Positions 1-64,000 of a stretch of DNA of 64,000 nt are shown in pieces; within the stretch, counting starts at the first letter, position 1; each line of letters begins with the position of its first letter. The stretch comes from a virus. Location of the stretch: positions 1 through 64,000 of the IMG/VR virus record IMGVR_UViG_3300034198_015519; one strand, given 5' to 3'. The notes below the pieces were generated by a model that was not told the DNA's origin, did not search any database, and worked only from the letters and a program-made list of their open reading frames with translations. Both the position numbers and the translations under genes were made by a program.

Positions 1-1
1 G

Positions 2-307
2 TATGTTATTGATACAACAGGTACATACCAAACATATATGGTGAACTACCCAATGATAGACTCAACAGGATGTTATAACTTCCAATTAGTTGTATATTGT
101 TATAATAAAACAATGAACTATAAGACTATCGTTTTAAATCAGAATGAGTATGTAGGATTCGTAGGGATTGACGAACTATCAGGTAACAGTAAACAACTTA
201 TTCGTGTTTCAGATTTAATGGGTAGAGAAGTTAAGATACAACCAAACAAGATGTTAATCTACACATACAGTGATGGATCTAAAGAGATAAAGTATATTAA
301 CGAATAA
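2..307 (+). CDS. C-terminal part of a protein cut by the left window edge, sorting-domain-like tail
   Basis: The reading frame is open from base 2, so the ATG at 38 is probably internal and the true start lies outside the window. The visible 101 residues end in a segment with DLMGREV, then a short beta-rich stretch and a charged C-terminus. This spacing resembles the type A C-terminal sorting domain of Bacteroidota type IX secretion cargo (family pattern: YDxxGREV, then a glycine or asparagine turn, then a final strand of K/E-rich residues). The match is short and by eye. A terminator follows at 331-360, so this is the last gene of its unit. Function of the missing N-terminal part is unknown. 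Confidence 0.75.
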   Translation, partial: YVIDTTGTYQTYMVNYPMIDSTGCYNFQLVVYCYNKTMNYKTIVLNQNEYVGFVGIDELSGNSKQLIRVSDLMGREVKIQPNKMLIYTYSDGSKEIKYINE

Positions 308-330
308 TATATTTCACATAAAGTAATTAG

Positions 331-360
331 AATCCTCCATTGTAGAATGGGGGATTTTTT
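331..360 (+). terminator. Rho-independent terminator
   Basis: Stem AATCCTCCATT / AATGGGGGATT with a GTAG loop, followed by a T run. It closes the unit ending at 307. Confidence 0.85.
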
Positions 361-373
361 ATATATTAGCATT

Positions 374-736
374 ATGAAAGATCTAACTAAATATGTAGAA
401 TCACTCCTTGATGGGATAAAAAACCCGTGTGAAGTAAAATATGTGGATAATGTATATTATGTGGATATTGTATATGACTACGGAAATAATGTAAATCTAT
501 ATCGTTTTGGTGATTTCTTAATAAAAAGCTTGGTTACTAAAACAGAAGCGATGTTAGCAACATATCTACCTGAGACTATGTTTAAAGTTAGTGTTAACCG
601 TATTAACATACCGATCGAATACCAAACTATTAATGTGACTTTTACTGTATCGTCAGAAATAGATTTAGAGGGGATTTCAAGTTATGTGGTAGATTATAAT
701 CCTATGGGTTATTTAGACAATACAAATCAATTGTAA
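374..736 (+). CDS. hypothetical protein, tandem paralogue of the next gene
   Basis: 120 residues. The ATG at 374 is chosen over an earlier in-frame ATG at 347 because the latter lies inside the terminator stem and would translate its T run. The N-terminus MKDLTKYVESLL matches the next protein (MKDLTEYIDLIL), and both contain a central segment ending in a helix of the form IKxxVxxxxxRYxPE followed by a beta strand, so the two look like a tandem duplication. No known domain was recognised. The stop is 2 bases before the next ATG, so the pair is co-translated. Confidence 0.8.
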   Translation: MKDLTKYVESLLDGIKNPCEVKYVDNVYYVDIVYDYGNNVNLYRFGDFLIKSLVTKTEAMLATYLPETMFKVSVNRINIPIEYQTINVTFTVSSEIDLEGISSYVVDYNPMGYLDNTNQL

Positions 737-738
737 AG

Positions 739-969
739 ATGAAAGACCTAACTGAATATATTGATTTAATTTTACAGGAATTAAATATCCCATTAACGGT
801 TAGTTTTATGAATGAGACTTATTTCATCGTGTTTAGTATTAAAGACCTTAGATACGATAACGAAATAGTTAGAAATTTAATTAAAGCGGAGGTAGATAAC
901 GTAATTAATAGATACATTCCTGAAGGGACTATTAATTACTTGATTAATATTAATGTATCACGATATTAA
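739..969 (+). CDS. hypothetical protein, shorter tandem paralogue
   Basis: 76 residues, starting 2 bases after the previous stop. It shares the MKDLT start and the helix-strand ending (AEVDNVINRYIPEG) with the preceding 120-residue protein but lacks its last 30 or so residues. LILQEL at residues 10-15 carries a hydrophobic-X-Glu triplet similar to those ending the N-terminal leaders elsewhere in the window, but the leader here is weak. No function can be assigned. A terminator follows immediately. Confidence 0.8.
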   Translation: MKDLTEYIDLILQELNIPLTVSFMNETYFIVFSIKDLRYDNEIVRNLIKAEVDNVINRYIPEGTINYLININVSRY

Positions 970-992
970 TACATTCCATTCACTCACTACAA

Positions 993-1022
993 AGGGAGAC
1001 TCCATACGGGTCTCCTTTTTCG
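993..1022 (+). terminator. Rho-independent terminator
   Basis: GGAGAC / GTCTCC stem with a TCCATACGG loop and a T run. Confidence 0.85.
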
Positions 1023-1043
1023 TTCATAAATGTATTGTATTAT

Positions 1044-1091
1044 TATCGGTTAATTAAACGATATTATAAGTTATCGGTTATATAGACGATA
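1044..1091. repeat. two palindromic units with 28-base period
   Basis: TATCG-N10-CGATA occurs at 1044-1063 and again at 1072-1091. The loops are similar (GTTAATTAAA and GTTATATAGA), so this is a tandem direct repeat in which each copy can form a hairpin. Confidence 0.7.
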
Positions 1092-1198
1092 TAGTTCTAC
1101 CGTTTACATTTCTATATAATATATGTGGTAATTATTAGGACATATCTTAAACCTTATTGTAATGGTCATTACAGTAATGTATATTACGTTAAGATAAT

Positions 1199-1246
1199 AT
1201 ATGATTATTGTCATATATTTTCGTTTATATGATTATTATCATATAA
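1199..1246. repeat. second pair of palindromic units with 28-base period
   Basis: ATATGATTATTGTCATAT begins at 1199 and ATATGATTATTATCATAT begins at 1227. Each is an imperfect palindrome and the start-to-start distance is again 28 bases. Confidence 0.7.
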
Positions 1247-1353
1247 ATCATTTCCCCCATTTACAATGGGTCCCCCATATATGAACGTAACATTATGGTG
1301 ACCTTTATAGTAACTTTATTTTATCATGTATATGGTGTTCACTAAAAGGGTAT

Positions 1354-1370
1354 GTTCAGTGACACTGAAC
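1354..1370. promoter_or_regulatory. perfect 17-base palindrome, operator-like
   Basis: GTTCAGTG-A-CACTGAAC. A further half site (TGAACAGT) follows at about 1383. This has the form of a site for a dimeric DNA-binding protein. Confidence 0.5.
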
Positions 1371-1458
1371 AATAGAAAATAATGAACAGTATGGTATGAT
1401 TATATGGTAAGTTATATAAGTTCTTTACTGATGATAGTTTTATCTTATATCATTATTG

Positions 1459-1473
1459 TCAGGTGAAACCTGA
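1459..1473. promoter_or_regulatory. 15-base palindrome TCAGGT-GAA-ACCTGA
   Basis: Perfect six-base arms with a three-base centre; either a small hairpin or a dimeric protein site. Confidence 0.45.
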
Positions 1474-1495
1474 TATATCTGATATGAATAATAAC

Positions 1496-1523
1496 TACCA
1501 CTTTCTACCACTAATATGGTGGT
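1496..1523. repeat. inverted GTGGTA iterons
   Basis: TACCAC (reverse complement of GTGGTA) at 1496 and 1506, 10 bases apart. The second copy pairs with GTGGT at 1519-1523 to make a hairpin. Confidence 0.45.
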
Positions 1524-1746
1524 CTTTATGGTTGTTATCTATCGTTGGGGACATGACTTAATGACACGTTGAAGGGGATATTTTCGGTTCCCTATACGTT
1601 GGAAGAACTATAGGACTTCGTCTCCGCGGCTACTACATCATAGGGACATTTTTTAGCTGGAAAACGTCTATATATAAAAAAACCCTTCTATCACCACCAC
1701 TAGGGGGGATTTTTTACCCTCCTGATATGACCAGCGGTAAAAAGGG

Positions 1747-1785
1747 GTGGTAATTAGTGGTAAGACCATGTGGTAGAAAGTGGTA
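1747..1785. repeat. four GTGGTA iterons
   Basis: GTGGTA at 1747, 1757, 1770 and 1780, spacing 10, 13 and 10 bases, close to one helical turn. Opposite orientation to the pair near 1496-1511. Confidence 0.5.
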
Positions 1786-1913
1786 AAAGGGATTGTGCCG
1801 TGAGCGTTCGCTGACTGACATTTTGACAAAATCAAGCAAAATGGTAAAAATAGTTATCAACAATCCCCCCTGACAGTATGTCATCCCCAATTTGTTATTC
1901 ACAAATAGGTTAA

Positions 1914-1921
1914 TATTTATT
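1914..1921 (+). promoter_or_regulatory. TATTTATT box, candidate phage late promoter
   Basis: 15 bases before the ATG at 1937, after the long gene-free region. Confidence 0.45.
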
Positions 1922-1936
1922 AACATTAATGTACAT

Positions 1937-2251
1937 ATGGACCCAATGATTAATTTTATAACAAAACATTATACCCCAACGATCACTGAGGACAGTATGG
2001 GGATGAAATGTATATTCAAACATAACGAAGGATTGACCGATGACGGAGTTGTCTATTTTGAATTCTCAAAGAGGGGATGGTCAAAGAAACCCATTGTTAA
2101 TAAAAGACAATATGTAATTGTCGATGCTAACATGGGGGATGTGTTACAGTTTTTAAATCAGTACTATAATTTATCTGAAGAGGATTACCACCAAGTAAGA
2201 ACATCAATCATTAACTTGGCAATAGATAAGATGGATACTTTCTATTCTTAG
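1937..2251 (+). CDS. hypothetical protein
   Basis: 104 residues starting MDPMINFITKHYTPTITED. The start at 1937 is preferred to an upstream in-frame ATG at 1892 because the latter would place the TATTTATT box inside the gene. The protein is mixed alpha/beta with a C-terminal helix (YHQVRTSIINLAIDKMD); no known domain was recognised. Its TAG stop overlaps the stop of the convergent membrane protein gene by two bases, with no terminator between. Confidence 0.7.
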   Translation: MDPMINFITKHYTPTITEDSMGMKCIFKHNEGLTDDGVVYFEFSKRGWSKKPIVNKRQYVIVDANMGDVLQFLNQYYNLSEEDYHQVRTSIINLAIDKMDTFYS

Positions 2252-2415
2252 TCCATAGGTTCAATGTCTTCATCAGTAATCAAATGACGACGAATGAAAG
2301 AAGACACTTTAGAAGTGGGGAAATAGTTAAGGGTCATCATGGAACCCCCAATGAGTAGAACACCAAAGAGTGTTACATACCCGATGATAAGATTGATTAG
2401 TAGGATAGTTTTCAT
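2248..2415 (-). CDS. small single-pass membrane protein
   Basis: 55 residues if started at the ATG at 2415; the same frame is open to an ATG at 2451. Residues 2-26 form one hydrophobic segment (TILLINLIIGYVTLFGVLLIGG), followed by a basic patch (SSFIRRH) and an acidic tail (DEDIEPMD), suggesting a cytoplasmic C-terminus by the positive-inside rule. Small phage membrane proteins of this kind act as holins, spanins or superinfection-exclusion factors, but nothing specific identifies the role. It converges on the preceding gene with overlapping stop codons. Confidence 0.5.
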   Translation of the reverse strand: MKTILLINLIIGYVTLFGVLLIGGSMMTLNYFPTSKVSSFIRRHLITDEDIEPMD

Positions 2416-2493
2416 ATGTACAAGTATAAGAAGAATATCTGAGACTGACAAGACCTTCCCTCACAAATAATGGGGACCTTTATTTTTTTTAAT

Positions 2494-2602
2494 AAGACAG
2501 GTTGGAGTCTACACTCCAAGGGGTGTTGTTCCCCCAGCCCGACATCTCTCTCACATTGTCCATACAAAGATAGTGAATGTAATTGACACTACCAAACAAA
2601 CC
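2494..2602. repeat. diverged direct repeat, copy 1
   Basis: Left block AAGACAGGTTGGAGTCTAC (2494-2512), right block AATTGACACTACCAAACAAA (from 2581). The left block also folds back with ACTCCAAG just downstream. Copy 2 lies at 2785-2872. Confidence 0.55.
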
Positions 2603-2784
2603 ATTTAGTTTTTTTAAATTAATCGTATATTTATATTATGAATTCGTTCCCCCCACAGTAGGGAGTTAGTTGTTCAGGAACCAAGTCGGTCCGTAAAGTT
2701 CAAGATGAATTTGTTCAACATACATTCTTTGTGATTCCCCCTGTAGAAGGAGGGGAATTTTTTTATGCCTATATAAAAAAATAT

Positions 2785-2872
2785 AAGGCAGGGTGGAGTC
2801 TACTCGGTCCCCCTCGATTAAAAAGGTTACACCATAAAGGTACGGATAATAATCGACACCACAAAACAATCC
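2785..2872. repeat. diverged direct repeat, copy 2
   Basis: Left block AAGGCAGGGTGGAGTCTAC (2785-2803), right block AATCGACACCACAAAACAAT (from 2851). The blocks are 66 bases apart here and 87 in copy 1, so the blocks are kept while the spacer changed. Confidence 0.55.
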
Positions 2873-3175
2873 CCCACATTTATTTCAGATATAGTTACAA
2901 ACAATTGTTGTGGATAACTTATGGTTCCCTACATAGGGGGACCTATACTTTGGCATACCCCCTCCTCCTCATATATTGGGGGCCCCCTCCCCCGTATCCC
3001 CCCTCTTATATGACACTTTGACAGGGTCAAAAAGGGGGTCAATCCCCCTTGCAGAGTATAAGTTTTAAAAAAGGTAATATGGTCTTAAAAAATATTTTGG
3101 GAAAAAATCTTTAAAAATCGGAATACCCCCTATATACGAAAAAAAAATTCCAGAAAAATTTTAGGAAAATTGGGG

Positions 3176-3183
3176 TATTTATT
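3176..3183 (+). promoter_or_regulatory. TATTTATT box
   Basis: 5 bases before the ATG at 3189. Confidence 0.45.
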
Positions 3184-3188
3184 CTTAT

Positions 3189-3560
3189 ATGAAAAACCTC
3201 ATCAAACATATTTTAAAAGAAGAGACCAATAAGTCGGTTAGACTTATTTCCAAGTACTATGATATTGAAGGGGAGGGTTCCACATATCGTGGAGATAATC
3301 AATTTCAAACCTATGTCACATTCTTTCCAAAGAACTACGATGATGATATGACTCCTCTTGCTGGAACATCTAATTGTTATTGGGAGATTGATGAAGATGG
3401 GGAACTTGAATTTAAGTTTATGACTCTACCAATGGAAACAACAATACCTATTATGTCTTATATTGGGGACACCGAAGAATTGGAAGACTACTTGGAGGAT
3501 ATTCATGTAGAGGAAGCTGAAAAGTTCTTATTAAGGATTAATAAATCCCGACTTAAATAG
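3189..3560 (+). CDS. hypothetical acidic protein with short N-terminal leader
   Basis: 123 residues. The N-terminus MKNLIKHILKEE is a short basic amphipathic helix ending in L-K-E, the hydrophobic-X-Glu form shared with many proteins in this window; a cut there would leave the remaining 112 residues. The body is rich in Asp/Glu and Tyr, with beta segments in the middle and a C-terminal helix (EEAEKFLLRINKSRL). No domain was recognised. Single-gene unit: its own TATTTATT box and its own terminator. Confidence 0.8.
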   Translation: MKNLIKHILKEETNKSVRLISKYYDIEGEGSTYRGDNQFQTYVTFFPKNYDDDMTPLAGTSNCYWEIDEDGELEFKFMTLPMETTIPIMSYIGDTEELEDYLEDIHVEEAEKFLLRINKSRLK

Positions 3561-3563
3561 ATT

Positions 3564-3587
3564 ACCCCCAACGAATGGGGTTTTTTG
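3564..3587 (+). terminator. Rho-independent terminator
   Basis: CCCCA / TGGGG stem with a short loop and six T. Confidence 0.85.
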
Positions 3588-3620
3588 TTTGACAAAATCT
3601 AACTTATTTTTTATCTTTAC
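3588..3620 (+). promoter_or_regulatory. host-type promoter candidate
   Basis: TTTG at 3588-3591, 20 bases, then TATCTTTAC at 3612-3620. This fits the Bacteroidota sigma-ABfr pattern (TTTG near -33, TAnnTTTG near -7) with one mismatch. The ATG at 3627 would fall at or next to the transcription start. Confidence 0.5.
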
Positions 3621-3626
3621 TCTACT

Positions 3627-3707
3627 ATGGGAAATCCACTATTAATTATTTGCTTTATAATTGTATATGGACTATTGGCGTTAAATGATTACTTATCAAA
3701 AAAATAA
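3627..3707 (+). CDS. 26-residue membrane peptide
   Basis: ATG at 3627, TAA at 3705-3707. The peptide is almost entirely one hydrophobic helix (LLIICFIIVYGLLAL) followed by NDYLSKK, a layout seen in small phage membrane peptides. It sits directly behind a host-type promoter candidate and 2 bases ahead of the next gene, which supports translation. It may alternatively be a leader segment of the 3710 gene. Confidence 0.5.
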   Translation: MGNPLLIICFIIVYGLLALNDYLSKK

Positions 3708-3709
3708 AA

Positions 3710-4276
3710 ATGAAATATACATTAAACACTTATGGATGGTCAGCTGAATTCATCGGTAAATCCATCACCAAAGAAGAGACAGAACAAATTGAAAACCTTA
3801 TGAAAGAACGTGAGGTTGATGAGTTATCTGAGATAAGATTTGAGATTGAGGACAATATGGACTTTGATATGTGGGATGGAGATTTATTACATATCAACAA
3901 ATCATTGGATAACGGATATACTCACTTTGAATTAATTGGTGAAGGTGGAGAGGATACCGTTTTAAGGTTCAGTATTGATGACATCAAAGCAAATGAGAAT
4001 ACCAACGAATATAATGTATTTCCAACGAAAGATTCTGATGTATATTTTAGTGTTGATGAGAATAAAGGTGGAATCTGTTCATATGTATTTGAAACTGAGG
4101 ATATCCCAAATATTGATGATTTCAAATATACTGTTGGAATAATTGAAACCCCCTCTGATAATTATTGGCAAGTTATTGATGAGATTTTATATAAGGGGAA
4201 ACCTCTTGAGGTCTATGACCATCTTGATAGCAACGGCAAATCATCCAATTTAGAAATATTTAAATTCCCTATTTAA
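3710..4276 (+). CDS. hypothetical acidic protein
   Basis: 188 residues, strongly acidic, with Glu-rich helices early (KEETEQIENLMKEREVDEL) and beta-rich segments later. It has no N-terminal leader of the hydrophobic-X-Glu type. It is translationally coupled to its neighbours: 2 bases after the 26-residue peptide and 1 base before the next ATG. No family was recognised. Confidence 0.8.
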   Translation: MKYTLNTYGWSAEFIGKSITKEETEQIENLMKEREVDELSEIRFEIEDNMDFDMWDGDLLHINKSLDNGYTHFELIGEGGEDTVLRFSIDDIKANENTNEYNVFPTKDSDVYFSVDENKGGICSYVFETEDIPNIDDFKYTVGIIETPSDNYWQVIDEILYKGKPLEVYDHLDSNGKSSNLEIFKFPI

Positions 4277-4277
4277 T

Positions 4278-4799
4278 ATGGACCTTAATAAAATACGTCC
4301 CGAAGATTATACGTTCCCTCAGACATATTCCACATACAACGAATATAAGTCTATTCGTGAGGAATCTGAATTAAGATACCTCATCCATACAAAGTATTTA
4401 AAAATGTTGGGGGAGTTTATTGAAATGATGTACCCTGGTTTAAAATTTGATATTCATATTAGAAATAGAGATCCTAAAGAACGTAGACCTGATTGGTATG
4501 GTCATACATATATGGAACTTATTGTATTTGATATGATTGCCTCCCCCGTTTATAATCCTAATACGTTTGAACCTTCGTATCGAACCCCACATTGTCAGGA
4601 ATATATTAGCGGTGAGAGATTATATTATGATATTAATTCATATATTCCTGATATTAATAAACATCTTTTAATATCTTTTTTTCGTTGTAATGATTTTTCG
4701 ATGAACCTGACGGACATCCCTTCTTTTGAATGTTGGAGACAATATTTTATGTCGGACAGTAGAAGAAGAGAAATGTCTAGAGGGTACGATTACTTTTAA
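4278..4799 (+). CDS. hypothetical protein
   Basis: 173 residues, starting one base after the previous stop, so probably coupled to it. It is rich in Tyr, Arg and His and has alternating helices and strands (KMLGEFIEMMYPGLKFDIHIRNRD). The C-terminus is basic (SDSRRREMSRGYDYF). No known domain was recognised and no leader peptide is visible. It ends a unit that began at the host-type promoter near 3612. Confidence 0.75.
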   Translation: MDLNKIRPEDYTFPQTYSTYNEYKSIREESELRYLIHTKYLKMLGEFIEMMYPGLKFDIHIRNRDPKERRPDWYGHTYMELIVFDMIASPVYNPNTFEPSYRTPHCQEYISGERLYYDINSYIPDINKHLLISFFRCNDFSMNLTDIPSFECWRQYFMSDSRRREMSRGYDYF

Positions 4800-4808
4800 T
4801 TGTTGTAG

Positions 4809-4816
4809 TATTTATA
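4809..4816 (+). promoter_or_regulatory. TATTTATA box
   Basis: 16 bases before the ATG at 4833. Confidence 0.45.
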
Positions 4817-4832
4817 TATAAAAAATAATATT

Positions 4833-5072
4833 ATGAAAAAAGTAATTAAATTAACCGAATCAGAATTAACAAATCTTGTTAACCGTATTGTTAGTGAGGA
4901 GATGGAAGATAATACTTTATACTCCGATATTATGGACGTTATAAGAAACTCTAATGCAAGTCACGAAGAAGCCGTTAGTATTTTAAGAAACATTGCCGAT
5001 GAAATGACATCAGATAGAAGAGTAAAACGTGATGCGGTATCTCGTTTTAGAGATTATAGATTGAAAGATTAA
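4833..5072 (+). CDS. small protein with IxLTES-type N-terminal leader
   Basis: 79 residues. The first 22 residues, MKKVIKLTESELTN followed by LVNRIVSE, form the clearest class of leader in this window (compare 6609, 9992, 16598 and 60589). A cut after V-S-E would release a 57-residue acidic-then-basic helical protein (SHEEAVSILRNIADEM ... DRRVKRDAVSRFRDYRLKD). No domain was recognised. A basic, DNA-associated internal head protein is a plausible but unproved role. Confidence 0.85.
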   Translation: MKKVIKLTESELTNLVNRIVSEEMEDNTLYSDIMDVIRNSNASHEEAVSILRNIADEMTSDRRVKRDAVSRFRDYRLKD

Positions 5073-5093
5073 TACTAAATGTAAAAATATTTG

Positions 5094-5122
5094 AAACCTC
5101 ATCTTAACGGATGGGGTTTTTT
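5094..5122 (+). terminator. Rho-independent terminator
   Basis: AACCTCATC / GATGGGGTT stem with a TTAACG loop, then T run. Confidence 0.85.
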
Positions 5123-5211
5123 GTTTATGGTGAGGTGTATTTTCTGGAAAAATTTTTTTACACCGAACCTCCCCCCCGCCCCCTCCTTGTTTTTTGTTTG
5201 GTTTATTTGTA

Positions 5212-5219
5212 TATTTATT
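5212..5219 (+). promoter_or_regulatory. TATTTATT box
   Basis: 4 bases before the ATG at 5224. Confidence 0.45.
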
Positions 5220-5223
5220 TTAC

Positions 5224-5607
5224 ATGAGAACGAACCAAAAACTTAAGGACCTACTTAAAGGATTATTTGAAAATAAACAATATGAGTCGACCATCATTGA
5301 CGAGGAATTATATTTTGATGATGTAAATTCTGAAATGTATGTTGATGACGAATATGTGTTCCGTTATACAATGAAGGTTGGAGCTGTTGTTGGTGAAGGT
5401 ACGGGAGCTGTTGGTGACATCCAAGTAATCATTTCTTCTATCACAAGAAACGGTGAAGATTTTTATTCCAATTGGAGATTGGATGAATATAGTTCAAATA
5501 CGTGGTATATGTCTGAATTGGAAGAAATAATTATTAGTGAGTATTTTGATTTAATCCCATTCTCAATATATGTTACTTTCTATGGGCATGATGAAAAGAT
5601 AACGTAA
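5224..5607 (+). CDS. hypothetical protein
   Basis: 127 residues from the ATG at 5224; an earlier in-frame ATG at 5194 would place the TATTTATT box inside the gene. The N-terminus MRTNQKLKDLLKGLFENK is a basic helix, then a mostly beta protein with a Gly-rich loop (GAVVGEGTGAVGDIQVIISSITRNG). It could carry a variant leader, but there is no clear hydrophobic-X-Glu end. No family was recognised. Confidence 0.75.
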   Translation: MRTNQKLKDLLKGLFENKQYESTIIDEELYFDDVNSEMYVDDEYVFRYTMKVGAVVGEGTGAVGDIQVIISSITRNGEDFYSNWRLDEYSSNTWYMSELEEIIISEYFDLIPFSIYVTFYGHDEKIT

Positions 5608-5611
5608 GATA

Positions 5612-5619
5612 TATTTATT
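5612..5619 (+). promoter_or_regulatory. TATTTATT box
   Basis: 3 bases before the ATG at 5623. Confidence 0.45.
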
Positions 5620-5622
5620 TAT

Positions 5623-6264
5623 ATGAGAGTAATTATAACGGAATCACAAAACGCCATTCTTAGAAGATACGGAAGAATCAAGGAACTTTTTGATAACTAC
5701 TTGTTGGTACATAATATTACTGCATTTGATACTTTTGAAAGCTTCTTTCAAGGATTGTGTTGGGACATTGCTGTTGATATGATAGATAGAACAAAGATGG
5801 ATCAAGATTCATATGTTACTCTTAGAAACCAAATTATTCAGTTCGTTAAAAATCATTTTTATGAAGAATATAAAGAATGGTGGGAAAGACGAACAAACCG
5901 TATTTCTGAAAATGTATCACCAAAGGAAAAAAGCAAAAGGTTTTTAAAAGACGAACTTAATATTGATTTTACAAATGGTATTGAACAAATAACCTCATCG
6001 TATGATGTCCCAATGTCATTTGACGAGGGTATTGGTCCTGAATCGATTAGAAGGTTTTTGAACCATTGGGGTCCGATGTATCTTGTTAATATCAATGGTA
6101 AGAAATTCCTTTATCAAGACAGAGGTGAATTTGAGTGGTTTATTGATGAAGAAGGATTTGATTATGTTGATAATGAAATAATTGAAGAACTCGGTATTGA
6201 TGTAATGGGTTTAACTTTTTCTGATATTATTGACATGTATTTTAATGAGGAGGATAATATATGA
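5623..6264 (+). CDS. hypothetical protein with IITES-type N-terminus and VTLRNQI domain
   Basis: 213 residues. The start MRVIITESQNAILRR belongs to the IITE(S/N) leader class shared with 6261, 13764 and 18279. Residues about 55-88 (DMIDRTKMDQDSYVTLRNQIIQFVKNHFYEEYKEW) align with the downstream protein around its own VTLRNQI motif, so the two share a helical domain of about 45 residues. The C-terminal half is acidic with no recognised domain. The stop overlaps the next start by four bases (ATGA), so the two genes are translationally coupled. Confidence 0.8.
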   Translation: MRVIITESQNAILRRYGRIKELFDNYLLVHNITAFDTFESFFQGLCWDIAVDMIDRTKMDQDSYVTLRNQIIQFVKNHFYEEYKEWWERRTNRISENVSPKEKSKRFLKDELNIDFTNGIEQITSSYDVPMSFDEGIGPESIRRFLNHWGPMYLVNINGKKFLYQDRGEFEWFIDEEGFDYVDNEIIEELGIDVMGLTFSDIIDMYFNEEDNI

Positions 6265-6569
6265 AAATTATAATTACAGAAAATCAATATCGTTTAATTC
6301 GTAGATCATCCCAAATTGATTCTATGGTTGAACCTATTATGGATTCTGTTTATAAATTTATTCAAGGGGAACAAAGTTTTCCATTGGATAAAAGAAACTT
6401 TGCCGATTTTAAACAAATTGTTGCTTATAAATTGGCCTCCACCATTATTAATAATGAATCATTTTTAGATAACGATGAAAAGGTCACATTGAGAAACCAA
6501 ATCCAAAGGTATGTCGAGACTAATTACTATTCTAAAATGAAAGATTATTTCATGTCACTTGCAGAATAA
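6261..6569 (+). CDS. hypothetical protein, partial paralogue of the preceding gene
   Basis: 102 residues, ATGA-coupled to the preceding gene. MKIIITENQYRLIRR is the leader class; MVE at residues 22-24 is the nearest hydrophobic-X-Glu triplet. The C-terminal half (DEKVTLRNQIQRYVETNYYSKMKDYF) matches the VTLRNQI domain of the upstream protein. The two may interact or have arisen by duplication of one domain. Confidence 0.8.
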   Translation: MKIIITENQYRLIRRSSQIDSMVEPIMDSVYKFIQGEQSFPLDKRNFADFKQIVAYKLASTIINNESFLDNDEKVTLRNQIQRYVETNYYSKMKDYFMSLAE

Positions 6570-6584
6570 ATAAAAATATATAAT

Positions 6585-6592
6585 ATTTATAA
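6585..6592 (+). promoter_or_regulatory. TATTTATA box
   Basis: 16 bases before the ATG at 6609. Confidence 0.45.
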
Positions 6593-6608
6593 AATAAAAA
6601 AAATTACT

Positions 6609-7094
6609 ATGGAAAGATTAATTAGACTAACAGAAAGTGAGTTAATAAACTTGGTAGAAACTCTAATCAAAGAAGATGAAGACCAATGGGTTGATGATTC
6701 ACGAGAAATGGAAGATGAGACGGATTTTTCTAAAATGGAAATCCCTCAAGAAATAGCAAACGATAAACACTTTCAAAGAATTGTTAGATTTTTTGAAAAT
6801 AATCCAGAATTGGCTAATGAGTTGGGTCAAGAACTTGATGGTAGTTTGAATGAAGATTACGAATACAAAGATTATACTGACGCTCAACCAAAAGAAATTT
6901 CTAAAAACGAGTATTGGAGAAGAAAGTTGACTACTTTAGGTCTTGGAGCACTTGCGGGAGCAATTATGGCAATCCCAATGGCGGGTGGTCTTGGTGCTGA
7001 AGATATTTTAGAAATGGCATTGGCAATGGCTGCAGGTACTGCGACAGTTGCGGGTGGGTTAATTTCTAACGTAAGTAGAACAAAAATTAAATAA
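6609..7094 (+). CDS. leader-tagged protein with hydrophobic C-terminus
   Basis: 161 residues. The leader MERLIRLTESELINLVETLI ends in I-K-E-D. A long acidic middle (residues 24-100) is followed by two hydrophobic segments at about 113-133 (LGLGALAGAIMAIPMAGGLG) and 135-155 (EMALAMAAGTATVAGGLI), rich in Gly and Ala like glycine-zipper membrane segments. If the leader does direct packaging, this would be a membrane-active protein carried in the virion. A terminator follows. Confidence 0.8.
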   Translation: MERLIRLTESELINLVETLIKEDEDQWVDDSREMEDETDFSKMEIPQEIANDKHFQRIVRFFENNPELANELGQELDGSLNEDYEYKDYTDAQPKEISKNEYWRRKLTTLGLGALAGAIMAIPMAGGLGAEDILEMALAMAAGTATVAGGLISNVSRTKIK

Positions 7095-7118
7095 AAAATA
7101 CCACATACAAAATATTTG

Positions 7119-7147
7119 ACCCCCTCTCTATTGATTGGGGGTTTTTT
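7119..7147 (+). terminator. Rho-independent terminator
   Basis: CCCCC / GGGGG stem with a 12-base loop and T run. Confidence 0.85.
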
Positions 7148-7178
7148 ATTTTCTATTATTAAATAAAAAAAATATATT

Positions 7179-7442
7179 ATGGCGAAAATTAATGTTTACG
7201 GGACGGAGTCCTATTGTAGTTGGATCTGTAGAGAACCAGTTGAGGTTGATACCGATAACTATCCTGAGTTAGAAGGAATGAGTGAAGAGGAAATGAAAGA
7301 ATATATACGATCTAACGCTTACGAGATGAAAGCGGTTAACGGAGAATGGTATGAGAACTTGGAGGAAGAATTAATGGCGAGCGATATTCGTAGAGATAAA
7401 ACCAACAACGAAGAAATGGGAATTATCTTTGACGGAGAATAA
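7179..7442 (+). CDS. hypothetical acidic protein
   Basis: 87 residues, highly acidic, with two Cys close together (SYCSWICREP) near the N-terminus and a helix EGMSEEEMKEYIRSNAYEM. No leader and no TATTTAT box; the upstream 30 bases are A/T only. It is followed after 7 bases by the next gene, so the two form one unit. No family was recognised. Confidence 0.75.
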   Translation: MAKINVYGTESYCSWICREPVEVDTDNYPELEGMSEEEMKEYIRSNAYEMKAVNGEWYENLEEELMASDIRRDKTNNEEMGIIFDGE

Positions 7443-7449
7443 TTAAATT

Positions 7450-7704
7450 ATGGAAGAGAATAAACTAAAGGTCACAGTTGAGGTAACTATCGAAGGGGAT
7501 AATAATTATGTATTTGATATTTCTGCCCCTAACTCTTTGGATACTGATATGATTCGTTCTGTGCTGGTCGGAGGAGTTGCCTTATCTATTAGGGTTGAAG
7601 ATGGTCCTAAAAATCAGGCAAAGGCACTAAGGGATGTCATCGACTATTTGGAGTCCGAGTTTATTAATCCTGATTCCTTCTCTGATGCTAAATCATTTAA
7701 ATAG
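7450..7704 (+). CDS. hypothetical protein
   Basis: 84 residues. It begins with a beta hairpin (KLKVTVEVTIEGDNNYVFDI), then helix MIRSVLVGGVALSIRV and helix AKALRDVIDYLESEF, a small alpha/beta fold with no recognised family. It has no leader. A strong terminator follows. Confidence 0.75.
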   Translation: MEENKLKVTVEVTIEGDNNYVFDISAPNSLDTDMIRSVLVGGVALSIRVEDGPKNQAKALRDVIDYLESEFINPDSFSDAKSFK

Positions 7705-7708
7705 TTTA

Positions 7709-7735
7709 ATCCCCACCTCATCAGTGGGGATTTTT
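7709..7735 (+). terminator. Rho-independent terminator
   Basis: CCCCAC / GTGGGG stem with a CTCATCA loop, T run. Confidence 0.9.
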
Positions 7736-7745
7736 ATTTCTATTA

Positions 7746-7753
7746 TATTTATA
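7746..7753 (+). promoter_or_regulatory. TATTTATA box
   Basis: 4 bases before the ATG at 7758. Confidence 0.45.
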
Positions 7754-7757
7754 ATAA

Positions 7758-8405
7758 ATGGAACAAGAAAAAATATATAAGTTATTTAAACTATTCGCAG
7801 GTGACGTAATAGACCTCCATGGTTTAAAAATAACCTTAACCTCAATTGGTAAAAGATTTAAAAAAGATGAAGAACAAAATGTGATGTATTTTGATATATT
7901 TAATCCAAATAAAATACCATATTTCACTACTATAGTTGCTGACGAATTAAACGATATTGTTGATTCTTTTGGGGAGTACGTCAATGAAGGTTTTTTTATT
8001 GAATTTGATGACGATGTTAAAGAAGGGTTAATTTTAAATAGTAAATTTTTAAAGGAAACTAAAAAGGTCTTCGATGATTTACCGTTTATATATTTTCAAA
8101 TCCAAAGTAGTGAAGGTCCTGTTGATTACAGGATATATGGTAAGAATCTTGATATCACCACCAATTGGGAACCTGATATGTTTTCAATAAATAATATTTT
8201 TAAACCAACCAAGGCAACGTGCGATGGTGAAGTTGCGGATATTAAAGAGGTGGTTGGATATTATGATGAGTTTTTACAAGGTGTTGAAACTTATTGGGAA
8301 AGTGAGAATATGTATCAAGAACTGGATTCTATAATAACTAAATACCCACTACTAAACGCCGATTGGGTTGCGACTTATTATGATACCAAGTTTAAGTTCG
8401 ATTAA
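7758..8405 (+). CDS. hypothetical protein
   Basis: 215 residues, acidic and aromatic-rich, with a beta-rich middle. The start (MEQEKIYKLFKLFAGDVIDLHG) is a helix without the usual leader ending. No domain was recognised. It sits alone between a terminator and the next TATTTATA box. Confidence 0.75.
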   Translation: MEQEKIYKLFKLFAGDVIDLHGLKITLTSIGKRFKKDEEQNVMYFDIFNPNKIPYFTTIVADELNDIVDSFGEYVNEGFFIEFDDDVKEGLILNSKFLKETKKVFDDLPFIYFQIQSSEGPVDYRIYGKNLDITTNWEPDMFSINNIFKPTKATCDGEVADIKEVVGYYDEFLQGVETYWESENMYQELDSIITKYPLLNADWVATYYDTKFKFD

Positions 8406-8411
8406 TCGACA

Positions 8412-8419
8412 TATTTATA
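8412..8419 (+). promoter_or_regulatory. TATTTATA box
   Basis: 16 bases before the ATG at 8436. Confidence 0.45.
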
Positions 8420-8435
8420 ATAAAAAATATATACT

Positions 8436-9548
8436 ATGAAAAAGCTATTAAAAAAATTATTTAAAAAACTATTTGGTAAAAAGGGTTATGTTGCCCCTAC
8501 CCCTGAATCGTTAGAAGGTAAAATCTTAACGGCCCTGAATACCATTATTCAATCCGACACAATTCAAAGCTTAGAGTTTAAAGTTTCTTCAAGTTGTGAT
8601 AAAACTTCTGTCATTAATGACATTGAATTTTGTGATGAGGTTTACGTACATGACAGTTATGAAGAACAAACATTAAACGACGCCTGTATCCAAGCTTGTA
8701 AGGCAACTAAAGATGCTGCTTACGGAGTTTGTGATGCAACTAGACAAACTTGTAATACCGGATGTGATGCGGTTAAAGTGGGTTATGACGGATGTATTAG
8801 TGCTTGTGATGTGACAAGACAAGCTTGTAAAGGTGCATGTTCTACCGTTGACTGGACTTGTGGAGGTTGCTGTTCTAAAGGATGTGATTCTGCTTCTTCA
8901 TCTTGTAAGTCAGGATGTAATTCGGCTTTCCCTTACCAAAGTTGTACGGATAGTTGTAACAAGATGTCATCTGATTGTAAAGCAGGTGCCGACTCAATGT
9001 ATAATGGATGTGTTGACGCTTGTGGTTATTTAACAATAACAGGTGGATATTCATTTAGATTATTAAATATTAAAGGTGTTGGTACCATTCAAGTGACTAA
9101 CGTTTATGATGTTGTTGCTAAAGAAAATCAAACAAACGTGTTTAGTGTTACCATGGATTTAAATATTCCTCAAGTAATTGCTAATTCCCATTATAAATTA
9201 TGGCAAGATCCAATTCCTGCTGTTGAGGGAGACCTTCCTGTTGTTGCTTCAGGTGTTAAAGGTACAGGTAAAGGTACTTTAACTGTTGTTTGTGATGGTA
9301 CAGATAAATCAGGATATTATTTACAATTGGACTCTTTAACAATTCAGATTCCGACTAATATCTACGATTCAAACGCACTAACACAATTAGTTTATGCTCT
9401 TGGTATGGACATTAACTATATCACAGCAGGTATTGTTGATATGAACCAAATGTTGTTAGATTTGGCTAATGGTATGTTATCGGCTGAAGTGTTAAAAGTG
9501 ATTAATGGTATATTAGAAGATATGAAAATCTCCGACGCTAATTGCTAA
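8436..9548 (+). CDS. cysteine-rich protein with very basic N-terminus
   Basis: 370 residues in three parts. Residues 1-18 are almost all Lys, Leu and Phe (MKKLLKKLFKKLFGKK), like an amphipathic membrane- or nucleic-acid-binding helix. Residues about 85-197 hold over twenty cysteines in repeated CxxxC and CxxxCxxxC spacing (for example CIQACKATKD, CDATRQTCNTGCD). The last 170 residues are a cysteine-poor beta-rich domain with many Val/Thr and a final hydrophobic helix (LVYALGMDINYITAGI). The gene has its own promoter box and terminator. Disulfide-rich virion surface protein or metal-binding protein are both possible; no family was recognised. Confidence 0.8.
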   Translation: MKKLLKKLFKKLFGKKGYVAPTPESLEGKILTALNTIIQSDTIQSLEFKVSSSCDKTSVINDIEFCDEVYVHDSYEEQTLNDACIQACKATKDAAYGVCDATRQTCNTGCDAVKVGYDGCISACDVTRQACKGACSTVDWTCGGCCSKGCDSASSSCKSGCNSAFPYQSCTDSCNKMSSDCKAGADSMYNGCVDACGYLTITGGYSFRLLNIKGVGTIQVTNVYDVVAKENQTNVFSVTMDLNIPQVIANSHYKLWQDPIPAVEGDLPVVASGVKGTGKGTLTVVCDGTDKSGYYLQLDSLTIQIPTNIYDSNALTQLVYALGMDINYITAGIVDMNQMLLDLANGMLSAEVLKVINGILEDMKISDANC

Positions 9549-9568
9549 GCATAAAAAAAATAAAAGTG

Positions 9569-9600
9569 AAACCCTACCTTATCGGTGGGGTTTTCTTTTT
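9569..9600 (+). terminator. Rho-independent terminator
   Basis: Stem ACCCTACC / GGTGGGGT-like around a TTATC loop, then T run. Confidence 0.8.
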
Positions 9601-9623
9601 AAATAAAAAACCTATATTATATT

Positions 9624-9803
9624 ATGACAAATGAACAAAAAGCCCAAGTGTATAATCAACTAATGTTTGAACATACAAAACTATCCAATCAAATTAATGC
9701 AATTAAAGGTGAGAGTTTCGAATTAAATATGGAACAATTACAAAGAATTAGAGTGATAGAATCTAAGGTTAGGGATATCATGAATAGGTTATCTAAATTA
9801 TAA
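9624..9803 (+). CDS. 59-residue helical protein
   Basis: ATG at 9624, TAA at 9801-9803. The sequence is helix-breaking-free and heptad-like (QVYNQLMFEHTKLSNQINAI ... QLQRIRVIESKVRDIMNRL), so a short two-helix coiled coil is likely. Too short for family assignment. It lies between a terminator and the next promoter box, which supports it as a separate small gene. Confidence 0.65.
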   Translation: MTNEQKAQVYNQLMFEHTKLSNQINAIKGESFELNMEQLQRIRVIESKVRDIMNRLSKL

Positions 9804-9825
9804 TTTTTTTTATGGTTAGATGGTA

Positions 9826-9833
9826 TATTTATA
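9826..9833 (+). promoter_or_regulatory. TATTTATA box
   Basis: 16 bases before the ATG at 9850. Confidence 0.45.
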
Positions 9834-9849
9834 AGTAAACCAATTAACC

Positions 9850-9969
9850 ATGGCAAACGCAAAAAAAGAAGGAAAAAAGAAAAAGAGTAGAAAAAGTATT
9901 TTGAAAACTCTTAGGATGATTGAAAAAAATAATATTCTAATTGCAGAATATAAGAAATCACTTTCTTAA
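9850..9969 (+). CDS. 39-residue lysine-rich protein
   Basis: ATG at 9850, TAA at 9967-9969. The first 17 residues are a Lys/Arg cluster (AKKEGKKKKSRKS), followed by one helix (ILKTLRMIEKNNILIAEYKKSL). A small basic nucleic-acid-binding protein is likely from composition. It is flanked by its own TATTTATA box and by the box of the next gene. Confidence 0.65.
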   Translation: MANAKKEGKKKKSRKSILKTLRMIEKNNILIAEYKKSLS

Positions 9970-9971
9970 TA

Positions 9972-9979
9972 TATTTATT
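9972..9979 (+). promoter_or_regulatory. TATTTATT box
   Basis: 12 bases before the ATG at 9992. Confidence 0.45.
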
Positions 9980-9991
9980 TAAAAAATTATT

Positions 9992-10261
9992 ATGGAAAAC
10001 ATTATTAGATTGACAGAAACAGAATTAATCGATTTGGTTAAAAATGTTATAAGTGAACAAAACACCAGAAGAAAGCCAACACCTGAGGAAATAGCGAAAG
10101 GTAAAAAGACAGGATATTACACAGTGAAAAGTGGAGATGAAATGTTATTAATCGCTAAAGCATTCGGAGTTACTATTACGGACATCCAAAAGTTAAATGG
10201 ATTGACTAATAGTTACTTAAATGTGGGACAAAAATTAAGAGTAGTTAATAAAATTTATTAA
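9992..10261 (+). CDS. leader-tagged LysM-domain protein
   Basis: 89 residues. The leader MENIIRLTETELIDLVKN ends in V-I-S-E-Q at residues 19-23, a textbook hydrophobic-X-Glu site. Residues about 42-86 are a LysM domain: YYTVKSGDEMLLIAKAFGV, then ITDIQKLNGL and LNVGQKLRV, with the family's typical SGD, IxxLN and GQxL positions. LysM binds N-acetylglucosamine in peptidoglycan. The combination suggests a virion-carried cell-wall-binding protein. It has no catalytic domain. Confidence 0.9.
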   Translation: MENIIRLTETELIDLVKNVISEQNTRRKPTPEEIAKGKKTGYYTVKSGDEMLLIAKAFGVTITDIQKLNGLTNSYLNVGQKLRVVNKIY

Positions 10262-10279
10262 TATTGTAAAATATAATTG

Positions 10280-10308
10280 AACCCCCACCCTATCGGTGGG
10301 GTTTTTTA
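10280..10308 (+). terminator. Rho-independent terminator
   Basis: ACCCCCACC / GGTGGGGT stem with a CTATC loop and six T. Confidence 0.9.
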
Positions 10309-10318
10309 GTTTATAAAC

Positions 10319-10326
10319 TATTTATT
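10319..10326 (+). promoter_or_regulatory. TATTTATT box
   Basis: 5 bases before the ATG at 10332. Confidence 0.45.
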
Positions 10327-10331
10327 AAAAT

Positions 10332-11165
10332 ATGTTACAAATAGAAAAAATAATAACGTACGCACAAAGACTAAAAACTTTTTTAGAGGGGGAAGATTAC
10401 CACACCCATAATATCACTACTTTTATTATCATTTTAAAAAAAGATGATATGGTAACATTATTTTTATCTAAATTAAGTAATGGTGATAAAGTAAAAGTAG
10501 CATACGCTACTTATTATTTACTTAAAGATTTTAGTGAGATTGAAGTTAAAAACATCATTAATAATTTAAGGTATTATGAGTTAAAGGTTTATAATGAACC
10601 TGAATATGAAGAAGAGTCTTGTGATGATTGTAGTGGTCACGGTAGGGAGGATTGCGATAGTTGTCAGGGGGATGGTGATGTTGAATGTGATGAATGTGAA
10701 GGTACGGGTCAGTTAGAGTGTTCTAGTTGTGATGGTAGTGGTGAAGAATCTGATGGTGAAACATGTTACAGATGTGACGGTTCAGGGGAAGAATCTTGCT
10801 ATTCATGTAATGGGGATGGTCGAGTAACATGTGGTGCTTGTGATGGTGACGGTGATTTTGAGTGTCAAACTTGTCGTGGTAGGGGTGAAGTTGAGGGTAA
10901 TGAGTTGGCATACGATGAAGAAATACTGTTGGTTGCCTACGTTAAAAAAAGTGATACTCCTGAAATAGAACTGAATGAAGTAATGGATCTTGATGATTAT
11001 GAAAAAATCCAAAGGGGACTTGACCACTCAGGGATTATCATCAGACATTTTTATGGTAAAACTGAAACTGAATATTCTTTATATCAAAAGTATAGAATAG
11101 AGATGGACGACTATTATATTTTTGAAAGTGAGGGTAAAATGGATGATTATCCATGGGCTTGGTAA
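10332..11165 (+). CDS. protein with eight DnaJ-type CxxCxGxG zinc-binding motifs, no J domain
   Basis: 277 residues. Residues about 95-185 contain eight CxxCxGxG motifs in a row (CDDCSGHG, CDSCQGDG, CDECEGTG, CSSCDGSG, CYRCDGSG, CYSCNGDG, CGACDGDG, CQTCRGRG). DnaJ chaperones have four such motifs that bind two zinc ions; here there are enough for about four. There is no HPD-containing J domain, so Hsp70 stimulation is not expected. The N-terminal 90 residues are helical and the C-terminal 90 are acidic and aromatic. A protein-folding or assembly-scaffold role is possible; the function is unknown. Confidence 0.85.
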   Translation: MLQIEKIITYAQRLKTFLEGEDYHTHNITTFIIILKKDDMVTLFLSKLSNGDKVKVAYATYYLLKDFSEIEVKNIINNLRYYELKVYNEPEYEEESCDDCSGHGREDCDSCQGDGDVECDECEGTGQLECSSCDGSGEESDGETCYRCDGSGEESCYSCNGDGRVTCGACDGDGDFECQTCRGRGEVEGNELAYDEEILLVAYVKKSDTPEIELNEVMDLDDYEKIQRGLDHSGIIIRHFYGKTETEYSLYQKYRIEMDDYYIFESEGKMDDYPWAW

Positions 11166-11180
11166 TGAAATGACGTACGG

Positions 11181-11597
11181 ATGAGAAGAGATTACATAAT
11201 ACAATGTATCGGTGATATTCAATCACATGATGGTTTGTGTATTATGATATTAAATTTAAATGATAGTTTTATTGGTGAAACAAACATGACTACATTAGAT
11301 TATGGAAAAGAAAGATCGGAATCGTACGTAGAATTATTGGGTAACAAACCTAAATTTTTTAATAATGAAAATACGGTTTACCAATTTGGTTTAAAAGTAT
11401 TTGAGGATTTTCAAAAACAAGGGTGGGGAGAAAAATTAAAATTAGAGTGTCACAAAATTGCTTGGGAATCAGGATATAGTTATATAACAAATATTGTTAG
11501 AAGAGATAATGTTGGTTCACAAAAATTAATGAATAAATTAGAATATAAAAGATTACGTGGTAATGATATTCGAGACCTATACTATTACGAATTATAA
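11181..11597 (+). CDS. GNAT-family N-acetyltransferase
   Basis: 138 residues. The central and C-terminal parts fit the GNAT fold: a strand-helix motif A around YQFGLKVFEDFQKQGWGEKL, where QGWGEKL replaces the usual Q/RxxGxG/A acetyl-CoA loop, then helix KLECHKIAWESGY, strand YITNIVRRDN and NVGSQKLMNKLEYKR, the common ending (N..S..L..K.GF). The acceptor substrate cannot be predicted. It overlaps the next gene by one base (TAATG), so the two are coupled. No promoter box is visible, so it is probably read from the preceding unit. Confidence 0.75.
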   Translation: MRRDYIIQCIGDIQSHDGLCIMILNLNDSFIGETNMTTLDYGKERSESYVELLGNKPKFFNNENTVYQFGLKVFEDFQKQGWGEKLKLECHKIAWESGYSYITNIVRRDNVGSQKLMNKLEYKRLRGNDIRDLYYYEL

Positions 11598-12046
11598 TGT
11601 TTACTGAAGAAGAAATAAAAAAAATTAATAAAAGTTTGGAGAATCAAGAATTTGAAACTCAAGTTGGTTTATATCCTGATTCGGTAGAAAACCATACATT
11701 AACTTTTTCATTTGAAATTGTTGGGATAAGAAAAATGATTTCAGTCGGTGAGTATTATGATTATGCATTTTATGATATAACGATTTTAGATGTCTCAGAC
11801 ACACTAAAAAAATACTTATCAATTGTCCTTGATATCTTTTATCAAAATAAACTTGAGGGGACGATGAAAGAAAGATTAGAATATTGGTTCAAAAAAGATA
11901 GTTATATTCTTAGAAAGGTTAATGAAGAAATTGATGATCTTTTAGGATATTACCATACGGGTGATTATACACGTAGTAGTATGAGAGACGTTTATCTATC
12001 CGATAAACTAGTTGAGGAAATACAAAATACTGTTATTGAAAAATAA
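11597..12046 (+). CDS. hypothetical acidic protein
   Basis: 149 residues, overlapping the GNAT gene by one base. It starts with a Lys/Glu helix (EEEIKKINKSLENQEFE) followed by a beta-rich region and C-terminal helices. No leader and no recognised family. It ends the unit before a large stem-loop array. Confidence 0.75.
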   Translation: MFTEEEIKKINKSLENQEFETQVGLYPDSVENHTLTFSFEIVGIRKMISVGEYYDYAFYDITILDVSDTLKKYLSIVLDIFYQNKLEGTMKERLEYWFKKDSYILRKVNEEIDDLLGYYHTGDYTRSSMRDVYLSDKLVEEIQNTVIEK

Positions 12047-12051
12047 CAAAA

Positions 12052-12085
12052 GGTCGGCTTAGGACCGATATAGCAACGGCTATAT
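12052..12085. other. two hairpins upstream of the convergent terminator
   Basis: GGTC-N7-GACC at 12052-12066 and TATAGC-AACG-GCTATA at 12069-12084 lie back to back before the terminator. They may be part of a processed 3' end or a small structured RNA. Confidence 0.35.
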
Positions 12086-12127
12086 AAAACCCCCATCAGT
12101 GTCGCTACCAATGGGGGTTTGTTTTTT
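12086..12127. terminator. bidirectional terminator between convergent genes
   Basis: AAACCCCCAT and ATGGGGGTTT arms with T runs on both strands; serves the + unit ending at 12046 and the minus-strand FKBP gene. Confidence 0.85.
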
Positions 12128-12580
12128 TTAGTCGATAGAAACTACTTCTAAATCGAAGATAAGTTTTTTACCTGCTAATGCGTGGTTAGGGTCTAAAACA
12201 ACACTATCCTCTTTTACTTCTTTAACGGTAAAAATAATAGGACCCATCTCAGTTTGTGCTTGAATTTGCATACCAACCTCAACTTCACCTGGCATTTGGT
12301 CTTTAGGAACTTCTTGAATCACATCTTCAATATACTCACCGTACGCTTCTCCACATTCGATTTCAATTGTTTTTGTTTCTCCTTCAGCCATATCCAATAG
12401 ACCGTCTTCAAAACCTTTAATAAGTTGACCTTCTCCTAATTTTGCGTTAAGTGGTTCACGACCTTCAACCATTGATGTGTCAAAAATTGTCCCATCTTCT
12501 AATTTCCCCGTGTAGTTAACAGTCACGGTACTGTTGTTTAATACTTTCTTCATCATTTTTGTTTTTTTAATTTTAATCAT
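12128..12580 (-). CDS. SlyD-type FKBP peptidyl-prolyl isomerase
   Basis: 150 residues from the ATG at 12580, or 142 from the ATG at 12556, which matches the usual family start (MKKVLNNSTVTVNYTGKL). Visible family features are VTVNYTGKLEDGTIFDTS, PLNAKLGEGQLIKGFEDGL, the insert-in-flap segment between about residues 80 and 125 (GEAYGEY ... PGEVEVGMQ) and DPNHALAGKKLIFDLEV. This is the two-domain SlyD layout: prolyl isomerase plus chaperone flap. The metal-binding His-rich tail of E. coli SlyD is absent. It probably assists folding of phage structural proteins. The gene is alone on the minus strand among + genes. Confidence 0.93.
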   Translation of the reverse strand: MIKIKKTKMMKKVLNNSTVTVNYTGKLEDGTIFDTSMVEGREPLNAKLGEGQLIKGFEDGLLDMAEGETKTIEIECGEAYGEYIEDVIQEVPKDQMPGEVEVGMQIQAQTEMGPIIFTVKEVKEDSVVLDPNHALAGKKLIFDLEVVSID

Positions 12581-12600
12581 TATTATTTATATAGTAAAAC

Positions 12601-12608
12601 TATTTATT
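12601..12608 (+). promoter_or_regulatory. TATTTATT box
   Basis: 10 bases before the ATG at 12619. Confidence 0.45.
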
Positions 12609-12618
12609 AAAAAAAACT

Positions 12619-12936
12619 ATGTGGAGTAGAAAACAACAAACAATTCAAAGTACTAATTTAATTGCTGAAGAAAGATACCTTAATCAAAAATTCTCATTGA
12701 AAGAAGAGGAAGAAAATCAATTACCTGAATTTCAAGTAACACCTGAAGGATTTGGTAAATATAAAATTAAATATACTTGGAAGTCTAAAGGTGTAACAAT
12801 ACCTAAGGATGCTAGAGAGGCCGAGATATTCCAAGACCCAAAATTTGAATCGATTACTAAAATTTATACTAACCAAAAAGATGCTCAATTGGCTGTTGAC
12901 GATATGATAAGAACTAAATCCTCTTTGTTTAAATAA
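12619..12936 (+). CDS. hypothetical protein with possible variant leader
   Basis: 105 residues. The N-terminus MWSRKQQTIQSTNLIAEER is basic and ends in L-I-A-E-E, so it could be a divergent member of the leader class, though the core motif is absent. The body contains a beta hairpin (FGKYKIKYTWKSKGVTI) and a C-terminal helix (KDAQLAVDDMIRTKSSLF). No family was recognised. Confidence 0.75.
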   Translation: MWSRKQQTIQSTNLIAEERYLNQKFSLKEEEENQLPEFQVTPEGFGKYKIKYTWKSKGVTIPKDAREAEIFQDPKFESITKIYTNQKDAQLAVDDMIRTKSSLFK

Positions 12937-12955
12937 TATTTTTTATTATCTTTAC
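12924..12955 (+). promoter_or_regulatory. host-type promoter candidate
   Basis: TTTG at 12924-12927, 19 bases, TATCTTTAC at 12947-12955; the ATG at 12959 falls about where transcription should start, giving a leaderless message. Confidence 0.5.
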
Positions 12956-12958
12956 AAA

Positions 12959-13252
12959 ATGAAAAAAATAGAAACATTAGAATTACCCGAAATCAAATCT
13001 TTGTGTAAAAAATACGGAATTGGTGTTATTGGAGATAAAAAAACCTTAATAAAAAACCTTAAGTATTATTTGGACCCAGTTCAAGACGTTTTAAATACTC
13101 ATCAGGGTAGAAAATTACCTCAAGGTAAAACCATTGTGGGTGTGAAAGTATCTGAAAAAGAAAGAATCAATCGAATTTTAAAATCAAAGGGAAGCTTTAT
13201 GTATTATTCGTTAGGGTACCAATATTATTTGGTGGATAAAGATTTAGTTTAA
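12959..13252 (+). CDS. SAP-motif protein
   Basis: 97 residues. Residues 5-38 (ETLELPEIKSLCKKYGI, then GDKKTLIKNLKYYL) fit the SAP helix-extended loop-helix motif: L-x3-LK-x-LC-KKxG(I/L)-x-GxKxxLI-xRL. SAP domains bind A/T-rich DNA or help recruit proteins to it. The remaining part is basic (KLPQGKTIVGVKVSEKERINRIL). It is expressed from a host-type promoter candidate rather than a TATTTAT box, so it may be an early or middle gene. Confidence 0.75.
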   Translation: MKKIETLELPEIKSLCKKYGIGVIGDKKTLIKNLKYYLDPVQDVLNTHQGRKLPQGKTIVGVKVSEKERINRILKSKGSFMYYSLGYQYYLVDKDLV

Positions 13253-13257
13253 CGAAG

Positions 13258-13265
13258 TATTTATA
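13258..13265 (+). promoter_or_regulatory. TATTTATA box
   Basis: 16 bases before the ATG at 13282. Confidence 0.45.
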
Positions 13266-13281
13266 AATAAAGTCTTTAAAA

Positions 13282-13761
13282 ATGTTGTTTAATAATTTAT
13301 CAGATGGGGTGTTAAGAATGGTATTAACATCTATGCATGAAAGATTTGAAGAGAATGATATTGAAATAGACTTAGATAGTTATGATCTTTATGAAGGTGA
13401 TGTTGTTGAAATTATTAACGATATTTTAAAATACTTTGGTATTGATAATGCGGGATCTGAAGAATGGGGATTTTTTATTTCATTATATTTAGATAATCCT
13501 GATTATTCTAATATGGATGTTAGACTTGTTAAACCTGAATTAAAAAAATATAATGTTATACATTCAGAAGATATGGTAATTTATAAAACCACTAAATATC
13601 TTAATGAAATTTCATCATATATACCATTAACGGAAAACATCATTTATAGTATGAGAAATACTGGTGAATATGATTATTGGGATGGTAGAATTATTGGTGA
13701 AGATATCTATGACAGTGAAGTAAATGAAGATAACATAGATGATATACAACTGATTAAATAG
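13282..13761 (+). CDS. hypothetical acidic protein
   Basis: 159 residues, strongly acidic (many D, E and Y) and without a leader. The N-terminal helix (GVLRMVLTSMHERFEENDIEI) is followed by mixed structure. No family was recognised. It is followed after 2 bases by the 387-residue tagged gene, so the two are co-transcribed and probably coupled. Confidence 0.75.
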   Translation: MLFNNLSDGVLRMVLTSMHERFEENDIEIDLDSYDLYEGDVVEIINDILKYFGIDNAGSEEWGFFISLYLDNPDYSNMDVRLVKPELKKYNVIHSEDMVIYKTTKYLNEISSYIPLTENIIYSMRNTGEYDYWDGRIIGEDIYDSEVNEDNIDDIQLIK

Positions 13762-13763
13762 AA

Positions 13764-14927
13764 ATGGGTAGACAATTTATTATAACGGAAAATGATAAAC
13801 AAAGAATTTTATCTTTGTATGGTTTAATTAATGAGGAAACCACAACGTCAATTGTTGGTAAGGTGGTTTCTGATTATGTTATGTCTGCGGATATCCTTAA
13901 TTATAGTGAGAGTAAAACCCCTGTAGAGGATGTTGAGGTTATACTATCAACAATAGAGAACGGGTATTTAGTGAAGGAACAAAATACCACAAAAACAGAT
14001 TCGGAAGGTAAATTTAAATTTGGAAATTTAAATGTTACATCAAACATTTTAATTACTATTCCTGAATTTGGGTCTTTTAAGAAATTAGAAAAAAAATTAA
14101 AAACAATTAAACTTAACGTTGAAACCAATGTGGGAGATTTGGTGTTAACACCTAAAGATGAAGTTATTAATAAACCAACCTCATCTGAACTTAACCCATG
14201 TGGGGATTTTAAATCTACCGAAGACGAATATTATGGATATGGAGAAGGACCTATGGATGTTTCATCGTGGGACCCTAACAATTTGACATTATCCAAACCG
14301 GTAATTATGGCATTACAGTCCGCAGTTTTAGAATACTTTAAAACTAATGAAGATGTAAATGCCAATCTTGAAGAAATTACGGACGCAGTTGCTGATATTA
14401 AAAATAAATTGGATTATGAAATAGTTTGTAATAAAAATATTATGAACAATAATTATGTTGTTGTTAAAATTACTAAAGAAGGATTTGAAAAATTTATTTT
14501 AGATTTGATGATGTCGAATAACGAAATCACACCAGAAACTGAAAGTAAAATTGAATTTGAAGATATCCCTTTTAAGGAGGCATTACAAAGGTCTTGGGAT
14601 TTTGATAGAAATATATTTTTATTAGTAGGTTTAAATAGTGATGACAACACCAAAGAAACGTTAAACAAATTAAACTCATCAAAGAATAACGTTGATGTAT
14701 TAAATTCGTCCAAATACTTACCATTATATTACCAAGTTGATAGAAGTAACGAAGACCATTATATGGCGGCATCGGAACCTTTGAATATTGATACCTACCC
14801 TACTGTGGTTGTGTTGAAAGCATCTAAGGACCCTAAAACAAATTACATTAAAGATAGTATTGAAACGTTATCAAAGATAGATGGGGTGTCTAATGATTTG
14901 ACATCTCTTGATGATTTAAAATTATAA
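13764..14927 (+). CDS. leader-tagged protein with a carboxypeptidase-regulatory-like beta-sandwich
   Basis: 387 residues. The leader MGRQFIITENDKQRILSLYG ends in L-I-N-E-E at residues 22-26. Residues about 33-126 form a beta-rich domain with the typical features of CarboxypepD_reg-like or Cna-B-like folds: TPVEDVEVILSTIENG, TKTDSEGKFKFGNL, and a strand before a NVGDLVL end. Residues 150-387 are mixed alpha/beta without a recognised family. A structural or surface-binding role is likely from the domain type. Confidence 0.8.
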   Translation: MGRQFIITENDKQRILSLYGLINEETTTSIVGKVVSDYVMSADILNYSESKTPVEDVEVILSTIENGYLVKEQNTTKTDSEGKFKFGNLNVTSNILITIPEFGSFKKLEKKLKTIKLNVETNVGDLVLTPKDEVINKPTSSELNPCGDFKSTEDEYYGYGEGPMDVSSWDPNNLTLSKPVIMALQSAVLEYFKTNEDVNANLEEITDAVADIKNKLDYEIVCNKNIMNNNYVVVKITKEGFEKFILDLMMSNNEITPETESKIEFEDIPFKEALQRSWDFDRNIFLLVGLNSDDNTKETLNKLNSSKNNVDVLNSSKYLPLYYQVDRSNEDHYMAASEPLNIDTYPTVVVLKASKDPKTNYIKDSIETLSKIDGVSNDLTSLDDLKL

Positions 14928-14932
14928 ACAGA

Positions 14933-14940
14933 TATTTATT
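14933..14940 (+). promoter_or_regulatory. TATTTATT box
   Basis: 12 bases before the ATG at 14953. Confidence 0.45.
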
Positions 14941-14952
14941 AAATAAATTATT

Positions 14953-15315
14953 ATGGACAACAAGATTAAACAAGAATTACAAGAAATGAAGTACCTTTTT
15001 GGTTATAAGGCTGGGAAAGTTATTTCAGAACAAGAGAATAGACCTGTCGAAGAAGACATGGATATGATAGACTTAAATACGGATGCAGATATGGACGTAT
15101 TAGACATTGAGGATATGGATGATGTGGAATTTGGTGATACCACTATAAAACCACAAGTAAGACCTGATGTCGATACACCAACAAAACCTAAAAAACCTGG
15201 TACACCTTATAGTCCAAAACCAGGACCTAAGAAGAACCCTAAAGCTGAGGATGAAAGTGGATTACCTAATTGGTTATCTTTTGATGAATTAGGAATTGAA
15301 ATGGGAGAGGAATAA
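14953..15315 (+). CDS. leader-tagged acidic protein with Pro/Lys-rich tail
   Basis: 120 residues. The leader (MDNKIKQELQEMKYLFGYKA) ends in V-I-S-E-Q at residues 26-30. Residues 35-60 are almost all Asp, Met, Glu and Ile; residues 75-100 are Pro/Lys-rich (TPTKPKKPGTPYSPKPGPKK), so most of the protein should be disordered. Overlaps the next start by one base (TAATG). An acidic, disordered, cleavable protein is typical of phage scaffold or core proteins, but this is inference. Confidence 0.8.
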   Translation: MDNKIKQELQEMKYLFGYKAGKVISEQENRPVEEDMDMIDLNTDADMDVLDIEDMDDVEFGDTTIKPQVRPDVDTPTKPKKPGTPYSPKPGPKKNPKAEDESGLPNWLSFDELGIEMGEE

Positions 15316-16595
15316 TGAAAAAACATCTATTAGAAGAAAAAAATCTATTAAGAGCAAAACTTGTTCTTGAAGGTCTGTCAGATAATGAGATGGACAGATT
15401 GGCAACCATTAATTCCAAACTTAATGAAGCTCCTATAGATTATGAAGGACCTGAAAGAATGGAACCGGGTATCGAAAGAAAAATCACAGGTAAAGAAACT
15501 CCTTACCATAACTTCCCTGCTATCCCAAAAATGGATAGAGACTTTATTGAATTGATTTCATCTAAAAGATTTAAAGATTCAGTAGAGAAAGTAAGAAGAT
15601 ACATGGGTAACACACAAGTTATTCAAGGGGGTAACCCACTTATGCAATTGATGATGACTGTTATGCAGTCTATGCAACAAATTGTCGGTATTCAAATGAG
15701 ACACAAAGAAGAATTGGAGCAACTAGCGATTAAACTTGTTCAAGAAGAGATGGGTATTCCTGAAGGTGCGATGCAATTCAAAGCTGAACTTGTAATGCAA
15801 CCGATGGGTGCTGCCGAAGGGATGCAATCTGAACCTGAATTACCATCAGAAGAAGAAGTTGAGGAGTTTATGGGTGACATGGAAACTTTTAATTTAGAAA
15901 GATCTAAAAGAAGATTCATTAATTCACTCATCCAAGGGGCCGCGTTTAAGGGAGGACATATGTATGTTTTAGTTTCTAACGAACTTAACGATATGGACCC
16001 AAGATTATTAAATCTTTATGGTGTATCACAAGCATTAATGGAACATGCTTATTGGATTTTCCCTGATATGGAAGGTATGGCCGGTGGTGGCGGTGGTCAA
16101 ATGGGTCAATCAGAGGTTGATGAAGAAACAGACCCACCAACAGTTAAGGCAAAGGCGGTAACATTCCCATTATTGGTTCACGAATTAGTTAAAGGTGTGT
16201 ATGAAATCTTTGGAACTCACGGTTTACCTGATGATCCAAAACAACAAGAGATGATTTTAAATGCTGAAGATACATTACCAGCGGAAATATGGGATTCAAG
16301 ACTTGGTCCTATCTTTTGGGAGAAGTTTACGTCTACCTATCCTATGGAATTGTTTGATGAAGATAAAAAACACATCCAACACTACTTGTTTATGCGATTT
16401 TCGGCACTTGACGCTAAAGAATTCTTTAAAATTGCACAATTAATAATGAATGATGACCCTAAAGGTAGACAATTCATTGAAAGATTGGTTGATGGTATCA
16501 TAAATGACTTAAAAAAACAAGCTTACAAAGAAGCATTACCAGATGAAGATGATGATAATTATGACGACATCGATTTATCGGATTTAGGATTATAA
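15315..16595 (+). CDS. hypothetical probable virion or assembly protein
   Basis: 426 residues, overlapping the previous stop by one base. MKKHLLEEKNLLRAKLVLEG has a leader-like basic helix with L-V-L-E-G. A methionine-rich helical segment at about 110-165 (LMQLMMTVMQSMQQIVGIQM ... EELEQLAIKLVQEEMG) looks like a coiled coil. An internal Gly run (GMAGGGGGQMG) separates two helical halves, and the C-terminus is very acidic (DEDDDNYDDIDLSDLGL). Position between scaffold-like tagged genes suggests head assembly. No family was recognised with confidence. Confidence 0.8.
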   Translation: MKKHLLEEKNLLRAKLVLEGLSDNEMDRLATINSKLNEAPIDYEGPERMEPGIERKITGKETPYHNFPAIPKMDRDFIELISSKRFKDSVEKVRRYMGNTQVIQGGNPLMQLMMTVMQSMQQIVGIQMRHKEELEQLAIKLVQEEMGIPEGAMQFKAELVMQPMGAAEGMQSEPELPSEEEVEEFMGDMETFNLERSKRRFINSLIQGAAFKGGHMYVLVSNELNDMDPRLLNLYGVSQALMEHAYWIFPDMEGMAGGGGGQMGQSEVDEETDPPTVKAKAVTFPLLVHELVKGVYEIFGTHGLPDDPKQQEMILNAEDTLPAEIWDSRLGPIFWEKFTSTYPMELFDEDKKHIQHYLFMRFSALDAKEFFKIAQLIMNDDPKGRQFIERLVDGIINDLKKQAYKEALPDEDDDNYDDIDLSDLGL

Positions 16596-16597
16596 AA

Positions 16598-16891
16598 ATG
16601 AAAAAAATGATAAAAAGAATCACAGAAACGGAAATTAACAGAATTGTTAAAAATATTGTTAATGAAAATGAAGATTTCGTAACCGGAATATCAGCATCTG
16701 AAAGAACTGAGTTGGTTGATGACGTAATTAATAGAATAAATGAACATGGGACAGACTATATTGTTGAATTAAACAAATTAAATAGTGAATTCCCTGTTGA
16801 AAGATATAAAAGACAAGAAAGAACAAGAAGAACTGATTTTGAATTACCAAAAGGTGTCAGAGTTAAAAGTAGTATCTTTCCTGAAGACTAA
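16598..16891 (+). CDS. small leader-tagged basic protein
   Basis: 97 residues, 2 bases after the previous stop. The leader MKKMIKRITETEINRIVKN ends in I-V-N-E-N. The rest is helical, then strongly basic (ERYKRQERTRRTDFELPKGVRVK). Same architecture as the 79-residue protein at 4833: leader, acidic helix, basic tail. Likely an internal head or DNA-associated protein if the leader is a packaging signal. Confidence 0.8.
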   Translation: MKKMIKRITETEINRIVKNIVNENEDFVTGISASERTELVDDVINRINEHGTDYIVELNKLNSEFPVERYKRQERTRRTDFELPKGVRVKSSIFPED

Positions 16892-16911
16892 TACATCAAT
16901 AAATCTAACTG

Positions 16912-16946
16912 AAACCCCATTTGAATTAATCATATGGGGTTTTTTA
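16912..16946. terminator. terminator between convergent genes
   Basis: AAACCCCAT / ATGGGGTTT arms; T run on the + strand, A run on the other side for the minus UvrC gene. Confidence 0.85.
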
Positions 16947-18221
16947 TTATAAAAACATTGATTTTGAACGTTTTTTACGGTGAAATGTAATAACAAACCT
17001 GTGAACCTCGTCTTGAATAGACCCAAGTAGGTTAAAAAACTTAGATTTTTCAAATTTTACACTATTTCCGTCACAAAAATGGATAATATCTGACTTGTGA
17101 GACGAATTTTTACCAATTGATAACAAATCTACCCTATTAAGTAGTGAAAGTTCCTCAAAAACCTTCTTTACTACCCCTAATTGTCCTTTACCGCCATCAA
17201 TCACTACCATATCAGGTAGTTTTTTACGTTCTTTTAATAATCTTGTAAACCTTCTACGTAAAACCTCATCAAAAGACGCATAATCGTCAGGACCATCTAC
17301 CGTTTTAATGTTAAATTTACGGTATTCTGATGTGTTTTTCTTACCATTTGTGTACCTAACAAGGGCAGATACCTGACAATCACCCATAATATGTGAATTA
17401 TCGTACATTTCTATGTCAATTGGGGTGTTTTTTAACCCATAAGTGGTCTTAAACTCGTCCGCAATCACTAAATAACCACCAATTCTTGACGATTCTACAC
17501 ATTTTTCATACTTATCAAGAGCATTTAACCTAAATTTAATGGTATTTGCCTGTTCAAACTCCATATTTTTACTAAATGCGTTCATTTTACGGGTTAATTT
17601 ACCCCTAAGTTGGTCAAAATTGAATAAAATTACCTGTTTTAGGTCAGATATAACCTCACGATAGATAAATTTGTTAATATTTGACACACAAGGAGCATCA
17701 CACCTACCCATATGATACTCTAAACAGACCTTAAACTTATCATTTTCAATGTTTTCGGGGGTTAATTCATAAGAACAGGACCGTAAATTGAATATATCGT
17801 GTAATAAATCATACATTTCATGACATAAACTACTACTTGGTACCTCAATTAATGGTTCAGAGTCTAAAGTTGTGTCATTTTTTACCACTAAACGAGGAAA
17901 ATTGTCATTTGTAAGGGTTAAATACCATTTTTTTGACCGATCGTCCTTTAATTTGATGTTAAATTTAGGATTATGGGTCTTAATAAGGTCATTTTCAAGA
18001 ATTAATGCTGAATTTTCGTCTAAAGTGGTCAAAAAATCAACATCTACAACGTTTTCTACCAATATTTTGGTCTTTGTTGAGTGATTTTTGTTAGAAAAGT
18101 ACGATTTTACCCTATTTGGGAGGTATTTTGACTTACCAACATAGATAATTTGACCTTTTTTGTCTTTAAAAAGGTAACAACCACTACTTTTTGGGATATT
18201 TTTGAGTTTTTCTACTAACAT
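16947..18221 (-). CDS. uvrC: shortened UvrC excinuclease subunit
   Basis: 424 residues against about 600 for bacterial UvrC. Domains in order: GIY-YIG nuclease at about 10-90 (GCYLFKDKKGQIIYVGKS, then NRVKSYF and the Glu-bearing ENDLIKTHNPKFN), a Cys-containing linker (CLEYHMGRCDAPC), a UVR-like segment at about 205-235 (RKMNAFSKNMEFEQANTIKF), and the RNase H-like C-terminal nuclease at about 255-415 (IEMYDNSHIMGD, MVVIDGGKGQLGVV, DEVHRFVITFHRKKRSK). It stops right after the latter motif, so the helix-hairpin-helix tail is missing. Both incision centres appear intact. It could repair phage DNA or act as a two-nuclease factor without normal UvrB and DNA-binding behaviour. Confidence 0.93.
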   Translation of the reverse strand: MLVEKLKNIPKSSGCYLFKDKKGQIIYVGKSKYLPNRVKSYFSNKNHSTKTKILVENVVDVDFLTTLDENSALILENDLIKTHNPKFNIKLKDDRSKKWYLTLTNDNFPRLVVKNDTTLDSEPLIEVPSSSLCHEMYDLLHDIFNLRSCSYELTPENIENDKFKVCLEYHMGRCDAPCVSNINKFIYREVISDLKQVILFNFDQLRGKLTRKMNAFSKNMEFEQANTIKFRLNALDKYEKCVESSRIGGYLVIADEFKTTYGLKNTPIDIEMYDNSHIMGDCQVSALVRYTNGKKNTSEYRKFNIKTVDGPDDYASFDEVLRRRFTRLLKERKKLPDMVVIDGGKGQLGVVKKVFEELSLLNRVDLLSIGKNSSHKSDIIHFCDGNSVKFEKSKFFNLLGSIQDEVHRFVITFHRKKRSKSMFL

Positions 18222-18267
18222 TTAAGCTAAAATACTCATTTTTACAGTAAAAACCAACAAAAAAGAC

Positions 18268-18275
18268 TATTTATT
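18268..18275 (+). promoter_or_regulatory. TATTTATT box
   Basis: 3 bases before the ATG at 18279. Confidence 0.45.
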
Positions 18276-18278
18276 AGT

Positions 18279-18833
18279 ATGAAAATCATAATTACAGAGT
18301 CACAATACCGTTTTTTGGTTGAAAATACCCAAGAAATAGACCAAATTTTGGATAAAATGAACGAAATTGGGTACGAAAACCTTGAAAATGAGGAAAAAAT
18401 GACCCTAAAATCGTATTCTGAATGGTTAAATAGTGGTAAAAAGGGTGAATTTACCCCCCAAAACACCCCTAAAAACACCGATTTTGAGGGTAAAACAGGT
18501 GAAAAATGGACCCGTACATTACAAGATGGTAGTGAGTTTACTTTCCAATTTGACTATGAAGAGATAGAAAATGATGTAGAATTATACTTCGGTGTGGTTA
18601 AATGGAATGATACTGAATGGGTTGGTTGTATTGTTGCTGAAAAAGATGGTTCTTTAGCTCTTTTAGACTTTGTTGAGGATACTGGTGATTACGAAACTTA
18701 TGATAACATGCAGATTTCATCTAAATTCGAACCAAAATCACATAGATATCTAAATAGTGAACTTGGTAATTTAGAAGATGAGGTTGATTATTTTGTTGAA
18801 GAAGTGATTATTCCTGAATTAAGCGATAATTAA
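18279..18833 (+). CDS. leader-tagged protein with a DUF6576-like motif
   Basis: 184 residues. MKIIITESQYRFLVEN is the IITES leader, with L-V-E-N at residues 13-16. It is followed directly by IDQILDKMNEIGYENLENEE, which resembles the short motif (ILDKIxxxGYDSLTxEEK) found at the C-terminus of Bacteroidota rhomboid-family membrane proteins and catalogued, as far as I recall, as DUF6576. The rest is an acidic beta-rich domain with a Trp-rich segment (FGVVKWNDTEWVGCIVAEKDG). Function unknown. Confidence 0.75.
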   Translation: MKIIITESQYRFLVENTQEIDQILDKMNEIGYENLENEEKMTLKSYSEWLNSGKKGEFTPQNTPKNTDFEGKTGEKWTRTLQDGSEFTFQFDYEEIENDVELYFGVVKWNDTEWVGCIVAEKDGSLALLDFVEDTGDYETYDNMQISSKFEPKSHRYLNSELGNLEDEVDYFVEEVIIPELSDN

Positions 18834-18835
18834 GA

Positions 18836-18843
18836 TATTTATA
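18836..18843 (+). promoter_or_regulatory. TATTTATA box
   Basis: 17 bases before the ATG at 18861. Confidence 0.45.
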
Positions 18844-18860
18844 TATTAAAAAATAAAAAG

Positions 18861-19325
18861 ATGATAACTAAAAAAGAATTAATTAAAAAAGGTTTCAGTT
18901 CATCTTCATTGGTCTCCGAACAAGAAGAAGAAAAAGAGATGGATAAAAAACCATCAGGAAATGGTAAATTTACAGAAATGATGTCATTACTACTTCATTC
19001 AAGAACACAAGTACATACATTACATTTACAAACAAATTCATACCCTGAACACATGGCATTAAATGGGTATTACAACGGTATAGGAGATATCATTGATGGG
19101 TTAGTTGAATCATTCCAAGGAAAATACGGAATTTTAAATGGATACAAATCTTACGACATTGAGGGATATAAAAGTACTGAATCAACTATTAAATATTTAC
19201 AAGATCTTTGTGGTAAAGTTGAGGATTTAAGGGATTGTTGTGATGACTCATACATTCAAAACCAAATTGATACTGTTTGTGAATTAATAAACTCAACATT
19301 ATATAAATTACGTTTTTTAAAATAA
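18861..19325 (+). CDS. leader-tagged ferritin-like (DUF5856-like) helical protein
   Basis: 154 residues. The leader MITKKELIKKGFSSSSLVSEQ ends in L-V-S-E-Q; from residue 35 the protein is a helical bundle with MMSLLLHSRTQVHTLHLQTN, SYPEHMALNGYYNGIGDIID and FQGKYG. These resemble the phage and giant-virus family DUF5856 (LR..V.L.HW.T.SYA.H.A...L...D.FVE.YQGKYG), which is distantly Dps/ferritin-like. His/Glu pairs that could bind metal are visible (H at the LHL segment, E and H in PEHM). Role unknown; DNA or metal binding within the head is possible. Confidence 0.7.
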   Translation: MITKKELIKKGFSSSSLVSEQEEEKEMDKKPSGNGKFTEMMSLLLHSRTQVHTLHLQTNSYPEHMALNGYYNGIGDIIDGLVESFQGKYGILNGYKSYDIEGYKSTESTIKYLQDLCGKVEDLRDCCDDSYIQNQIDTVCELINSTLYKLRFLK

Positions 19326-19347
19326 AGGCGTATCACCTGAGCGATGA

Positions 19348-19374
19348 ACCGTGGCGTAAGTCACGGTTTTTTTA
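19348..19374 (+). terminator. Rho-independent terminator
   Basis: AACCGTG / CACGGTT stem with a GCGTAAGT loop and T run. Confidence 0.9.
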
Positions 19375-19424
19375 TGCTCTAAAATATAATATTCATACAA
19401 CACTAATCTATAATTTTACCACAT

Positions 19425-19453
19425 AAAAACCCCCATCCGAAGATTAGGTTTTT
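19425..19453 (-). terminator. terminator of the NlpC/P60 gene
   Basis: On the minus strand: CCTAATC-TTCG-GATGGGGG then T run. A TTCG tetraloop hairpin of the same form follows the tmRNA. Confidence 0.75.
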
Positions 19454-19454
19454 T

Positions 19455-20027
19455 TTACTCTATTCTTCCGAAATTCATAAACGTACCGCCATAATAACCG
19501 TTTAAAATATCGTTAGTTATCTTAACTCCCGTTGCGGTACTTTCTGAGTGTATCATATTTATTTTTTCACCATCAATTGAGTGGACTATACCTATGTGGT
19601 CAGCACCTGCCCTACTCGGTCCATTATCAAAAAATATCATATCACCTGGAACAACTTCGCTTTTATCAACAACCTTTGCTTGGTTTCGTAAACTTTCTGC
19701 CGTTCCTCTTGGTATGGTTACACCTGCCTGATTATAAGCCCAAGTAACTAACCCACTACAATCAAATCCTTCTTCAGGTGTTTCATCACCCCAACTATAA
19801 GGTTTACCTAATTGGGTTACGGCAGCATCCACTATTGACTGACCCGTCTCACTATATTTTAAATTTTTAGGTGTTCTTTTAGTTACATTTGATGGGTCTG
19901 TTAAATCTAAAGACCCGATAGCATCTCCAACCTTTTTTCCTGTTGACGGATCAATCATTTCACCATACTTACCTCCTTGTTCTACAAGTAAGTCTGATAG
20001 ATTTTTTAACAGTGATATTTTAGACAT
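19455..20027 (-). CDS. NlpC/P60 peptidoglycan hydrolase with leader
   Basis: 190 residues from the ATG at 20027, chosen over 20042 because the TATTTATT box lies between them. The N-terminus MSKISLLKNLSDLLVEQGG carries L-V-E-Q and fits the leader pattern. The catalytic domain covers about 65-190: YSWGDETPEEGFDCSGLVTWAY with the nucleophile Cys, ADHIGIVHSI with the His, and a downstream NMIHSES for the third polar residue. NlpC/P60 enzymes cut gamma-D-Glu to diamino-acid links in peptidoglycan stems. Probably a virion-associated wall-opening enzyme. Confidence 0.9.
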   Translation of the reverse strand: MSKISLLKNLSDLLVEQGGKYGEMIDPSTGKKVGDAIGSLDLTDPSNVTKRTPKNLKYSETGQSIVDAAVTQLGKPYSWGDETPEEGFDCSGLVTWAYNQAGVTIPRGTAESLRNQAKVVDKSEVVPGDMIFFDNGPSRAGADHIGIVHSIDGEKINMIHSESTATGVKITNDILNGYYGGTFMNFGRIE

Positions 20028-20030
20028 AAT

Positions 20031-20038
20031 AATAAATA
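20031..20038 (-). promoter_or_regulatory. TATTTATT box (minus strand)
   Basis: 3 bases before the start at 20027. Confidence 0.45.
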
Positions 20039-20116
20039 TCATGGTTTAATAATAATTAAACAACCCCCTTTGAAAATTATACTATCCTGGTGGTTTGATA
20101 TATCATATATTTTTAC

Positions 20117-20124
20117 TATTTATT
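20117..20124 (+). promoter_or_regulatory. TATTTATT box
   Basis: 13 bases before the ATG at 20138. Confidence 0.45.
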
Positions 20125-20137
20125 AATAAAAAATCAT

Positions 20138-22369
20138 ATGAAATTACTACGTTATCTTTTTATTTTAATAACTTTTTATAGTTATTCTCAATATTGTCCA
20201 TATCTAGGACCCAATCAATTATTACCTTGTGGTGTGGGGTCTACTACCCTAACTGCTGACTTAAGTCAGTGTGGTCCTGGAGGTCCTAACCCCAATCAAA
20301 CAACAAATTACGGTGTTACAAATATTCCATTCGTAAATCAGACCAATACGGGTAATCAGTTATTCATGACTGATGATTCACAACAGGGACCTTTTCAAAT
20401 AGGGTTTAACTTTTGTTTTTTTGGGACAACATATACGCAATTCTATATAGGTTCAAATGGTTGGATTTCATTCTCAGCAGGACAACCAACAACATTTACA
20501 TCACAACCAATCCCAACAGGAAATGCTTTGGTACCTAAAAACTGTATTATGGGGCCTTGGCAAGATTGGCACCCTGGTTTAGGTGGACAAATCAGATATC
20601 AAGTACAAGGGGTTGCTCCGTGTAGAAAGTTAGTTGTTAGTTGGACAAACATGCCAATGTTCTCTTGTACTTCTAATTTTGGAACATTTCATATTGTAAT
20701 TTACGAATCAACAAATTATATTGAAAACCACATTCAAAATAAACCGGCTTGTTTACAATGGCAAGGTGGGACTGCAACGCAGGGTATACATAATTCGTTA
20801 GGTACTATTGGTATTGCTTCGCCAGGAAGAAACTCAACTGCTTGGACAACACAAAACGAAGCGTATAGATGGACACCGAGTGGTCCTGTGGTTACCCCTA
20901 CCCTAACATGGTATCAGGTTGGTAATCCAAACCCAATTGGTACCGGTCCGACCATAACAGTAACCCCACCAGCGGCAGGTGCAAATTATACCTGTCATTT
21001 TGTTTATCCTATTTGTAATACGGGATGGTCGACTTGTAATGCAAGTGCGGGATTAGGTCCCGATACGGTATTTGTATTGCCTGGACCACCGAACTTACCA
21101 CCACCAATTATAAATCTTGTAAATCCGACGTGTGATAACTACTGTGATGGTATTGTTGACATAATCCCACAAGGGGGTACTGGTGTTCAAACAATCTCTT
21201 GGAATGGTGGTCAACCTCCATCATTTAATCAAATGGGGTTATGTGAAGGTTCATACCCATTTACAATAACAGACGGTGCTGGATGTACAGTAACTTCCGT
21301 TGCAACATTAGTAGACCCACAACCTGTTATTATTAATCCAATTATTGGTACAAGTATATTATGTTTTAATTCTACAACGAATCAATTTAATATATCAAGT
21401 CCAATACCTAACCTAGTATATAATTGGTCAACGACAAATGGTAATATAACATCGGGTCAAGGTAATGATACTATTAATTTAGATGTGACTGGAGTTGTTG
21501 GTGGGAACTACAATAATATGCTATCAGTTTATGGTGAGAATATTAATGGGTGTTTAAGTCAAACGGAAACATTTACGATTGACGTTTTAAACATACTACC
21601 AATAATAGACCCTATGGGTCCTTACTGTGAGTATGATGGATGTTTACCGATAACTGTAACTCCTTCAGGTGGTGTGTTATCGGGTAACAATGTTTGGAAT
21701 GACCAATATTGTCCTGATAATGGTTTTGTTGGTCTCGATAATATTAATTATGTTTATTCACAATCGGGATGTATATTCGACACAAATATAAACGTACAAG
21801 TTTACCCACGACCATCGTTAACCCCTGTTATCGATGGAAGACCTAATGTTTCGTATGAATATCACGAATTATGTGAGGGTGATAGTATCATTGATTTATA
21901 TGAAGCAATTTCCCCTAATGGTGGTTATAATGAATGGTATGTCTTTGGCGATACATTACAAGGACCAACAATTAATATCACTTGGGACGAAGAAGGTATG
22001 TTTGAATTTGAAGTCGTAAGATGGGAAAATGGTTGTGTGTCATTCCCTGAAGATTTTAACGTAACCATAGACCTTTGTCCTGAAGAACTAATTTACATAC
22101 CTAATACATTTACACCCAATGGTGACGAACATAATCAAACTTTCAGAATGGTATTCACTGCAGGATTTGACCCTAATGACTTCAATATGAAAATTTATAA
22201 TAGATGGGGTGAAATAATATGGGAGACCTATAGTCACACCTCATATTGGGACGGTACATACAATAATGTAATGTGTCCTGACGGTTCATATAATTGGGTA
22301 GTCTCTTTTGGTCATCCTAAAACAGGTTTAAGAAAAGAAATCAAAGGTAACTTGATAATCACCCGATAA
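20138..22369 (+). CDS. secreted protein with type-B T9SS C-terminal sorting domain
   Basis: 743 residues. Residues 1-18 form a signal peptide (MKLLRYLFILITFYSYSQ). Residues about 40-260 are a beta-rich extracellular domain (FQIGFNFCFFGTTYTQFYIGSNGWISF) of the type seen in Bacteroidota surface adhesins; further Pro/Cys-rich Ig- or PKD-like repeats follow. Residues about 650-743 are a textbook gliding-motility-associated CHU_C domain (TIGR04131): IPNTFTPNGDEHNQTF, KIYNRWGEIIWET, YWDGTYNN, CPDGSYNWVV and a final NLIITR. In the host this signal sends proteins through the outer membrane by the type IX system. It therefore predicts a phage gene product displayed on or released from the infected cell. 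No leader tag. Confidence 0.92.
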   Translation: MKLLRYLFILITFYSYSQYCPYLGPNQLLPCGVGSTTLTADLSQCGPGGPNPNQTTNYGVTNIPFVNQTNTGNQLFMTDDSQQGPFQIGFNFCFFGTTYTQFYIGSNGWISFSAGQPTTFTSQPIPTGNALVPKNCIMGPWQDWHPGLGGQIRYQVQGVAPCRKLVVSWTNMPMFSCTSNFGTFHIVIYESTNYIENHIQNKPACLQWQGGTATQGIHNSLGTIGIASPGRNSTAWTTQNEAYRWTPSGPVVTPTLTWYQVGNPNPIGTGPTITVTPPAAGANYTCHFVYPICNTGWSTCNASAGLGPDTVFVLPGPPNLPPPIINLVNPTCDNYCDGIVDIIPQGGTGVQTISWNGGQPPSFNQMGLCEGSYPFTITDGAGCTVTSVATLVDPQPVIINPIIGTSILCFNSTTNQFNISSPIPNLVYNWSTTNGNITSGQGNDTINLDVTGVVGGNYNNMLSVYGENINGCLSQTETFTIDVLNILPIIDPMGPYCEYDGCLPITVTPSGGVLSGNNVWNDQYCPDNGFVGLDNINYVYSQSGCIFDTNINVQVYPRPSLTPVIDGRPNVSYEYHELCEGDSIIDLYEAISPNGGYNEWYVFGDTLQGPTINITWDEEGMFEFEVVRWENGCVSFPEDFNVTIDLCPEELIYIPNTFTPNGDEHNQTFRMVFTAGFDPNDFNMKIYNRWGEIIWETYSHTSYWDGTYNNVMCPDGSYNWVVSFGHPKTGLRKEIKGNLIITR

Positions 22370-22375
22370 ATGACA

Positions 22376-22383
22376 TATTTATT
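22376..22383 (+). promoter_or_regulatory. TATTTATT box, unusually far upstream
   Basis: 37 bases before the ATG at 22421, so this message would have a real 5' leader. Confidence 0.4.
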
Positions 22384-22420
22384 AAATGTGTAAAACGCAT
22401 AATTAATTAAACTAATACAT

Positions 22421-23257
22421 ATGTTATTAAAAAATGGTTCAGAAGGGGCTGACGTAAAAAAACTCCAAGAGAAATTAGGTGTGGAAGCTATAGGTAAATT
22501 CGGACCTAAAACGGAAGCGGCTGTTAAAGAGTGGCAAAAGGCAAATGGTCTTAAGGATGATGGTATCGTTGGGGATGCAACTTGGGCAAAATTGTTTGGT
22601 GAATCGGCACCTGTTACTGATGTGATTAAGGAAGATGTTATTATCCCTTCAGGTGGGGCTTTAAATATTGAAAAATTAAAGGGACATATTCCTGATGCTG
22701 TAATTGCTCAGATTCCTGATACCGCTAAAAAGTTTAATATTACAAACAACCTACGTTTAGCTCACTTTTTGGCTCAATGTGGTCATGAATCAGGTGGTTT
22801 TAAAGCAGTATCTGAGAATTTAAATTATTCTGCTGACGGTTTAAAGAAAATATTTGGAAAATACTTCCCAGGTAATTTAAATGAGTCGTATGCTAGACAA
22901 CCTGAAAAAATCGCCGCTCGCGTTTATGCAAGTAGAATGGGTAATGGTGACGAAGCATCGAAAGAAGGTTTTAAATTTAGAGGACGTGGTTACATCCAAT
23001 TAACCGGAAAGGCGAACTATACTAATTTTACTAAATTCATCGGTGAAGATTGTATTGCTAATCCGGATTTAGTTGCAACTAAATATCCATTGGCGTCTGC
23101 GGCTTTCTTCTTTGATTCAAATAAGCTATGGGCTATCTGTGACAAGGGCGCTGACGACGCCACTGTAACTGCGGTTACTAAAAGAGTGAATGGAGGTACT
23201 ATCGGGTTACCTGATAGAATCAAACATTTTAAAGAATATTACAACTTACTTAAATAA
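22421..23257 (+). CDS. endolysin: peptidoglycan-binding domain plus GH19
   Basis: 278 residues. Residues about 3-65 are a PG_binding_1 domain (LKNGSEGADVKKLQEKLGV ... GPKTEAAVKEWQKANGL ... GDATWAKLF). Residues about 80-278 are a GH19 chitinase/lysozyme-like domain: HFLAQCGHESGGF with the general-acid Glu, GFKFRGRGYIQLTGKANY and PDLVATKYPLASAAFFF. The enzyme cuts the glycan backbone between aminosugars. It has no signal peptide and no leader tag, consistent with a cytoplasmic lysin released through a holin at the end of infection. Confidence 0.93.
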   Translation: MLLKNGSEGADVKKLQEKLGVEAIGKFGPKTEAAVKEWQKANGLKDDGIVGDATWAKLFGESAPVTDVIKEDVIIPSGGALNIEKLKGHIPDAVIAQIPDTAKKFNITNNLRLAHFLAQCGHESGGFKAVSENLNYSADGLKKIFGKYFPGNLNESYARQPEKIAARVYASRMGNGDEASKEGFKFRGRGYIQLTGKANYTNFTKFIGEDCIANPDLVATKYPLASAAFFFDSNKLWAICDKGADDATVTAVTKRVNGGTIGLPDRIKHFKEYYNLLK

Positions 23258-23260
23258 AAA

Positions 23261-23286
23261 AAACCCAACTTCGGTTGGGTTTTTTG
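23261..23286. terminator. bidirectional terminator
   Basis: AAACCCAA-CTTC-GGTTGGGTTT with T and A runs, between the convergent endolysin and minus-strand genes. Confidence 0.9.
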
Positions 23287-23289
23287 TTA

Positions 23290-24861
23290 TTAACGTCCTG
23301 GGTTATTTGCCTTTCTATTTCTTTCAAAGTCCCTATCTCTTTTATTATATAATTTCTGTGTTCTACGTTCAGTAGTACCAGGGGATAGATTTTTTAAATG
23401 GAATATACCTTTCCTTAAATAAAGTGATTCGTTCTTAGTCGGCATTTCAAAATTAAAATCAAGTTCAATATTAGCAGCCTTACCACCAACATATCTAAGT
23501 ACAATTATTCTTTGTGATATTGTACCACTAAGTTGGTTACTTGCGCTAACAGTTCTTTTAGATGTTTTATAAACCATAAATCCTATTGATATTTCGGAGT
23601 ACTGTCCCGCATTAGGGTATTGTGTTTTATCTCTTTCTTCATCTACTTTACCACCTGTATCTGTAATTCTAAGTTCCGTTTCAATACTATTCGCCCAATT
23701 CGATGATAAATTTAACCCAGGGGTTTTACCTAAATCTTGCATAACTAACTGTATTAAGTTATTAGCTCTATCTCTTGCTAGTTTAAGATTTTTAGGGTTT
23801 TTACCTGAACTTGATATTTCGGTAACATCTTTAATTTTATCACCATTATTTTTGTGAGTAAAATCTAAAACCTCATTCGTCCACGTATTACTTGCCGATG
23901 ATACTATAGTTGCATCGGTTACACTTATACGGTATTGAGAGTCACAGTTATCGGTCCCACACTCAATCATCTCTTTAACTGTTTTAGTTTCACCACCAAT
24001 AGTAACTTCCGATTGATAAATTTCATTTAAAATTCTATCCATAAGACCTTTAAAAAACATACCAGGATCGGATGACCCCTTTGCATATTTTCCAGGTATA
24101 CGTGGCATCACAACATTAAGTTCTCCTGTTTCATTAATCACGTTTTCTGGTGAAAGTTCTTTAGTTTTTAATGGTCTTGATGCCCTTGCAAATAATGTTG
24201 ACATTACAGATTTTTGTAATGGTAAAGAATTAACGTCTCCTGATTTTTTATCATATGAAAAATAACTTGCAGTTTTACTTAAAATTGTCCCTTCATTAGA
24301 GTTACTGTTATTAAGGTTTGTTATCTCACTAGTCATCACAGAATTTAAAGTATCTAAAGATGACATATCACCCTTACCGCTAACTTTAATGTCTACTGTA
24401 GAAATTGCATCGTCAGGAGTAATAATATCAAATTTCCATTTTTGTGATTTCTTAAAGAATTTTTTAATTTTTTTAAGACCTTCTTTGTCTTCTTTAGGTA
24501 ATTTTTGACCATTAATTAATAATGTAATCGCATTATAAAATCCATTTGCTAACATATTTTTAGTTTCAGTTGGTAGATTTTTAAACTCTGTATCACCCCC
24601 TAATTCCGCATTCATTTTACCTAACACATCGCCAACAGTATCTAAACCTTTATCTAGTTCTTTTTCATAACTAAAATCAAGACTCATTCTTCCTGGATCT
24701 CTTTGTCTACCTCTAAAATTAAATTCTTTATTACCAAATTCACCACCAAGACTAAAACCGCCCTTCTTAGTTTTTTGTTCACTTATAACTTTTTTAGGGT
24801 CATAATTGGTTAAAAAACTAATTCGTGTTATTTCTTCTAATATTTTTTTATCTTCTTCCAT
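23290..24861 (-). CDS. leader-tagged 523-residue protein, possibly OmpA-like
   Basis: The leader starts MEEDKKILEEITRISFLT and ends in V-I-S-E-Q at about residues 25-29. A Gly/Phe-rich segment follows (KKGGFSLGGEFGNKEFNFRGR). In the C-terminal third, a segment around residues 340-385 (VTEISSSGKNPKNLKLARDRANNLIQLV) resembles the strand-then-NxxLSxxRAxxV helix of OmpA-type peptidoglycan-binding domains; the similarity is partial. The C-terminus is basic (RRTQKLYNKRDRDFERNRK). Could be a virion protein that contacts the cell wall; uncertain. Confidence 0.75.
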   Translation of the reverse strand: MEEDKKILEEITRISFLTNYDPKKVISEQKTKKGGFSLGGEFGNKEFNFRGRQRDPGRMSLDFSYEKELDKGLDTVGDVLGKMNAELGGDTEFKNLPTETKNMLANGFYNAITLLINGQKLPKEDKEGLKKIKKFFKKSQKWKFDIITPDDAISTVDIKVSGKGDMSSLDTLNSVMTSEITNLNNSNSNEGTILSKTASYFSYDKKSGDVNSLPLQKSVMSTLFARASRPLKTKELSPENVINETGELNVVMPRIPGKYAKGSSDPGMFFKGLMDRILNEIYQSEVTIGGETKTVKEMIECGTDNCDSQYRISVTDATIVSSASNTWTNEVLDFTHKNNGDKIKDVTEISSSGKNPKNLKLARDRANNLIQLVMQDLGKTPGLNLSSNWANSIETELRITDTGGKVDEERDKTQYPNAGQYSEISIGFMVYKTSKRTVSASNQLSGTISQRIIVLRYVGGKAANIELDFNFEMPTKNESLYLRKGIFHLKNLSPGTTERRTQKLYNKRDRDFERNRKANNPGR

Positions 24862-24872
24862 TGAAATATTTT

Positions 24873-24884
24873 TATAAATAAATA
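24873..24884 (-). promoter_or_regulatory. overlapping TATTTATT and TATTTATA boxes (minus strand)
   Basis: Two overlapping copies; the nearer is 11 bases before the start at 24861. Confidence 0.45.
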
Positions 24885-24918
24885 TCGTAAGTATCGTAAA
24901 AATGTGTATATTAGCAAT

Positions 24919-25551
24919 ATGAAAACAAACACTATGAAATCTACATTAATTTTTTGTCTATTTTTTTTACCAACATTCTTATTTTCTCAAATAACTGAAG
25001 ATAGTGTTGAGTTTTATTTTGTTAAAATTTTAAATGAATATAGAAAGACTCTACATAATGGGATTAAGGATGTAAATGTTAATCAAACCGCTAGTTTAGG
25101 TTGTGAACACCACAATAACTATCTTTTTAATATGGTGTGGGTAAATAAAACCCCAGGTACTAACAAATCTGTTATTACTCACGGAGAAACTCCAATTGAA
25201 ACAGTTGGTTCTGACAAGTTTAAATATGTTGGTAAAGATACCCTCATTCCTAATTTTGCTAATAGAATTATTTTTTATAACACTAATAAGGATTTTGCAC
25301 CTAATGCTGAAGTCATTACTAATGGATATTATTTCTTGGATGGAATGACAAATGAAAAATTGGCTAAAGAATTTTTTATGAATTTTATGAAATCTAAACC
25401 ACATAAAGAACAATTAGATAGAAACGATTATAACTCATTAGCATTAGACTGTAAAATTGAACTAAAGGGTCTATTTGTGAACGCATCCATTGTTGTTGTA
25501 ACCGGAGGGGACGGAATAAAAATCGGTAATTACGAAACATTTAAAAATTAA
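24919..25551 (+). CDS. secreted CAP/SCP-like domain protein
   Basis: 210 residues from the ATG at 24919 (24934 is also possible). A signal peptide is visible (MKSTLIFCLFFLPTFLFSQ). The mature part fits the CAP superfamily: YFVKILNEYRKTLHNG with NEYR, then VNQTASLGCEHHNNYL in place of the L...A..wa..c..H segment, MKSKPHKEQLDRNDYNSLALDCKI in place of the S..H...ll.....vGvg segment. CAP proteins are extracellular; their biochemical roles are varied. No leader tag, so like 20138 it is predicted to leave the infected cell. A terminator follows. Confidence 0.75.
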   Translation: MKTNTMKSTLIFCLFFLPTFLFSQITEDSVEFYFVKILNEYRKTLHNGIKDVNVNQTASLGCEHHNNYLFNMVWVNKTPGTNKSVITHGETPIETVGSDKFKYVGKDTLIPNFANRIIFYNTNKDFAPNAEVITNGYYFLDGMTNEKLAKEFFMNFMKSKPHKEQLDRNDYNSLALDCKIELKGLFVNASIVVVTGGDGIKIGNYETFKN

Positions 25552-25557
25552 ATTATT

Positions 25558-25584
25558 AAAACTCAACTTCGGTTGAGTTTTTTG
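25558..25584 (+). terminator. Rho-independent terminator
   Basis: AAACTCAA-CTTC-GGTTGAGTTT with T run. Confidence 0.9.
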
Positions 25585-25609
25585 TTTTTAAATCTTATTA
25601 ATAACGTAG

Positions 25610-25617
25610 TATTTATA
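25610..25617 (+). promoter_or_regulatory. TATTTATA box
   Basis: 3 bases before the ATG at 25621. Confidence 0.45.
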
Positions 25618-25620
25618 ATT

Positions 25621-26304
25621 ATGAGAAAAAAGTTAAACCCCGAACTAAAAGAAGGAGATAGAATTGTTTTAGTCCATATGGATGGGGAGTCGTTAGGTGC
25701 TGGTATAAAAGGTAAAGTTCTAAAAATAGAAAAAACCCCAAAGTTTACAAGTAACGATATTGGATTTCAATATGGTGTTGAATGGTACGATGAAAATGAT
25801 AACGTAATGAGTAATTTATCACTTATCCCTGACAGTGATGCTTGGATACTTGATTCTGATTATGACATCGAACCAATACACGAAATGAATATTAAAGATG
25901 TTGATGATTTAGTTAGTATCGGTGAATTTTTAGGTTTATTTAATCGAGGAGAATTAAATAAGGTATACCAATTTTTAGAATTAGAAAGAAGATTAGGTAC
26001 TCATAATATGTTCACTGAAGGTGGAAAGTTTATTTTGTCAGGACCTGATTATATTAAAGATTATATTAAATTAAAATCTTACGAAAGGGAGTTCGACGAA
26101 GACCAAGAAGAAATTATAGAAAAAATTATAGAGATGTCGCAAGAAACGAAAGATATATTTATCAGAGCGGCAATGAAACTTTTAGAAAATGAAAACAAAG
26201 AAGTAAGTGTAAGAAACATCCAAAGATCAATGCAAAGGTTAGCAAATACCGCAAAAAAGTTTTGGATGCAAGAGGCACATAAATTTATAAATAAAGAAAT
26301 CTAA
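25621..26304 (+). CDS. hypothetical protein with SH3/KOW-like N-terminus
   Basis: 227 residues; the ATG at 25621 is preferred over 25573, which lies in the terminator. Residues 8-60 (EGDRIVLVHMDGESLGAGIKGKVLKIEKTP ... YGVEWYDENDNV) look like a small beta-barrel of the SH3/KOW type, often used for protein or nucleic-acid contacts. The C-terminal 130 residues are helical and charged. It overlaps the next gene by one base, opening an operon of closely spaced virion-type genes (26304-31000). Confidence 0.8.
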   Translation: MRKKLNPELKEGDRIVLVHMDGESLGAGIKGKVLKIEKTPKFTSNDIGFQYGVEWYDENDNVMSNLSLIPDSDAWILDSDYDIEPIHEMNIKDVDDLVSIGEFLGLFNRGELNKVYQFLELERRLGTHNMFTEGGKFILSGPDYIKDYIKLKSYEREFDEDQEEIIEKIIEMSQETKDIFIRAAMKLLENENKEVSVRNIQRSMQRLANTAKKFWMQEAHKFINKEI

Positions 26305-26801
26305 TGAGAGGATTTTCAATCATGTCTGACGAAGAAAGACAAACAATATTAAAACAACACGCAACCGTTTATGATGGTTATGCGACAGGTAATGTAACAT
26401 CAAATATGACACCATTAACTGTGTATGATGCTGCTGGTGATAAAGGTGGTGTTACTGTTGATAATACCGGTAATGTGAAAACATATACAAACCATAACGT
26501 TAATGAAAGCGTAAATGAAATTACGGCAAAACCATTAAATTACGATGAGATAGACGCGGCATATGAATTCGATTCTGAGGGACCTCAACAATCCATGACT
26601 CAAATGGGAATGGGTGAAAGACCATATGAATTCGTATCAAAAGGACCATCAGATGTTTATGAATATGAAGAGGATTTTCAAGATAAATCTTTTGAGGATT
26701 TATTAGACGACGAATCGGTTTTAGACCAAGAAGAAACGCAGTTATCGGAAAGTGTTAATAAATCACTAGATATGTTTAGGAGATTTAAAAACTTTATGTA
26801 A
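26304..26801 (+). CDS. hypothetical acidic protein
   Basis: 165 residues, overlapping both neighbours by one base. The N-terminus (MRGFSIMSDEERQTILKQH) is a helix; the middle repeats Thr/Asn/Gly-rich segments, and the C-terminus ends in a basic helix (SVNKSLDMFRRFKNFM) after an acidic run with L-S-E. The reverse placement of a helix and an L-S-E triplet at the C-terminus is notable. No family was recognised. Confidence 0.75.
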   Translation: MRGFSIMSDEERQTILKQHATVYDGYATGNVTSNMTPLTVYDAAGDKGGVTVDNTGNVKTYTNHNVNESVNEITAKPLNYDEIDAAYEFDSEGPQQSMTQMGMGERPYEFVSKGPSDVYEYEEDFQDKSFEDLLDDESVLDQEETQLSESVNKSLDMFRRFKNFM

Positions 26802-27106
26802 TGGAAATCGTAGAAATTATTTCACATTATATAGATAAAAGTCAGAATTTAATAAATGTTGAATTTAGGTTATTAGAGGACGATGATGATATAATTAGGG
26901 AAGATTTCGTTGAGTATTCTTACTTCGAGGAATTTGGTTTTGATAACTCTAAGGACTTTGAAATTTTTGATGAGATATTAGATGAAGAAGACGAATGGGG
27001 AAGTGACGAATACGACTATATAGAAAATGAAGATTCTTTAATTACTTTTTTAAACGAATATTATGTAGTTTACCCGGAGAAACTACCTAAACCAGAATAT
27101 AAATAA
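26801..27106 (+). CDS. hypothetical very acidic protein
   Basis: 101 residues with a very high Asp/Glu content. Begins with a beta strand pair (MEIVEIISHYIDKSQNLINVEFRLLEDD). Overlaps the previous gene by one base and precedes the next by two. The acidity suggests a DNA mimic, chaperone or assembly factor, but nothing specific can be claimed. Confidence 0.75.
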   Translation: MEIVEIISHYIDKSQNLINVEFRLLEDDDDIIREDFVEYSYFEEFGFDNSKDFEIFDEILDEEDEWGSDEYDYIENEDSLITFLNEYYVVYPEKLPKPEYK

Positions 27107-27108
27107 AA

Positions 27109-28476
27109 ATGAACGAATTTATTTCCCAAATCAGTAGGATAAAAACTATGATGGCGGTTAACGAAGATTTCCAAAACAACCCATCGGTGGCAGTTATTGG
27201 AGACCAAATTGCATATCTCCTTGATAATTCTGACTTATTACGTCCTTTTGAATTAATCGACCCTGAAATGACAATAGATGAACTAACTGAAAAATTGGTA
27301 GTTCACGAGCCATATGAAAATATTAATCAGGTATTTTTCTCTATTGGTACTAACGATATGTTTGAACCTGATTCATCAATAACAACATTAATTAATGAAA
27401 TGTTTAGGGTTTTTCCTAACGCCGAATTATACTTAATGAAGGGGTATATAGATATCGATGAATATGATTTAACTGAAGATGAGGTTTTAGAGTTAGAAGA
27501 AAACGCAATCGTATTTTACAATTTAATTAAAAAAGATAAAGTTAAAGTTGTTGGGGACTACCCTTTAATTGGAGATGAAAGACTAATTAAAGGTAGTAAA
27601 GTAATATCTAACTTAAAATCATATATAGATGCATTTATTTCACCAATGTCAGATATCGCAACTATTGATAATGAACCATTAATGAAACCAGAGGTTTTTG
27701 TTGATTTAGATATTGATGAAGACGCCGATTTTGATACCATATATGAATTTTTAGAAAATTTTGAGGATATTGTTAATTCAGGTAATGACTATAGTACCGA
27801 CATGTCTTCTGATTATATGGGTGATATTGAAATGATACAAGTGGCTTTAAAGTTCTTAGGGTATAGTAATATTAATACTGATGGTCGGTACACCCAAAAT
27901 ACTGAAAGAGCTGTTAGGGATTTCCAAGCAGATAACGGATTGTCCATGACTGGTGTTGCCGATGATGAAACATTAGAATCTATTTTTTATGAATTAAAAA
28001 TTAAAGGCTTTGATGATAATGATTTATCTAAATTTTTAATGGGTGAAATTCCTAATGAAGATGAGATTGAAAAAGATGCAAAAACAGTCGGGGCAGATGA
28101 ATTCAAATCGAATATTAAATCATTAGGGTTTGGATTAAAAAATAATGGTGAAGATGTAAATAGTGGTGGTGAACTTAATGGTACTTTCTTAGGTATTGTT
28201 TTGGAATTACTAAAAGATTATCAAGAAATTGAGCCTAATGCGGACATATACATTACAAGTGGTAATGATAATTTCCACCATAACTTGGAGTATGAGAGTT
28301 TACATACAAAAGGTAGAGCGTTGGATTTAACTTTAGGTTCACAGTTTCATTCCGGATTTAAAAAACTAATGGACAACTATAAAGATCTATATTCGGGATT
28401 TGGATATATTGATGAGTATCTGAATCCTTCAGATGCGTCTACAGGCCCCCATTTCCATTTACAATATAAAGGTTAA
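27109..28476 (+). CDS. leader-tagged SGNH-like, PG-binding and M15 peptidase fusion
   Basis: 455 residues. The leader MNEFISQISRIKTMMAVNED ends in A-V-N-E-D. Residues about 25-185 look like an SGNH hydrolase (VAVIGDQIAYLL, FFSIGTNDMF), but the nucleophile position of GDS is Gln here, so this part may be inactive. Residues about 240-300 are a PG_binding_1 domain (VALKFLGYSNINTDGRYTQN, AVRDFQADNGL). Residues about 325-455 are an M15-type D-Ala-D-Ala or D,L-carboxypeptidase domain with HTKGRALDLTL and a terminal PHFHLQY supplying the zinc ligands. Likely a virion-associated wall-degrading protein. Confidence 0.85.
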   Translation: MNEFISQISRIKTMMAVNEDFQNNPSVAVIGDQIAYLLDNSDLLRPFELIDPEMTIDELTEKLVVHEPYENINQVFFSIGTNDMFEPDSSITTLINEMFRVFPNAELYLMKGYIDIDEYDLTEDEVLELEENAIVFYNLIKKDKVKVVGDYPLIGDERLIKGSKVISNLKSYIDAFISPMSDIATIDNEPLMKPEVFVDLDIDEDADFDTIYEFLENFEDIVNSGNDYSTDMSSDYMGDIEMIQVALKFLGYSNINTDGRYTQNTERAVRDFQADNGLSMTGVADDETLESIFYELKIKGFDDNDLSKFLMGEIPNEDEIEKDAKTVGADEFKSNIKSLGFGLKNNGEDVNSGGELNGTFLGIVLELLKDYQEIEPNADIYITSGNDNFHHNLEYESLHTKGRALDLTLGSQFHSGFKKLMDNYKDLYSGFGYIDEYLNPSDASTGPHFHLQYKG

Positions 28477-28496
28477 ACCTTTTTTATAATTAAAAC

Positions 28497-28504
28497 TATT
28501 TATA
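28497..28504 (+). promoter_or_regulatory. TATTTATA box
   Basis: 4 bases before the GTG start at 28509. Confidence 0.4.
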
Positions 28505-28508
28505 ATAA

Positions 28509-28907
28509 GTGAAAAACCTACAAGAAAATATCATGCGTATTAGAAATATAATGTTTCTAAACGAGGCACCTAACATTGACGTTCAATTAAATAGGGCTAA
28601 AACAGGTAGTGACCAACAAATCAAACAAACAGGTCCTACGGATGACGATAATGCTGTGGACGGTATGGATGAGGAAATAGTTGAGCAAGAAGACACACCA
28701 GAAACAACTGACACAACTACTGATACCTCATCGGATACAGGTAGCTCTATGACTCCATGGGAAACCGGTGCGGTTAGAGGTCCTGGAAATCCAATTACAA
28801 GTGCAAAACGTGAAGATAAAACAACGAGAGGTAAAGGTAACCCAATAGGTCCAACAAAATGGGCGTCGGGTAGAACAATGGGACCAACAGGAAAAAATTA
28901 CAAGTAA
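28509..28907 (+). CDS. leader-tagged disordered protein with GTG start
   Basis: 132 residues from GTG at 28509, chosen because it restores a full leader (MKNLQENIMRIRNIMFLNEA, ending F-L-N-E-A) and sits 4 bases after a TATTTATA box; the ATG at 28533 would cut the leader. Most of the rest is Thr/Asp/Gly-rich (DTTTDTSSDTGSSM, then GKGNPIGPTKWASGRTMGPT), so largely disordered. Overlaps the next gene by one base. A scaffold-like or flexible linker protein is possible. Confidence 0.75.
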   Translation: MKNLQENIMRIRNIMFLNEAPNIDVQLNRAKTGSDQQIKQTGPTDDDNAVDGMDEEIVEQEDTPETTDTTTDTSSDTGSSMTPWETGAVRGPGNPITSAKREDKTTRGKGNPIGPTKWASGRTMGPTGKNYK

Positions 28908-31000
28908 TGGATAAATTAATAAGTGAAGACATATTAAAACAAATTAGATTAATCAGTTATGAGAGATCTAAGACATTATCTGAACAATCTGTTATTGGTG
29001 CACCAAACTTCGGCACAACACCTGGTAAAAGCGATGCAGAGATAAAGGCTGATAGGGAAAAAAGAGAAACTGAAAAAAAAATAGAACAGAATTGTAAAGC
29101 ACTTTTAAATGCACCACTTACTAAAGATTTTGAAAAAACAGCAAAGAAAGTATTTTTAATCTTAAAAGGACAAATCGATACTAATGGGACTAAAGAAGAT
29201 ATTATCTTAGACGCCTTAAAATTAATAAAATCAAAAGAAGCCTACGTAATATTACTTGTTTTTATATATGGGTGTTACCCACAAGAACAAGGTAAAACCG
29301 TTCTACAATTTATACAAGGTCAGGAATTTTCATTAGGTTCTTGGGGGTCCGAGTGGAAAAGAAACTCACCAACAGGTCTTGGTCAAGAAATGCAATGGCA
29401 ATTTAATGATTATTGGTTGGAGGAGTACCAAAAGGTGTTACAAAAATTTAATCCTAATGAGACTTACGATTTTGAGGTCCCTTTCGACTCAACAGCTAAA
29501 GAAATCCTTCCACCTTTTACAAGAGAAGTGGCACATATTGTTTTACCTCTTGTGTCTATTGCGACATCATTTATACCTGGTGTGGGTATTGGGACGTGGT
29601 TACTTAGGTCGGCATTATCATTTGGTATTGAGTCTTTGGATGCTGCGATTTACAAATATGCTGACGAAAATGATTACGCGGCTGGATTGGCATTAATATT
29701 TGCATTTGCGGGTCCTTTAGACAGTGGTTTGGAAATGTTAGTTGCTAAATATGGACCATCATTAATCAAAAAAATCGCACTAAAACAAACTAACTTTAGT
29801 AAAGGTGAACTTGAGTTAGCAGCAAATGTTACCGCTAACGGAGGTAAGTACACTAGACTTTCTAAGATAGGTATGGCTAGACAGTTTACCAAACAATTAA
29901 TAAGTAAATCTGCAAAATCTAGCGATATTTTAAAGTTCATATTAAAATTAATAAAAACGGGACGATTAAGTGCCAATTTTACCACAAGGTTAGGTTTACA
30001 AATTGGTGGTTCATTTTATACATGGGATGCAATTGCTAAACATATGGGTATATGTAATACGATACCTTTAGAAGCGTTAACTCAGTCTGATTGGAAAATA
30101 TTAAAAGCGGTTGGGGAGGCAGGTAAGTATGTACAACCATTCACCAGTCCTTGTGAAATTGCCGCAGTAAAAGACAAATTAGAATCAGTTAAGACAGACA
30201 ACTCGTTATTTATTCAACAGTTACGAAAAGCAAAAAACGAAAATAAATCATATAGTACTAAATATGGTTATTACAATACGGACGTATTGATAATCCAATT
30301 TATCTTAATTGCTGCAAAATTAGACACAAACTTAAAAGTTCCTAATTATAATATTAAAAATAACGTATTAACTATTAATAATTCTGAAAATATTAATAAT
30401 ATTTCATTGTATACGTCAACAGGTAAATTAATTAAAACCATAAGTAATAGTAATAACTCAAAAGTTCTTACATATAATTTTGGTAATTTAAAAAGTGTTG
30501 TAATAATGAGAGTTACTATGTTTGACCAAACAACACATAATGTTAAATTATTTGTTGGTAAAGATATTACAAAATCAGGAGCATTTGGTTTTGGAAAAAT
30601 AGGGTCAGTAAACTACGGTACCTTCGATAAAGCAACTGAAGAACTTGTTAAGTTATATCAAAAACAAAACGGTTTAAAAGTAGACGGTGTCGTTGGTTCA
30701 GATACACTTACCCAATTAATAAATGATTTGAAAAGTAAAAAATACGGCACAATTAAAAATATTACAGGTGAAAACTTTGATGAATTAAGGATTGCTGAAG
30801 TTAAGTCTGCATATGATAAATACCTAAAAGAAAAAGATAAATTATTATTAGACGAAAAATTAGTTGAGGATGCTCTTGAACAAGATAAAACGAATAGAGA
30901 TAAACTAGTTAAAGACGTAACTAATAGTTTAAAAAATACTGATGATATGTCAGAGGAAGAATTTAATGAAATATTTGGTAAGTACAAAATGACGTACTAA
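28907..31000 (+). CDS. leader-tagged protein with membrane segments and PG-binding domain
   Basis: 697 residues. The leader MDKLISEDILKQIRLISYER ends in T-L-S-E-Q at about residues 24-28. Hydrophobic segments at about 205-300 (VAHIVLPLVSIATSFIPGVG, AGLALIFAFAGPLDSGLEML) could insert in a membrane. Residues about 478-551 (NNISLYTSTGKLIKTIS ... NFGNLKSVVIMRVTM) resemble a type A T9SS sorting domain placed internally. Residues about 565-605 are a PG_binding_1 domain (GTFDKATEELVKLYQKQNGL, DGVVGSDTL). The C-terminus is a long charged helix. This combination suits a cell-entry virion protein that crosses or contacts the envelope. Confidence 0.8.
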   Translation: MDKLISEDILKQIRLISYERSKTLSEQSVIGAPNFGTTPGKSDAEIKADREKRETEKKIEQNCKALLNAPLTKDFEKTAKKVFLILKGQIDTNGTKEDIILDALKLIKSKEAYVILLVFIYGCYPQEQGKTVLQFIQGQEFSLGSWGSEWKRNSPTGLGQEMQWQFNDYWLEEYQKVLQKFNPNETYDFEVPFDSTAKEILPPFTREVAHIVLPLVSIATSFIPGVGIGTWLLRSALSFGIESLDAAIYKYADENDYAAGLALIFAFAGPLDSGLEMLVAKYGPSLIKKIALKQTNFSKGELELAANVTANGGKYTRLSKIGMARQFTKQLISKSAKSSDILKFILKLIKTGRLSANFTTRLGLQIGGSFYTWDAIAKHMGICNTIPLEALTQSDWKILKAVGEAGKYVQPFTSPCEIAAVKDKLESVKTDNSLFIQQLRKAKNENKSYSTKYGYYNTDVLIIQFILIAAKLDTNLKVPNYNIKNNVLTINNSENINNISLYTSTGKLIKTISNSNNSKVLTYNFGNLKSVVIMRVTMFDQTTHNVKLFVGKDITKSGAFGFGKIGSVNYGTFDKATEELVKLYQKQNGLKVDGVVGSDTLTQLINDLKSKKYGTIKNITGENFDELRIAEVKSAYDKYLKEKDKLLLDEKLVEDALEQDKTNRDKLVKDVTNSLKNTDDMSEEEFNEIFGKYKMTY

Positions 31001-31013
31001 CTAAAGTAGTTTA

Positions 31014-31021
31014 TATTTATA
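31014..31021 (+). promoter_or_regulatory. TATTTATA box
   Basis: 5 bases before the ATG at 31027. Confidence 0.45.
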
Positions 31022-31026
31022 TTAAA

Positions 31027-33573
31027 ATGCAAAAGATGAAAAAATCTAATATATTAAATGAGGTCGCTAGAATACAAGATTTAATGGGGGTTAAACCTAT
31101 TATCTCTGAACAAGGTCTTATGGTTAATTTAATTAAAAATTTAATAAAAACCACGGCTTCAAGTGTAGATAATGTGTTCGATGATGCTGCAGATATATTA
31201 GTAGCCCAAGGTAAAATGACTAGACAAGAAGCTGACGATGCTATCAGAACTTTAAAGTCAAACAGTGATTTAATGAGTTCGATTAGAACTAAATATACTA
31301 AGACTAATTTTGATAATAACGTAATTCAGTTAGCTGATGATTTGGCAATTAGTAGAAAAATAGATGACATTGTGGCGAATAGCGGACAGCCAAATGTTGC
31401 TAAATTTGTGGAAGCAATGAAAACGATTCCTGAGGCTCAAATACAAAAATTAACACAGGGAGTTATCAGTAAAATGTTTAAGGAAGGTTCATTACCGAAC
31501 GCTCAAAGAGGTTATGATGCGGTTTTAGCTTTTTGGAAGTCTCAATTAGAGAATAATTTTAGAAATCCTAATGTAATTCTGAATTTAACCGATTTTAATA
31601 ACTCACAAATAATGTGGGCGTACGATTACTGTACAAAGGCGTTAGGGAGACAAGGTACGAACTTCACTGACGACATGGCTAAAGAATTTATAGACTTTTT
31701 TGATGGTAGATTTAAGAATGAACCTGAGATTAAAAGTCTAATTGAGCAATTTAGAAGTTCAGGTAGAATAGATGATGCTGCGGGAGTTATTACACCACCG
31801 AAGTTACGTGAACCATTAGACTTACCTCAACAACTTTCTGATACAGGAAGTAAAAAGAATCCATTTAAAGAATACGATAAAAGTTTAAGAGATTTTGGTA
31901 AAGACATACAACAAATTTCAAAAAAATATAATTGGTTTGATAAATTTTATATAAATGTTTATCGACCTCTTTATAGATGGTGGATTGCCGCGTTTGAGGC
32001 TCAAGTATATAAATTACAGAATTTAATAAAAACTGGTGATTTAACCCCGACGTTTAATTTTTATTCCAACAAATTCCAAGATGCAGTCAATACAGGTTTT
32101 GGTCAATTTGTTAATTCAGGTGGTAAAGCCAATAAAACATATATTAGAGAAATTAAAGATAAGTTAGTTAAACTTAAAAACTCATCAACACCTCTTAGTC
32201 CTAAGACAGGGTTTGAAATGAGTTTAAAAGAACTATGGGAACTTTTTGTTAAAAATGCGGAAACAAAATTAACTGGTGTTGAACTAGAACAATTTAAATT
32301 ATTTGTTAAGGCAATTGAAGACCAGGAGTCAACTTATTTTTATTCATCGATAGATGAGTTATTTAATGCAGGTGCAAAGGCAACAGGAACAAAAACACCT
32401 AAAGATGTATATGCTAGTATTAAAGAAACTGAAGCCACAATCGCACCAAAATTGGACAATGTTACAAATTCAACATTTGAATCAATTTTAAAAAATACTT
32501 TGAAAAATAGAGATAGGCTTTTCTCTTTATTTGTTAGTGGTACTTTTAGAACACCTAAAGATGTTGAAAGGTATTTAGTGACTAAAGGATTTACTAGTGC
32601 GTCGACCGCTAAATACGTTTCTGGTGTTATGTTTATATCTTATGTTTTATTACCTACGGCTGCGGGTCTTATGGAAGCAGCTTACGACGGTTTTATAAAA
32701 AGTAAGGGTCTAAAAGGAGACAAGGTTTATTCTGACAACCCATTACTTAATGTTTTAGGTGAATATGTTGGACCGAGAGTCTTAGACCATATAATGGGTA
32801 AGGGAGTCATTTCTTTAGTTACTGGAATTGGTGGATCCGACGAATGGTGGGAAGCGGCACTATTAGCCCAACCAGGGTTAGCCGATGACACGATTTACGA
32901 TTTAATAACTCTATGGGGTTATACTAATAAAAGTGATGGTGAGACAAAAGAGGAAATGGCTACTCGTATCGCCAATGAAAAAACAACAGATAGTATAAAC
33001 AAAGATTTGGAAGAGGACTATAACCAAGCAAAATTAAAAGATGAGAGATTAAAAAAGAGGGGGTTGCAACCGGTTTTTGTTAATAAAATTGAGAATAATG
33101 ATTTAAATAACATGACGTTATTTAAAAACAGAATAGACGGCTTGGTAACTAGTGGAGATATCACAGAAGATGATGCGGTATTCCTTAAAAATAGTTTAAA
33201 ATACATACCTAAGGTACCTAAAGATTTTTTAGAATTAGTAAGAGAAAAACAAAAAGAATTGACTAGAATGGGTACGGAAGGTTTAACTCAATTAAATAGT
33301 TTAGACCAATTATATGGTAAATTAGATAGTGGCGTAAACGAAAACAACATACCAAAAAGTGATGTTGGGTCAATAGTGTTAACATCTAAAGATGGGGATT
33401 ATTTAGTTTTAATTGCATTAACAAAATACCCATCAACCACAAGTGCGGTATTAGAAACTATAAAAGACAATGGAGAAATTGTTTGGGTAACACCTAAGTT
33501 CTCAGATTTAAATACAAATACAGATAGAGAATATAATAACCTTTCAACATTTGTTGAAAAATATAAAAAATAA
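31027..33573 (+). CDS. large leader-tagged protein with a C-terminal membrane segment
   Basis: 848 residues. The leader MQKMKKSNILNEVARIQDLM ends in I-I-S-E-Q at about residues 26-30. It is largely helical, with one hydrophobic helix at about 533-555 (YVSGVMFISYVLLPTAAGLM). Two similar large tagged proteins (28907 and this one) in one region suggest a set of injected or core proteins, like the large internal proteins ejected by podovirus and giant-phage virions. No enzymatic motif was recognised. It is followed after 5 bases by the 286-residue gene. Confidence 0.8.
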   Translation: MQKMKKSNILNEVARIQDLMGVKPIISEQGLMVNLIKNLIKTTASSVDNVFDDAADILVAQGKMTRQEADDAIRTLKSNSDLMSSIRTKYTKTNFDNNVIQLADDLAISRKIDDIVANSGQPNVAKFVEAMKTIPEAQIQKLTQGVISKMFKEGSLPNAQRGYDAVLAFWKSQLENNFRNPNVILNLTDFNNSQIMWAYDYCTKALGRQGTNFTDDMAKEFIDFFDGRFKNEPEIKSLIEQFRSSGRIDDAAGVITPPKLREPLDLPQQLSDTGSKKNPFKEYDKSLRDFGKDIQQISKKYNWFDKFYINVYRPLYRWWIAAFEAQVYKLQNLIKTGDLTPTFNFYSNKFQDAVNTGFGQFVNSGGKANKTYIREIKDKLVKLKNSSTPLSPKTGFEMSLKELWELFVKNAETKLTGVELEQFKLFVKAIEDQESTYFYSSIDELFNAGAKATGTKTPKDVYASIKETEATIAPKLDNVTNSTFESILKNTLKNRDRLFSLFVSGTFRTPKDVERYLVTKGFTSASTAKYVSGVMFISYVLLPTAAGLMEAAYDGFIKSKGLKGDKVYSDNPLLNVLGEYVGPRVLDHIMGKGVISLVTGIGGSDEWWEAALLAQPGLADDTIYDLITLWGYTNKSDGETKEEMATRIANEKTTDSINKDLEEDYNQAKLKDERLKKRGLQPVFVNKIENNDLNNMTLFKNRIDGLVTSGDITEDDAVFLKNSLKYIPKVPKDFLELVREKQKELTRMGTEGLTQLNSLDQLYGKLDSGVNENNIPKSDVGSIVLTSKDGDYLVLIALTKYPSTTSAVLETIKDNGEIVWVTPKFSDLNTNTDREYNNLSTFVEKYKK

Positions 33574-33578
33574 CAGAT

Positions 33579-34439
33579 ATGAGTAAAAGATTCGACGAAG
33601 ATAACTATAAGCACTGGAAGGATACTTTCAAGTTTCAATCATACAATGATGAAACTGCAGAATACAAAGATGTTAAAATTAACATGGAAGATGTAATGGA
33701 CAGAATTGACCATTACAGAAAAAAATATGATGAAGATGATGCTTTTGTTCGTGCGGTAATCGACACCCATGAAGACGTTGTTAAAATTATGTTCACTAAA
33801 GATTTAGCCCATCTAACAGAATCTATTACTGTCGATGGATTGGCGAAAGTTTTACAGTCACTTAGAGAAGGTAGAGGAGAGATGGAAATATGGTCCGTAG
33901 CTCGTCCTGCCGATGGTAACTGGTTTTTAGTTAAGGGTACTTTTAGTAAAAAAGAACTTGCTAATATGAATCTAACTAAAAAAGTTCCCGCTGATAAAGA
34001 ACCTGAAACTAAAGAAAATCCTGAAACAGGATTAAAAAAAAAAGAGGAAACCGCAGTCCAAAAACTGAAGACAAATGAGGTTTTAGGTTTAGAAAACTTA
34101 CCAGTAAAAATTAAAAGTAAGGTTAGAGAAAAGATGACACAAGGATGGTCACCTGAAACCCCGTACCCGTTTTTTAAGGATTTTTACACAGAAAGCGAAA
34201 TAAACTCCGTTTTTAACGATAAGATTATAATCTATAAATTAAAACCAACTAAAGAGTTTTTTGATTCTTTGGTTGATAACTCACCTAAAGTAAGTCTACA
34301 AAGAGGTTTTTGTCGTTCGATTTATTTGGCTAAATCTGATTCTGATATTTCTGACGACCACCAAAATATTGTTGATTATGTTTTGGATAAATGTGAAAAA
34401 AAATATAAAGGTAAGTTAGGGATTTACAATAGATTCTAA
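33579..34439 (+). CDS. hypothetical protein
   Basis: 286 residues without a leader (MSKRFDEDNYKHWKDTFKF). N-terminal helical charged region to about 150, a Lys/Glu-rich linker (KKVPADKEPETKENPETGLKKKEE), and a second globular part from about 170 (KIKSKVREKMTQGWSPETPY ... LQRGFCRSIYLAK). No family was recognised. Co-transcribed with the 848-residue gene. Confidence 0.75.
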   Translation: MSKRFDEDNYKHWKDTFKFQSYNDETAEYKDVKINMEDVMDRIDHYRKKYDEDDAFVRAVIDTHEDVVKIMFTKDLAHLTESITVDGLAKVLQSLREGRGEMEIWSVARPADGNWFLVKGTFSKKELANMNLTKKVPADKEPETKENPETGLKKKEETAVQKLKTNEVLGLENLPVKIKSKVREKMTQGWSPETPYPFFKDFYTESEINSVFNDKIIIYKLKPTKEFFDSLVDNSPKVSLQRGFCRSIYLAKSDSDISDDHQNIVDYVLDKCEKKYKGKLGIYNRF

Positions 34440-34458
34440 AATTAATACTTATCCAAAC

Positions 34459-34466
34459 TATTTATC
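34459..34466 (+). promoter_or_regulatory. TATTTATC box
   Basis: 5 bases before the ATG at 34472. Confidence 0.4.
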
Positions 34467-34471
34467 AGAAA

Positions 34472-36244
34472 ATGAAAAAACTATTCAATTTAACTGAGGA
34501 GGAAAAAAAACATATACGATCAAGATATAATCTTGTCACTGAAAGTGTTGATCCTAATGTTGCGGAGGAATTAGAAAAATACCGAAGTACATGGAAAGGA
34601 TGTGGTGGTAATGGGTCTTATGTTAATCTAAAAAAGTTTGGTACCTTAAGTGAAATTCCTGAATTTGGTTGGGCAACTTTTGCCGGAAACGTAGATGGTT
34701 ATAATGTCACAGTTAATGGTTGTTTTGATAAGTTTAAAATGATTGAGACTGACACTGGTGAAACCGGAGATAGGGGTGATTTCAAGGGTAGTTATTATAG
34801 TGAAATACCTCCACTTACAATACCAAGATACTTCAAAGGTGACGAGGAAAAGGGAAATAAGTTTATGAAAGGTACCTTAACAAATGCTAAAGGGTATTTT
34901 GTTAGTCTTCCCGATGATTGGGTTTATCAGGGTGAATTTATTGACGGTATGATTGGAGGTCAAGGGCAAGTCTATTCCAAATCTATGGGTATGGGTTATA
35001 AAGGTACGTTTTATAATGGGAACATACAAGGTAAAGGTGTTATAACATTTACTAAAACAGGTTTAGTTTTAAAGGGTGAATTTAAGCAAACGGCATTAGG
35101 TGTTATTAGTGTAACATTAGAAAGTGGCGAGAAAATAGATAACGTAATTGAATACAATAAAACAAAATCAGGAAACAAAACTGAAGTAGATACTGACACG
35201 TCTTTAGGGATTAAAAAAGGCGGAAATGTCATTGGTACAACATATTACGAATCAACCATAGAATTTGATGGTAAGACTAAAGAATTTTCTGGGGTGTTAC
35301 CAAAGGCATTTATACAAATTATAAGTAAAGAAAACAGTAAACAGTTTTTTGAAACATTCTCAGATAACCAAGGGGAGTTTACTTTTGATGATGTAATTTA
35401 TGGGAAGTACTCATTGTTTGCCTTTTATGGTGATACCGATGACCAAGCATATACTTTTAAAATTGATGAGTTTGAGGTTAATGGACCGAATACTAAATTA
35501 AATTTAACATTAAATCCTAATAAAACCCTTAAAGGTAGTGAAACAGAAACTATTGAATTTAATAGTATGAATATTGCCGATAAAAAATATAACAATGCTT
35601 GGTACTATAATATGTTTGTTAATGGTATTAAAAATAGTGAGTATAATAAAACTATTAGTGATTTATTAAGTGGAAGATTAGAACAAATGAAAGGTAAAGT
35701 TAGTATGGAAGAATTCTGTACTGACCAATTCGTTGACTATGGTAAAGACCTAGTAAAATTACACCAAGACGAATTAAAAAGTGAAATACTAAAAACGAGA
35801 TCACAATTAGAACCGACTAAAAAAAGTTTGGAATATTGTTGGTCTAAATTTAAAGACGATAAGAAGTTTGTTAGAAAAATAGGTAAAGAAAATATTCTAC
35901 TTATGCGTAATCCAAACGGACGTTTGTTAAATTATCAACTTAATTTGAATGAAGAATTAAATAATCAAGATATTTATAATAAAAAACTTATGGGACTATC
36001 AACTACAATAAAAAAAGTTGTGTTAGAACATAACCAAAAGAAATCACAAAATTTAAGTGAGTCTTTAATCATCAACAATAGATTTAATTTTATTTTAGAA
36101 GGTTTCGACACATCAAAAAAATCAGATAAAAAAATATTGGAAAATTACTTACGAGATGAGAAAGAATCTTTGGTGAGTAATGGGTATAATAGACATTTAG
36201 TTTCAAATTCATTTCATGAGATAATGACAAAATTAAAAAATTAA
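34472..36244 (+). CDS. leader-tagged MORN-repeat protein
   Basis: 590 residues. The leader MKKLFNLTEEEKKHIRSRYN ends in L-V-T-E-S. Residues about 147-205 contain MORN-type repeats (YQGEFIDGMIGGQGQVY, YKGTFYNGNIQGKGVITF, LKGEFKQTALGVI). Residues about 255-350 form a carboxypeptidase-regulatory-like beta-sandwich (AFIQIISKENSKQFFETFS, NQGEFTFDDVIYGKYSL). The C-terminal 200 residues are helical and basic. MORN repeats are known for lipid or protein contacts; in a phage the role is unknown. Confidence 0.8.
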   Translation: MKKLFNLTEEEKKHIRSRYNLVTESVDPNVAEELEKYRSTWKGCGGNGSYVNLKKFGTLSEIPEFGWATFAGNVDGYNVTVNGCFDKFKMIETDTGETGDRGDFKGSYYSEIPPLTIPRYFKGDEEKGNKFMKGTLTNAKGYFVSLPDDWVYQGEFIDGMIGGQGQVYSKSMGMGYKGTFYNGNIQGKGVITFTKTGLVLKGEFKQTALGVISVTLESGEKIDNVIEYNKTKSGNKTEVDTDTSLGIKKGGNVIGTTYYESTIEFDGKTKEFSGVLPKAFIQIISKENSKQFFETFSDNQGEFTFDDVIYGKYSLFAFYGDTDDQAYTFKIDEFEVNGPNTKLNLTLNPNKTLKGSETETIEFNSMNIADKKYNNAWYYNMFVNGIKNSEYNKTISDLLSGRLEQMKGKVSMEEFCTDQFVDYGKDLVKLHQDELKSEILKTRSQLEPTKKSLEYCWSKFKDDKKFVRKIGKENILLMRNPNGRLLNYQLNLNEELNNQDIYNKKLMGLSTTIKKVVLEHNQKKSQNLSESLIINNRFNFILEGFDTSKKSDKKILENYLRDEKESLVSNGYNRHLVSNSFHEIMTKLKN

Positions 36245-36350
36245 AGATATCCGTTTTGTTGTTGTCGGATAATACAATAACAATCTGAAAACAAAAGTAG
36301 TATTGAGTTTTCATAAACCTTTAAAGAAAGGGGGGTGTTCTAGAATCTAA

Positions 36351-36382
36351 GAAAGGTGTTCTTTACGGACACCTTTTCTTTT
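36351..36382 (+). terminator. Rho-independent terminator
   Basis: AAAGGTGT / ACACCTTT stem with a TCTTTACGG loop and T run. The preceding 100 bases (36245-36350) hold no gene. Confidence 0.9.
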
Positions 36383-36388
36383 TGGAAG

Positions 36389-36396
36389 TATTTATC
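36389..36396 (+). promoter_or_regulatory. TATTTATC box
   Basis: 3 bases before the ATG at 36400; opens the tail-fibre locus. Confidence 0.4.
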
Positions 36397-36399
36397 TGT

Positions 36400-37479
36400 A
36401 TGGAATTTTTTATTCGCAAGAAAAGTACGCTACCCTATCTCGAAATAGACTTAATTAAAGACGGAAAATTAGATTACAATTACGTTTATAGTGATTTAAC
36501 GGGGGCTACCATATATTTTTCTATGATTAATGTTGATACGGGGATATATCGTATCGCAAGTGCTCCTTGTATATACTCATTGGAGAATAATTCAATATAT
36601 TATCAGTTTAGCGAAAAAAATACATTAAAAGTTGGAAGATTTAAAGGTGAGTTTAGTATTGAGACTTCTCAGGGTTCGGTGATTTTACCTTTAAGGGATG
36701 AATTGTTTATAACAATTTTAGAATCCTTTGTTGATAATTCTTTATGTTGTGGATCAGGAAGAAGTCCATTACCAATACCAATCCCTAACCCAACACCTAC
36801 TCCAACCGCATCGGCAACACCAAGACCTACAGCCACTCCAACACCAACACCGACTACAAGTCCAACACCAACACCGACTACAAGTCCAACACCAACCCCA
36901 ACACCAACTCCGTTCGTGAACAATTTTGCATATTTATTCATCGAACCATTAAGTGGTTCAGAAGATATTGGTACTTGGATGTATGATGAAGGATCGAATT
37001 TCTTCGGATTCTCTAACTCTTCTCAACCGGCTCAAGACCAAACACAATTTAATATTGATATGAACTTGTATGTTGATTATGCAGGATGGACTAATAATGA
37101 ATTCCCTGAGATTATCACACAAACAGTTCCTCAAGTATCTGGAGGAGTTGACGATTATGGTAACCCAATTAATGCTTACAACTTCTTAACAACTCAGGTT
37201 TCTGCAAATACAGTTAGTGGTCAAGCATGGTACACTTGGATGATACCATTAATTGCAACTAATGGCGAAACTCAAGTTAAAATAGATATTAGTACTAACG
37301 GTGACCCTAACGTGTTAACTGAAGTTAATACTGAGTCAACAATTTACTCTTACACATTCACGTACACAGGGTCAACAATTCCTTCTGGTACGTATAAAGT
37401 TTATACAACATTCCCTTATCAGATATTCAAAATATTAAATACAAATGCTATTTATTTCAGAGGTAATGATACACAATAA
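36400..37479 (+). CDS. fibre anchor protein with BppU-like N-terminus and Pro-Thr linker
   Basis: 359 residues from the ATG at 36400 (36382 lies before the promoter box). Residues 1-115 resemble the N-terminal Ig-like domain of BppU baseplate proteins: [37 protein letters not shown] and [11 protein letters not shown]. Residues about 123-171 are a Pro-Thr linker ([12 protein letters not shown]). Residues 172-359 are a beta-rich domain with many aromatic and Asn residues. In BppU-type proteins the N-terminus plugs into the baseplate and the C-terminus carries receptor-binding parts. Followed after 15 bases by the giant fibre. Confidence 0.75.
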
Positions 37480-37494
37480 TAAAATTAACAGACT

Positions 37495-40400
37495 ATGTCA
37501 GGAATATATAAAAATCCAATAACCCCCATTAACGTATTAGGTGCTCCTTCGGTTTTACGAACAAGCACTTACGGCACTAATATTAGTGTGTTGGGTGTTG
37601 GTGGTTTTATGGAGGTGTATAATTTATCTGATTTATTCTTCACTGTCCCTTCAGGAACTACGGGATATATTGAGAACTCAGGTAATACAATTCCAATACA
37701 ATTACAAGTTGGTTCCGGTAGTATATTTTCACCTAATGTTATAACTTTAGGTTCTGATAATATTTCTTCAGGTAGAAGAAGATTAGGTATGCTTGCCTAT
37801 GTTCATGAAACTGATTGTGTATACCAATTTCATTTACAAAATTATCAAACCGTTTGGAATAATGCCGTTGCAGCATCGGGTCCTGGTGGACCAAGTGTAG
37901 TTTTTTCTGATTTTGGTACTACCGTTAAAAGTAATAGTGTTGCAGGAGCCGCATTCGTTAATATGTGGACGGGTAATACAATTGAAGGTTACAACGGAGG
38001 TGACGAAACCTCGACTTGGAGAAAGTTTAGAACATGTGCGGGTTCAGGTACGGGTACAGGAATAAGTGGTTTTACTTATTTAAATAATACGTTCACAATA
38101 TTAGATGTTACCGGTGGTACATATAATGCCACAATAAATACCATGACCGGATTAACGGTTAATGGTACATTTTCAGCTACGACTTATTTAGGGTTACCTC
38201 CTGAAATATTCGTTACAGGTGGTACGTATAATCCAAATAACGGTGTTGCAACATTTACAAATAATACAGGTGGTACATTTAACGTAAACGGGTTTTTAAC
38301 GGGGTTTACAGACATTTACGTAACCGGCGGGACTTACTTCTCGGCAAGTAGTACTATCGAGTTATACAGAACAGATAACGGAGTTGTTTCAATTACTGGA
38401 ATAACTTCAAATGGGAGTAGTGGTTCATCAGGTTCTAGCGGAACGAGTGGGTCTAGTGGAAGTTCAGGTTCCTCAGGTTCAAGTGGTAGTTCAGGGACAT
38501 CTGGTTCATCAGGTAGTAGTGGTTCTTCAGGTTCCTCAGGGTCAAGTGGTAGTTCCGGAACGAGTGGTAATGCCGGTTCTAGCGGAAGTTCAGGTTTAAG
38601 TGGTGTCGATGGAACAAATGGTTCATCAGGGACAAGTGGGTCTTCGGGGTCTTCGGGGTCAAGTGGTTCATCAGGTAGTTCAGGCACATCAGGTTTAAGT
38701 GGTAGTTCAGGTTCGTCGGGATCAAGCGGGTCTGCAGGTTCAAGCGGTACCTCAGGAACATCAGGAACGTCAGGAAGTTCAGGTTCTGCGGGTTCAAGCG
38801 GAAGTTCAGGTTCTGCGGGTTCAAGCGGGTTGAGTGGAAGTTCAGGTTCGTCAGGATTAAGTGGAAGCTCAGGTTCATCAGGATCAAGTGGAACTTCAGG
38901 ATTAAGTGGAACATCGGGTTCTGCAGGTTCAAGTGGAAGTTCAGGTTCGTCAGGAACAAGCGGGTTGAGTGGAAGTTCAGGTTCGTCAGGATCAAGTGGA
39001 ACTTCAGGAACAAGCGGGACTTCAGGAACAAGCGGGACTTCAGGGTCGTCAGGTTCTACCGGTTCAAGTGGGTCTAGTGGAAATTCAGGTACTTCAGGGA
39101 GCTCAGGTTCAACAGGAACAAGTGGAACATCAGGTACTTCAGGGAGCTCAGGTTCAACAGGAACAAGTGGGACATCAGGGACATCAGGTTCTAGCGGTTC
39201 AAGTGGGTCTAGTGGAAATTCAGGTACTTCGGGGTCTAGTGGTTCAACAGGAACAAGTGGAACATCAGGGACATCAGGAACCTCAGGTTCAACCGGAAGC
39301 TCAGGTTCAAGTGGAAGCTCAGGATCATCAGGTTCATCAGGAACGAGTGGTATTAACGGGTCTTCTGGAACGAGTGGTAATAGTGGTACTAGTGGTACTA
39401 GTGGTTCATCAGGAACGAGTGGGACATCAGGTACGTCAGGATCTTCGGGTTCTTCAGGTTCTTCAGGTTCTTCAGGTTCTTCAGGAACAAGCGGTATTAA
39501 CGGGTCTTCTGGAACAAGTGGTACATCGGGTACAAGTGGAACAAGTGGTACATCGGGGTCTAGTGGGTCAACAGGGTCTAGCGGTACCTCAGGGACTTCA
39601 GGGTCTTCGGGTACGAGTGGGACTTCAGGTGCTAATGGTAGTTCAGGTACTAGCGGAACATCAGGTTCAAGTGGTTCTTCAGGTTCAACAGGAACAAGTG
39701 GAACGTCAGGTACATCAGGGTCTAGTGGTAGTTCAGGTTCTGCGGGTTCAAGCGGAAGTTCAGGTTCTGCGGGTTCAAGCGGTAATTCAGGCACATCGGG
39801 TACAAGTGGCACATCAGGTACTAGCGGGAGTGCGGGAACATCGGGTTCTGCAGGTTCAAGTGGTAGTAGTGGTAGTGCAGGAACATCAGGATCAAGTGGA
39901 AGTGCAGGTTCTGCGGGTTCAAGTGGTAGTAGTGGTAGCTCGGGTTCAAGTGGTAGTTCGGGATCAAGTGGTACGTCAGGTAGTAGTGGTACGTCAGGTA
40001 GTGCGGGATCAAGTGGGTCATCAGGTTTGTCAGGAACAAGTGGTTCGAGCGGAACATCAGGAACTAGCGGAACATCAGGAACTAGCGGAAGTTCAGGTTC
40101 TGCGGGTTCAAGCGGAAGTTCAGGTACATCAGGAACGAGCGGCACATCAGGAAGTTCAGGGTCGAGTGGTTCTTCAGGAAGTTCAGGATCGAGTGGTTCT
40201 TCAGGTAGTTCGGGGACATCGGGTAGTGGTGGATCTAGTGGGACATCAGGAACAAGTGGAACATCAGGTACTGCAGGAACTTCAGGAGTTAGTGGTTTAA
40301 ACGGAACCAACGGTTCGAGTGGGACATCAGGTTCTTCAGGAGCGTCAGGGTCATCGGGATCTAGTGGCACATCAGGGTCATCGGGCACTAGCGGAACGTC

Positions 40401-42636
40401 AGGTAGTTCGGGTTCAAGTGGTTCATCAGGTAGTTCGGGTTCAAGTGGAACTAGTGGATTAAGTGGTAGTTCAGGTTCGTCAGGTAGTGCGGGAACAAGT
40501 GGTACTGGCGGTTCTTCAGGAACAAGTGGTACTGGCGGTTCTTCAGGAACAAGTGGCACATCGGGAACTGCAGGTTCAAGTGGGTCTGCAGGTTCTTCAG
40601 GAACAAGTGGAACTTCAGGAACAAGTGGAACATCAGGAAGTTCAGGTTCTGCGGGTTCAAGTGGTTCTTCCGGAACAAGTGGTAGTTCAGGTTCGTCGGG
40701 ATCGAGTGGTAGTGCCGGGTCTTCAGGATCTAGCGGAACTTCAGGAACAAGTGGTACGTCAGGGTCTAGTGGTTCATCAGGAACTAGCGGTAACTCATCT
40801 GCCGTAGGATGTTGGTATTGGGGTGAGGGTATCCCACCAGGTTTAGGAACATTAATTACAAATGGTAGTGTTGGATTAGGACCATCAACAAATACTTTAT
40901 ACGTAAGTGACCAAACAAATAGTGGTACGGATTTGGATTCGTATTTAGATTCTATCACTGTTGGTACAATAGTGAGGTTAGATGGATCCAACGGACCATT
41001 TTTCTTTAGTATAACATCGAATACAGATTCAGGTACTTATCATACCTTTGGAGTATCTCATATTTCAGGAATAGGGTTTGTACCAAATCCGGGGGTTGTC
41101 TATTGTTTAGATTTTTACTTAGTAGGTAGTTCGGGTTCTTCAGGTACATCAGGAACTAGTGGTACAAATGGTTCATCAGGAAGTAGTGGGAGTGCGGGTT
41201 TATCAGGAACAAGTGGAACTTCAGGTTCATCAGGATCAAGTGGAAGTGCAGGGTCTTCAGGTAGTTCCGGTACGAGTGGAACTCGAGGGTCTTCAGGTAC
41301 TAGCGGAACGTCAGGTTCAAGTGGTAGTACGGGGTCTTCAGGGTCTAGCGGAACTTCAGGATCAAGTGGTAGTAGTGGTTCGGCTGGTTCAAGTGGTTCT
41401 AGCGGAACTTCAGGTATAAGTGGAACATCAGGTTCTAGCGGAAGTACCGGATCGTCAGGTAGTTCAGGAACATCTGGATCTGCGGGGTCAAGTGGTTCTT
41501 CAGGGTCTGCAGGGTCAAGTGGATCTTCAGGTACATCAGGAACTTCAGGTTTAAGTGGGTCTTCTGGATCTAGTGGGTCGTCAGGTTCCTCAGGAAGTAG
41601 CGGGACATCGGGATCTAGTGGAACGTCAGGTAGTTCGGGTTCAACAGGTACGAGTGGAACGTCAGGTTCCTCGGGGTCAAGTGGAAGTGCAGGTTCTTCA
41701 GGGACAAGTGGTACTTCAGGAACTAGCGGAACTTCGGGTACGAGCGGTAGTTCAGGATCAAGTGGTTCTAGCGGAACTTCAGGTATAAGTGGAACATCAG
41801 GGTCTGCAGGAACAAGTGGTAGTTCAGGAACATCAGGTGCTAGTGGAACAAGTGGTTCTTCAGGTACTAGTGGTACCGCTGGAAGTTCAGGTTCATCAGG
41901 TAGTTCGGGATCAAGTGGGTCTTCAGGAACTAGCGGAACATCAGGAACAAGTGGTAATTCAGGTTCAAGTGGATCGTCAGGGTCTAGTGGTACCTCAGGA
42001 GCAAATGGGACGAGTGGGTCTTCAGGAACTAGCGGAACATCAGGGACAAGTGGTAGTTCAGGTACAAGTGGAACATCAGGGACAAGTGGTAGTTCAGGGT
42101 CTAGTGGTTCTTCAGGTACTTCTGGTACTAGAGGTTCATCAGGTACTAGTGGTACTTCAGGTTCAAGCGGTACTTCAGGAGTTTCCCCAACGGTACCTGG
42201 AAGTGATAATGAAGTATTAACCTCTGATGGTGCGGGTGGCATTGTTGCCGAACCTAACTTAACATTTGATGGTTCAATGTTAACCGATAATGGTGATTTT
42301 AGACAATTAGGATATCATTTAGTTAATACAACGACCGATAATAATGTTTCTGCCAGTCAAAATATATTATCGTTTAGTACTGATTTAGGTTGTGCGGCAT
42401 TTTTTGAATATTGTGTCACAAGAGATAATGGTGCTAAAAGAATGGGACAAGTATATGTTGTTTGGGATGGTAGTAGTGCGGATTCTACAGATGTCTCATC
42501 TCCTGATTTAAACGGGACAACTAATGACTTCATTTGGAAGGTAACTGTATCGGCATCTACACTTTATTTCGACGCTTCGATTGGTGGTGGGACATGGGAT
42601 ATATTAGTCCATGTTAGGATACTACTATCTAACTAA
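37495..42636 (+). CDS. giant Gly-Ser-Ser/Thr triplet-repeat fibre protein
   Basis: 1713 residues. Residues 1-306 are a beta-rich head (segments such as VTGGTYNPNNGVATFTNNTG repeat). Residues about 307-1101 are collagen-like triplets G-(S/T/A/N)-S with almost no proline ([10 protein letters not shown]). Residues about 1102-1210 are a folded insert with GCWYWGEGIPPG and Cys. A second repeat block spans about 1211-1562. The C-terminal 150 residues are a beta-rich tip (EPNLTFDGSMLTDNG ... WDILVHVRIL). Such a molecule should be a trimeric long fibre. Several hundred Ser/Thr side chains point outward, a possible O-glycosylation platform for the enzymes encoded at 47295-56419. Confidence 0.88.
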   Translation: MSGIYKNPITPINVLGAPSVLRTSTYGTNISVLGVGGFMEVYNLSDLFFTVPSGTTGYIENSGNTIPIQLQVGSGSIFSPNVITLGSDNISSGRRRLGMLAYVHETDCVYQFHLQNYQTVWNNAVAASGPGGPSVVFSDFGTTVKSNSVAGAAFVNMWTGNTIEGYNGGDETSTWRKFRTCAGSGTGTGISGFTYLNNTFTILDVTGGTYNATINTMTGLTVNGTFSATTYLGLPPEIFVTGGTYNPNNGVATFTNNTGGTFNVNGFLTGFTDIYVTGGTYFSASSTIELYRTDNGVVSITGITSNGSSGSSGSSGTSGSSGSSGSSGSSGSSGTSGSSGSSGSSGSSGSSGSSGTSGNAGSSGSSGLSGVDGTNGSSGTSGSSGSSGSSGSSGSSGTSGLSGSSGSSGSSGSAGSSGTSGTSGTSGSSGSAGSSGSSGSAGSSGLSGSSGSSGLSGSSGSSGSSGTSGLSGTSGSAGSSGSSGSSGTSGLSGSSGSSGSSGTSGTSGTSGTSGTSGSSGSTGSSGSSGNSGTSGSSGSTGTSGTSGTSGSSGSTGTSGTSGTSGSSGSSGSSGNSGTSGSSGSTGTSGTSGTSGTSGSTGSSGSSGSSGSSGSSGTSGINGSSGTSGNSGTSGTSGSSGTSGTSGTSGSSGSSGSSGSSGSSGTSGINGSSGTSGTSGTSGTSGTSGSSGSTGSSGTSGTSGSSGTSGTSGANGSSGTSGTSGSSGSSGSTGTSGTSGTSGSSGSSGSAGSSGSSGSAGSSGNSGTSGTSGTSGTSGSAGTSGSAGSSGSSGSAGTSGSSGSAGSAGSSGSSGSSGSSGSSGSSGTSGSSGTSGSAGSSGSSGLSGTSGSSGTSGTSGTSGTSGSSGSAGSSGSSGTSGTSGTSGSSGSSGSSGSSGSSGSSGSSGTSGSGGSSGTSGTSGTSGTAGTSGVSGLNGTNGSSGTSGSSGASGSSGSSGTSGSSGTSGTSGSSGSSGSSGSSGSSGTSGLSGSSGSSGSAGTSGTGGSSGTSGTGGSSGTSGTSGTAGSSGSAGSSGTSGTSGTSGTSGSSGSAGSSGSSGTSGSSGSSGSSGSAGSSGSSGTSGTSGTSGSSGSSGTSGNSSAVGCWYWGEGIPPGLGTLITNGSVGLGPSTNTLYVSDQTNSGTDLDSYLDSITVGTIVRLDGSNGPFFFSITSNTDSGTYHTFGVSHISGIGFVPNPGVVYCLDFYLVGSSGSSGTSGTSGTNGSSGSSGSAGLSGTSGTSGSSGSSGSAGSSGSSGTSGTRGSSGTSGTSGSSGSTGSSGSSGTSGSSGSSGSAGSSGSSGTSGISGTSGSSGSTGSSGSSGTSGSAGSSGSSGSAGSSGSSGTSGTSGLSGSSGSSGSSGSSGSSGTSGSSGTSGSSGSTGTSGTSGSSGSSGSAGSSGTSGTSGTSGTSGTSGSSGSSGSSGTSGISGTSGSAGTSGSSGTSGASGTSGSSGTSGTAGSSGSSGSSGSSGSSGTSGTSGTSGNSGSSGSSGSSGTSGANGTSGSSGTSGTSGTSGSSGTSGTSGTSGSSGSSGSSGTSGTRGSSGTSGTSGSSGTSGVSPTVPGSDNEVLTSDGAGGIVAEPNLTFDGSMLTDNGDFRQLGYHLVNTTTDNNVSASQNILSFSTDLGCAAFFEYCVTRDNGAKRMGQVYVVWDGSSADSTDVSSPDLNGTTNDFIWKVTVSASTLYFDASIGGGTWDILVHVRILLSN
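38413..40797 (+). repeat. coding triplet-repeat block 1
   Basis: About 265 Gly-X-Ser codons. At the DNA level Gly is GGT, GGA or GGG and Ser is TCA, TCT, TCC, TCG, AGT or AGC in no fixed order, so the protein repeat is far more regular than the DNA repeat. Confidence 0.85.
41125..42180 (+). repeat. coding triplet-repeat block 2
   Basis: About 117 triplets of the same kind, separated from block 1 by a folded insert. Confidence 0.85.
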
Positions 42637-42679
42637 AAGTATATTTTTAAATAAAAAGGTATAAAGTTTACTTATCTAG

Positions 42680-42687
42680 TATTTATT
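42680..42687 (+). promoter_or_regulatory. TATTTATT box, distant from start
   Basis: 54 bases before the ATG at 42742, so this message would carry a leader of about 45-50 bases. Confidence 0.35.
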
Positions 42688-42741
42688 AAATAAAAACATA
42701 AATACGACTTTTCTTTTGGATAGGGAAAAAAGAAAAACTAT

Positions 42742-45700
42742 ATGAGTAATAAATTTGTAGCCCGTAACGGCCTAAAATCTTTAGGAGGTGTCATTTTACC
42801 GTATTCTGCGGTGAGTGCAACATACACTGTAAATACAGAAAACTATTTAGTTGATTGTGTTTCAGGAACATTTACCGTAACCTTACCAACTGCGGTAGGG
42901 ATACAAGGTCAAGTTTTCGTAATTAAAAATAGTGGTTCAGGAACAATAACTGTTGCAACAACAGGAGGTCAAACTATTGACGGGTCATCAACAAAAACAT
43001 TATTACAATACGGTTCATTATATATCCAAAGTGATAACACCAATTGGGACATTGTAGGTCCAAGCGGAACATCCGGTTCTGCGGGTAGTAGTGGTTCTTC
43101 AGGTTCTTCAGGAAATAGTGGGACTAGCGGCACATCAGGGTCTTCAGGAAGTAGTGGTACATCCGGAACTAGCGGTAGTGCGGGTTCATCAGGAAGTTCA
43201 GGTTCTGCGGGTAGTGCAGGGTCAAGTGGGTCTTCAGGTAATAGTGGAACTTCGGGGTCTAGTGGTACGAGCGGAACGTCAGGGTCAAGTGGAAATAGCG
43301 GGACATCAGGAAGTTCAGGAACGAGTGGAACATCAGGATCTGCCGGAAGCTCAGGTAGTAGTGGTACGGGAGGTTCAAGTGGAAATAGTGGAACATCAGG
43401 GTCAAGTGGAACTTCAGGTTCTGCAGGGTCCTCAGGTTCAAGTGGAAATAGTGGTACTTCAGGATCTAGCGGAAGTGCGGGTTCAAGTGGTTCATCAGGT
43501 ACTTCAGGAACAAGTGGAACAAACGGGTCGAGCGGGACATCAGGTAGTTCGGGATCTAGCGGAAGTGCAGGGTCATCAGGAAGTTCAGGTACGAGTGGAA
43601 CATCAGGGGCTAGTGGAAGTGCGGGAACAAGTGGTTCTTCAGGTAGTTCAGGGTCTGCTGGTTCAAGCGGTACATCAGGAACTAGTGGTTCAAGTGGAAG
43701 TAGTGGTAGTTCGGGTAATAGTGGTACTTCGGGTTCTGCAGGATCAAGTGGTAGTTCAGGTTCAAGTGGAAATAGTGGAACATCTGGTTCTTCAGGAACA
43801 AGCGGTACATCAGGCTCAAGTGGGTCTTCAGGAAATAGTGGAACATCCGGTTCTTCAGGTAGTTCAGGGTCTGCCGGTTCAAGTGGTACATCAGGAAGCT
43901 CAGGCACAAGTGGTACATCAGGAAGCTCAGGTTCAAGTGGTAATAGCGGAACATCAGGATCAAGCGGTTCTTCAGGAAATAGTGGTACATCTGGTTCTAG
44001 TGGTACTAGCGGAACGTCAGGAACAAGTGGGTCATCTGGTTCTGCGGGTTCTTCAGGTAGTTCAGGGTCTGCTGGTTCAAGCGGTACATCAGGAACAAGA
44101 GGATCATCAGGCACATCAGGAACTAGTGGGACAAATGGTTCTAGTGGTACATCAGGTTCAAGTGGTAGTTCAGGTAATAGTGGAACTTCGGGTTCTTCAG
44201 GAACAAGTGGTACGTCAGGGTCTAGCGGTAGTGCGGGATCTAGCGGATCTTCAGGAAATAGTGGAACATCAGGTTCTTCAGGGACGAGCGGATCATCAGG
44301 AAATAGTGGGACTTCAGGTTCAAGCGGAACATCGGGTACATCCGGTTCTGCAGGTTCGAGTGGTTCATCAGGTTCGTCCGGATCAAGTGGTACCTCAGGT
44401 ACTAGAGGTTCGTCAGGTACATCAGGTACTAGTGGAACAAACGGATCTAGCGGTTCTTCAGGTTCAAGTGGAAATAGCGGTACTTCAGGAAGTTCGGGTA
44501 CGAGTGGATCTAGCGGAAGTGCGGGGTCTTCAGGTTCAAGCGGAAATAGCGGAACATCAGGTAGCTCAGGAACATCTGGATCTAGCGGAAGTGCGGGGTC
44601 TTCAGGTTCATCGGGTAATAGCGGTACGAGCGGGTCTTCAGGTACGTCAGGAACCAGTGGTAGTTCAGGGTCTGCAGGTAGTAGTGGTTCTTCAGGTAAT
44701 AGTGGGACTTCAGGTTCTAGCGGTTCTTCGGGAAATAGTGGAACTTCAGGTTCTAGCGGTACAAGTGGGACTTCAGGTTCTTCAGGAAATAGCGGAACGT
44801 CCGGATCTAGTGGGTCGTCAGGATCATCAGGTAGTTCGGGATCGAGTGGTACCTCAGGAACAAGAGGTTCGTCCGGTACTAGCGGTACTTCAGGAGCAAA
44901 TGGAACATCGGGGTCTAGCGGTTCTTCAGGAAATAGTGGAACTTCAGGTTCTAGTGGTACGAGCGGCGCAAATGGTACTTCAGGATCAAGTGGTTCTGCA
45001 GGTACTTCAGGGTCATCGGGTAATAGTGGAACATCAGGCTCTTCAGGAACGAGTGGTACGAGTGGTTCATCAGGTAATAGTGGAACATCAGGTTCAAGTG
45101 GTTCATCAGGTAATAGTGGAACATCAGGGAGCTCAGGAACGAGTGGCGCAAATGGTACTTCGGGGTCTAGCGGTTCTTCGGGTAATAGTGGAACGTCAGG
45201 TTCTTCAGGAACAAGTGGAAGTAGTGGTAGTTCAGGTAATAGCGGAACATCAGGTTCAAGTGGATCGTCAGGTTCAAGTGGGTCATCAGGTTCGAGCGGT
45301 ACTTCGGGTACAAGAGGTTCTTCAGGAACAAGTGGAAGTAGTGGTAGTTCAGGTAATAGCGGAACATCAGGTTCTTCAGGAACAAGCGGAGCAAATGGAA
45401 CATCAGGATCAAGTGGTTCTTCAGGAAATAGTGGAACATCGGGTTCTAGTGGAACAAGCGGAGCAAATGGTACTTCAGGATCAAGTGGTTCATCGGGTAA
45501 TAGCGGAACATCGGGTTCTTCAGGAACAAGTGGAAGTAGTGGTTCTTCAGGAAATAGTGGAACATCAGGTTCTAGTGGTTCTTCAGGAAATAGCGGAACG
45601 TCAGGTTCTTCAGGTAATAGTGGGACAAGTGGTAGTTCAGGTACGAGTGGTGCGAATGGAACATCGGGGTCATCAGGAAATACAGGCACATCCGGATCGT

Positions 45701-46659
45701 CAGGTAATAGTGGTTCAAGTGGTACATCGGGGACAAGAGGTTCGTCAGGGTCGAGCGGATCGTCAGGTAATACGGGGACATCAGGATCTAGTGGTACTTC
45801 AGGGACTAGTGGTTCTTCAGGAGCATCGGGAGCTGCGGGTACAAGTGGGTCGAGCGGAACTTCAGGAAACACAGGTACATCAGGATCTAGTGGTAGTTCA
45901 GGTAATACGGGAACTTCAGGATCTAGTGGTAGTTCAGGTAATAGTGGAACATCAGGTTCTAGCGGATCGTCAGGGTCAAGTGGGTCGTCAGGGTCTAGTG
46001 GGACATCGGGTACTAGAGGTTCTTCAGGATCCTCAGGAAGTGCGGGTTCTAGTGGTACAGGGTTCACAACCATTTCACCAACAACCGATAATAACGTATT
46101 AACCGCTAACGGAACGGCAAATTCGGCAAATTCAGAACCAAACTTAACATTTAATGGGACCACTTTAGCGGTAACGGGTAATGTGACAGTTTCGGTGGAC
46201 GCAACCGTTGATGGGGAATTAGAAGTTACAAGAGGTGCTGGATCGTGGAAAATTAATACAGACCCTGTTACGGTTCTTACAACTAATGGTCAATGGTATG
46301 GTGAGGCATTATCAATTGGGGATATAGGTAGTGGTGTTGTTGCAGGTAATGTTTACTATCTTTCTTCTTCATCAACATGGATTGCTGCGGATGCGGATGC
46401 TGCGTCCTCATCTAGAAATTTATTAGCTATTGCAACAACAGCCGCAGGTTTTAATAGAGGTATGTTAATTAGAGGGTACTTTAAAAATACATCTTGGTCA
46501 TTTACAATTGGTGCACCTGTTTATTTGTCTGTAACCGCCGGAGGTCTTTCATCTACTCAACCAACAGGGACTGCGGATATTGTTAGAGTTGTTGGTTATG
46601 CGATTGCGGCGGATGAACTTTACTTTAACCCATCAAATGATTGGGTAGAATTGGCATAA
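42742..46659 (+). CDS. second giant Gly-Ser-Ser/Thr triplet-repeat fibre protein
   Basis: 1305 residues. Residues 1-107 are a beta-rich N-terminal domain ([34 protein letters not shown]) like those that begin phage fibre proteins. Residues about 108-1105 are Gly-X-Ser triplets with frequent GNSGTSG units, plus GTRG and GANG. The C-terminal 200 residues include [13 protein letters not shown] and [15 protein letters not shown], matching the start of the other fibre's tip (EVLTSDG, EPNLTFDGSML), then a distinct end ([26 protein letters not shown]) as in phage capsid-decoration or fibre tips. Probably a sister fibre or the distal part of the same one. Confidence 0.88.
43063..46056 (+). repeat. 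coding triplet-repeat block, second fibre
   Basis: About 330 Gly-X-Ser triplets, again with mixed synonymous codons. Confidence 0.85.
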
Positions 46660-46660
46660 T

Positions 46661-47290
46661 ATGGGAGTAATAACTAAAATAAATGATGTTTTATGTGTTA
46701 GCGTATCTAAAGTTACGGATAAGGCGAAAGCCAGTATACAATATTGGGACGAGAATGCGTTTTGTCCCGTAGCGCCGACACCTACACCGACTATTAGTCC
46801 TACACCGACTCCAACACCAACAAGAACACCTACGCCAACACCTACACCGACAATTAGTCCAACACCTACAAGAACACCAACACCGACACCAACTATTAGT
46901 CCTACGCCAACACCTACACCTGTACCTCCAACACCTACACCAACAAGAACTCCAACACCGACACCTACACCTGTACCACCAACACCTACACCTACACCTA
47001 CAGCTGCCGAACCAACACCAACGCCTACACCTACTGAATGTGATCGTGATTGTTGTGTTGTTGAGTTATGTTTTGGAAATGATTGTAGTGAAGCTTGTTC
47101 ATGTAACGATCCACGAATGGTTTACCTTTCAATATGTAAATTAGCCGATTGTAATTTATCAAATGCCTTCGGTATTTATGATGACGATACATGTAGGACA
47201 CCAGCACAAGGTGGTTTCTATTCCGATGGTACCGATTGTTGGTACTGGGATCCAGGTATACCAAGATTAGATTATCAAGGTCCTTGTTAA
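46661..47290 (+). CDS. Pro-Thr-repeat protein with Cys-rich C-terminus
   Basis: 209 residues, starting one base after the previous stop. A 36-residue N-terminal part is followed by a long Pro-Thr repeat at about 37-125 ([14 protein letters not shown], interrupted by TIS, VPP and AAE). The C-terminal 80 residues hold about 14 cysteines and a WYWDPGIP segment that resembles the GCWYWGEGIP segment in the giant fibre insert. Pro-Thr linkers are rigid and commonly O-glycosylated. Probably an accessory fibre or tip protein co-translated with the second fibre. Confidence 0.8.
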
Positions 47291-47294
47291 TATC

Positions 47295-49415
47295 TTAAAG
47301 TAAATTATTGATTTTATTAATAACCATTTCAGATGATATAGTTTTCGTACACTCAAATTGTCTTTTGGTTCCCTTAAGTTTTGGACACCAATTCCAATCT
47401 CCCGCATCGAATTTTTCATTATTGAAACAACCGTGACATACATTTTCATTTATTACTCGATAAACGTCTAATTCCATTTCAGCCCATTTTTCACTAAAAC
47501 CTGAAATTAAAATTACGGGTAGTTCACAAGCCCATGCCAACCAACTTAATCCTGACCCTAACCCTATGAAAAATTCACAAGTGGATAAGTCATTTATAAC
47601 ATCTTTAATGTCACCACTTTTAAATACGGTTGCGTTTTTTGGGTAAAAATTACCCATATAACCATCACCTTCATTTGAATATATCACACATTCATAACCT
47701 AACATTCTTAAGTGGTCAACCACTTCTTGCCACCCGTTTGGGTTATTCCAATATTTTGCCTGTGCGGTTGAATGTATACCGAGACCTACTTTTTTTTGTT
47801 TTTCTACTTTTGGTAAATTTAATAATGGTCTTACTTCTTTATGTTGTAGACCTAAAATATCTGATGCGGTTTTTTGTAGAGGTTGTTTTTTAAAATCGTT
47901 TGGGTGTCTATTATAATCAACATTATCACCTTCATTAAACCAACCAATATTATACATAGCGTAAAGGTCATGTACAACATCACCAGGATTTACAAATTTA
48001 ATGTTTGGGTATTGACCAATAAATAAATCATTCATAAATGTAGACACTATTAATTCACAATCGTGAACCTTTCTAAATTCTTCACATTGTGGAAGCCAAG
48101 CCATTGTATCACCTAAAGATTTTGATTCTAAGGAAACATAAACCTTTTTATTTTTAAGGTTTAACTTATGTTCATACACCAACTCGTCACCATTAAATAT
48201 TTTACAAGTCCACGGTTTATAATATAAAGTATTTAATTTTGCCCACATATTTGGAGATAGTTCAGAACGATAAGTTAAAACGTCTCCATCCCAAAATTCT
48301 ACAGTATATTTTTTATCTCCTGATCCTTTTATTTCTATCGTTGGTGATCCAACAAAATGTAAACTAAATGAAACATTTTCTCTTGGTTCTCTGTACTGTA
48401 TTTTTGTGTTAGTTAAGGTATCAACTAAAAGATTTTTAGTGTCTTCCGATTTATAGTTTTTATTTATGATTGCAACAGAACTATAAATATTAATTAACCT
48501 TTTTGTTATTGTTGACCAATCAAAATCATTCCTTGTCTCTTTGGTTTCATTAAATAACTTCCCCCAATGTTCAATAACGTACTTAAGACCATCGACCACT
48601 GAATCAGTGTTTCTTTCAATCTTTCTTAAACCTCCTATTTTTGGTGCACCGTCGTAAGTACCGACTGTTGGTAACCCGCAAGACATCGCCTCTAATAATG
48701 TTAAATTTGGGTGTCCCGCCTCTAAAATAGATGGGTGAGCAAATATTGTATGTGTGTTATATAATCTCTTAATTGACTCTTCGTCAGGGTTACCGTAAAT
48801 CACGGTCAACTTTTCGTATTCTAATAGGTCAGGGTTTGAATCAAAAAAGTTTTTATTATTATCAGGCCCTGCCACCGTAATTTCTAAATCTAATTCTCTT
48901 GCTGCTTCTATTGCGTATCTAAATCCTTTCCTATCTATTGATTGGTTATATGCAAAACCATTATTTGCGAGACATAATATTTTATGGTTAGGTATTCCCT
49001 CTGAACTTAGGTTATCAAAAAACTCAGTATCAACCCCGTGAGATAAATAAAATAACTTGTCAGTTTCAATAAAATAATCAACCAAAAATTCGGCATGGCA
49101 AAACGAAATAATTGAATTTTTTATTGCTTTTAAATTTAATTGATACAGTTCGGAATCCCTACCATATTCAACAACATGGTGGTCGTGTAATGAAAAAATA
49201 TACGGTATCCCCATTTCATGTGCCTCGATAGCTAAATTTGCAACATGAATGTGAATAATATCTGAATTCCTATCAACCTCACTTAAATATTTAATTTCAG
49301 ACTCATGTCCTTGACATTGTAAGTTTAGATGGTAATTCCAAATCACCTTTTCAATTGCTCCCCATCCATTAGGTGGAATTGTTATTAATCCTGGTGTTAC
49401 GTGAGTTATTTTCAT
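47295..49415 (-). CDS. GT4 glycosyltransferase fused to TibC/AAH-type O-heptosyltransferase
   Basis: 706 residues. Residues about 1-330 form a GT4 GT-B enzyme (MKITHVTPGLITIPPNGWGAIEK, GNPDEESIKRLYNTHTIFAHPS, EAMSCGLPTVGTYDGAPKIGG). Residues about 424-706 match the autotransporter strand-loop-strand O-heptosyltransferase family (TibC, AAH): SLGDTMAWLPQCEEFRKVHD, HPNDFKKQPLQKTASDILGL, IHSTAQAKYWNNPNGWQEVV and FFIGLGSGLSWLAWACELPV. The iron-finger cysteines are present at about C660, C663, C677 and C689 (CHGCF, NWCP, FEC). Family members add ADP-heptose-derived sugars to Ser of repeat adhesins, so the nearby Ser-rich fibres are natural substrates. Last gene of the operon. Confidence 0.9.
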   Translation of the reverse strand: MKITHVTPGLITIPPNGWGAIEKVIWNYHLNLQCQGHESEIKYLSEVDRNSDIIHIHVANLAIEAHEMGIPYIFSLHDHHVVEYGRDSELYQLNLKAIKNSIISFCHAEFLVDYFIETDKLFYLSHGVDTEFFDNLSSEGIPNHKILCLANNGFAYNQSIDRKGFRYAIEAARELDLEITVAGPDNNKNFFDSNPDLLEYEKLTVIYGNPDEESIKRLYNTHTIFAHPSILEAGHPNLTLLEAMSCGLPTVGTYDGAPKIGGLRKIERNTDSVVDGLKYVIEHWGKLFNETKETRNDFDWSTITKRLINIYSSVAIINKNYKSEDTKNLLVDTLTNTKIQYREPRENVSFSLHFVGSPTIEIKGSGDKKYTVEFWDGDVLTYRSELSPNMWAKLNTLYYKPWTCKIFNGDELVYEHKLNLKNKKVYVSLESKSLGDTMAWLPQCEEFRKVHDCELIVSTFMNDLFIGQYPNIKFVNPGDVVHDLYAMYNIGWFNEGDNVDYNRHPNDFKKQPLQKTASDILGLQHKEVRPLLNLPKVEKQKKVGLGIHSTAQAKYWNNPNGWQEVVDHLRMLGYECVIYSNEGDGYMGNFYPKNATVFKSGDIKDVINDLSTCEFFIGLGSGLSWLAWACELPVILISGFSEKWAEMELDVYRVINENVCHGCFNNEKFDAGDWNWCPKLKGTKRQFECTKTISSEMVINKINNLL

Positions 49416-49416
49416 T

Positions 49417-51144
49417 TTATTTAAATTCTATTTTATCCCAAATTTCTTTATTTTCTATTTCGTATAAAAACTCATTCGTTTTATCGTCATATACTTTTAT
49501 TTTTTTAATCTCATCTTCAAAAATATTATACATCCATGCTCCGTCATAATCAAGTCTGTGGTGTATTGTAATTTCATTATTTTCAAAACAAACAACAATC
49601 TTCCTTAATGATTGAAAATCATTATAATTGAAACTTAATACTGAAAGATTCGTTGACCCCTCTACCCTATAAATTTTAGTCGAACATCCATTAAATTTTG
49701 TTGGTAAATTAGATTGAGTTGAAATGCTATTCCATAATGTGTTAGGAAAATCTGAATCCATGTCATCCTCACCGTTCCTTACAAGTATGTCTGATAACCC
49801 TGTTTTAAGTAAGTTGTTATAAACATACTTTTCAACATTTATAAAATCATTTCCGTATCCGTTTTTTCTAACATAATCCCTATATGATTTTTCATCAGTA
49901 ACCCTATTCACATTATTTAAAAAGAAGTCAATTTCAGAGAAGAAATAATGAAATGATATATCTCTTCCCTCATTAATATAAAATAATGATTTTTTATTTT
50001 GTTCTACACATTTATTAGGTACTGTCATCATATAATCGTAACCATCATCTGTGAACATGTCATCAACCTCAATTCTTTGGAAGTGTGTAAAACCTAAGGA
50101 TTTTGCAATATCCAAACTATTAAAAAGGTTACACATTACTGACAACCCGTGTCTTTGTATGTCTTTAGTGATTTCGTGGATGACTATCATATCATATGCC
50201 TTCCACAAATCAACTAACCCGACGTTTTCATATTCCTCCTCGAATAGTTTATTTTCTGTGTTGTAAAACAAAAAATCAACACTTTCAATTATATCCTGTG
50301 GTGGGGTAGTATTGGTAACTAATAGTATTTTATTACCGTATTTTTTTAAATTATGTAACGAAAGACGTAGTTTATTTAAAACTTCGTTTGTGTGTATAAA
50401 ACAATCTATGATTGTGATTGGTTTCATATTTTCTAACATGTAATCATCATTAATCACTTTACGAACTAAGTTAGCTCCCGATTGTTTTTCTTCTTCACTT
50501 AATGTTGAGTATATACCTGTACTTGATATCCTATACAAACCACCAAAAAAATCTTCATAGAATATTGATCCGTACTTACTTAACTCATAACTTGTTGGCC
50601 AATCAACATACGGTAAATCGGAATACTTTTCTTTAAAAATATTGGGTAGTTTTCTAAACATTCTACCAAACCCAACATAATTAGATTCTAATAAATCATA
50701 AATTGTTATAATATCTTTAACAGAACATATTAATCTCGAATCGTTTGGAAAAATAGTACCATCTTGTTTCAAGTATCGAGTACCTGTAAAGTGCATAACA
50801 TATTCCGGGTGGGTATCTAAAAATTCCACCTGTCTTTGTAGTTTGTCCGTGTCACCAAACATATCGTCACCGTCAAGATATGCAACATACTCCGAGTTTG
50901 CACTTTCATAAAGTAATTTTATATTATGAAATGCTCCTAAATTTACCGACCCATCAAGTATGATGATACTCGGGTATTTTTCTTTTAAAAGTTCTAATTT
51001 TTCATTTGTGTTATCATTAGATTTATCATCTCTAACAATAACTTCAAAATCAAAATTTGTTTTTTGATTATATATCGAGTCAACACAATCGGTTATAAAT
51101 TCACCAAAATTATAACTTGGAACCAATACTGATAATTTTTTCAT
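49417..51144 (-). CDS. GT2-family glycosyltransferase with second GT-A-like domain
   Basis: 575 residues. Residues 1-220 are a classical GT2 (LSVLVPSYNFGEFITDCVDS, VIVRDDKSNDNTNEKL, EYVAYLDGDDMF with the metal-binding DGDD). Residues from about 260 begin a second unit (ITIIDCFIHTNEVLNKLRLS) with HFQRIEVDDMFTDDGYDY, likely another GT-A-type fold with a DxD-like EVDD. The C-terminal 100 residues are beta-rich and could bind glycan. Two sugar additions by one chain are possible. Immediately upstream of the O-heptosyltransferase gene with a one-base gap. Confidence 0.8.
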   Translation of the reverse strand: MKKLSVLVPSYNFGEFITDCVDSIYNQKTNFDFEVIVRDDKSNDNTNEKLELLKEKYPSIIILDGSVNLGAFHNIKLLYESANSEYVAYLDGDDMFGDTDKLQRQVEFLDTHPEYVMHFTGTRYLKQDGTIFPNDSRLICSVKDIITIYDLLESNYVGFGRMFRKLPNIFKEKYSDLPYVDWPTSYELSKYGSIFYEDFFGGLYRISSTGIYSTLSEEEKQSGANLVRKVINDDYMLENMKPITIIDCFIHTNEVLNKLRLSLHNLKKYGNKILLVTNTTPPQDIIESVDFLFYNTENKLFEEEYENVGLVDLWKAYDMIVIHEITKDIQRHGLSVMCNLFNSLDIAKSLGFTHFQRIEVDDMFTDDGYDYMMTVPNKCVEQNKKSLFYINEGRDISFHYFFSEIDFFLNNVNRVTDEKSYRDYVRKNGYGNDFINVEKYVYNNLLKTGLSDILVRNGEDDMDSDFPNTLWNSISTQSNLPTKFNGCSTKIYRVEGSTNLSVLSFNYNDFQSLRKIVVCFENNEITIHHRLDYDGAWMYNIFEDEIKKIKVYDDKTNEFLYEIENKEIWDKIEFK

Positions 51145-51725
51145 TATTTAATTTTTTTAACTGGTACCCCAACATAAGTACCCATTTCTGTTATGTCTTT
51201 AACGACACCGCTATTTAATCCGATAATAACATCATCGGTTATGGTGATTTTTTCCTTTATTGATGAGTTGGTACCCAAATATACCTTATTCCCTATTTTT
51301 ACATTACCTGAAATTATTGCTCCTGGCATCATACTAAAATAATCACCAATAAACGAGTCATGACCTATCTGATTAAATCGATTAAGTATTGAGTGATTAC
51401 CCATCTTTATATCAATTGTTAATATTGAGTAAGCCCCGATAAATGAACCATCCCCTATTATCACATTTTCACCAATTAATGAATTTGGGTGTATAAAAGT
51501 AAAAAATTTAGTGTCAATTGGTAATCTATCAACGATTCTTTTTCTAACGTTTGTATCCGCAATAGCAACCATTACTTCATATTCATTATGATTGAATTCT
51601 GATAATGGAAAGACATTATTTTGTGGAAAATAAAACTCATCCTCAACAAAACAAGGTATTTTTTCACCCATTTGGGACATCACCTCTCTTGCGTGTCCAC
51701 CATAACCTATTATCGCCCTTTTCAT
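51144..51725 (-). CDS. NeuD-like sugar O/N-acetyltransferase
   Basis: 193 residues. Residues 1-75 are a Rossmann-like nucleotide-binding part (MKRAIIGYGGHAREVMSQMG). Residues 80-193 are left-handed beta-helix hexapeptide repeats (IGENVIIGDGSFIGAYSILT, IGHDSFIGDYFSMMPGAIIS, VKIGNKVYLGTNSSIKEKI) ending in the family's GVPVKKIK. Enzymes of this NeuD/PglD family acetylate nucleotide sugars or sialic acids. Overlaps the next gene by one base. Confidence 0.9.
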   Translation of the reverse strand: MKRAIIGYGGHAREVMSQMGEKIPCFVEDEFYFPQNNVFPLSEFNHNEYEVMVAIADTNVRKRIVDRLPIDTKFFTFIHPNSLIGENVIIGDGSFIGAYSILTIDIKMGNHSILNRFNQIGHDSFIGDYFSMMPGAIISGNVKIGNKVYLGTNSSIKEKITITDDVIIGLNSGVVKDITEMGTYVGVPVKKIK

Positions 51726-53023
51726 ATATTTATTTTATATTTTTTTGGGTCAAAATAATGTTCATACCACGACGAAACATTCTCGTTATAGTAACTTTTC
51801 CAATAATGCGGTTTAGTACCTACCCATAGTTCTGAATTAATTCTTTCACCATTACTATTGTGATGTAATTTTGTGATTTGTTCTAAGGTGTTAATATGAT
51901 TAGAAGATGACCACCAAAAATTACCAGAAAAATAATTTTGTAAATGATAATCAAGAAATTTAAATGACTCAACGTATAGTGACCCGCACACGTCACACTC
52001 TTTATTTAATATGTCTTTTAACGGCCGTAACCACTCCTCTATACAAAAATATTCTAAACACTCTCTCCAAGAATCTATATAATAATTTTTTTCTCTAGAC
52101 GACCCTTTAGTATGGTAATATAAAACAGTAGAATTCGGGTTAATTTTACAATAATTTTGTAAAAGGGTTAACGTCCCATATTCTGACAAATTATTATCAA
52201 AAACCACGACCTCAATTTTTAAATCCTCATCGAATCCTAAAATAATATCTTTAAAAATTTTAATATTATTTTTTTGGGTGGAATAAACCCCTAAATAAAT
52301 TTTGTCAGATCTTTTATAAAGGCCACTATTTTTTAATTTAAAAAGTTGGTTGTTAAGTATATTATACCAATCGTTGTCTAGGTAGTTGTGTGAGAAAATA
52401 GAAACCTTATTATTTTTTATTAACCCGATACCCCCCCAAATGTCGTACGGTTGATTTTCTAATATTTTATGAAATAAATTATCTTTTCTATAAATTGGGT
52501 TTTTTTCTGTTGCGACGAATTCATACACTTCGTTGTAAGTTTCTTTTAATTCTTTAAAGAACTTATGTACAAAAATATTATGTTTTTCTGTTTCTTCACT
52601 TGGTATGATGTCATGAAAACCTAAAAACCCATCGTGGGATAAAAATTGTTTATACTTATCATAATCGTTTTTAACACCGTCATATGAGTGGTCGCCATCA
52701 ATGAATATAAAATCAAACACAATACCTAAATTTTTAATAATTTTAACAGTATCATTTAATGTTGAGTCTGAAATTATATAGTTGTAGTTTGGGAACTCCT
52801 CCTTTATCTTATCAAAATTTTCATGATGTTTGATATCTAAAGATATTACATAATCATATATATGACATAATGCGTATGAAGTCCCACCATAATTTGACCC
52901 AATCTCTAGTGCATATTTTTTATTCTTTTGGTTACCTAAAACCTCTAAAAATTGTTTAAACTCCTCGGGTTTTTGTTCAATATTATATCTTAAACATTTT
53001 TCCCATAAATTATTAAAATCCAT
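51722..53023 (-). CDS. methyltransferase-like plus glycosyltransferase-like fusion
   Basis: 433 residues. Residues about 1-190 look like a class I SAM methyltransferase of the cephalosporin-hydroxylase/Methyltransf_24 type (YALEIGSNYGGTSYALCHIY, FDFIFIDGDHSYDGVKNDYD, GFLGFHDIIPSE). Residues about 235-433 resemble a family of GT-like proteins (VVVFDNNLSEYG, VLYYHTKGSSREKNYYIDSW, YFSGNFWWSSSNHI). Overlaps its neighbours by one to four bases, so the operon is strictly coupled. Predicted to modify and extend a glycan. Confidence 0.75.
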   Translation of the reverse strand: MDFNNLWEKCLRYNIEQKPEEFKQFLEVLGNQKNKKYALEIGSNYGGTSYALCHIYDYVISLDIKHHENFDKIKEEFPNYNYIISDSTLNDTVKIIKNLGIVFDFIFIDGDHSYDGVKNDYDKYKQFLSHDGFLGFHDIIPSEETEKHNIFVHKFFKELKETYNEVYEFVATEKNPIYRKDNLFHKILENQPYDIWGGIGLIKNNKVSIFSHNYLDNDWYNILNNQLFKLKNSGLYKRSDKIYLGVYSTQKNNIKIFKDIILGFDEDLKIEVVVFDNNLSEYGTLTLLQNYCKINPNSTVLYYHTKGSSREKNYYIDSWRECLEYFCIEEWLRPLKDILNKECDVCGSLYVESFKFLDYHLQNYFSGNFWWSSSNHINTLEQITKLHHNSNGERINSELWVGTKPHYWKSYYNENVSSWYEHYFDPKKYKINI

Positions 53024-53817
53024 TAATTACTATTATTTAAATTGTATGAACTTTTAGTTGAGTCCCACGCTAAATTTATTATATGAAAGTTTTTATGACA
53101 AAGACTTTTATATTTTTTTGACCATCTTATTGCAAACTCCAACTCGGTTCTCATTTCATTTGTATCGTAGTCTGTCGAAAATTCACCGATACTTAAAAAT
53201 CTTTCTGTGTGGTTAATACCGGGTCTAAGTGAGAAACTAGGCCAATTTGTATACATCATCCAAATATTTGGAATCATTGTTTGGGTGGCAGAAACCTCAT
53301 CTAAAAATAGATGTTCGTTTATAGGTTTTTCGGTATCGTAATACCATTCCCAGAAGTCACCAATAATTTTAGGTTGGATTTCAGGTGGAAAATTTTTATA
53401 AGATTGTGAAAACCCCACATACCCATATTCTTCATTGTTTTCTAATATGTCTATAGCTTCTTTTATGTAAAAATGATTAACAAAGAGATAATCATCCTCC
53501 AACATAAAAAAGTAATCAGTTTCAGTCTCAATTAATTTTTTTCTCATTTCATTTAAAATTCTTGAATGTCTGTATCCATCCTCAAAAGAATTTTTATAAA
53601 AATGAGTTACTATTATATTTTTATTTGGAAACTTGTCTCGTAATAGTCGTTCCATATTAATTTTATCAATATTTGACGATGAATCATCAAAAAATATAAT
53701 ATTATCGATAATATCTAAATCATTACAAAATGTGACAAAACCACGAATAGTCATTTGTAGTAACTCAAATCTTTTAGATGATGTTATGGCTAATGAAATT
53801 TTTTTGTTATTATACAT
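53023..53817 (-). CDS. GT-A glycosyltransferase-like protein
   Basis: 264 residues from the ATG at 53817, one base after the upstream stop; a longer frame to 53898 would overlap the upstream gene. ISLAITSSKRFELLQMTIRG is the GT-A N-terminal strand-helix; DYFFMLEDDYLFVNHFYIKE supplies the acidic LEDD motif, and WMMYTNWPSFSLRPGINHTE is a likely acceptor-side segment. The sugar is unknown. Confidence 0.8.
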   Translation of the reverse strand: MYNNKKISLAITSSKRFELLQMTIRGFVTFCNDLDIIDNIIFFDDSSSNIDKINMERLLRDKFPNKNIIVTHFYKNSFEDGYRHSRILNEMRKKLIETETDYFFMLEDDYLFVNHFYIKEAIDILENNEEYGYVGFSQSYKNFPPEIQPKIIGDFWEWYYDTEKPINEHLFLDEVSATQTMIPNIWMMYTNWPSFSLRPGINHTERFLSIGEFSTDYDTNEMRTELEFAIRWSKKYKSLCHKNFHIINLAWDSTKSSYNLNNSN

Positions 53818-53818
53818 A

Positions 53819-56419
53819 TTATTTTTTGTATACGTCAAATTTGGATAGGTCAGGATAAGGTAATTCCAAATCCTCATTATGTTTAGGGGATCCGTCAACT
53901 TTATAGAATTGGTTCATAAGTAGAAGTCCACGAGACGCCAATTCCGGTAACATATAAAAATTCCAACCCAACATATCTAATTCATCCTCATGGTAAGAAC
54001 ATTCGTTTCTACCTGAATATCTTGCTCGTTTAAACCATTTGTATGCTTCGTAATCATCCGTAAGAATAGCACCACCCTTACCAAGTTTTAAATGTTTATA
54101 AGGTCCGGTAAATGATAAACACATATGTGAATTATGAATGTACATATCTGAAGTAAATCTTAACGCACTATCCCAAACTTTGGTTGGTTGTAGTTGGTAT
54201 GCTCCTTTTAACGTTGTACCTCCAAAATCTTCAAACTCTACTTTGCCTCCTGCGTGTATAATTTCACAAGGTACTGAAGGATATGTTCTAGATGGGATTC
54301 TAATTGTTTTCCCTTTAATCTTCTCATACATTAATGCCAAAAACAATGCGTTACTTTGGTTATCCACGGTGACTGCGTAAGGTGCACCGGTATAATCACA
54401 AAGCGCTTGTTCAAAATCTTTAGTTACTTGATAAACCGACCCATTAATTGACCCTGGTTTTTTATCTCTTTTACTTTTTGGTTTTGCAAAAATAACTCCG
54501 TGTTCGATACCCTTGTGTGAACGGATTTGCCTACCCATCTCGAATAAAATAATTTCATATTCATAATCATTTCTTTCAAGTTTTTCTAATATTGGGTCAA
54601 TTTCATGATTAACATTACCATGAAACTCAATCATGAATCTATCAACAAGTTGGATTTGTTCATCGGTAACGGACTCAAAGAAAGGATACTCACCACCCTC
54701 AATATCACATTTTAATAATGAGATTCGTTCATAATTATTATCTTTTAAAATCTCATCTAATGTGATTGTTTCACAATCAATTACATTTGTTAATTGACTA
54801 TAACTATCGTGGTCAGTACCAAAATAATTAGACCCGATAGTAGTGTTTTCCATTGAGAATCTAAATGGAATAGTTGTCTTTTCGCCATAAATAGGATTCA
54901 TGTATATTACCGATTTTTCATTATCTGTGTCTAATAATGTTTCTATACTTTCTCTTAAATAAGGGTTAGCTTCAACCAAAATAACTTTTTTGGTATTTAT
55001 TGAGTACATGTATTTTGCGAACAATCCTACGTTAGCACCAATATCAATAACAGTGTCCAAATTTTCCAACCCTAAACCACTAAAACATTTATCGATAAAG
55101 AATTCGTGATAATTTACATAGTTACAATCGAACGGTTTAAAATTAAATCTTGGTATATTAGGGTATACGTTATTAACAACTACTTCCTTTTTACCCAAAT
55201 ACGTGTTATCACCATTACTATAAAACTCAACTGAAAAACCTCTAAAGTTTTTCATACCTTCAAATTTCATAACGCTAGTCGGTATCGGAATAACGAAATA
55301 AGTTAAAGGTTCTGTAAAATTTAAGTTGAACCAATACATCGGTGCGTTTGATGTCATACATTTTACAACAACATTAATATCATTAGACCCTGTGTGGTTA
55401 TAATGAATATTAATTTTATTTTCATTCGATTCGTACGATAAACTAAACAATGATAAAATATCATTTTTACCTAACATACCTAATAATGTGTTTGTGTCTT
55501 GGGTGATGTCTCCACTCATAAATTTAATTTTTTGGTTATTATTGTACTTACCACAATAAACATCCAAATTGAACATCATCATCGGTAATTCATATTTGAT
55601 AGCTTCCTTTATTGCTATCGGGTTTAATTCTTTATTATTTCTGTCTCCTTTTGACGGGAATAAAAATAAGTCAGATGCCTGTAAAAAAGTGTCCACGTCA
55701 TTTCGTTCACCCCATACAATACAGTTACCTGGTTTATTACCCATTAATGGTAACCAGTAATGTGCGAAATTATCGGCTTGATTCCCAATGAAATGAAATA
55801 ATATATTTTGACCAATTACTCTTCTTGCCATTTCAAATGCATATGCTTGGTTTTTTCTTTCGGTGAATAAACCAACAATGACTACATGTTTAAAATTGGG
55901 GTCAAGCATTAATTGTTCTTGTGCCCATTCTTTATTTGGTGTCACCGCATCTATTGGGTATTCGATAATATCATAAGGAACGTCAAACATAGAGTATCTA
56001 AACGCATTGAATGGGCTGACAAAAATAAACTTATCAGGGAACCATCTTTTGTTTGTTACGGGAATGCTTGAATCGTGAGTCGTTTCAAATAATTTATATG
56101 ACCTATCTTTTGAAAATAGTTTTTTATTAATTTCTTCAGGTATGAAGTGTTCACAAAACTCCTCCAAACAAATTAAGTCAGGATTAAAATCTGAAATAAT
56201 ATCAAAAAGTTTTGTTTTATCTTCACCTAAAGTTATAAGGTTCTCAGGACCAATATGTTCTTTAACTCTGTTTTTTTGAATAACAAATGCATCGCCTGTC
56301 CAATCCCATTCTACACATTTAATAATGTAATCATTTTTTAATAACTCAATTTTATTAACCAAAACTTGAGGTAACCCCCCTGTTGATAAGTGAGGGGCAA
56401 TAAAAAGCAGTTTTTCCAT
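53819..56419 (-). CDS. three-domain GT4, FkbM methyltransferase and DegT aminotransferase-like fusion
   Basis: 866 residues. Residues about 1-310 form a GT4 enzyme (LLFIAPHLSTGGLPQVLVNK, VVIVGLFTERKNQAYAFEMA, NPIAIKEAIKYELPMMMF). Residues about 450-620 form an FkbM methyltransferase (LDTVIDIGANVGLFAKYMYS, ISLLKCDIEGGEYPFFES). Residues about 655-866 look like part of a DegT/DnrJ/EryC1/StrS sugar aminotransferase (LCDYTGAPYAVTVDNQSNAL, IPSRTYPSVPCEIIHAGGKV, LSFTGPYKHLKLGKGG), with a lysine near residue 774 at the PLP position; at about 210 residues the domain is a little over half the usual length. First gene of the operon. Confidence 0.85.
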   Translation of the reverse strand: MEKLLFIAPHLSTGGLPQVLVNKIELLKNDYIIKCVEWDWTGDAFVIQKNRVKEHIGPENLITLGEDKTKLFDIISDFNPDLICLEEFCEHFIPEEINKKLFSKDRSYKLFETTHDSSIPVTNKRWFPDKFIFVSPFNAFRYSMFDVPYDIIEYPIDAVTPNKEWAQEQLMLDPNFKHVVIVGLFTERKNQAYAFEMARRVIGQNILFHFIGNQADNFAHYWLPLMGNKPGNCIVWGERNDVDTFLQASDLFLFPSKGDRNNKELNPIAIKEAIKYELPMMMFNLDVYCGKYNNNQKIKFMSGDITQDTNTLLGMLGKNDILSLFSLSYESNENKINIHYNHTGSNDINVVVKCMTSNAPMYWFNLNFTEPLTYFVIPIPTSVMKFEGMKNFRGFSVEFYSNGDNTYLGKKEVVVNNVYPNIPRFNFKPFDCNYVNYHEFFIDKCFSGLGLENLDTVIDIGANVGLFAKYMYSINTKKVILVEANPYLRESIETLLDTDNEKSVIYMNPIYGEKTTIPFRFSMENTTIGSNYFGTDHDSYSQLTNVIDCETITLDEILKDNNYERISLLKCDIEGGEYPFFESVTDEQIQLVDRFMIEFHGNVNHEIDPILEKLERNDYEYEIILFEMGRQIRSHKGIEHGVIFAKPKSKRDKKPGSINGSVYQVTKDFEQALCDYTGAPYAVTVDNQSNALFLALMYEKIKGKTIRIPSRTYPSVPCEIIHAGGKVEFEDFGGTTLKGAYQLQPTKVWDSALRFTSDMYIHNSHMCLSFTGPYKHLKLGKGGAILTDDYEAYKWFKRARYSGRNECSYHEDELDMLGWNFYMLPELASRGLLLMNQFYKVDGSPKHNEDLELPYPDLSKFDVYKK

Positions 56420-56420
56420 A

Positions 56421-56454
56421 GTAAAAATATAGGTATTTGTTATTTAAAAACAAA
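56421..56454 (-). promoter_or_regulatory. host-type promoter candidate for the glycosylation operon
   Basis: Minus strand: TTTG (56454-56451), 19 bases, TATATTTTTAC (56431-56421), one base before the ATG at 56419. Predicts a leaderless message from a host-like promoter. Confidence 0.5.
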
Positions 56455-56455
56455 G

Positions 56456-56463
56456 TATTTATC
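56456..56463 (+). promoter_or_regulatory. TATTTATC box
   Basis: 12 bases before the ATG at 56476; back to back with the glycosylation operon promoter. Confidence 0.4.
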
Positions 56464-56475
56464 TAATAAAGATTA

Positions 56476-58248
56476 ATGGCGAATACGTTTAAATATAACG
56501 CAAGTACAGAAACATTGGCATTAAAAAAAGGTAACTTTTGGATCGGGACAAATGACGTTGGTAAAGGTCCTACGAGCACTACCGGTTTTTGGCATGGACT
56601 TTCACCCGTAAGAGGTGGTTACGCAGTGTATCTTAATAAATCAACTAATGGACCTGCCATTTACGCAGCTAATTCTGATTCTGAACTTATAATTCTTACT
56701 AATAGAATTGCATCTCAAAATTATACGACGGTTGCCGAATGTCTAAGTTGGTTCATGACACAAACTGATAAAATGGTTTTAAATATTGATTATGATGCTA
56801 TTAAAACATCGGGGTTAGATTTATTAATGGATGCGGGATTTACACCGTCATACCCAACGACTAACACTACTTGGTATGATATCGCTAGAACCAATAATGG
56901 AACTTTAACGAATAGCCCTACATTTAGTACAACAAACGGTGGTAGTATTGCATTTGATGGTGTCGATGATTATATTAATGATATTGGTACGACTAGTGAT
57001 TATAACTATATTTTTTCAGCTGGAACGTTTTCAGTTTCGTTTTGGATTAAAAAATTTGCAAATAATACCAGATATGTAGTTGCGGGTAATACTTTAACTA
57101 ACGCCGAAAAAGGGTTTTTTATTATTGCTGAGTATGGTATTTCGGGATATGGGGATAATTGTATAAGATTCCAAGTTACGGGCTCTATTTTAAATTATCG
57201 TCTAATTGCCGGGTCAACAAACGATAATACGATTGGTACCGAATGGACACATTGTACATTTACTTGTCAAAATCCGGATAAAGTAGGTCAATGGTACATA
57301 AATGGTGTTGCTTCTACAACAACATTAAGAGGGGGTGGGAGCGGTAACGCAAATCAAGGAAATTATTATTCAGGGCCATCGTCAAGAACATTAAATATTG
57401 GTAGATCTAACTACTCATCAACTATAAACCCATTAAAAGGTAACATTGCACAATTTTCAATATACAATAGATCGTTATCTGCATCAGAAGTTTTGAGTAA
57501 TTTTAGGTATGGTGGTCAAAAAGCATTCACAAATTGTAAAACTTGTAAAGATATTATAGACACATTTCCACAACTCGCAGGATATGATGGTTTATATTGG
57601 GTTTATCCCGGAGGGTCAAACTCATCTCCATATCAAGTTTATTGTGATATGACCACAGATGGTGGTGGATGGATGTTAGTTGCCAGAAGTCACTCAAGTA
57701 CCGTAAATTATAATGGTGAGAATTGGGGATGGAAAGGTGGTTCCATAGGTAGTATAAATGATTTCTCACAAGCGTATCAATTAGGTTGGGGTGAAATATG
57801 GGACGGAAATACAACTTTTACATCTTATATTTACGGCAATCAAAGAACAAATTTTGATAATACTTGGGGTCCATTCATATATAAATATAACGTAACCTAC
57901 TCAACTTTTTTTGGGTCAGACACTCAACAATCTTACTCAACATCAACATTAAAAAGCAACACCGCAGTTTATGGTACAACAAGTTTTCCTGGAATGCAGG
58001 GAGCTATTGGATATACAACAACGGCGACTAATAATAATATTTATTATATGAGGGATTGTTGTGGGTTTGCCGGTTATGGAGGTACCCCAACGTCAATGTC
58101 TACCGTATATTGCGGTGCGAACTTTTATTATTCGGGACCTTGGTGTGGTGGTTCCACAAATACTGGAGGTGTTTATGATTTTGGAACATACGTTTCTAAC
58201 GGATTAACTTATGGTGGGACAAATCAATATATGATAATGGTAAAATGA
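56476..58248 (+). CDS. receptor-binding protein with LamG and fibrinogen-C-like domains
   Basis: 590 residues. Residues 1-115 form an N-terminal domain (LKKGNFWIGTNDVGKGP) shared with the protein at 58503. Residues about 130-348 are a LamG/concanavalin-like lectin fold (NGGSIAFDGVDDYIN, FSVSFWIKKFANNT, LNIGRSNYSS, IAQFSIYNRSLSASEV). Residues about 354-590 resemble a fibrinogen-C/FReD-type domain (CKDIIDTFPQLAGYDGLYWV, SPYQVYCDMTTDGGGWMLVA), with DGGGWMLVARS as the family hallmark. Both folds bind sugars, so it is a strong candidate for host-receptor recognition. The stop overlaps the next start (ATGA). Confidence 0.88.
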   Translation: MANTFKYNASTETLALKKGNFWIGTNDVGKGPTSTTGFWHGLSPVRGGYAVYLNKSTNGPAIYAANSDSELIILTNRIASQNYTTVAECLSWFMTQTDKMVLNIDYDAIKTSGLDLLMDAGFTPSYPTTNTTWYDIARTNNGTLTNSPTFSTTNGGSIAFDGVDDYINDIGTTSDYNYIFSAGTFSVSFWIKKFANNTRYVVAGNTLTNAEKGFFIIAEYGISGYGDNCIRFQVTGSILNYRLIAGSTNDNTIGTEWTHCTFTCQNPDKVGQWYINGVASTTTLRGGGSGNANQGNYYSGPSSRTLNIGRSNYSSTINPLKGNIAQFSIYNRSLSASEVLSNFRYGGQKAFTNCKTCKDIIDTFPQLAGYDGLYWVYPGGSNSSPYQVYCDMTTDGGGWMLVARSHSSTVNYNGENWGWKGGSIGSINDFSQAYQLGWGEIWDGNTTFTSYIYGNQRTNFDNTWGPFIYKYNVTYSTFFGSDTQQSYSTSTLKSNTAVYGTTSFPGMQGAIGYTTTATNNNIYYMRDCCGFAGYGGTPTSMSTVYCGANFYYSGPWCGGSTNTGGVYDFGTYVSNGLTYGGTNQYMIMVK

Positions 58249-58499
58249 GACAGGTAGAATTTAAAACAACAGATGACCAAATAATTCAATTCAACAGTAA
58301 CGTTAGCACTATACAATTGAATCAAGAACAACCATATGGTGTAATTTATAGAGGTCAATGTTCTTCAACATTGACAGAACAACAACTTAATTCTTGGTGG
58401 GATTATGTTGATGAATTATTGGTTGAAAGACCGACAAGTAACTTCCATTCAATATGGAAAATAATTGATAATAATGAGACATACGGATACGATAATTAA
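58245..58499 (+). CDS. small partner protein of the receptor-binding protein
   Basis: 84 residues, ATGA-coupled to the receptor-binding protein. Beta-rich start (VEFKTTDDQIIQFNSNVSTI) and a Trp-rich helix (LTEQQLNSWWDYVDELLVE). Position between two related fibre genes suggests a fibre-assembly chaperone; this is inference from context. Confidence 0.75.
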   Translation: MRQVEFKTTDDQIIQFNSNVSTIQLNQEQPYGVIYRGQCSSTLTEQQLNSWWDYVDELLVERPTSNFHSIWKIIDNNETYGYDN

Positions 58500-58502
58500 T
58501 AT

Positions 58503-60191
58503 ATGCCAAATACAATAAAATATTCAACAACAGGAGACACATTTTCATTAAAGAAAGGTAATTTCTTTATTGGTACTGGTGATGTCGGTAAAGGCCCATC
58601 AAATGTTACAAAAACATACAATGGGGTTAGTCCTGTCGTTAGTGGGTATACTGTATATCAATATAATGCAAGTCAAGAAAGTAATATAAGTTTTTATTCG
58701 GCAAATAACGATGCGGAATTGATAACATTTACAAATAATTTAGCGGGACAAACATTTACGGGAATAACCCAATGCTTGAATTGGTATGCAACGCAAACAA
58801 ATAATGTTTGTGTAAATAAGGATTATGAATCTATAGTCACAAATGGGTTGGTGTTAAATCTTGACGCAGGATTTACACCATCATATTCGAGATCGGGAAC
58901 AACCTTGTATGATTTATCCTATAGTGGAAATAATGGTACACTAACTAATGGACCGACTTATAACCCAACCAAAGGTGGATCAATCGTGTTTGATGGTGTT
59001 GATGATATAATTACAGTATCGGATAGTAATTCATTAGATATTGCAAACAACATATCGGTAGATTGTTGGTTTTATCCCACCAGTTATAGGACAGATACTT
59101 ACTCTATAAATTTTTTAAAGAAATATAACGGAACATTAGACGGTAATTTCCAATTATACTTTGCAGGAACATATAGCCCAAATATAATAAGAGTATTAGC
59201 AACTAGAGGAGGTGTATGGGGAATTGTTTCTCCTGATAGTGGGGTTATTCCATTAAATCAATGGTGTAACGTAGTATGGACATATTCTAACGGAGGGAGA
59301 CTTTATATTAATGGGGTTTCTCAGGGTAATCCTGTTGGTTCTGGTAATTTATCAACTAATACCTATAATTTACAAATAGGTGATGACCTTATTGGTAATA
59401 TTTCAACAACCAAAATCTACAATAGAGAAATATCCTCAACGGAAGTTTTACAAAACTACCAAGCACAATTCCCAAGATTCTTGGGTGAAAACATAGTGAC
59501 AAATGGATTGGTTAATTATTTGGATGCGGGATATGGTGTGTCATATCCCGGTACAGGTACAACTTGGAATAACATTAGTGGAGTGAGCGGAGGTACCGGA
59601 ACATTAACAAATGGTCCAACATATAGTACAGATGGCGGAGGGTCTATAGTTTTTGATGGAGTTGATGATTATGTCACAAACATAGGAACTACGTCAACAT
59701 TTTCGTTCATACAAAATACGGGTATTTTTACAATCAGTGCCTGGGTTAAACTTAGTGATTTAACAACCGCAAGATATTTTATGGGTAATAATGATGGAAC
59801 TGCCGGTTCTAAAGGATTCTATTTAGGTCATTCTGCCACTTCTGGAAGATTGTGGTTGTCAATAACGTATGGGACTTCAGGTCAATTTACTCTTAATCAA
59901 ACTAAAAATAATTTTTTCACTGATAATAATTGGGTGCTTGTTACTTGTGTTGGGAATGGGACGAATTGTCAATTTTATAAAAATGGAATTTCGTTTGATA
60001 CCCCTAATAATTTTGGTACCTTTTCAACAGGAGATAGTGCAAGAGTTTTAGGTGTTGGCAGAATTAACAACACATCGGTGAGTAACTATTGGAGTGGTAA
60101 TGTTGCGTTAACTCAGATTTATAATCGACCTCTAAGTAGTAATGAGGTTCTACAAAACTATAACGCTCAAAAATCAAGATTTGGATTATAA
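58503..60191 (+). CDS. second receptor-binding protein with two LamG domains
   Basis: 562 residues, starting 3 bases after the previous stop. The N-terminus (MPNTIKYSTTGDTFSLKKGNFFIGTGDVGKGP) aligns with that of 56476. Two LamG-like domains follow, at about 117-316 and 336-560, each with KGGSIVFDGVDD or GGGSIVFDGVDDYV, NISVDCWFYPTS or FTISAWVKLS, and a closing IYNREISSTEVLQNYQ or IYNRPLSSNEVLQNYN. So the two genes share the attachment end and differ in binding domains. A fibrinogen-C domain is absent here. Confidence 0.88.
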   Translation: MPNTIKYSTTGDTFSLKKGNFFIGTGDVGKGPSNVTKTYNGVSPVVSGYTVYQYNASQESNISFYSANNDAELITFTNNLAGQTFTGITQCLNWYATQTNNVCVNKDYESIVTNGLVLNLDAGFTPSYSRSGTTLYDLSYSGNNGTLTNGPTYNPTKGGSIVFDGVDDIITVSDSNSLDIANNISVDCWFYPTSYRTDTYSINFLKKYNGTLDGNFQLYFAGTYSPNIIRVLATRGGVWGIVSPDSGVIPLNQWCNVVWTYSNGGRLYINGVSQGNPVGSGNLSTNTYNLQIGDDLIGNISTTKIYNREISSTEVLQNYQAQFPRFLGENIVTNGLVNYLDAGYGVSYPGTGTTWNNISGVSGGTGTLTNGPTYSTDGGGSIVFDGVDDYVTNIGTTSTFSFIQNTGIFTISAWVKLSDLTTARYFMGNNDGTAGSKGFYLGHSATSGRLWLSITYGTSGQFTLNQTKNNFFTDNNWVLVTCVGNGTNCQFYKNGISFDTPNNFGTFSTGDSARVLGVGRINNTSVSNYWSGNVALTQIYNRPLSSNEVLQNYNAQKSRFGL

Positions 60192-60192
60192 C

Positions 60193-60200
60193 TATTTATA
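60193..60200 (+). promoter_or_regulatory. TATTTATA box
   Basis: 4 bases before the ATG at 60205. Confidence 0.4.
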
Positions 60201-60204
60201 AAAT

Positions 60205-60480
60205 ATGGAAACACAATTACAAGATTACGAAAACAGAGAATTCATGATATTTAACGTATCGGAATTAGAACAGATTGACTTCGCACAAGTATTGGAGACA
60301 TCTGAAGAGACCGTTAGAAAATCGGTTGATGAAACAAAAACATTCGTTAAGTGGGACGGTGTAATGCCGGAATGTGTATCTAATCTAACTACAAAAGACG
60401 GTCCTTACACTTATGAGGAAATATTGGTTATTTTGGCAACATCAGAATGGACAGACCCTAATCCACCAATGGGGGGTTAA
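60205..60480 (+). CDS. hypothetical acidic protein
   Basis: 91 residues, acidic, with a helix (SEETVRKSVDETKTFVKWDG) and a Pro-rich end (WTDPNPPMGG). No leader. It follows the receptor-binding genes by 13 bases and could be a fibre-assembly helper. No family was recognised. Confidence 0.7.
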   Translation: METQLQDYENREFMIFNVSELEQIDFAQVLETSEETVRKSVDETKTFVKWDGVMPECVSNLTTKDGPYTYEEILVILATSEWTDPNPPMGG

Positions 60481-60539
60481 TTTAAAATTAAAATATTTAT
60501 ATGAAATTCATTAATGAATGTATTTTTTTAAGCATATAG

Positions 60540-60547
60540 TATATTTA
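60540..60547 (+). promoter_or_regulatory. TATTTATA box, distant from start
   Basis: About 40 bases before the ATG at 60589. Confidence 0.35.
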
Positions 60548-60588
60548 TATGTAAAAGATAATAAAAACAATAAAAATAAAACTAAATT

Positions 60589-61077
60589 ATGAAAAAAATT
60601 ATTAGACTAACGGAATCAGATTTAACAAGAATCGTTAAACGAGTTATCGAAGAACAAAAAACACAACCTATCGTTGATGCTGGATATAGCCGAGACATGC
60701 AAGGTTACGCTATTGCGTTATCACAACCAACAGTAGCTCCTGGTTCTGGACACAGAGGTGTTGCTACAGCACAAGTTAAATTCAACGGTATGAGAATTAA
60801 AAATAATGGTGAAGTTGTAGTTAAAGGTGGTATCGTACTTTACGCTGGATGTGGAAAAGAGATTGATGGTGTAAGTCAAAACCCTGCTAACTTAAGCCCA
60901 AGAAGTTCTGCTGACCTTTTTGAAGGTGGTAGTACATACGTATTCTCAAAAGGTGGTGCTATTGATAAAGCGGTAAGAGCGTACTGTGATTCAAAAGGAC
61001 AACCAAGTTCTCCATCTGCAGGATCACCTATGAATGTTGTTGCTGGAGCAAAAGAAGCAATGGCTTTAGTAAAATAA
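60589..61077 (+). CDS. leader-tagged protein, likely abundant
   Basis: 162 residues. The leader MKKIIRLTESDLTRIVKR is the clearest copy of the IIRLTES class and ends in V-I-E-E-Q at residues 19-23. The mature part is a Gly/Ala/Val-rich beta domain (VKFNGMRIKNNGEVVVKGGI) with two Cys, then a helical end (AAAKEAMALVK-like). Codon use shifts to preferred forms (GCT, GGT, GTT) compared with its neighbours, suggesting a highly expressed structural or internal protein. Ends at a strong terminator. Confidence 0.85.
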   Translation: MKKIIRLTESDLTRIVKRVIEEQKTQPIVDAGYSRDMQGYAIALSQPTVAPGSGHRGVATAQVKFNGMRIKNNGEVVVKGGIVLYAGCGKEIDGVSQNPANLSPRSSADLFEGGSTYVFSKGGAIDKAVRAYCDSKGQPSSPSAGSPMNVVAGAKEAMALVK

Positions 61078-61100
61078 GTTAAAATTTTAAATAAATAAAA

Positions 61101-61127
61101 AAACCCTCCATAAGAGGGTTTTTTTAT
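61101..61127. terminator. bidirectional terminator
   Basis: AAACCCTC-CATAA-GAGGGTTT with T run, between the convergent tagged and secreted genes. Confidence 0.9.
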
Positions 61128-61129
61128 TT

Positions 61130-61573
61130 CTATTTGTTAAAGACTGCTGCGTATGTCTTATTAGACTCTTTAAAGACAACTACCAAATCAACATCTGTTG
61201 TGGTAACTTTATTGATAACCAAAGTCATTTTACCAAAGTCCTCAGTATTAACATCGAATTTGATGAACTTTGGTGTTTCAACTAAGTTTGTGATTGTACT
61301 CACATCTTCTTTACGGTCTTCAGTTCCGTTCTCCAAAGATACGTAGTTGTGTGTGAAAGTTTTAGTTTCCAAATTAATGGTGTAGTGATTGAAACCGTTT
61401 GAAGAAAAGGTAGTACCAAGATTTTTACCTTTTAACACATCTTCAGACTTCATGTTTTTACCTGTAATGTCGTAGTAGTCAAACCCGTATACACTAAAAA
61501 AGTTGTATTGTTTTTGTGCATTTAATGAAAGTGAGAATAAAAAGACGAATGTTGCAACGATTAAATTTTTCAT
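61130..61573 (-). CDS. small secreted protein
   Basis: 147 residues with a clear signal peptide (MKNLIVATFVFLFSLSLNAQ) and a mature beta-rich domain (SVYGFDYYDITGKNMKSEDV ... DVDLVVVFKESNKTYAAVFN). No known family. The ending LNAQ matches Bacteroidota signal-peptidase I sites. With 20138 and 24919 it is the third predicted exported protein in the window. Confidence 0.8.
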   Translation of the reverse strand: MKNLIVATFVFLFSLSLNAQKQYNFFSVYGFDYYDITGKNMKSEDVLKGKNLGTTFSSNGFNHYTINLETKTFTHNYVSLENGTEDRKEDVSTITNLVETPKFIKFDVNTEDFGKMTLVINKVTTTDVDLVVVFKESNKTYAAVFNK

Positions 61574-61668
61574 ATACTTTTTTTTTAAAGGGTTTATAAA
61601 TGATTACACTACAAAGATATTGTTTTTATTTAGATTTCCAAAGGTTTTTAAAAATATATTTGTTTTTT

Positions 61669-61704
61669 TTTAAAAAAATAAAACCCCATCCGAAGATGAG
61701 GTTT
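61669..61704 (-). terminator. terminator of the tmRNA
   Basis: Minus strand: CCTCATC-TTCG-GATGGGG then a long T run. Confidence 0.85.
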
Positions 61705-61709
61705 AAAAT

Positions 61710-62107
61710 TGGTGGAGGTGCGGGGACTCGAACCCCGGTCCAGCCTATCCTGTCAGATAAGGACTACACGTTTAGGTCAAGGTTTGTCATACCTTCCGAA
61801 ATATCTGAGTTTTCACACCGCTCAGCGACGGTGGTAGTTCTTACGGGGAACCACACCCGTTTTTGTTTCTTTTTGGGTAGAAACCACACCTTAAAGACTT
61901 CTGTTGCTAGGTTATGTGTCCACCGACCCCCCGTTGCCGTACTTAAATTAAGCTACAGTAACTTCTTGAGTTGAGATAAGTCCCAAAGTCTCAAGGTTGT
62001 TCAAAACGTTGCCGTCTAAAAAAATAAACCAGTTTTTAAGGAGATTAGTTCAGTCCCCACGTGCCCTTATTCCTCAGCCAATACCTGTCAAATCCAAAAA
62101 CACCCCC
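61710..62107 (-). ncRNA. ssrA: tmRNA
   Basis: 398 bases on the minus strand. The 5' end GGGGGTG (62107-62101) pairs with CACCTCC before a genome-encoded ACCA end at 61710, giving a seven-pair acceptor stem with the G3-U pair that alanyl-tRNA synthetase recognises. The 5' region continues GTTTTTGGATTTGACAGG, matching the conserved tmRNA start (E. coli: GATTCTGGATTCGACGGG). The T arm is GGGGTTCGAGTCCCC. The tag region is preceded by TAGAC (E. coli TAGTC) and reads from a GGC resume codon at 62013 to a TAA at 61948: 21 codons, beginning GNVLNN and ending QEVTVA. Tag length and ending differ from the common short ALAA-type tags. Confidence 0.95.
61948..62013 (-). other. tmRNA tag reading frame
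   Basis: GGC resume codon at 62013-62011, 21 sense codons, TAA at 61950-61948. The other two frames stop within four or nine codons. Confidence 0.85.
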
Positions 62108-62126
62108 ATACTTTCAAAGAACTATT

Positions 62127-62158
62127 GTAAAGATAGTATAAAACTTTATATTAAACAA
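62127..62158 (-). promoter_or_regulatory. host-type promoter candidate for the tmRNA
   Basis: Minus strand: ATTG, 20 bases, TATCTTTAC (62135-62127), ending 19 bases before the mature 5' end. A short precursor leader would be removed by RNase P. Confidence 0.5.
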
Positions 62159-62160
62159 TA

Positions 62161-62168
62161 TATTTATA
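62161..62168 (+). promoter_or_regulatory. TATTTATA box
   Basis: 5 bases before the ATG at 62174. Confidence 0.45.
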
Positions 62169-62173
62169 AATAT

Positions 62174-63310
62174 ATGAAAAAAATTTTAAGGATTTTTGAA
62201 CAAGAAGAAGAAGAGTTAAACGACTTTCAAAAAATTCTTGCACTTAATAAAAGAAAAATAAGCCCTAGTGAAGTTGAGTTTTATAATTCTGAAGGTAACG
62301 ATTTTAGCAATATAATCACTGTAGAACAAGACGGTTTAATGTTTACTTTTGATGGGTTAGAGGAGTATTTAAGATTCTTTTTTCCTGATTATTATTCTGA
62401 AGAAAATACTGATGGATATTATGAAGCGGGTTATTACGATTCTATGTACCGTGGAAATTGGACTTGGGATTTTGATGATAGATCTTATGATGACTGGAGA
62501 GAGGGTATTATTGTTGAAGCTTTAAACTCAGACCATTTACAAATTATTTACGATGTTGCAAAAATTATTCAACCAGGTCTTTTAAAATCTTTTGATGTGG
62601 GTAATGATAAAAAATTAAAAATAAATAACCCTGAAAATGTGTGCTCATTTTTAGAACAGGTGGATAATAGAATATCTGATGATTTAACGGGTACTTGGGT
62701 AGATGCTAGTGTTGCTGCGGTTGATGGTGAAGTTGGAAAATATATTGAGGATACTTATTGTAATTGTTTAACCCCTGTTGGTATTGAAAGGTATTCTGAA
62801 AAGTATTGTTTTTGGAAATATAAATTACATTGGGGAGATGCGATTATGTTATATCCTCGTTTTGGTACTGAAGAAGACAATCTTCTTGATTTATTATTTA
62901 TGGCAATTGAAAAAGAACCCATATCCCACTTACCTGAATATTATGAAATACAATATAATATTTGGAATAATGAAGAGTTTGATGCTTCGTTTATCCACAA
63001 CGCCGATAACGATTTAGAAAACTTTAGAGACAGAGTACTTGAGGATGCTAATGATGAGACTATGAAAAAATATTTTTCGATAATTGATAAAATTAACTCA
63101 ACAATCGGATTTGACCAGTATGTTAAAATACCAAATAGTGATGTTACACTAATGGTTAAAAGTGTTGATAAAGAAACCCTAAAAGTGAAATACGCACTTA
63201 CTAACAGAAAAACATATATTACCAAATACGGAGAGTCTTATACTGACGATATCCTAAATATGGTTTACAACGAAAGTTTATTTAACCCAATGGATTATAG
63301 AAAAAATTAA
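62174..63310 (+). CDS. hypothetical protein with short leader
   Basis: 378 residues from the ATG at 62174; a longer frame to 61997 would run through the tmRNA and is rejected. The N-terminus MKKILRIFEQEEEELNDFQ is a basic hydrophobic helix ending in I-F-E-Q. The protein is acidic and aromatic, with a Trp/Asp/Tyr-rich region at about 80-120 (YDSMYRGNWTWDFDDRSYDDW) and otherwise helical. The same I-F-E-Q form occurs in no other gene here, so its place in the leader set is uncertain. Its stop overlaps the convergent metallopeptidase gene. Confidence 0.75.
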   Translation: MKKILRIFEQEEEELNDFQKILALNKRKISPSEVEFYNSEGNDFSNIITVEQDGLMFTFDGLEEYLRFFFPDYYSEENTDGYYEAGYYDSMYRGNWTWDFDDRSYDDWREGIIVEALNSDHLQIIYDVAKIIQPGLLKSFDVGNDKKLKINNPENVCSFLEQVDNRISDDLTGTWVDASVAAVDGEVGKYIEDTYCNCLTPVGIERYSEKYCFWKYKLHWGDAIMLYPRFGTEEDNLLDLLFMAIEKEPISHLPEYYEIQYNIWNNEEFDASFIHNADNDLENFRDRVLEDANDETMKKYFSIIDKINSTIGFDQYVKIPNSDVTLMVKSVDKETLKVKYALTNRKTYITKYGESYTDDILNMVYNESLFNPMDYRKN

Positions 63311-64000
63311 TATTTTTTAAGTAATCTTTCTTTAATTATTTCATATAAGTAAACTAAATCGTCGTCATTTATAAACATGACATTATTGTCAAACGGATCC
63401 ATAATTGTTATTCCGTCTTTATTTTCCTCAACGTCAAGAGTCTCCAACTGGTGAAAAAACACATCATCTTCGTCTTCTTCGACTTCATCATCAAAAAGAG
63501 TGTTAAAAATTGTGTTTTTTGTGTAAACGATAGGTTTGTATTCGTATTGGTATTTATTTAATCCCAAGATGAATACCATATTTTTACCAGCCTCGATAGC
63601 ACGTTCTACATCATCAATAGAAATAAATTCTTCTTTTGTGTGCATGTTGTAGTAACCACAAGACATGTTAATACAAGAAACGTCAACCTTTTTCTTTAAT
63701 TGTGAAACGTCAGTATAAGGGTGAGATTGAACCAACATTTCATTTCCAAAAGCATTTTCAATAACTGAAATACTTTTTTCAAAGAATTCACTATCACGTT
63801 CAAACAAACGAACCCCCGAGCAAATCTCGGTAATTAAGTGATTACCAGGAGCATCGTATTGCGTGATATAACCAACATCTTCTAAAAATGAAACGTCACA
63901 TTTTGAAGACCCGTGGCAACCGGTTTCTTCAGATACGAATAAACCAACTTTTACTTTATCTAATTGTTTAAGTAATTCTAAACAAATGAAAATTCCACAT
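63307..64000 (-). CDS. M20/M42-like metallopeptidase, N-terminal part outside the window
   Basis: The frame stays open on the minus strand to base 64000, so an internal ATG at 63807 is not the start. The visible 231 or so residues include VGLFVSEETGCHGSSKCDVS, a form of the EE(V/T)GxxGS catalytic segment of M20/M42 aminopeptidase-type enzymes, then DAPGNHLITEICSG, HPYTDVSQLKKKVDVSCINM and SCGYYNMHTKEEFISIDDVE, the family's C-terminal metal-ligand and oligomer region. It probably hydrolyses peptides released by host or virion protein processing. The gene converges with the preceding one, sharing stop bases. Confidence 0.8.
   Translation of the reverse strand, partial: CGIFICLELLKQLDKVKVGLFVSEETGCHGSSKCDVSFLEDVGYITQYDAPGNHLITEICSGVRLFERDSEFFEKSISVIENAFGNEMLVQSHPYTDVSQLKKKVDVSCINMSCGYYNMHTKEEFISIDDVERAIEAGKNMVFILGLNKYQYEYKPIVYTKNTIFNTLFDDEVEEDEDDVFFHQLETLDVEENKDGITIMDPFDNNVMFINDDDLVYLYEIIKERLLKKY

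Follow-up and report, generated by a model that had tools for sequence, protein, structure and literature searches.

Among the closest known systems for targeting proteins to phage heads is that of the T4 internal proteins, whose propeptides of 10–19 residues direct them to the core and are removed by gp21, which cuts after L/I-x-E (PMC9026906, in part). The annotation of X04567.1 gives IPIII a leader of 10 residues. In P1, the first 30 residues of DarB suffice to load a reporter into heads, and according to the authors the Dar N-termini yield no consensus by BLAST (PMC9024508, in part). The giant phages phiKZ and SPN3US have numerous proteins in the head or ejected from it, and their prohead proteases, gp175 and gp245, respectively, are Glu-directed; in SPN3US an N-terminal propeptide is removed from eight proteins, 20–24 residues long in two and 111–254 in the rest, and the sections of these papers available to us mention no shared leader (PMC10052503; PMC9026906).

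The DNA analyzed here, called the window, comprises positions 1 to 64,000 of the virus record IMGVR_UViG_3300034198_015519. Many of its proteins begin with short, propeptide-like leaders (about 9–38 residues) like those of T4 IPI, IPII, IPIII and Alt, and the likeness, judged by eye for the leader itself, extends to an L/I-x-E site, a gp21-family protease in the genome and diverging mature parts (for T4, PMC9026906, in part). Unlike the handful of T4, leader-like starts numbered 40, 22 and 13 in the compared genomes G014, G022 and G017 and 6 in the Flavobacterium phage immuto, as counted with a conservative pattern for which decoy rates give about 2 to 4 each by chance. About five leader types, in contrast to T4, were distinguished by eye: IRLTESDL...RVIxE, IITESQ..., ...RI..L.G..ISE, the short IIKKVLKE, and FDLKKFLxENKL of immuto. 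By eye only, immuto gene 199, with FIAE/A (the slash marks the putative cut), resembles T4 IPIII. As with P1 DarB, an N-terminal capsid targeting sequence is predicted here, but unlike in the Dar proteins it is common to many proteins. As with phiKZ and SPN3US, there would be many head or ejected proteins and a Glu-directed prohead protease, to judge from the genes. It is probable (roughly 0.85) that the leader acts as a capsid-targeting propeptide like those of the T4 internal proteins, targeting, cleavage and packaging being inferred; the system as a whole is best read as an expanded one, built from several types of leader, in Bacteroidota phages of fresh water and the gut.

Leaders in the window and their relatives

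The original prediction had listed 20 leader-bearing proteins, and at all 20 starts the translation agrees with the N-terminus that it quoted; each has at least one (I/L/V/M)-x-E within residues 1–40 (Table 1). The IITE-type proteins at 5623, 6261 and 18279 are weak and uncertain members of the set, and the internal start at 62,174 within the 61,997 gene is probably the source of the end coordinate first given for the region. As to the domains said to follow the leaders, LysM, NlpC/P60 and MORN were recovered and the ferritin-like assignment is backed by DUF5856 and the starvation-inducible phrog_858, whereas M15 had no Pfam match at E ≤ 0.01 among the window proteins. For the 60,589 protein one relative was found, on a near-identical contig.

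Table 1. Leaders in the window and the prohead protease gene of the same record (a slash marks the putative cut site)
Feature	Positions	Strand	Evidence
Leader MKNLIKHILKE/, minimal helix type	3189..3221	+	Translation
Class A leader, ...NRIVSE/E	4833..4898	+	HMM 2.7e-8
IITES-type leader; E7 or E21 as candidate cut site	5623..5685	+	Translation
IITEN-type leader; E7, or E24 then Pro, as candidate cut site	6261..6281	+	Translation
Class A leader, ...ETLIKE/D	6609..6674	+	HMM 4.3e-6
Class A leader, ...KNVISE/Q; LysM domain after	9992..10057	+	HMM 8.5e-5
IITEN-type leader, ...GLINE/E	13764..13835	+	Translation
Amphipathic leader, ...GKVISE/Q	14953..15030	+	Translation
Leader with end SKLNE/APIDYEGPERM	15315..15428	+	Orthologue comparison
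Class A leader, ...KNIVNE/N	16598..16666	+	HMM weak, 0.15
IITESQ-type leader, ...FLVE/N; cut site uncertain (E7 or E15)	18279..18323	+	Translation
Leader ...SLVSE/Q; starvation-inducible (ferritin/Dps-like) domain after	18861..18920	+	Translation, domain match
Leader MSKISLLKNLSDLLVE/Q; NlpC/P60 after	19980..20027	-	Translation, domain match
Leader ...KKVISE/Q	24778..24861	-	Translation
Leader ...MMAVNE/D; peptidoglycan-binding domain further on	27109..27165	+	Translation, domain match
Leader ...IMFLNE/A	28509..28565	+	Translation
Leader ...KTLSE/Q; peptidoglycan-binding domain further on	28907..28984	+	Translation, domain match
Leader ...PIISE/Q	31027..31110	+	Translation
Leader ...YNLVTE/S; MORN repeats further on	34472..34543	+	Translation, domain match
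Class A leader, MKKIIRLTESDLTRIVKRVIEE/Q	60589..60654	+	HMM 7.6e-16
Short leader MKKILRIFE/Q, internal start of 61,997 ORF; less certain	62174..62200	+	By eye
gp21-family (S77) protease	75,506-76,213 of record, beyond window	+	Matches 1.3e-25 and 4.4e-24

In IMG/VR, at least 120 stretches match the I-R-L-T-E-S-D core pattern of the class A leader, and 3 match its codon-permuted control. An ATG lies 4–9 residues ahead of the core in 88 of 89 inspected matches, and all 83 non-redundant leaders run on to (I/L/V)-x-E, versus 41 of 229 internal 18-mers. The class is modular: by blastp, the 81 mature parts fall into 68 families. Its residues ahead of the Glu are strongly conserved, and its cut point is ambiguous because LTE inside the core also fits L-x-E. 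Codons at the conserved residues vary synonymously, the Arg at +13 being encoded by AGA, CGA, CGT, AGG, CGG and CGC. A tblastn search of named phages with the 29-residue leader, a short query with little power, gave no match at E ≤ 10; the letters RLTESD were not found in the literature searched, and a survey of titles and abstract openings, with most subscription papers outside it, yielded no mention of such a leader in these phages.

Among orthologues, leaders differ as far as the x-E site. All 31 distinct N-termini of the 15,315 family end in L/I-x-E after variable leaders; an alignment of the family also lacks invariant residues ahead of Glu38, but this is not counted as evidence, as many of its rows are cut at the matched region. 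Position P3 is L in 26 of these N-termini and I in 5, unlike in phiKZ and SPN3US, whose cleavage motif is A/S-x-E, with A or S at P3. Likewise, the x-E site is kept in 20/20 sequences of a post-capsid gene, at the aligned column, and in 19/19 of the FFSNL gene, despite differing leaders. Leaders stand where genes begin and vary among the orthologues of one gene, as could also be expected of a DNA- or RNA-level element, namely a translation-start enhancer or a recombination seam that encodes similar residues by accident. The synonymous codon variation and the single protein-level end site shared by distinct leader sequences argue against such an element, which is hardly credible.

Chance was assessed by counting leader-type starts, defined as a TE core or an 8-residue helix, with internal Met residues as decoys. 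Of the 83 window ORFs with at least 60 aa, 10 had such a start, versus 1 of 354 decoys (Fisher p = 4e-7); the figures were 23/563 versus 19/2,805 in the clade G001–G010, 40/367 versus 11/1,150 in G014 and 22/254 versus 12/917 in G022. The enrichment was modest in G017 (13/537 versus 14/1,714) and immuto (6/218 versus 7/652), and control phage loci did not exceed decoys (7/786 versus 20/2,688, p = 0.65). The start patterns were drafted with the window, G014 and G022 listings already known, which makes these tests not fully independent, and with the control N-termini unseen. One could still suppose that ordinary N-terminal amphipathic helices were over-read by eye, all the more as bare hydrophobic-hydrophobic-x-E at residues 10–25 itself shows a 1.9x enrichment in control phages (39 cases, with 20.5 expected). 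The motif alone therefore proves nothing, and its count was dropped as a stand-alone test. Over-reading is nevertheless extremely improbable in view of the TE core at N-termini, observed 26 times versus 0.4 expected in G014 and once versus 0.7 in controls, of the number of pattern stretches in IMG/VR and of the decoy-level rate in control loci. The evidence lies in the leader family rather than in the bare hydrophobic-x-E motif, and the leaders are confirmed as real.

The prohead protease and the predicted capsid cleavage site

A gp21-like prohead protease, the search for which had been proposed with the original prediction, was found in the same record, outside the window, where it adjoins a T4-type terminase and portal; the phage is T4-type. 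Among tag-bearing records of at least 40 kb, 24 of 45 have S77 above the cut-off versus none of 15 controls, one of which has a sub-threshold match (p = 1e-4); for records of 40–100 kb the figures are 10/27 and 0/13 (p = 0.016). Shared ancestry may account for part of this co-occurrence. S77 was not found in the remaining 21 of the 45, which include 4 of the 18 tag-bearing records above 100 kb. None of those 21 yielded Gp23, in a search whose controls gave no match, although the same family matched 12/12 relatives in another search, and a T4 portal was detected in one, near the record end. These records may thus be fragments minus the head module. Terminase and S78 searches of 11 of them indicated no alternative head type. 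The 214-kb G016, also without S77, is not accounted for.

The capsid propeptide site is known from relatives only, because the record ends before gp23. In those relatives, 34 of 36 distinct matches at the propeptide end are LINE/A (27), LIYE/A (6) or IVSE/A (1), and the other two look like chance regex matches. The leader end shares its site shape with this capsid propeptide end.

An alternative is that the leader is never cut and serves as a targeting or docking helix that stays bound to the core, the portal, a replication compartment or a membrane. The strong conservation of class A ahead of the Glu fits such a role, as do the leader helices at residues 2–18 and 23–35 that a model predicts for the 15,315 protein (mean pLDDT 63; no match at E ≤ 0.001 in a fold search). 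The same model, however, is disordered right after the site (pLDDT < 50 at residues 37–79), the x-Glu is the constant feature across differing leaders, the capsid propeptide of relatives ends in the same site shape, and the record has a gp21-family protease; an uncut helix is quite unlikely.

A proposed route into the head and the proteins that carry the leader

In the propeptide reading, a prohead core would form and the basic amphipathic N-terminal helix would bind this gp22-type core or scaffold and so bring the tagged protein inside. The S77 protease would then cut after (I/L/V)-x-Glu, as it is expected to do where the major capsid propeptide ends, and release the mature cargo inside the head, where it would remain with the DNA and be delivered, at least partly, to the next cell. 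Binding, cutting, packaging and ejection are all deduced from genes and motifs. The several leader types seem to share one function, and the tag would thus work as an address label on many unrelated proteins. Hosts are presumed to be Bacteroidota, except that of immuto, which is Flavobacterium; as an isolate, immuto makes the tag hypothesis directly testable. A literature search found no virion proteomics for such phages, and the accessible text of a Flavobacterium phage paper contains neither "mass spectrometry" nor a mention of immuto (PMC7077304).

Those sequence-level expectations of the original prediction that could be checked came out, namely the protease, the site shape, the modularity and the near-absence of the leader from replication, tail, terminase and glycan proteins. 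Homologues of known function were tagged in 1 of 75 cases versus 109 of 1,166 other proteins (p = 0.011), and the single case is probably due to chance. Many of the domains recognized on tagged proteins act on the cell wall by binding or cutting it (LysM, PG_binding_1, NlpC/P60, phage lysozyme), which would suit an export or tail-targeting signal whose wall-active carriers go to the baseplate or to the envelope of the host instead of the head. Yet tail and baseplate homologues in the compared genomes are without the tag, superoxide dismutase, Dps-like and LRR proteins also bear it, and the site shape is that of the capsid propeptide, all of which makes such a signal very improbable.

If the propeptide reading is true, a readable, cleavable tag would allow the packaged proteins of large uncultured phages to be listed from sequence alone, gut phages included, many unannotated genes would gain a place and time of action, and natural cargo tags might serve for loading proteins into Bacteroidota phage heads. 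A wider proposal, in which a broad group of large phages of Bacteroidota uses the leader as its general code for packaging and lone chromosomal tagged genes encode host or satellite proteins that enter heads, is unlikely. Were it true, up to about 40 tagged proteins per genome in freshwater and gut phages would make up a kit shipped by each virion (wall enzymes, superoxide dismutase and Dps-like proteins, along with numerous unknowns), and lone chromosomal tagged proteins would use the phage label for sabotage or hitch-hiking. As for the possibility, raised at the outset, that the leader might sit mainly on cytoplasmic host proteins, it is rare in cellular genomes, with 15 stretches in the genome collection and usually one tagged copy where copies were counted. 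Tagged genes occur in 12 Bacteroidota assemblies, some without phage-like neighbours, and the assemblies with lone tagged genes are mostly from ruminant-gut Bacteroidota.

Leader-type starts and their excess over chance

All the N-termini named in the original prediction, which had described a shared leader on about twenty unrelated proteins, were found by translation, two minus-strand genes included; its end coordinate is probably explained by an internal start at 62,174. The hydrophobic-x-Glu end was also borne out, as at least one (I/L/V/M)-x-E lies within the first 40 residues of each of the 20 named proteins. Candidate cut sites are weak in several of them, notably in three of the IITE type (5623, 6261 and 18279).

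Leader-type starts were defined by a TE core or by an 8-residue helix ending in x-E, and decoys were made by letting the same proteins start at internal methionines. Such starts number 10/83 in the window versus 1/354 decoys (p = 4e-7), 40/367 versus 11/1,150 in the 296-kb phage record G014, and 22/254 versus 12/917 in the 242-kb record G022; these three comparisons are not blind, since the definitions were written after the window and the G014 and G022 listings had been seen. The clade G001-G010 gave 23/563 versus 19/2,805. The excess is only modest in G017 (13/537 versus 14/1,714; 400 of 409.5 kb covered) and in the isolate Flavobacterium phage immuto_3-5A (6/218 versus 7/652). An unrelated P-loop pattern was used to draw control phage loci, whose N-termini were unseen when the definitions were written; these loci had no excess of leader-type starts (7/786 versus 20/2,688). 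A bare hydrophobic-hydrophobic-x-E motif is not specific for leaders: at residues 10-25 it is enriched in the control phages too (39 versus 20.5 expected).

Modularity of the leaders

Searched for in IMG/VR at the DNA level, the core I-R-L-T-E-S-D-(L/F) matched at least 120 stretches, and a codon-permuted pattern of equal degeneracy matched 3. Among 80 listed loci there were 89 matches, 88 of which sit 4-9 residues after an ATG; the other (L214) has no in-frame ATG upstream. Codons vary synonymously at the conserved residues, indicating that it is the protein that is conserved. Removal of duplicates from the matches listed left 83 class A proteins, all of which have (I/L/V)-x-E within 18 residues past the searched core, as against 41/229 18-mers taken from their interior. 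The sequence behind the leader is indeed mostly unrelated from gene to gene, with 68 families among 81 post-leader parts compared (blastp 1e-3). A leader profile, a search proposed in the original prediction, was run over 15 records (the window's own included; some of the 15 had supplied training sequences). Seven records had matches at E < 1e-3, 36 in all, and 33 of these matches fall in the first 19 residues of a called ORF. Class A copies in five large records number 13 (G014), 11 (G023), 10 (G017), 8 (G022) and 7 (G015).

The strongest test of the leader reading is the comparison of orthologues with different leaders. The protein starting at 15,315 has 64 relatives in IMG/VR, of which 59 have a readable start, with 31 distinct N-termini. 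Their leaders vary in length and sequence, and all 31 end in Leu (26) or Ile (5), any residue and Glu; next comes Ala (30) or Asp (1), then Pro and YEGPERM. The structural model of this protein, with two leader helices and disorder from residue 37 on, is only suggestive given its mean pLDDT of 63. In the post-capsid gene (I/L/V)-x-E occupies one aligned column in 20/20 sequences (two of 22 rows, incomplete or mis-called, were left out), and the stretch ahead of it is merely a handful of residues in a few rows; in the FFSNL gene the motif is kept in 19/19. Seven proteins scattered over G014 have near-identical IITESQYKLIKE-type starts; several are mutually related, and their relative at 49,859 lacks that start. 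The window's Dps-like protein, in keeping with the ferritin-like one of the original prediction, bears a leader, which its G022 relative lacks. The G022 superoxide dismutase and its G002 relative have different leaders, with the LISE/FINE boundary kept. A further leader type was seen in immuto_3-5A.

Coordinates of leader-bearing and other genes (arrow, presumed cut point)
Feature	Record	Position	Remark
Dps-like protein	window	18861-19325	starvation-inducible, DUF5856
UvrC-like nuclease subunit	window	16947-18221 minus	GIY-YIG, by eye
Proteins with long Gly-Ser-Ser and Pro-Thr repeats	window	42742-46659; 46661-47290	probably fibre-like
Glycosyltransferase-like and sugar-modification genes	window	47295-56419 minus	block inside late region
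Small basic protein	window's record	74739-74927 minus (L002:14739-14927)	between portal and protease
S77 (gp21-family) prohead protease	window's record	75,506-76,213	4.4e-24
IITESQYKLIKE-type starts	G014	78974, 116808, 166712, 239222, 239708, 242222, 283644	
Fe/Mn superoxide dismutase	G022	149309-150814 (L282:9309-10814)	N-terminal leader
F(D/N)L(K/R)(K/S)FLxEN(K/R)LT leaders	immuto_3-5A (L083-L086)	1803, 103762, 117587, 118588	two directly before terminase gene
Head-module protein	immuto_3-5A	123534	FIAE↓A, as in T4
Exact class A leaders	Bacteroidota GTDB assemblies	L443, L445, L446, L447, L450-L457	

The prohead protease and its expected site

The window makes up bases 1-64,000 of a 78,265-base IMG/VR virus record, the rest of which holds a T4-type head module with terminase, a gp20-type portal (1.4e-75), an acidic scaffold-like protein and the gp21-like protease that the original prediction had suggested looking for. 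The small minus-strand gene in this module looks by eye like ribosomal protein bS21; the layout is similar to that of freshwater Bacteroidetes phages with bS21, whose genomes reach 331 kb (excerpts of PMC9723584). The protease segments His-Pro and Ser-Ser-Arg-Gly, presumably catalytic, are kept in 48 distinct sequences, a set made of matches to a self-written motif for them.

The capsid gene lies beyond the end of the record; the T4-type capsid family Gp23 was matched in 12/12 longer relatives examined. The capsid propeptide ends typically in ENQASHLINE↓A in relatives, in LIYE↓A in the gut-type G017 and in IVSE↓A in immuto_3-5A, so that the expected gp21 capsid site is shaped like the ends of leaders, for example VISE↓Q, IVSE↓E, LINE↓E and FLNE↓A.

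S77 scored above cut-off in 14/18 tag-bearing records >100 kb and 10/27 of 40-100 kb, and in 0/15 control records of at least 40 kb, with one sub-threshold match (overall p = 1e-4; 40-100 kb alone, 10/27 versus 0/13, p = 0.016). Among the 21 tag-bearing records without S77, a family search found Gp23 in none and a T4 portal in one, close to a contig end; neither Terminase_6N nor S78 was found in the 11 searched. These records may lack the head module because they are fragments; G016 (214 kb) stands as an unexplained case. S77, Gp23, T4 portal, Terminase_6N and S78 were all not found in the tag-bearing G016, G024 and G027 (L163, L135, L169; 214, 146 and 160 kb).

In T4, propeptides of 10-19 residues target internal proteins to the core and are removed by gp21, which cuts after L/I-x-E; for IPIII, the ten N-terminal residues are sufficient (excerpts of PMC9026906). 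In phage P1, loading of DarB is brought about by its 30 N-terminal residues (excerpts of PMC9024508). Since the window leaders, known here from sequence alone, match these tags in the sequence-level features tested, we read them as probable capsid-targeting propeptides (roughly 85%). Their scale and their spread over large Bacteroidota phages look new, as does the sharing of one apparent cleavage logic by several leader types.

Tagged proteins and tagged genes outside phages

Functions were assigned to 75 ORFs in four records by homology to annotated immuto_3-5A genes (replication, nucleotide metabolism, glycan synthesis, terminase, portal, capsid, tail, baseplate). Only 1/75 has a leader-type start, versus 109/1,166 other ORFs (p = 0.011); the one is an aminotransferase, whose start probably fits by chance. 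A Pfam scan of 70 class A proteins gave few matches: PG_binding_1 (3) and LysM (2), along with DUF6576, a SAM-like domain and zinc ribbons. Further leader-bearing proteins, part of them placed in this set by a loose listing alone, carry NlpC/P60, LRR, MORN, Fe/Mn superoxide dismutase or Dps-like domains, or phage lysozyme together with GDSL lipase. These domains would fit delivery through the envelope together with the genome, and the G022 superoxide dismutase is a candidate packaged antioxidant enzyme.

The core pattern matched 15 stretches in a genome collection of, by its description, 257 billion bases; 14 are N-terminal leaders and one (L444) is internal to a protein. Two of the 14 share a Prochlorococcus-labelled contig, likely a phage contig because S77 is also on it. 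The other 12 are in Bacteroidota assemblies, mostly ruminant-gut; among six counted, five have one class A match and one has two. S77 was above cut-off in 3/14 assemblies searched, two of the three being Bacteroidota. Some of the Bacteroidota tagged genes sit in apparently ordinary chromosome, and these genes may be prophage relics, satellites or host genes. The tagged gene of L446 adjoins what look by eye like CRISPR genes.
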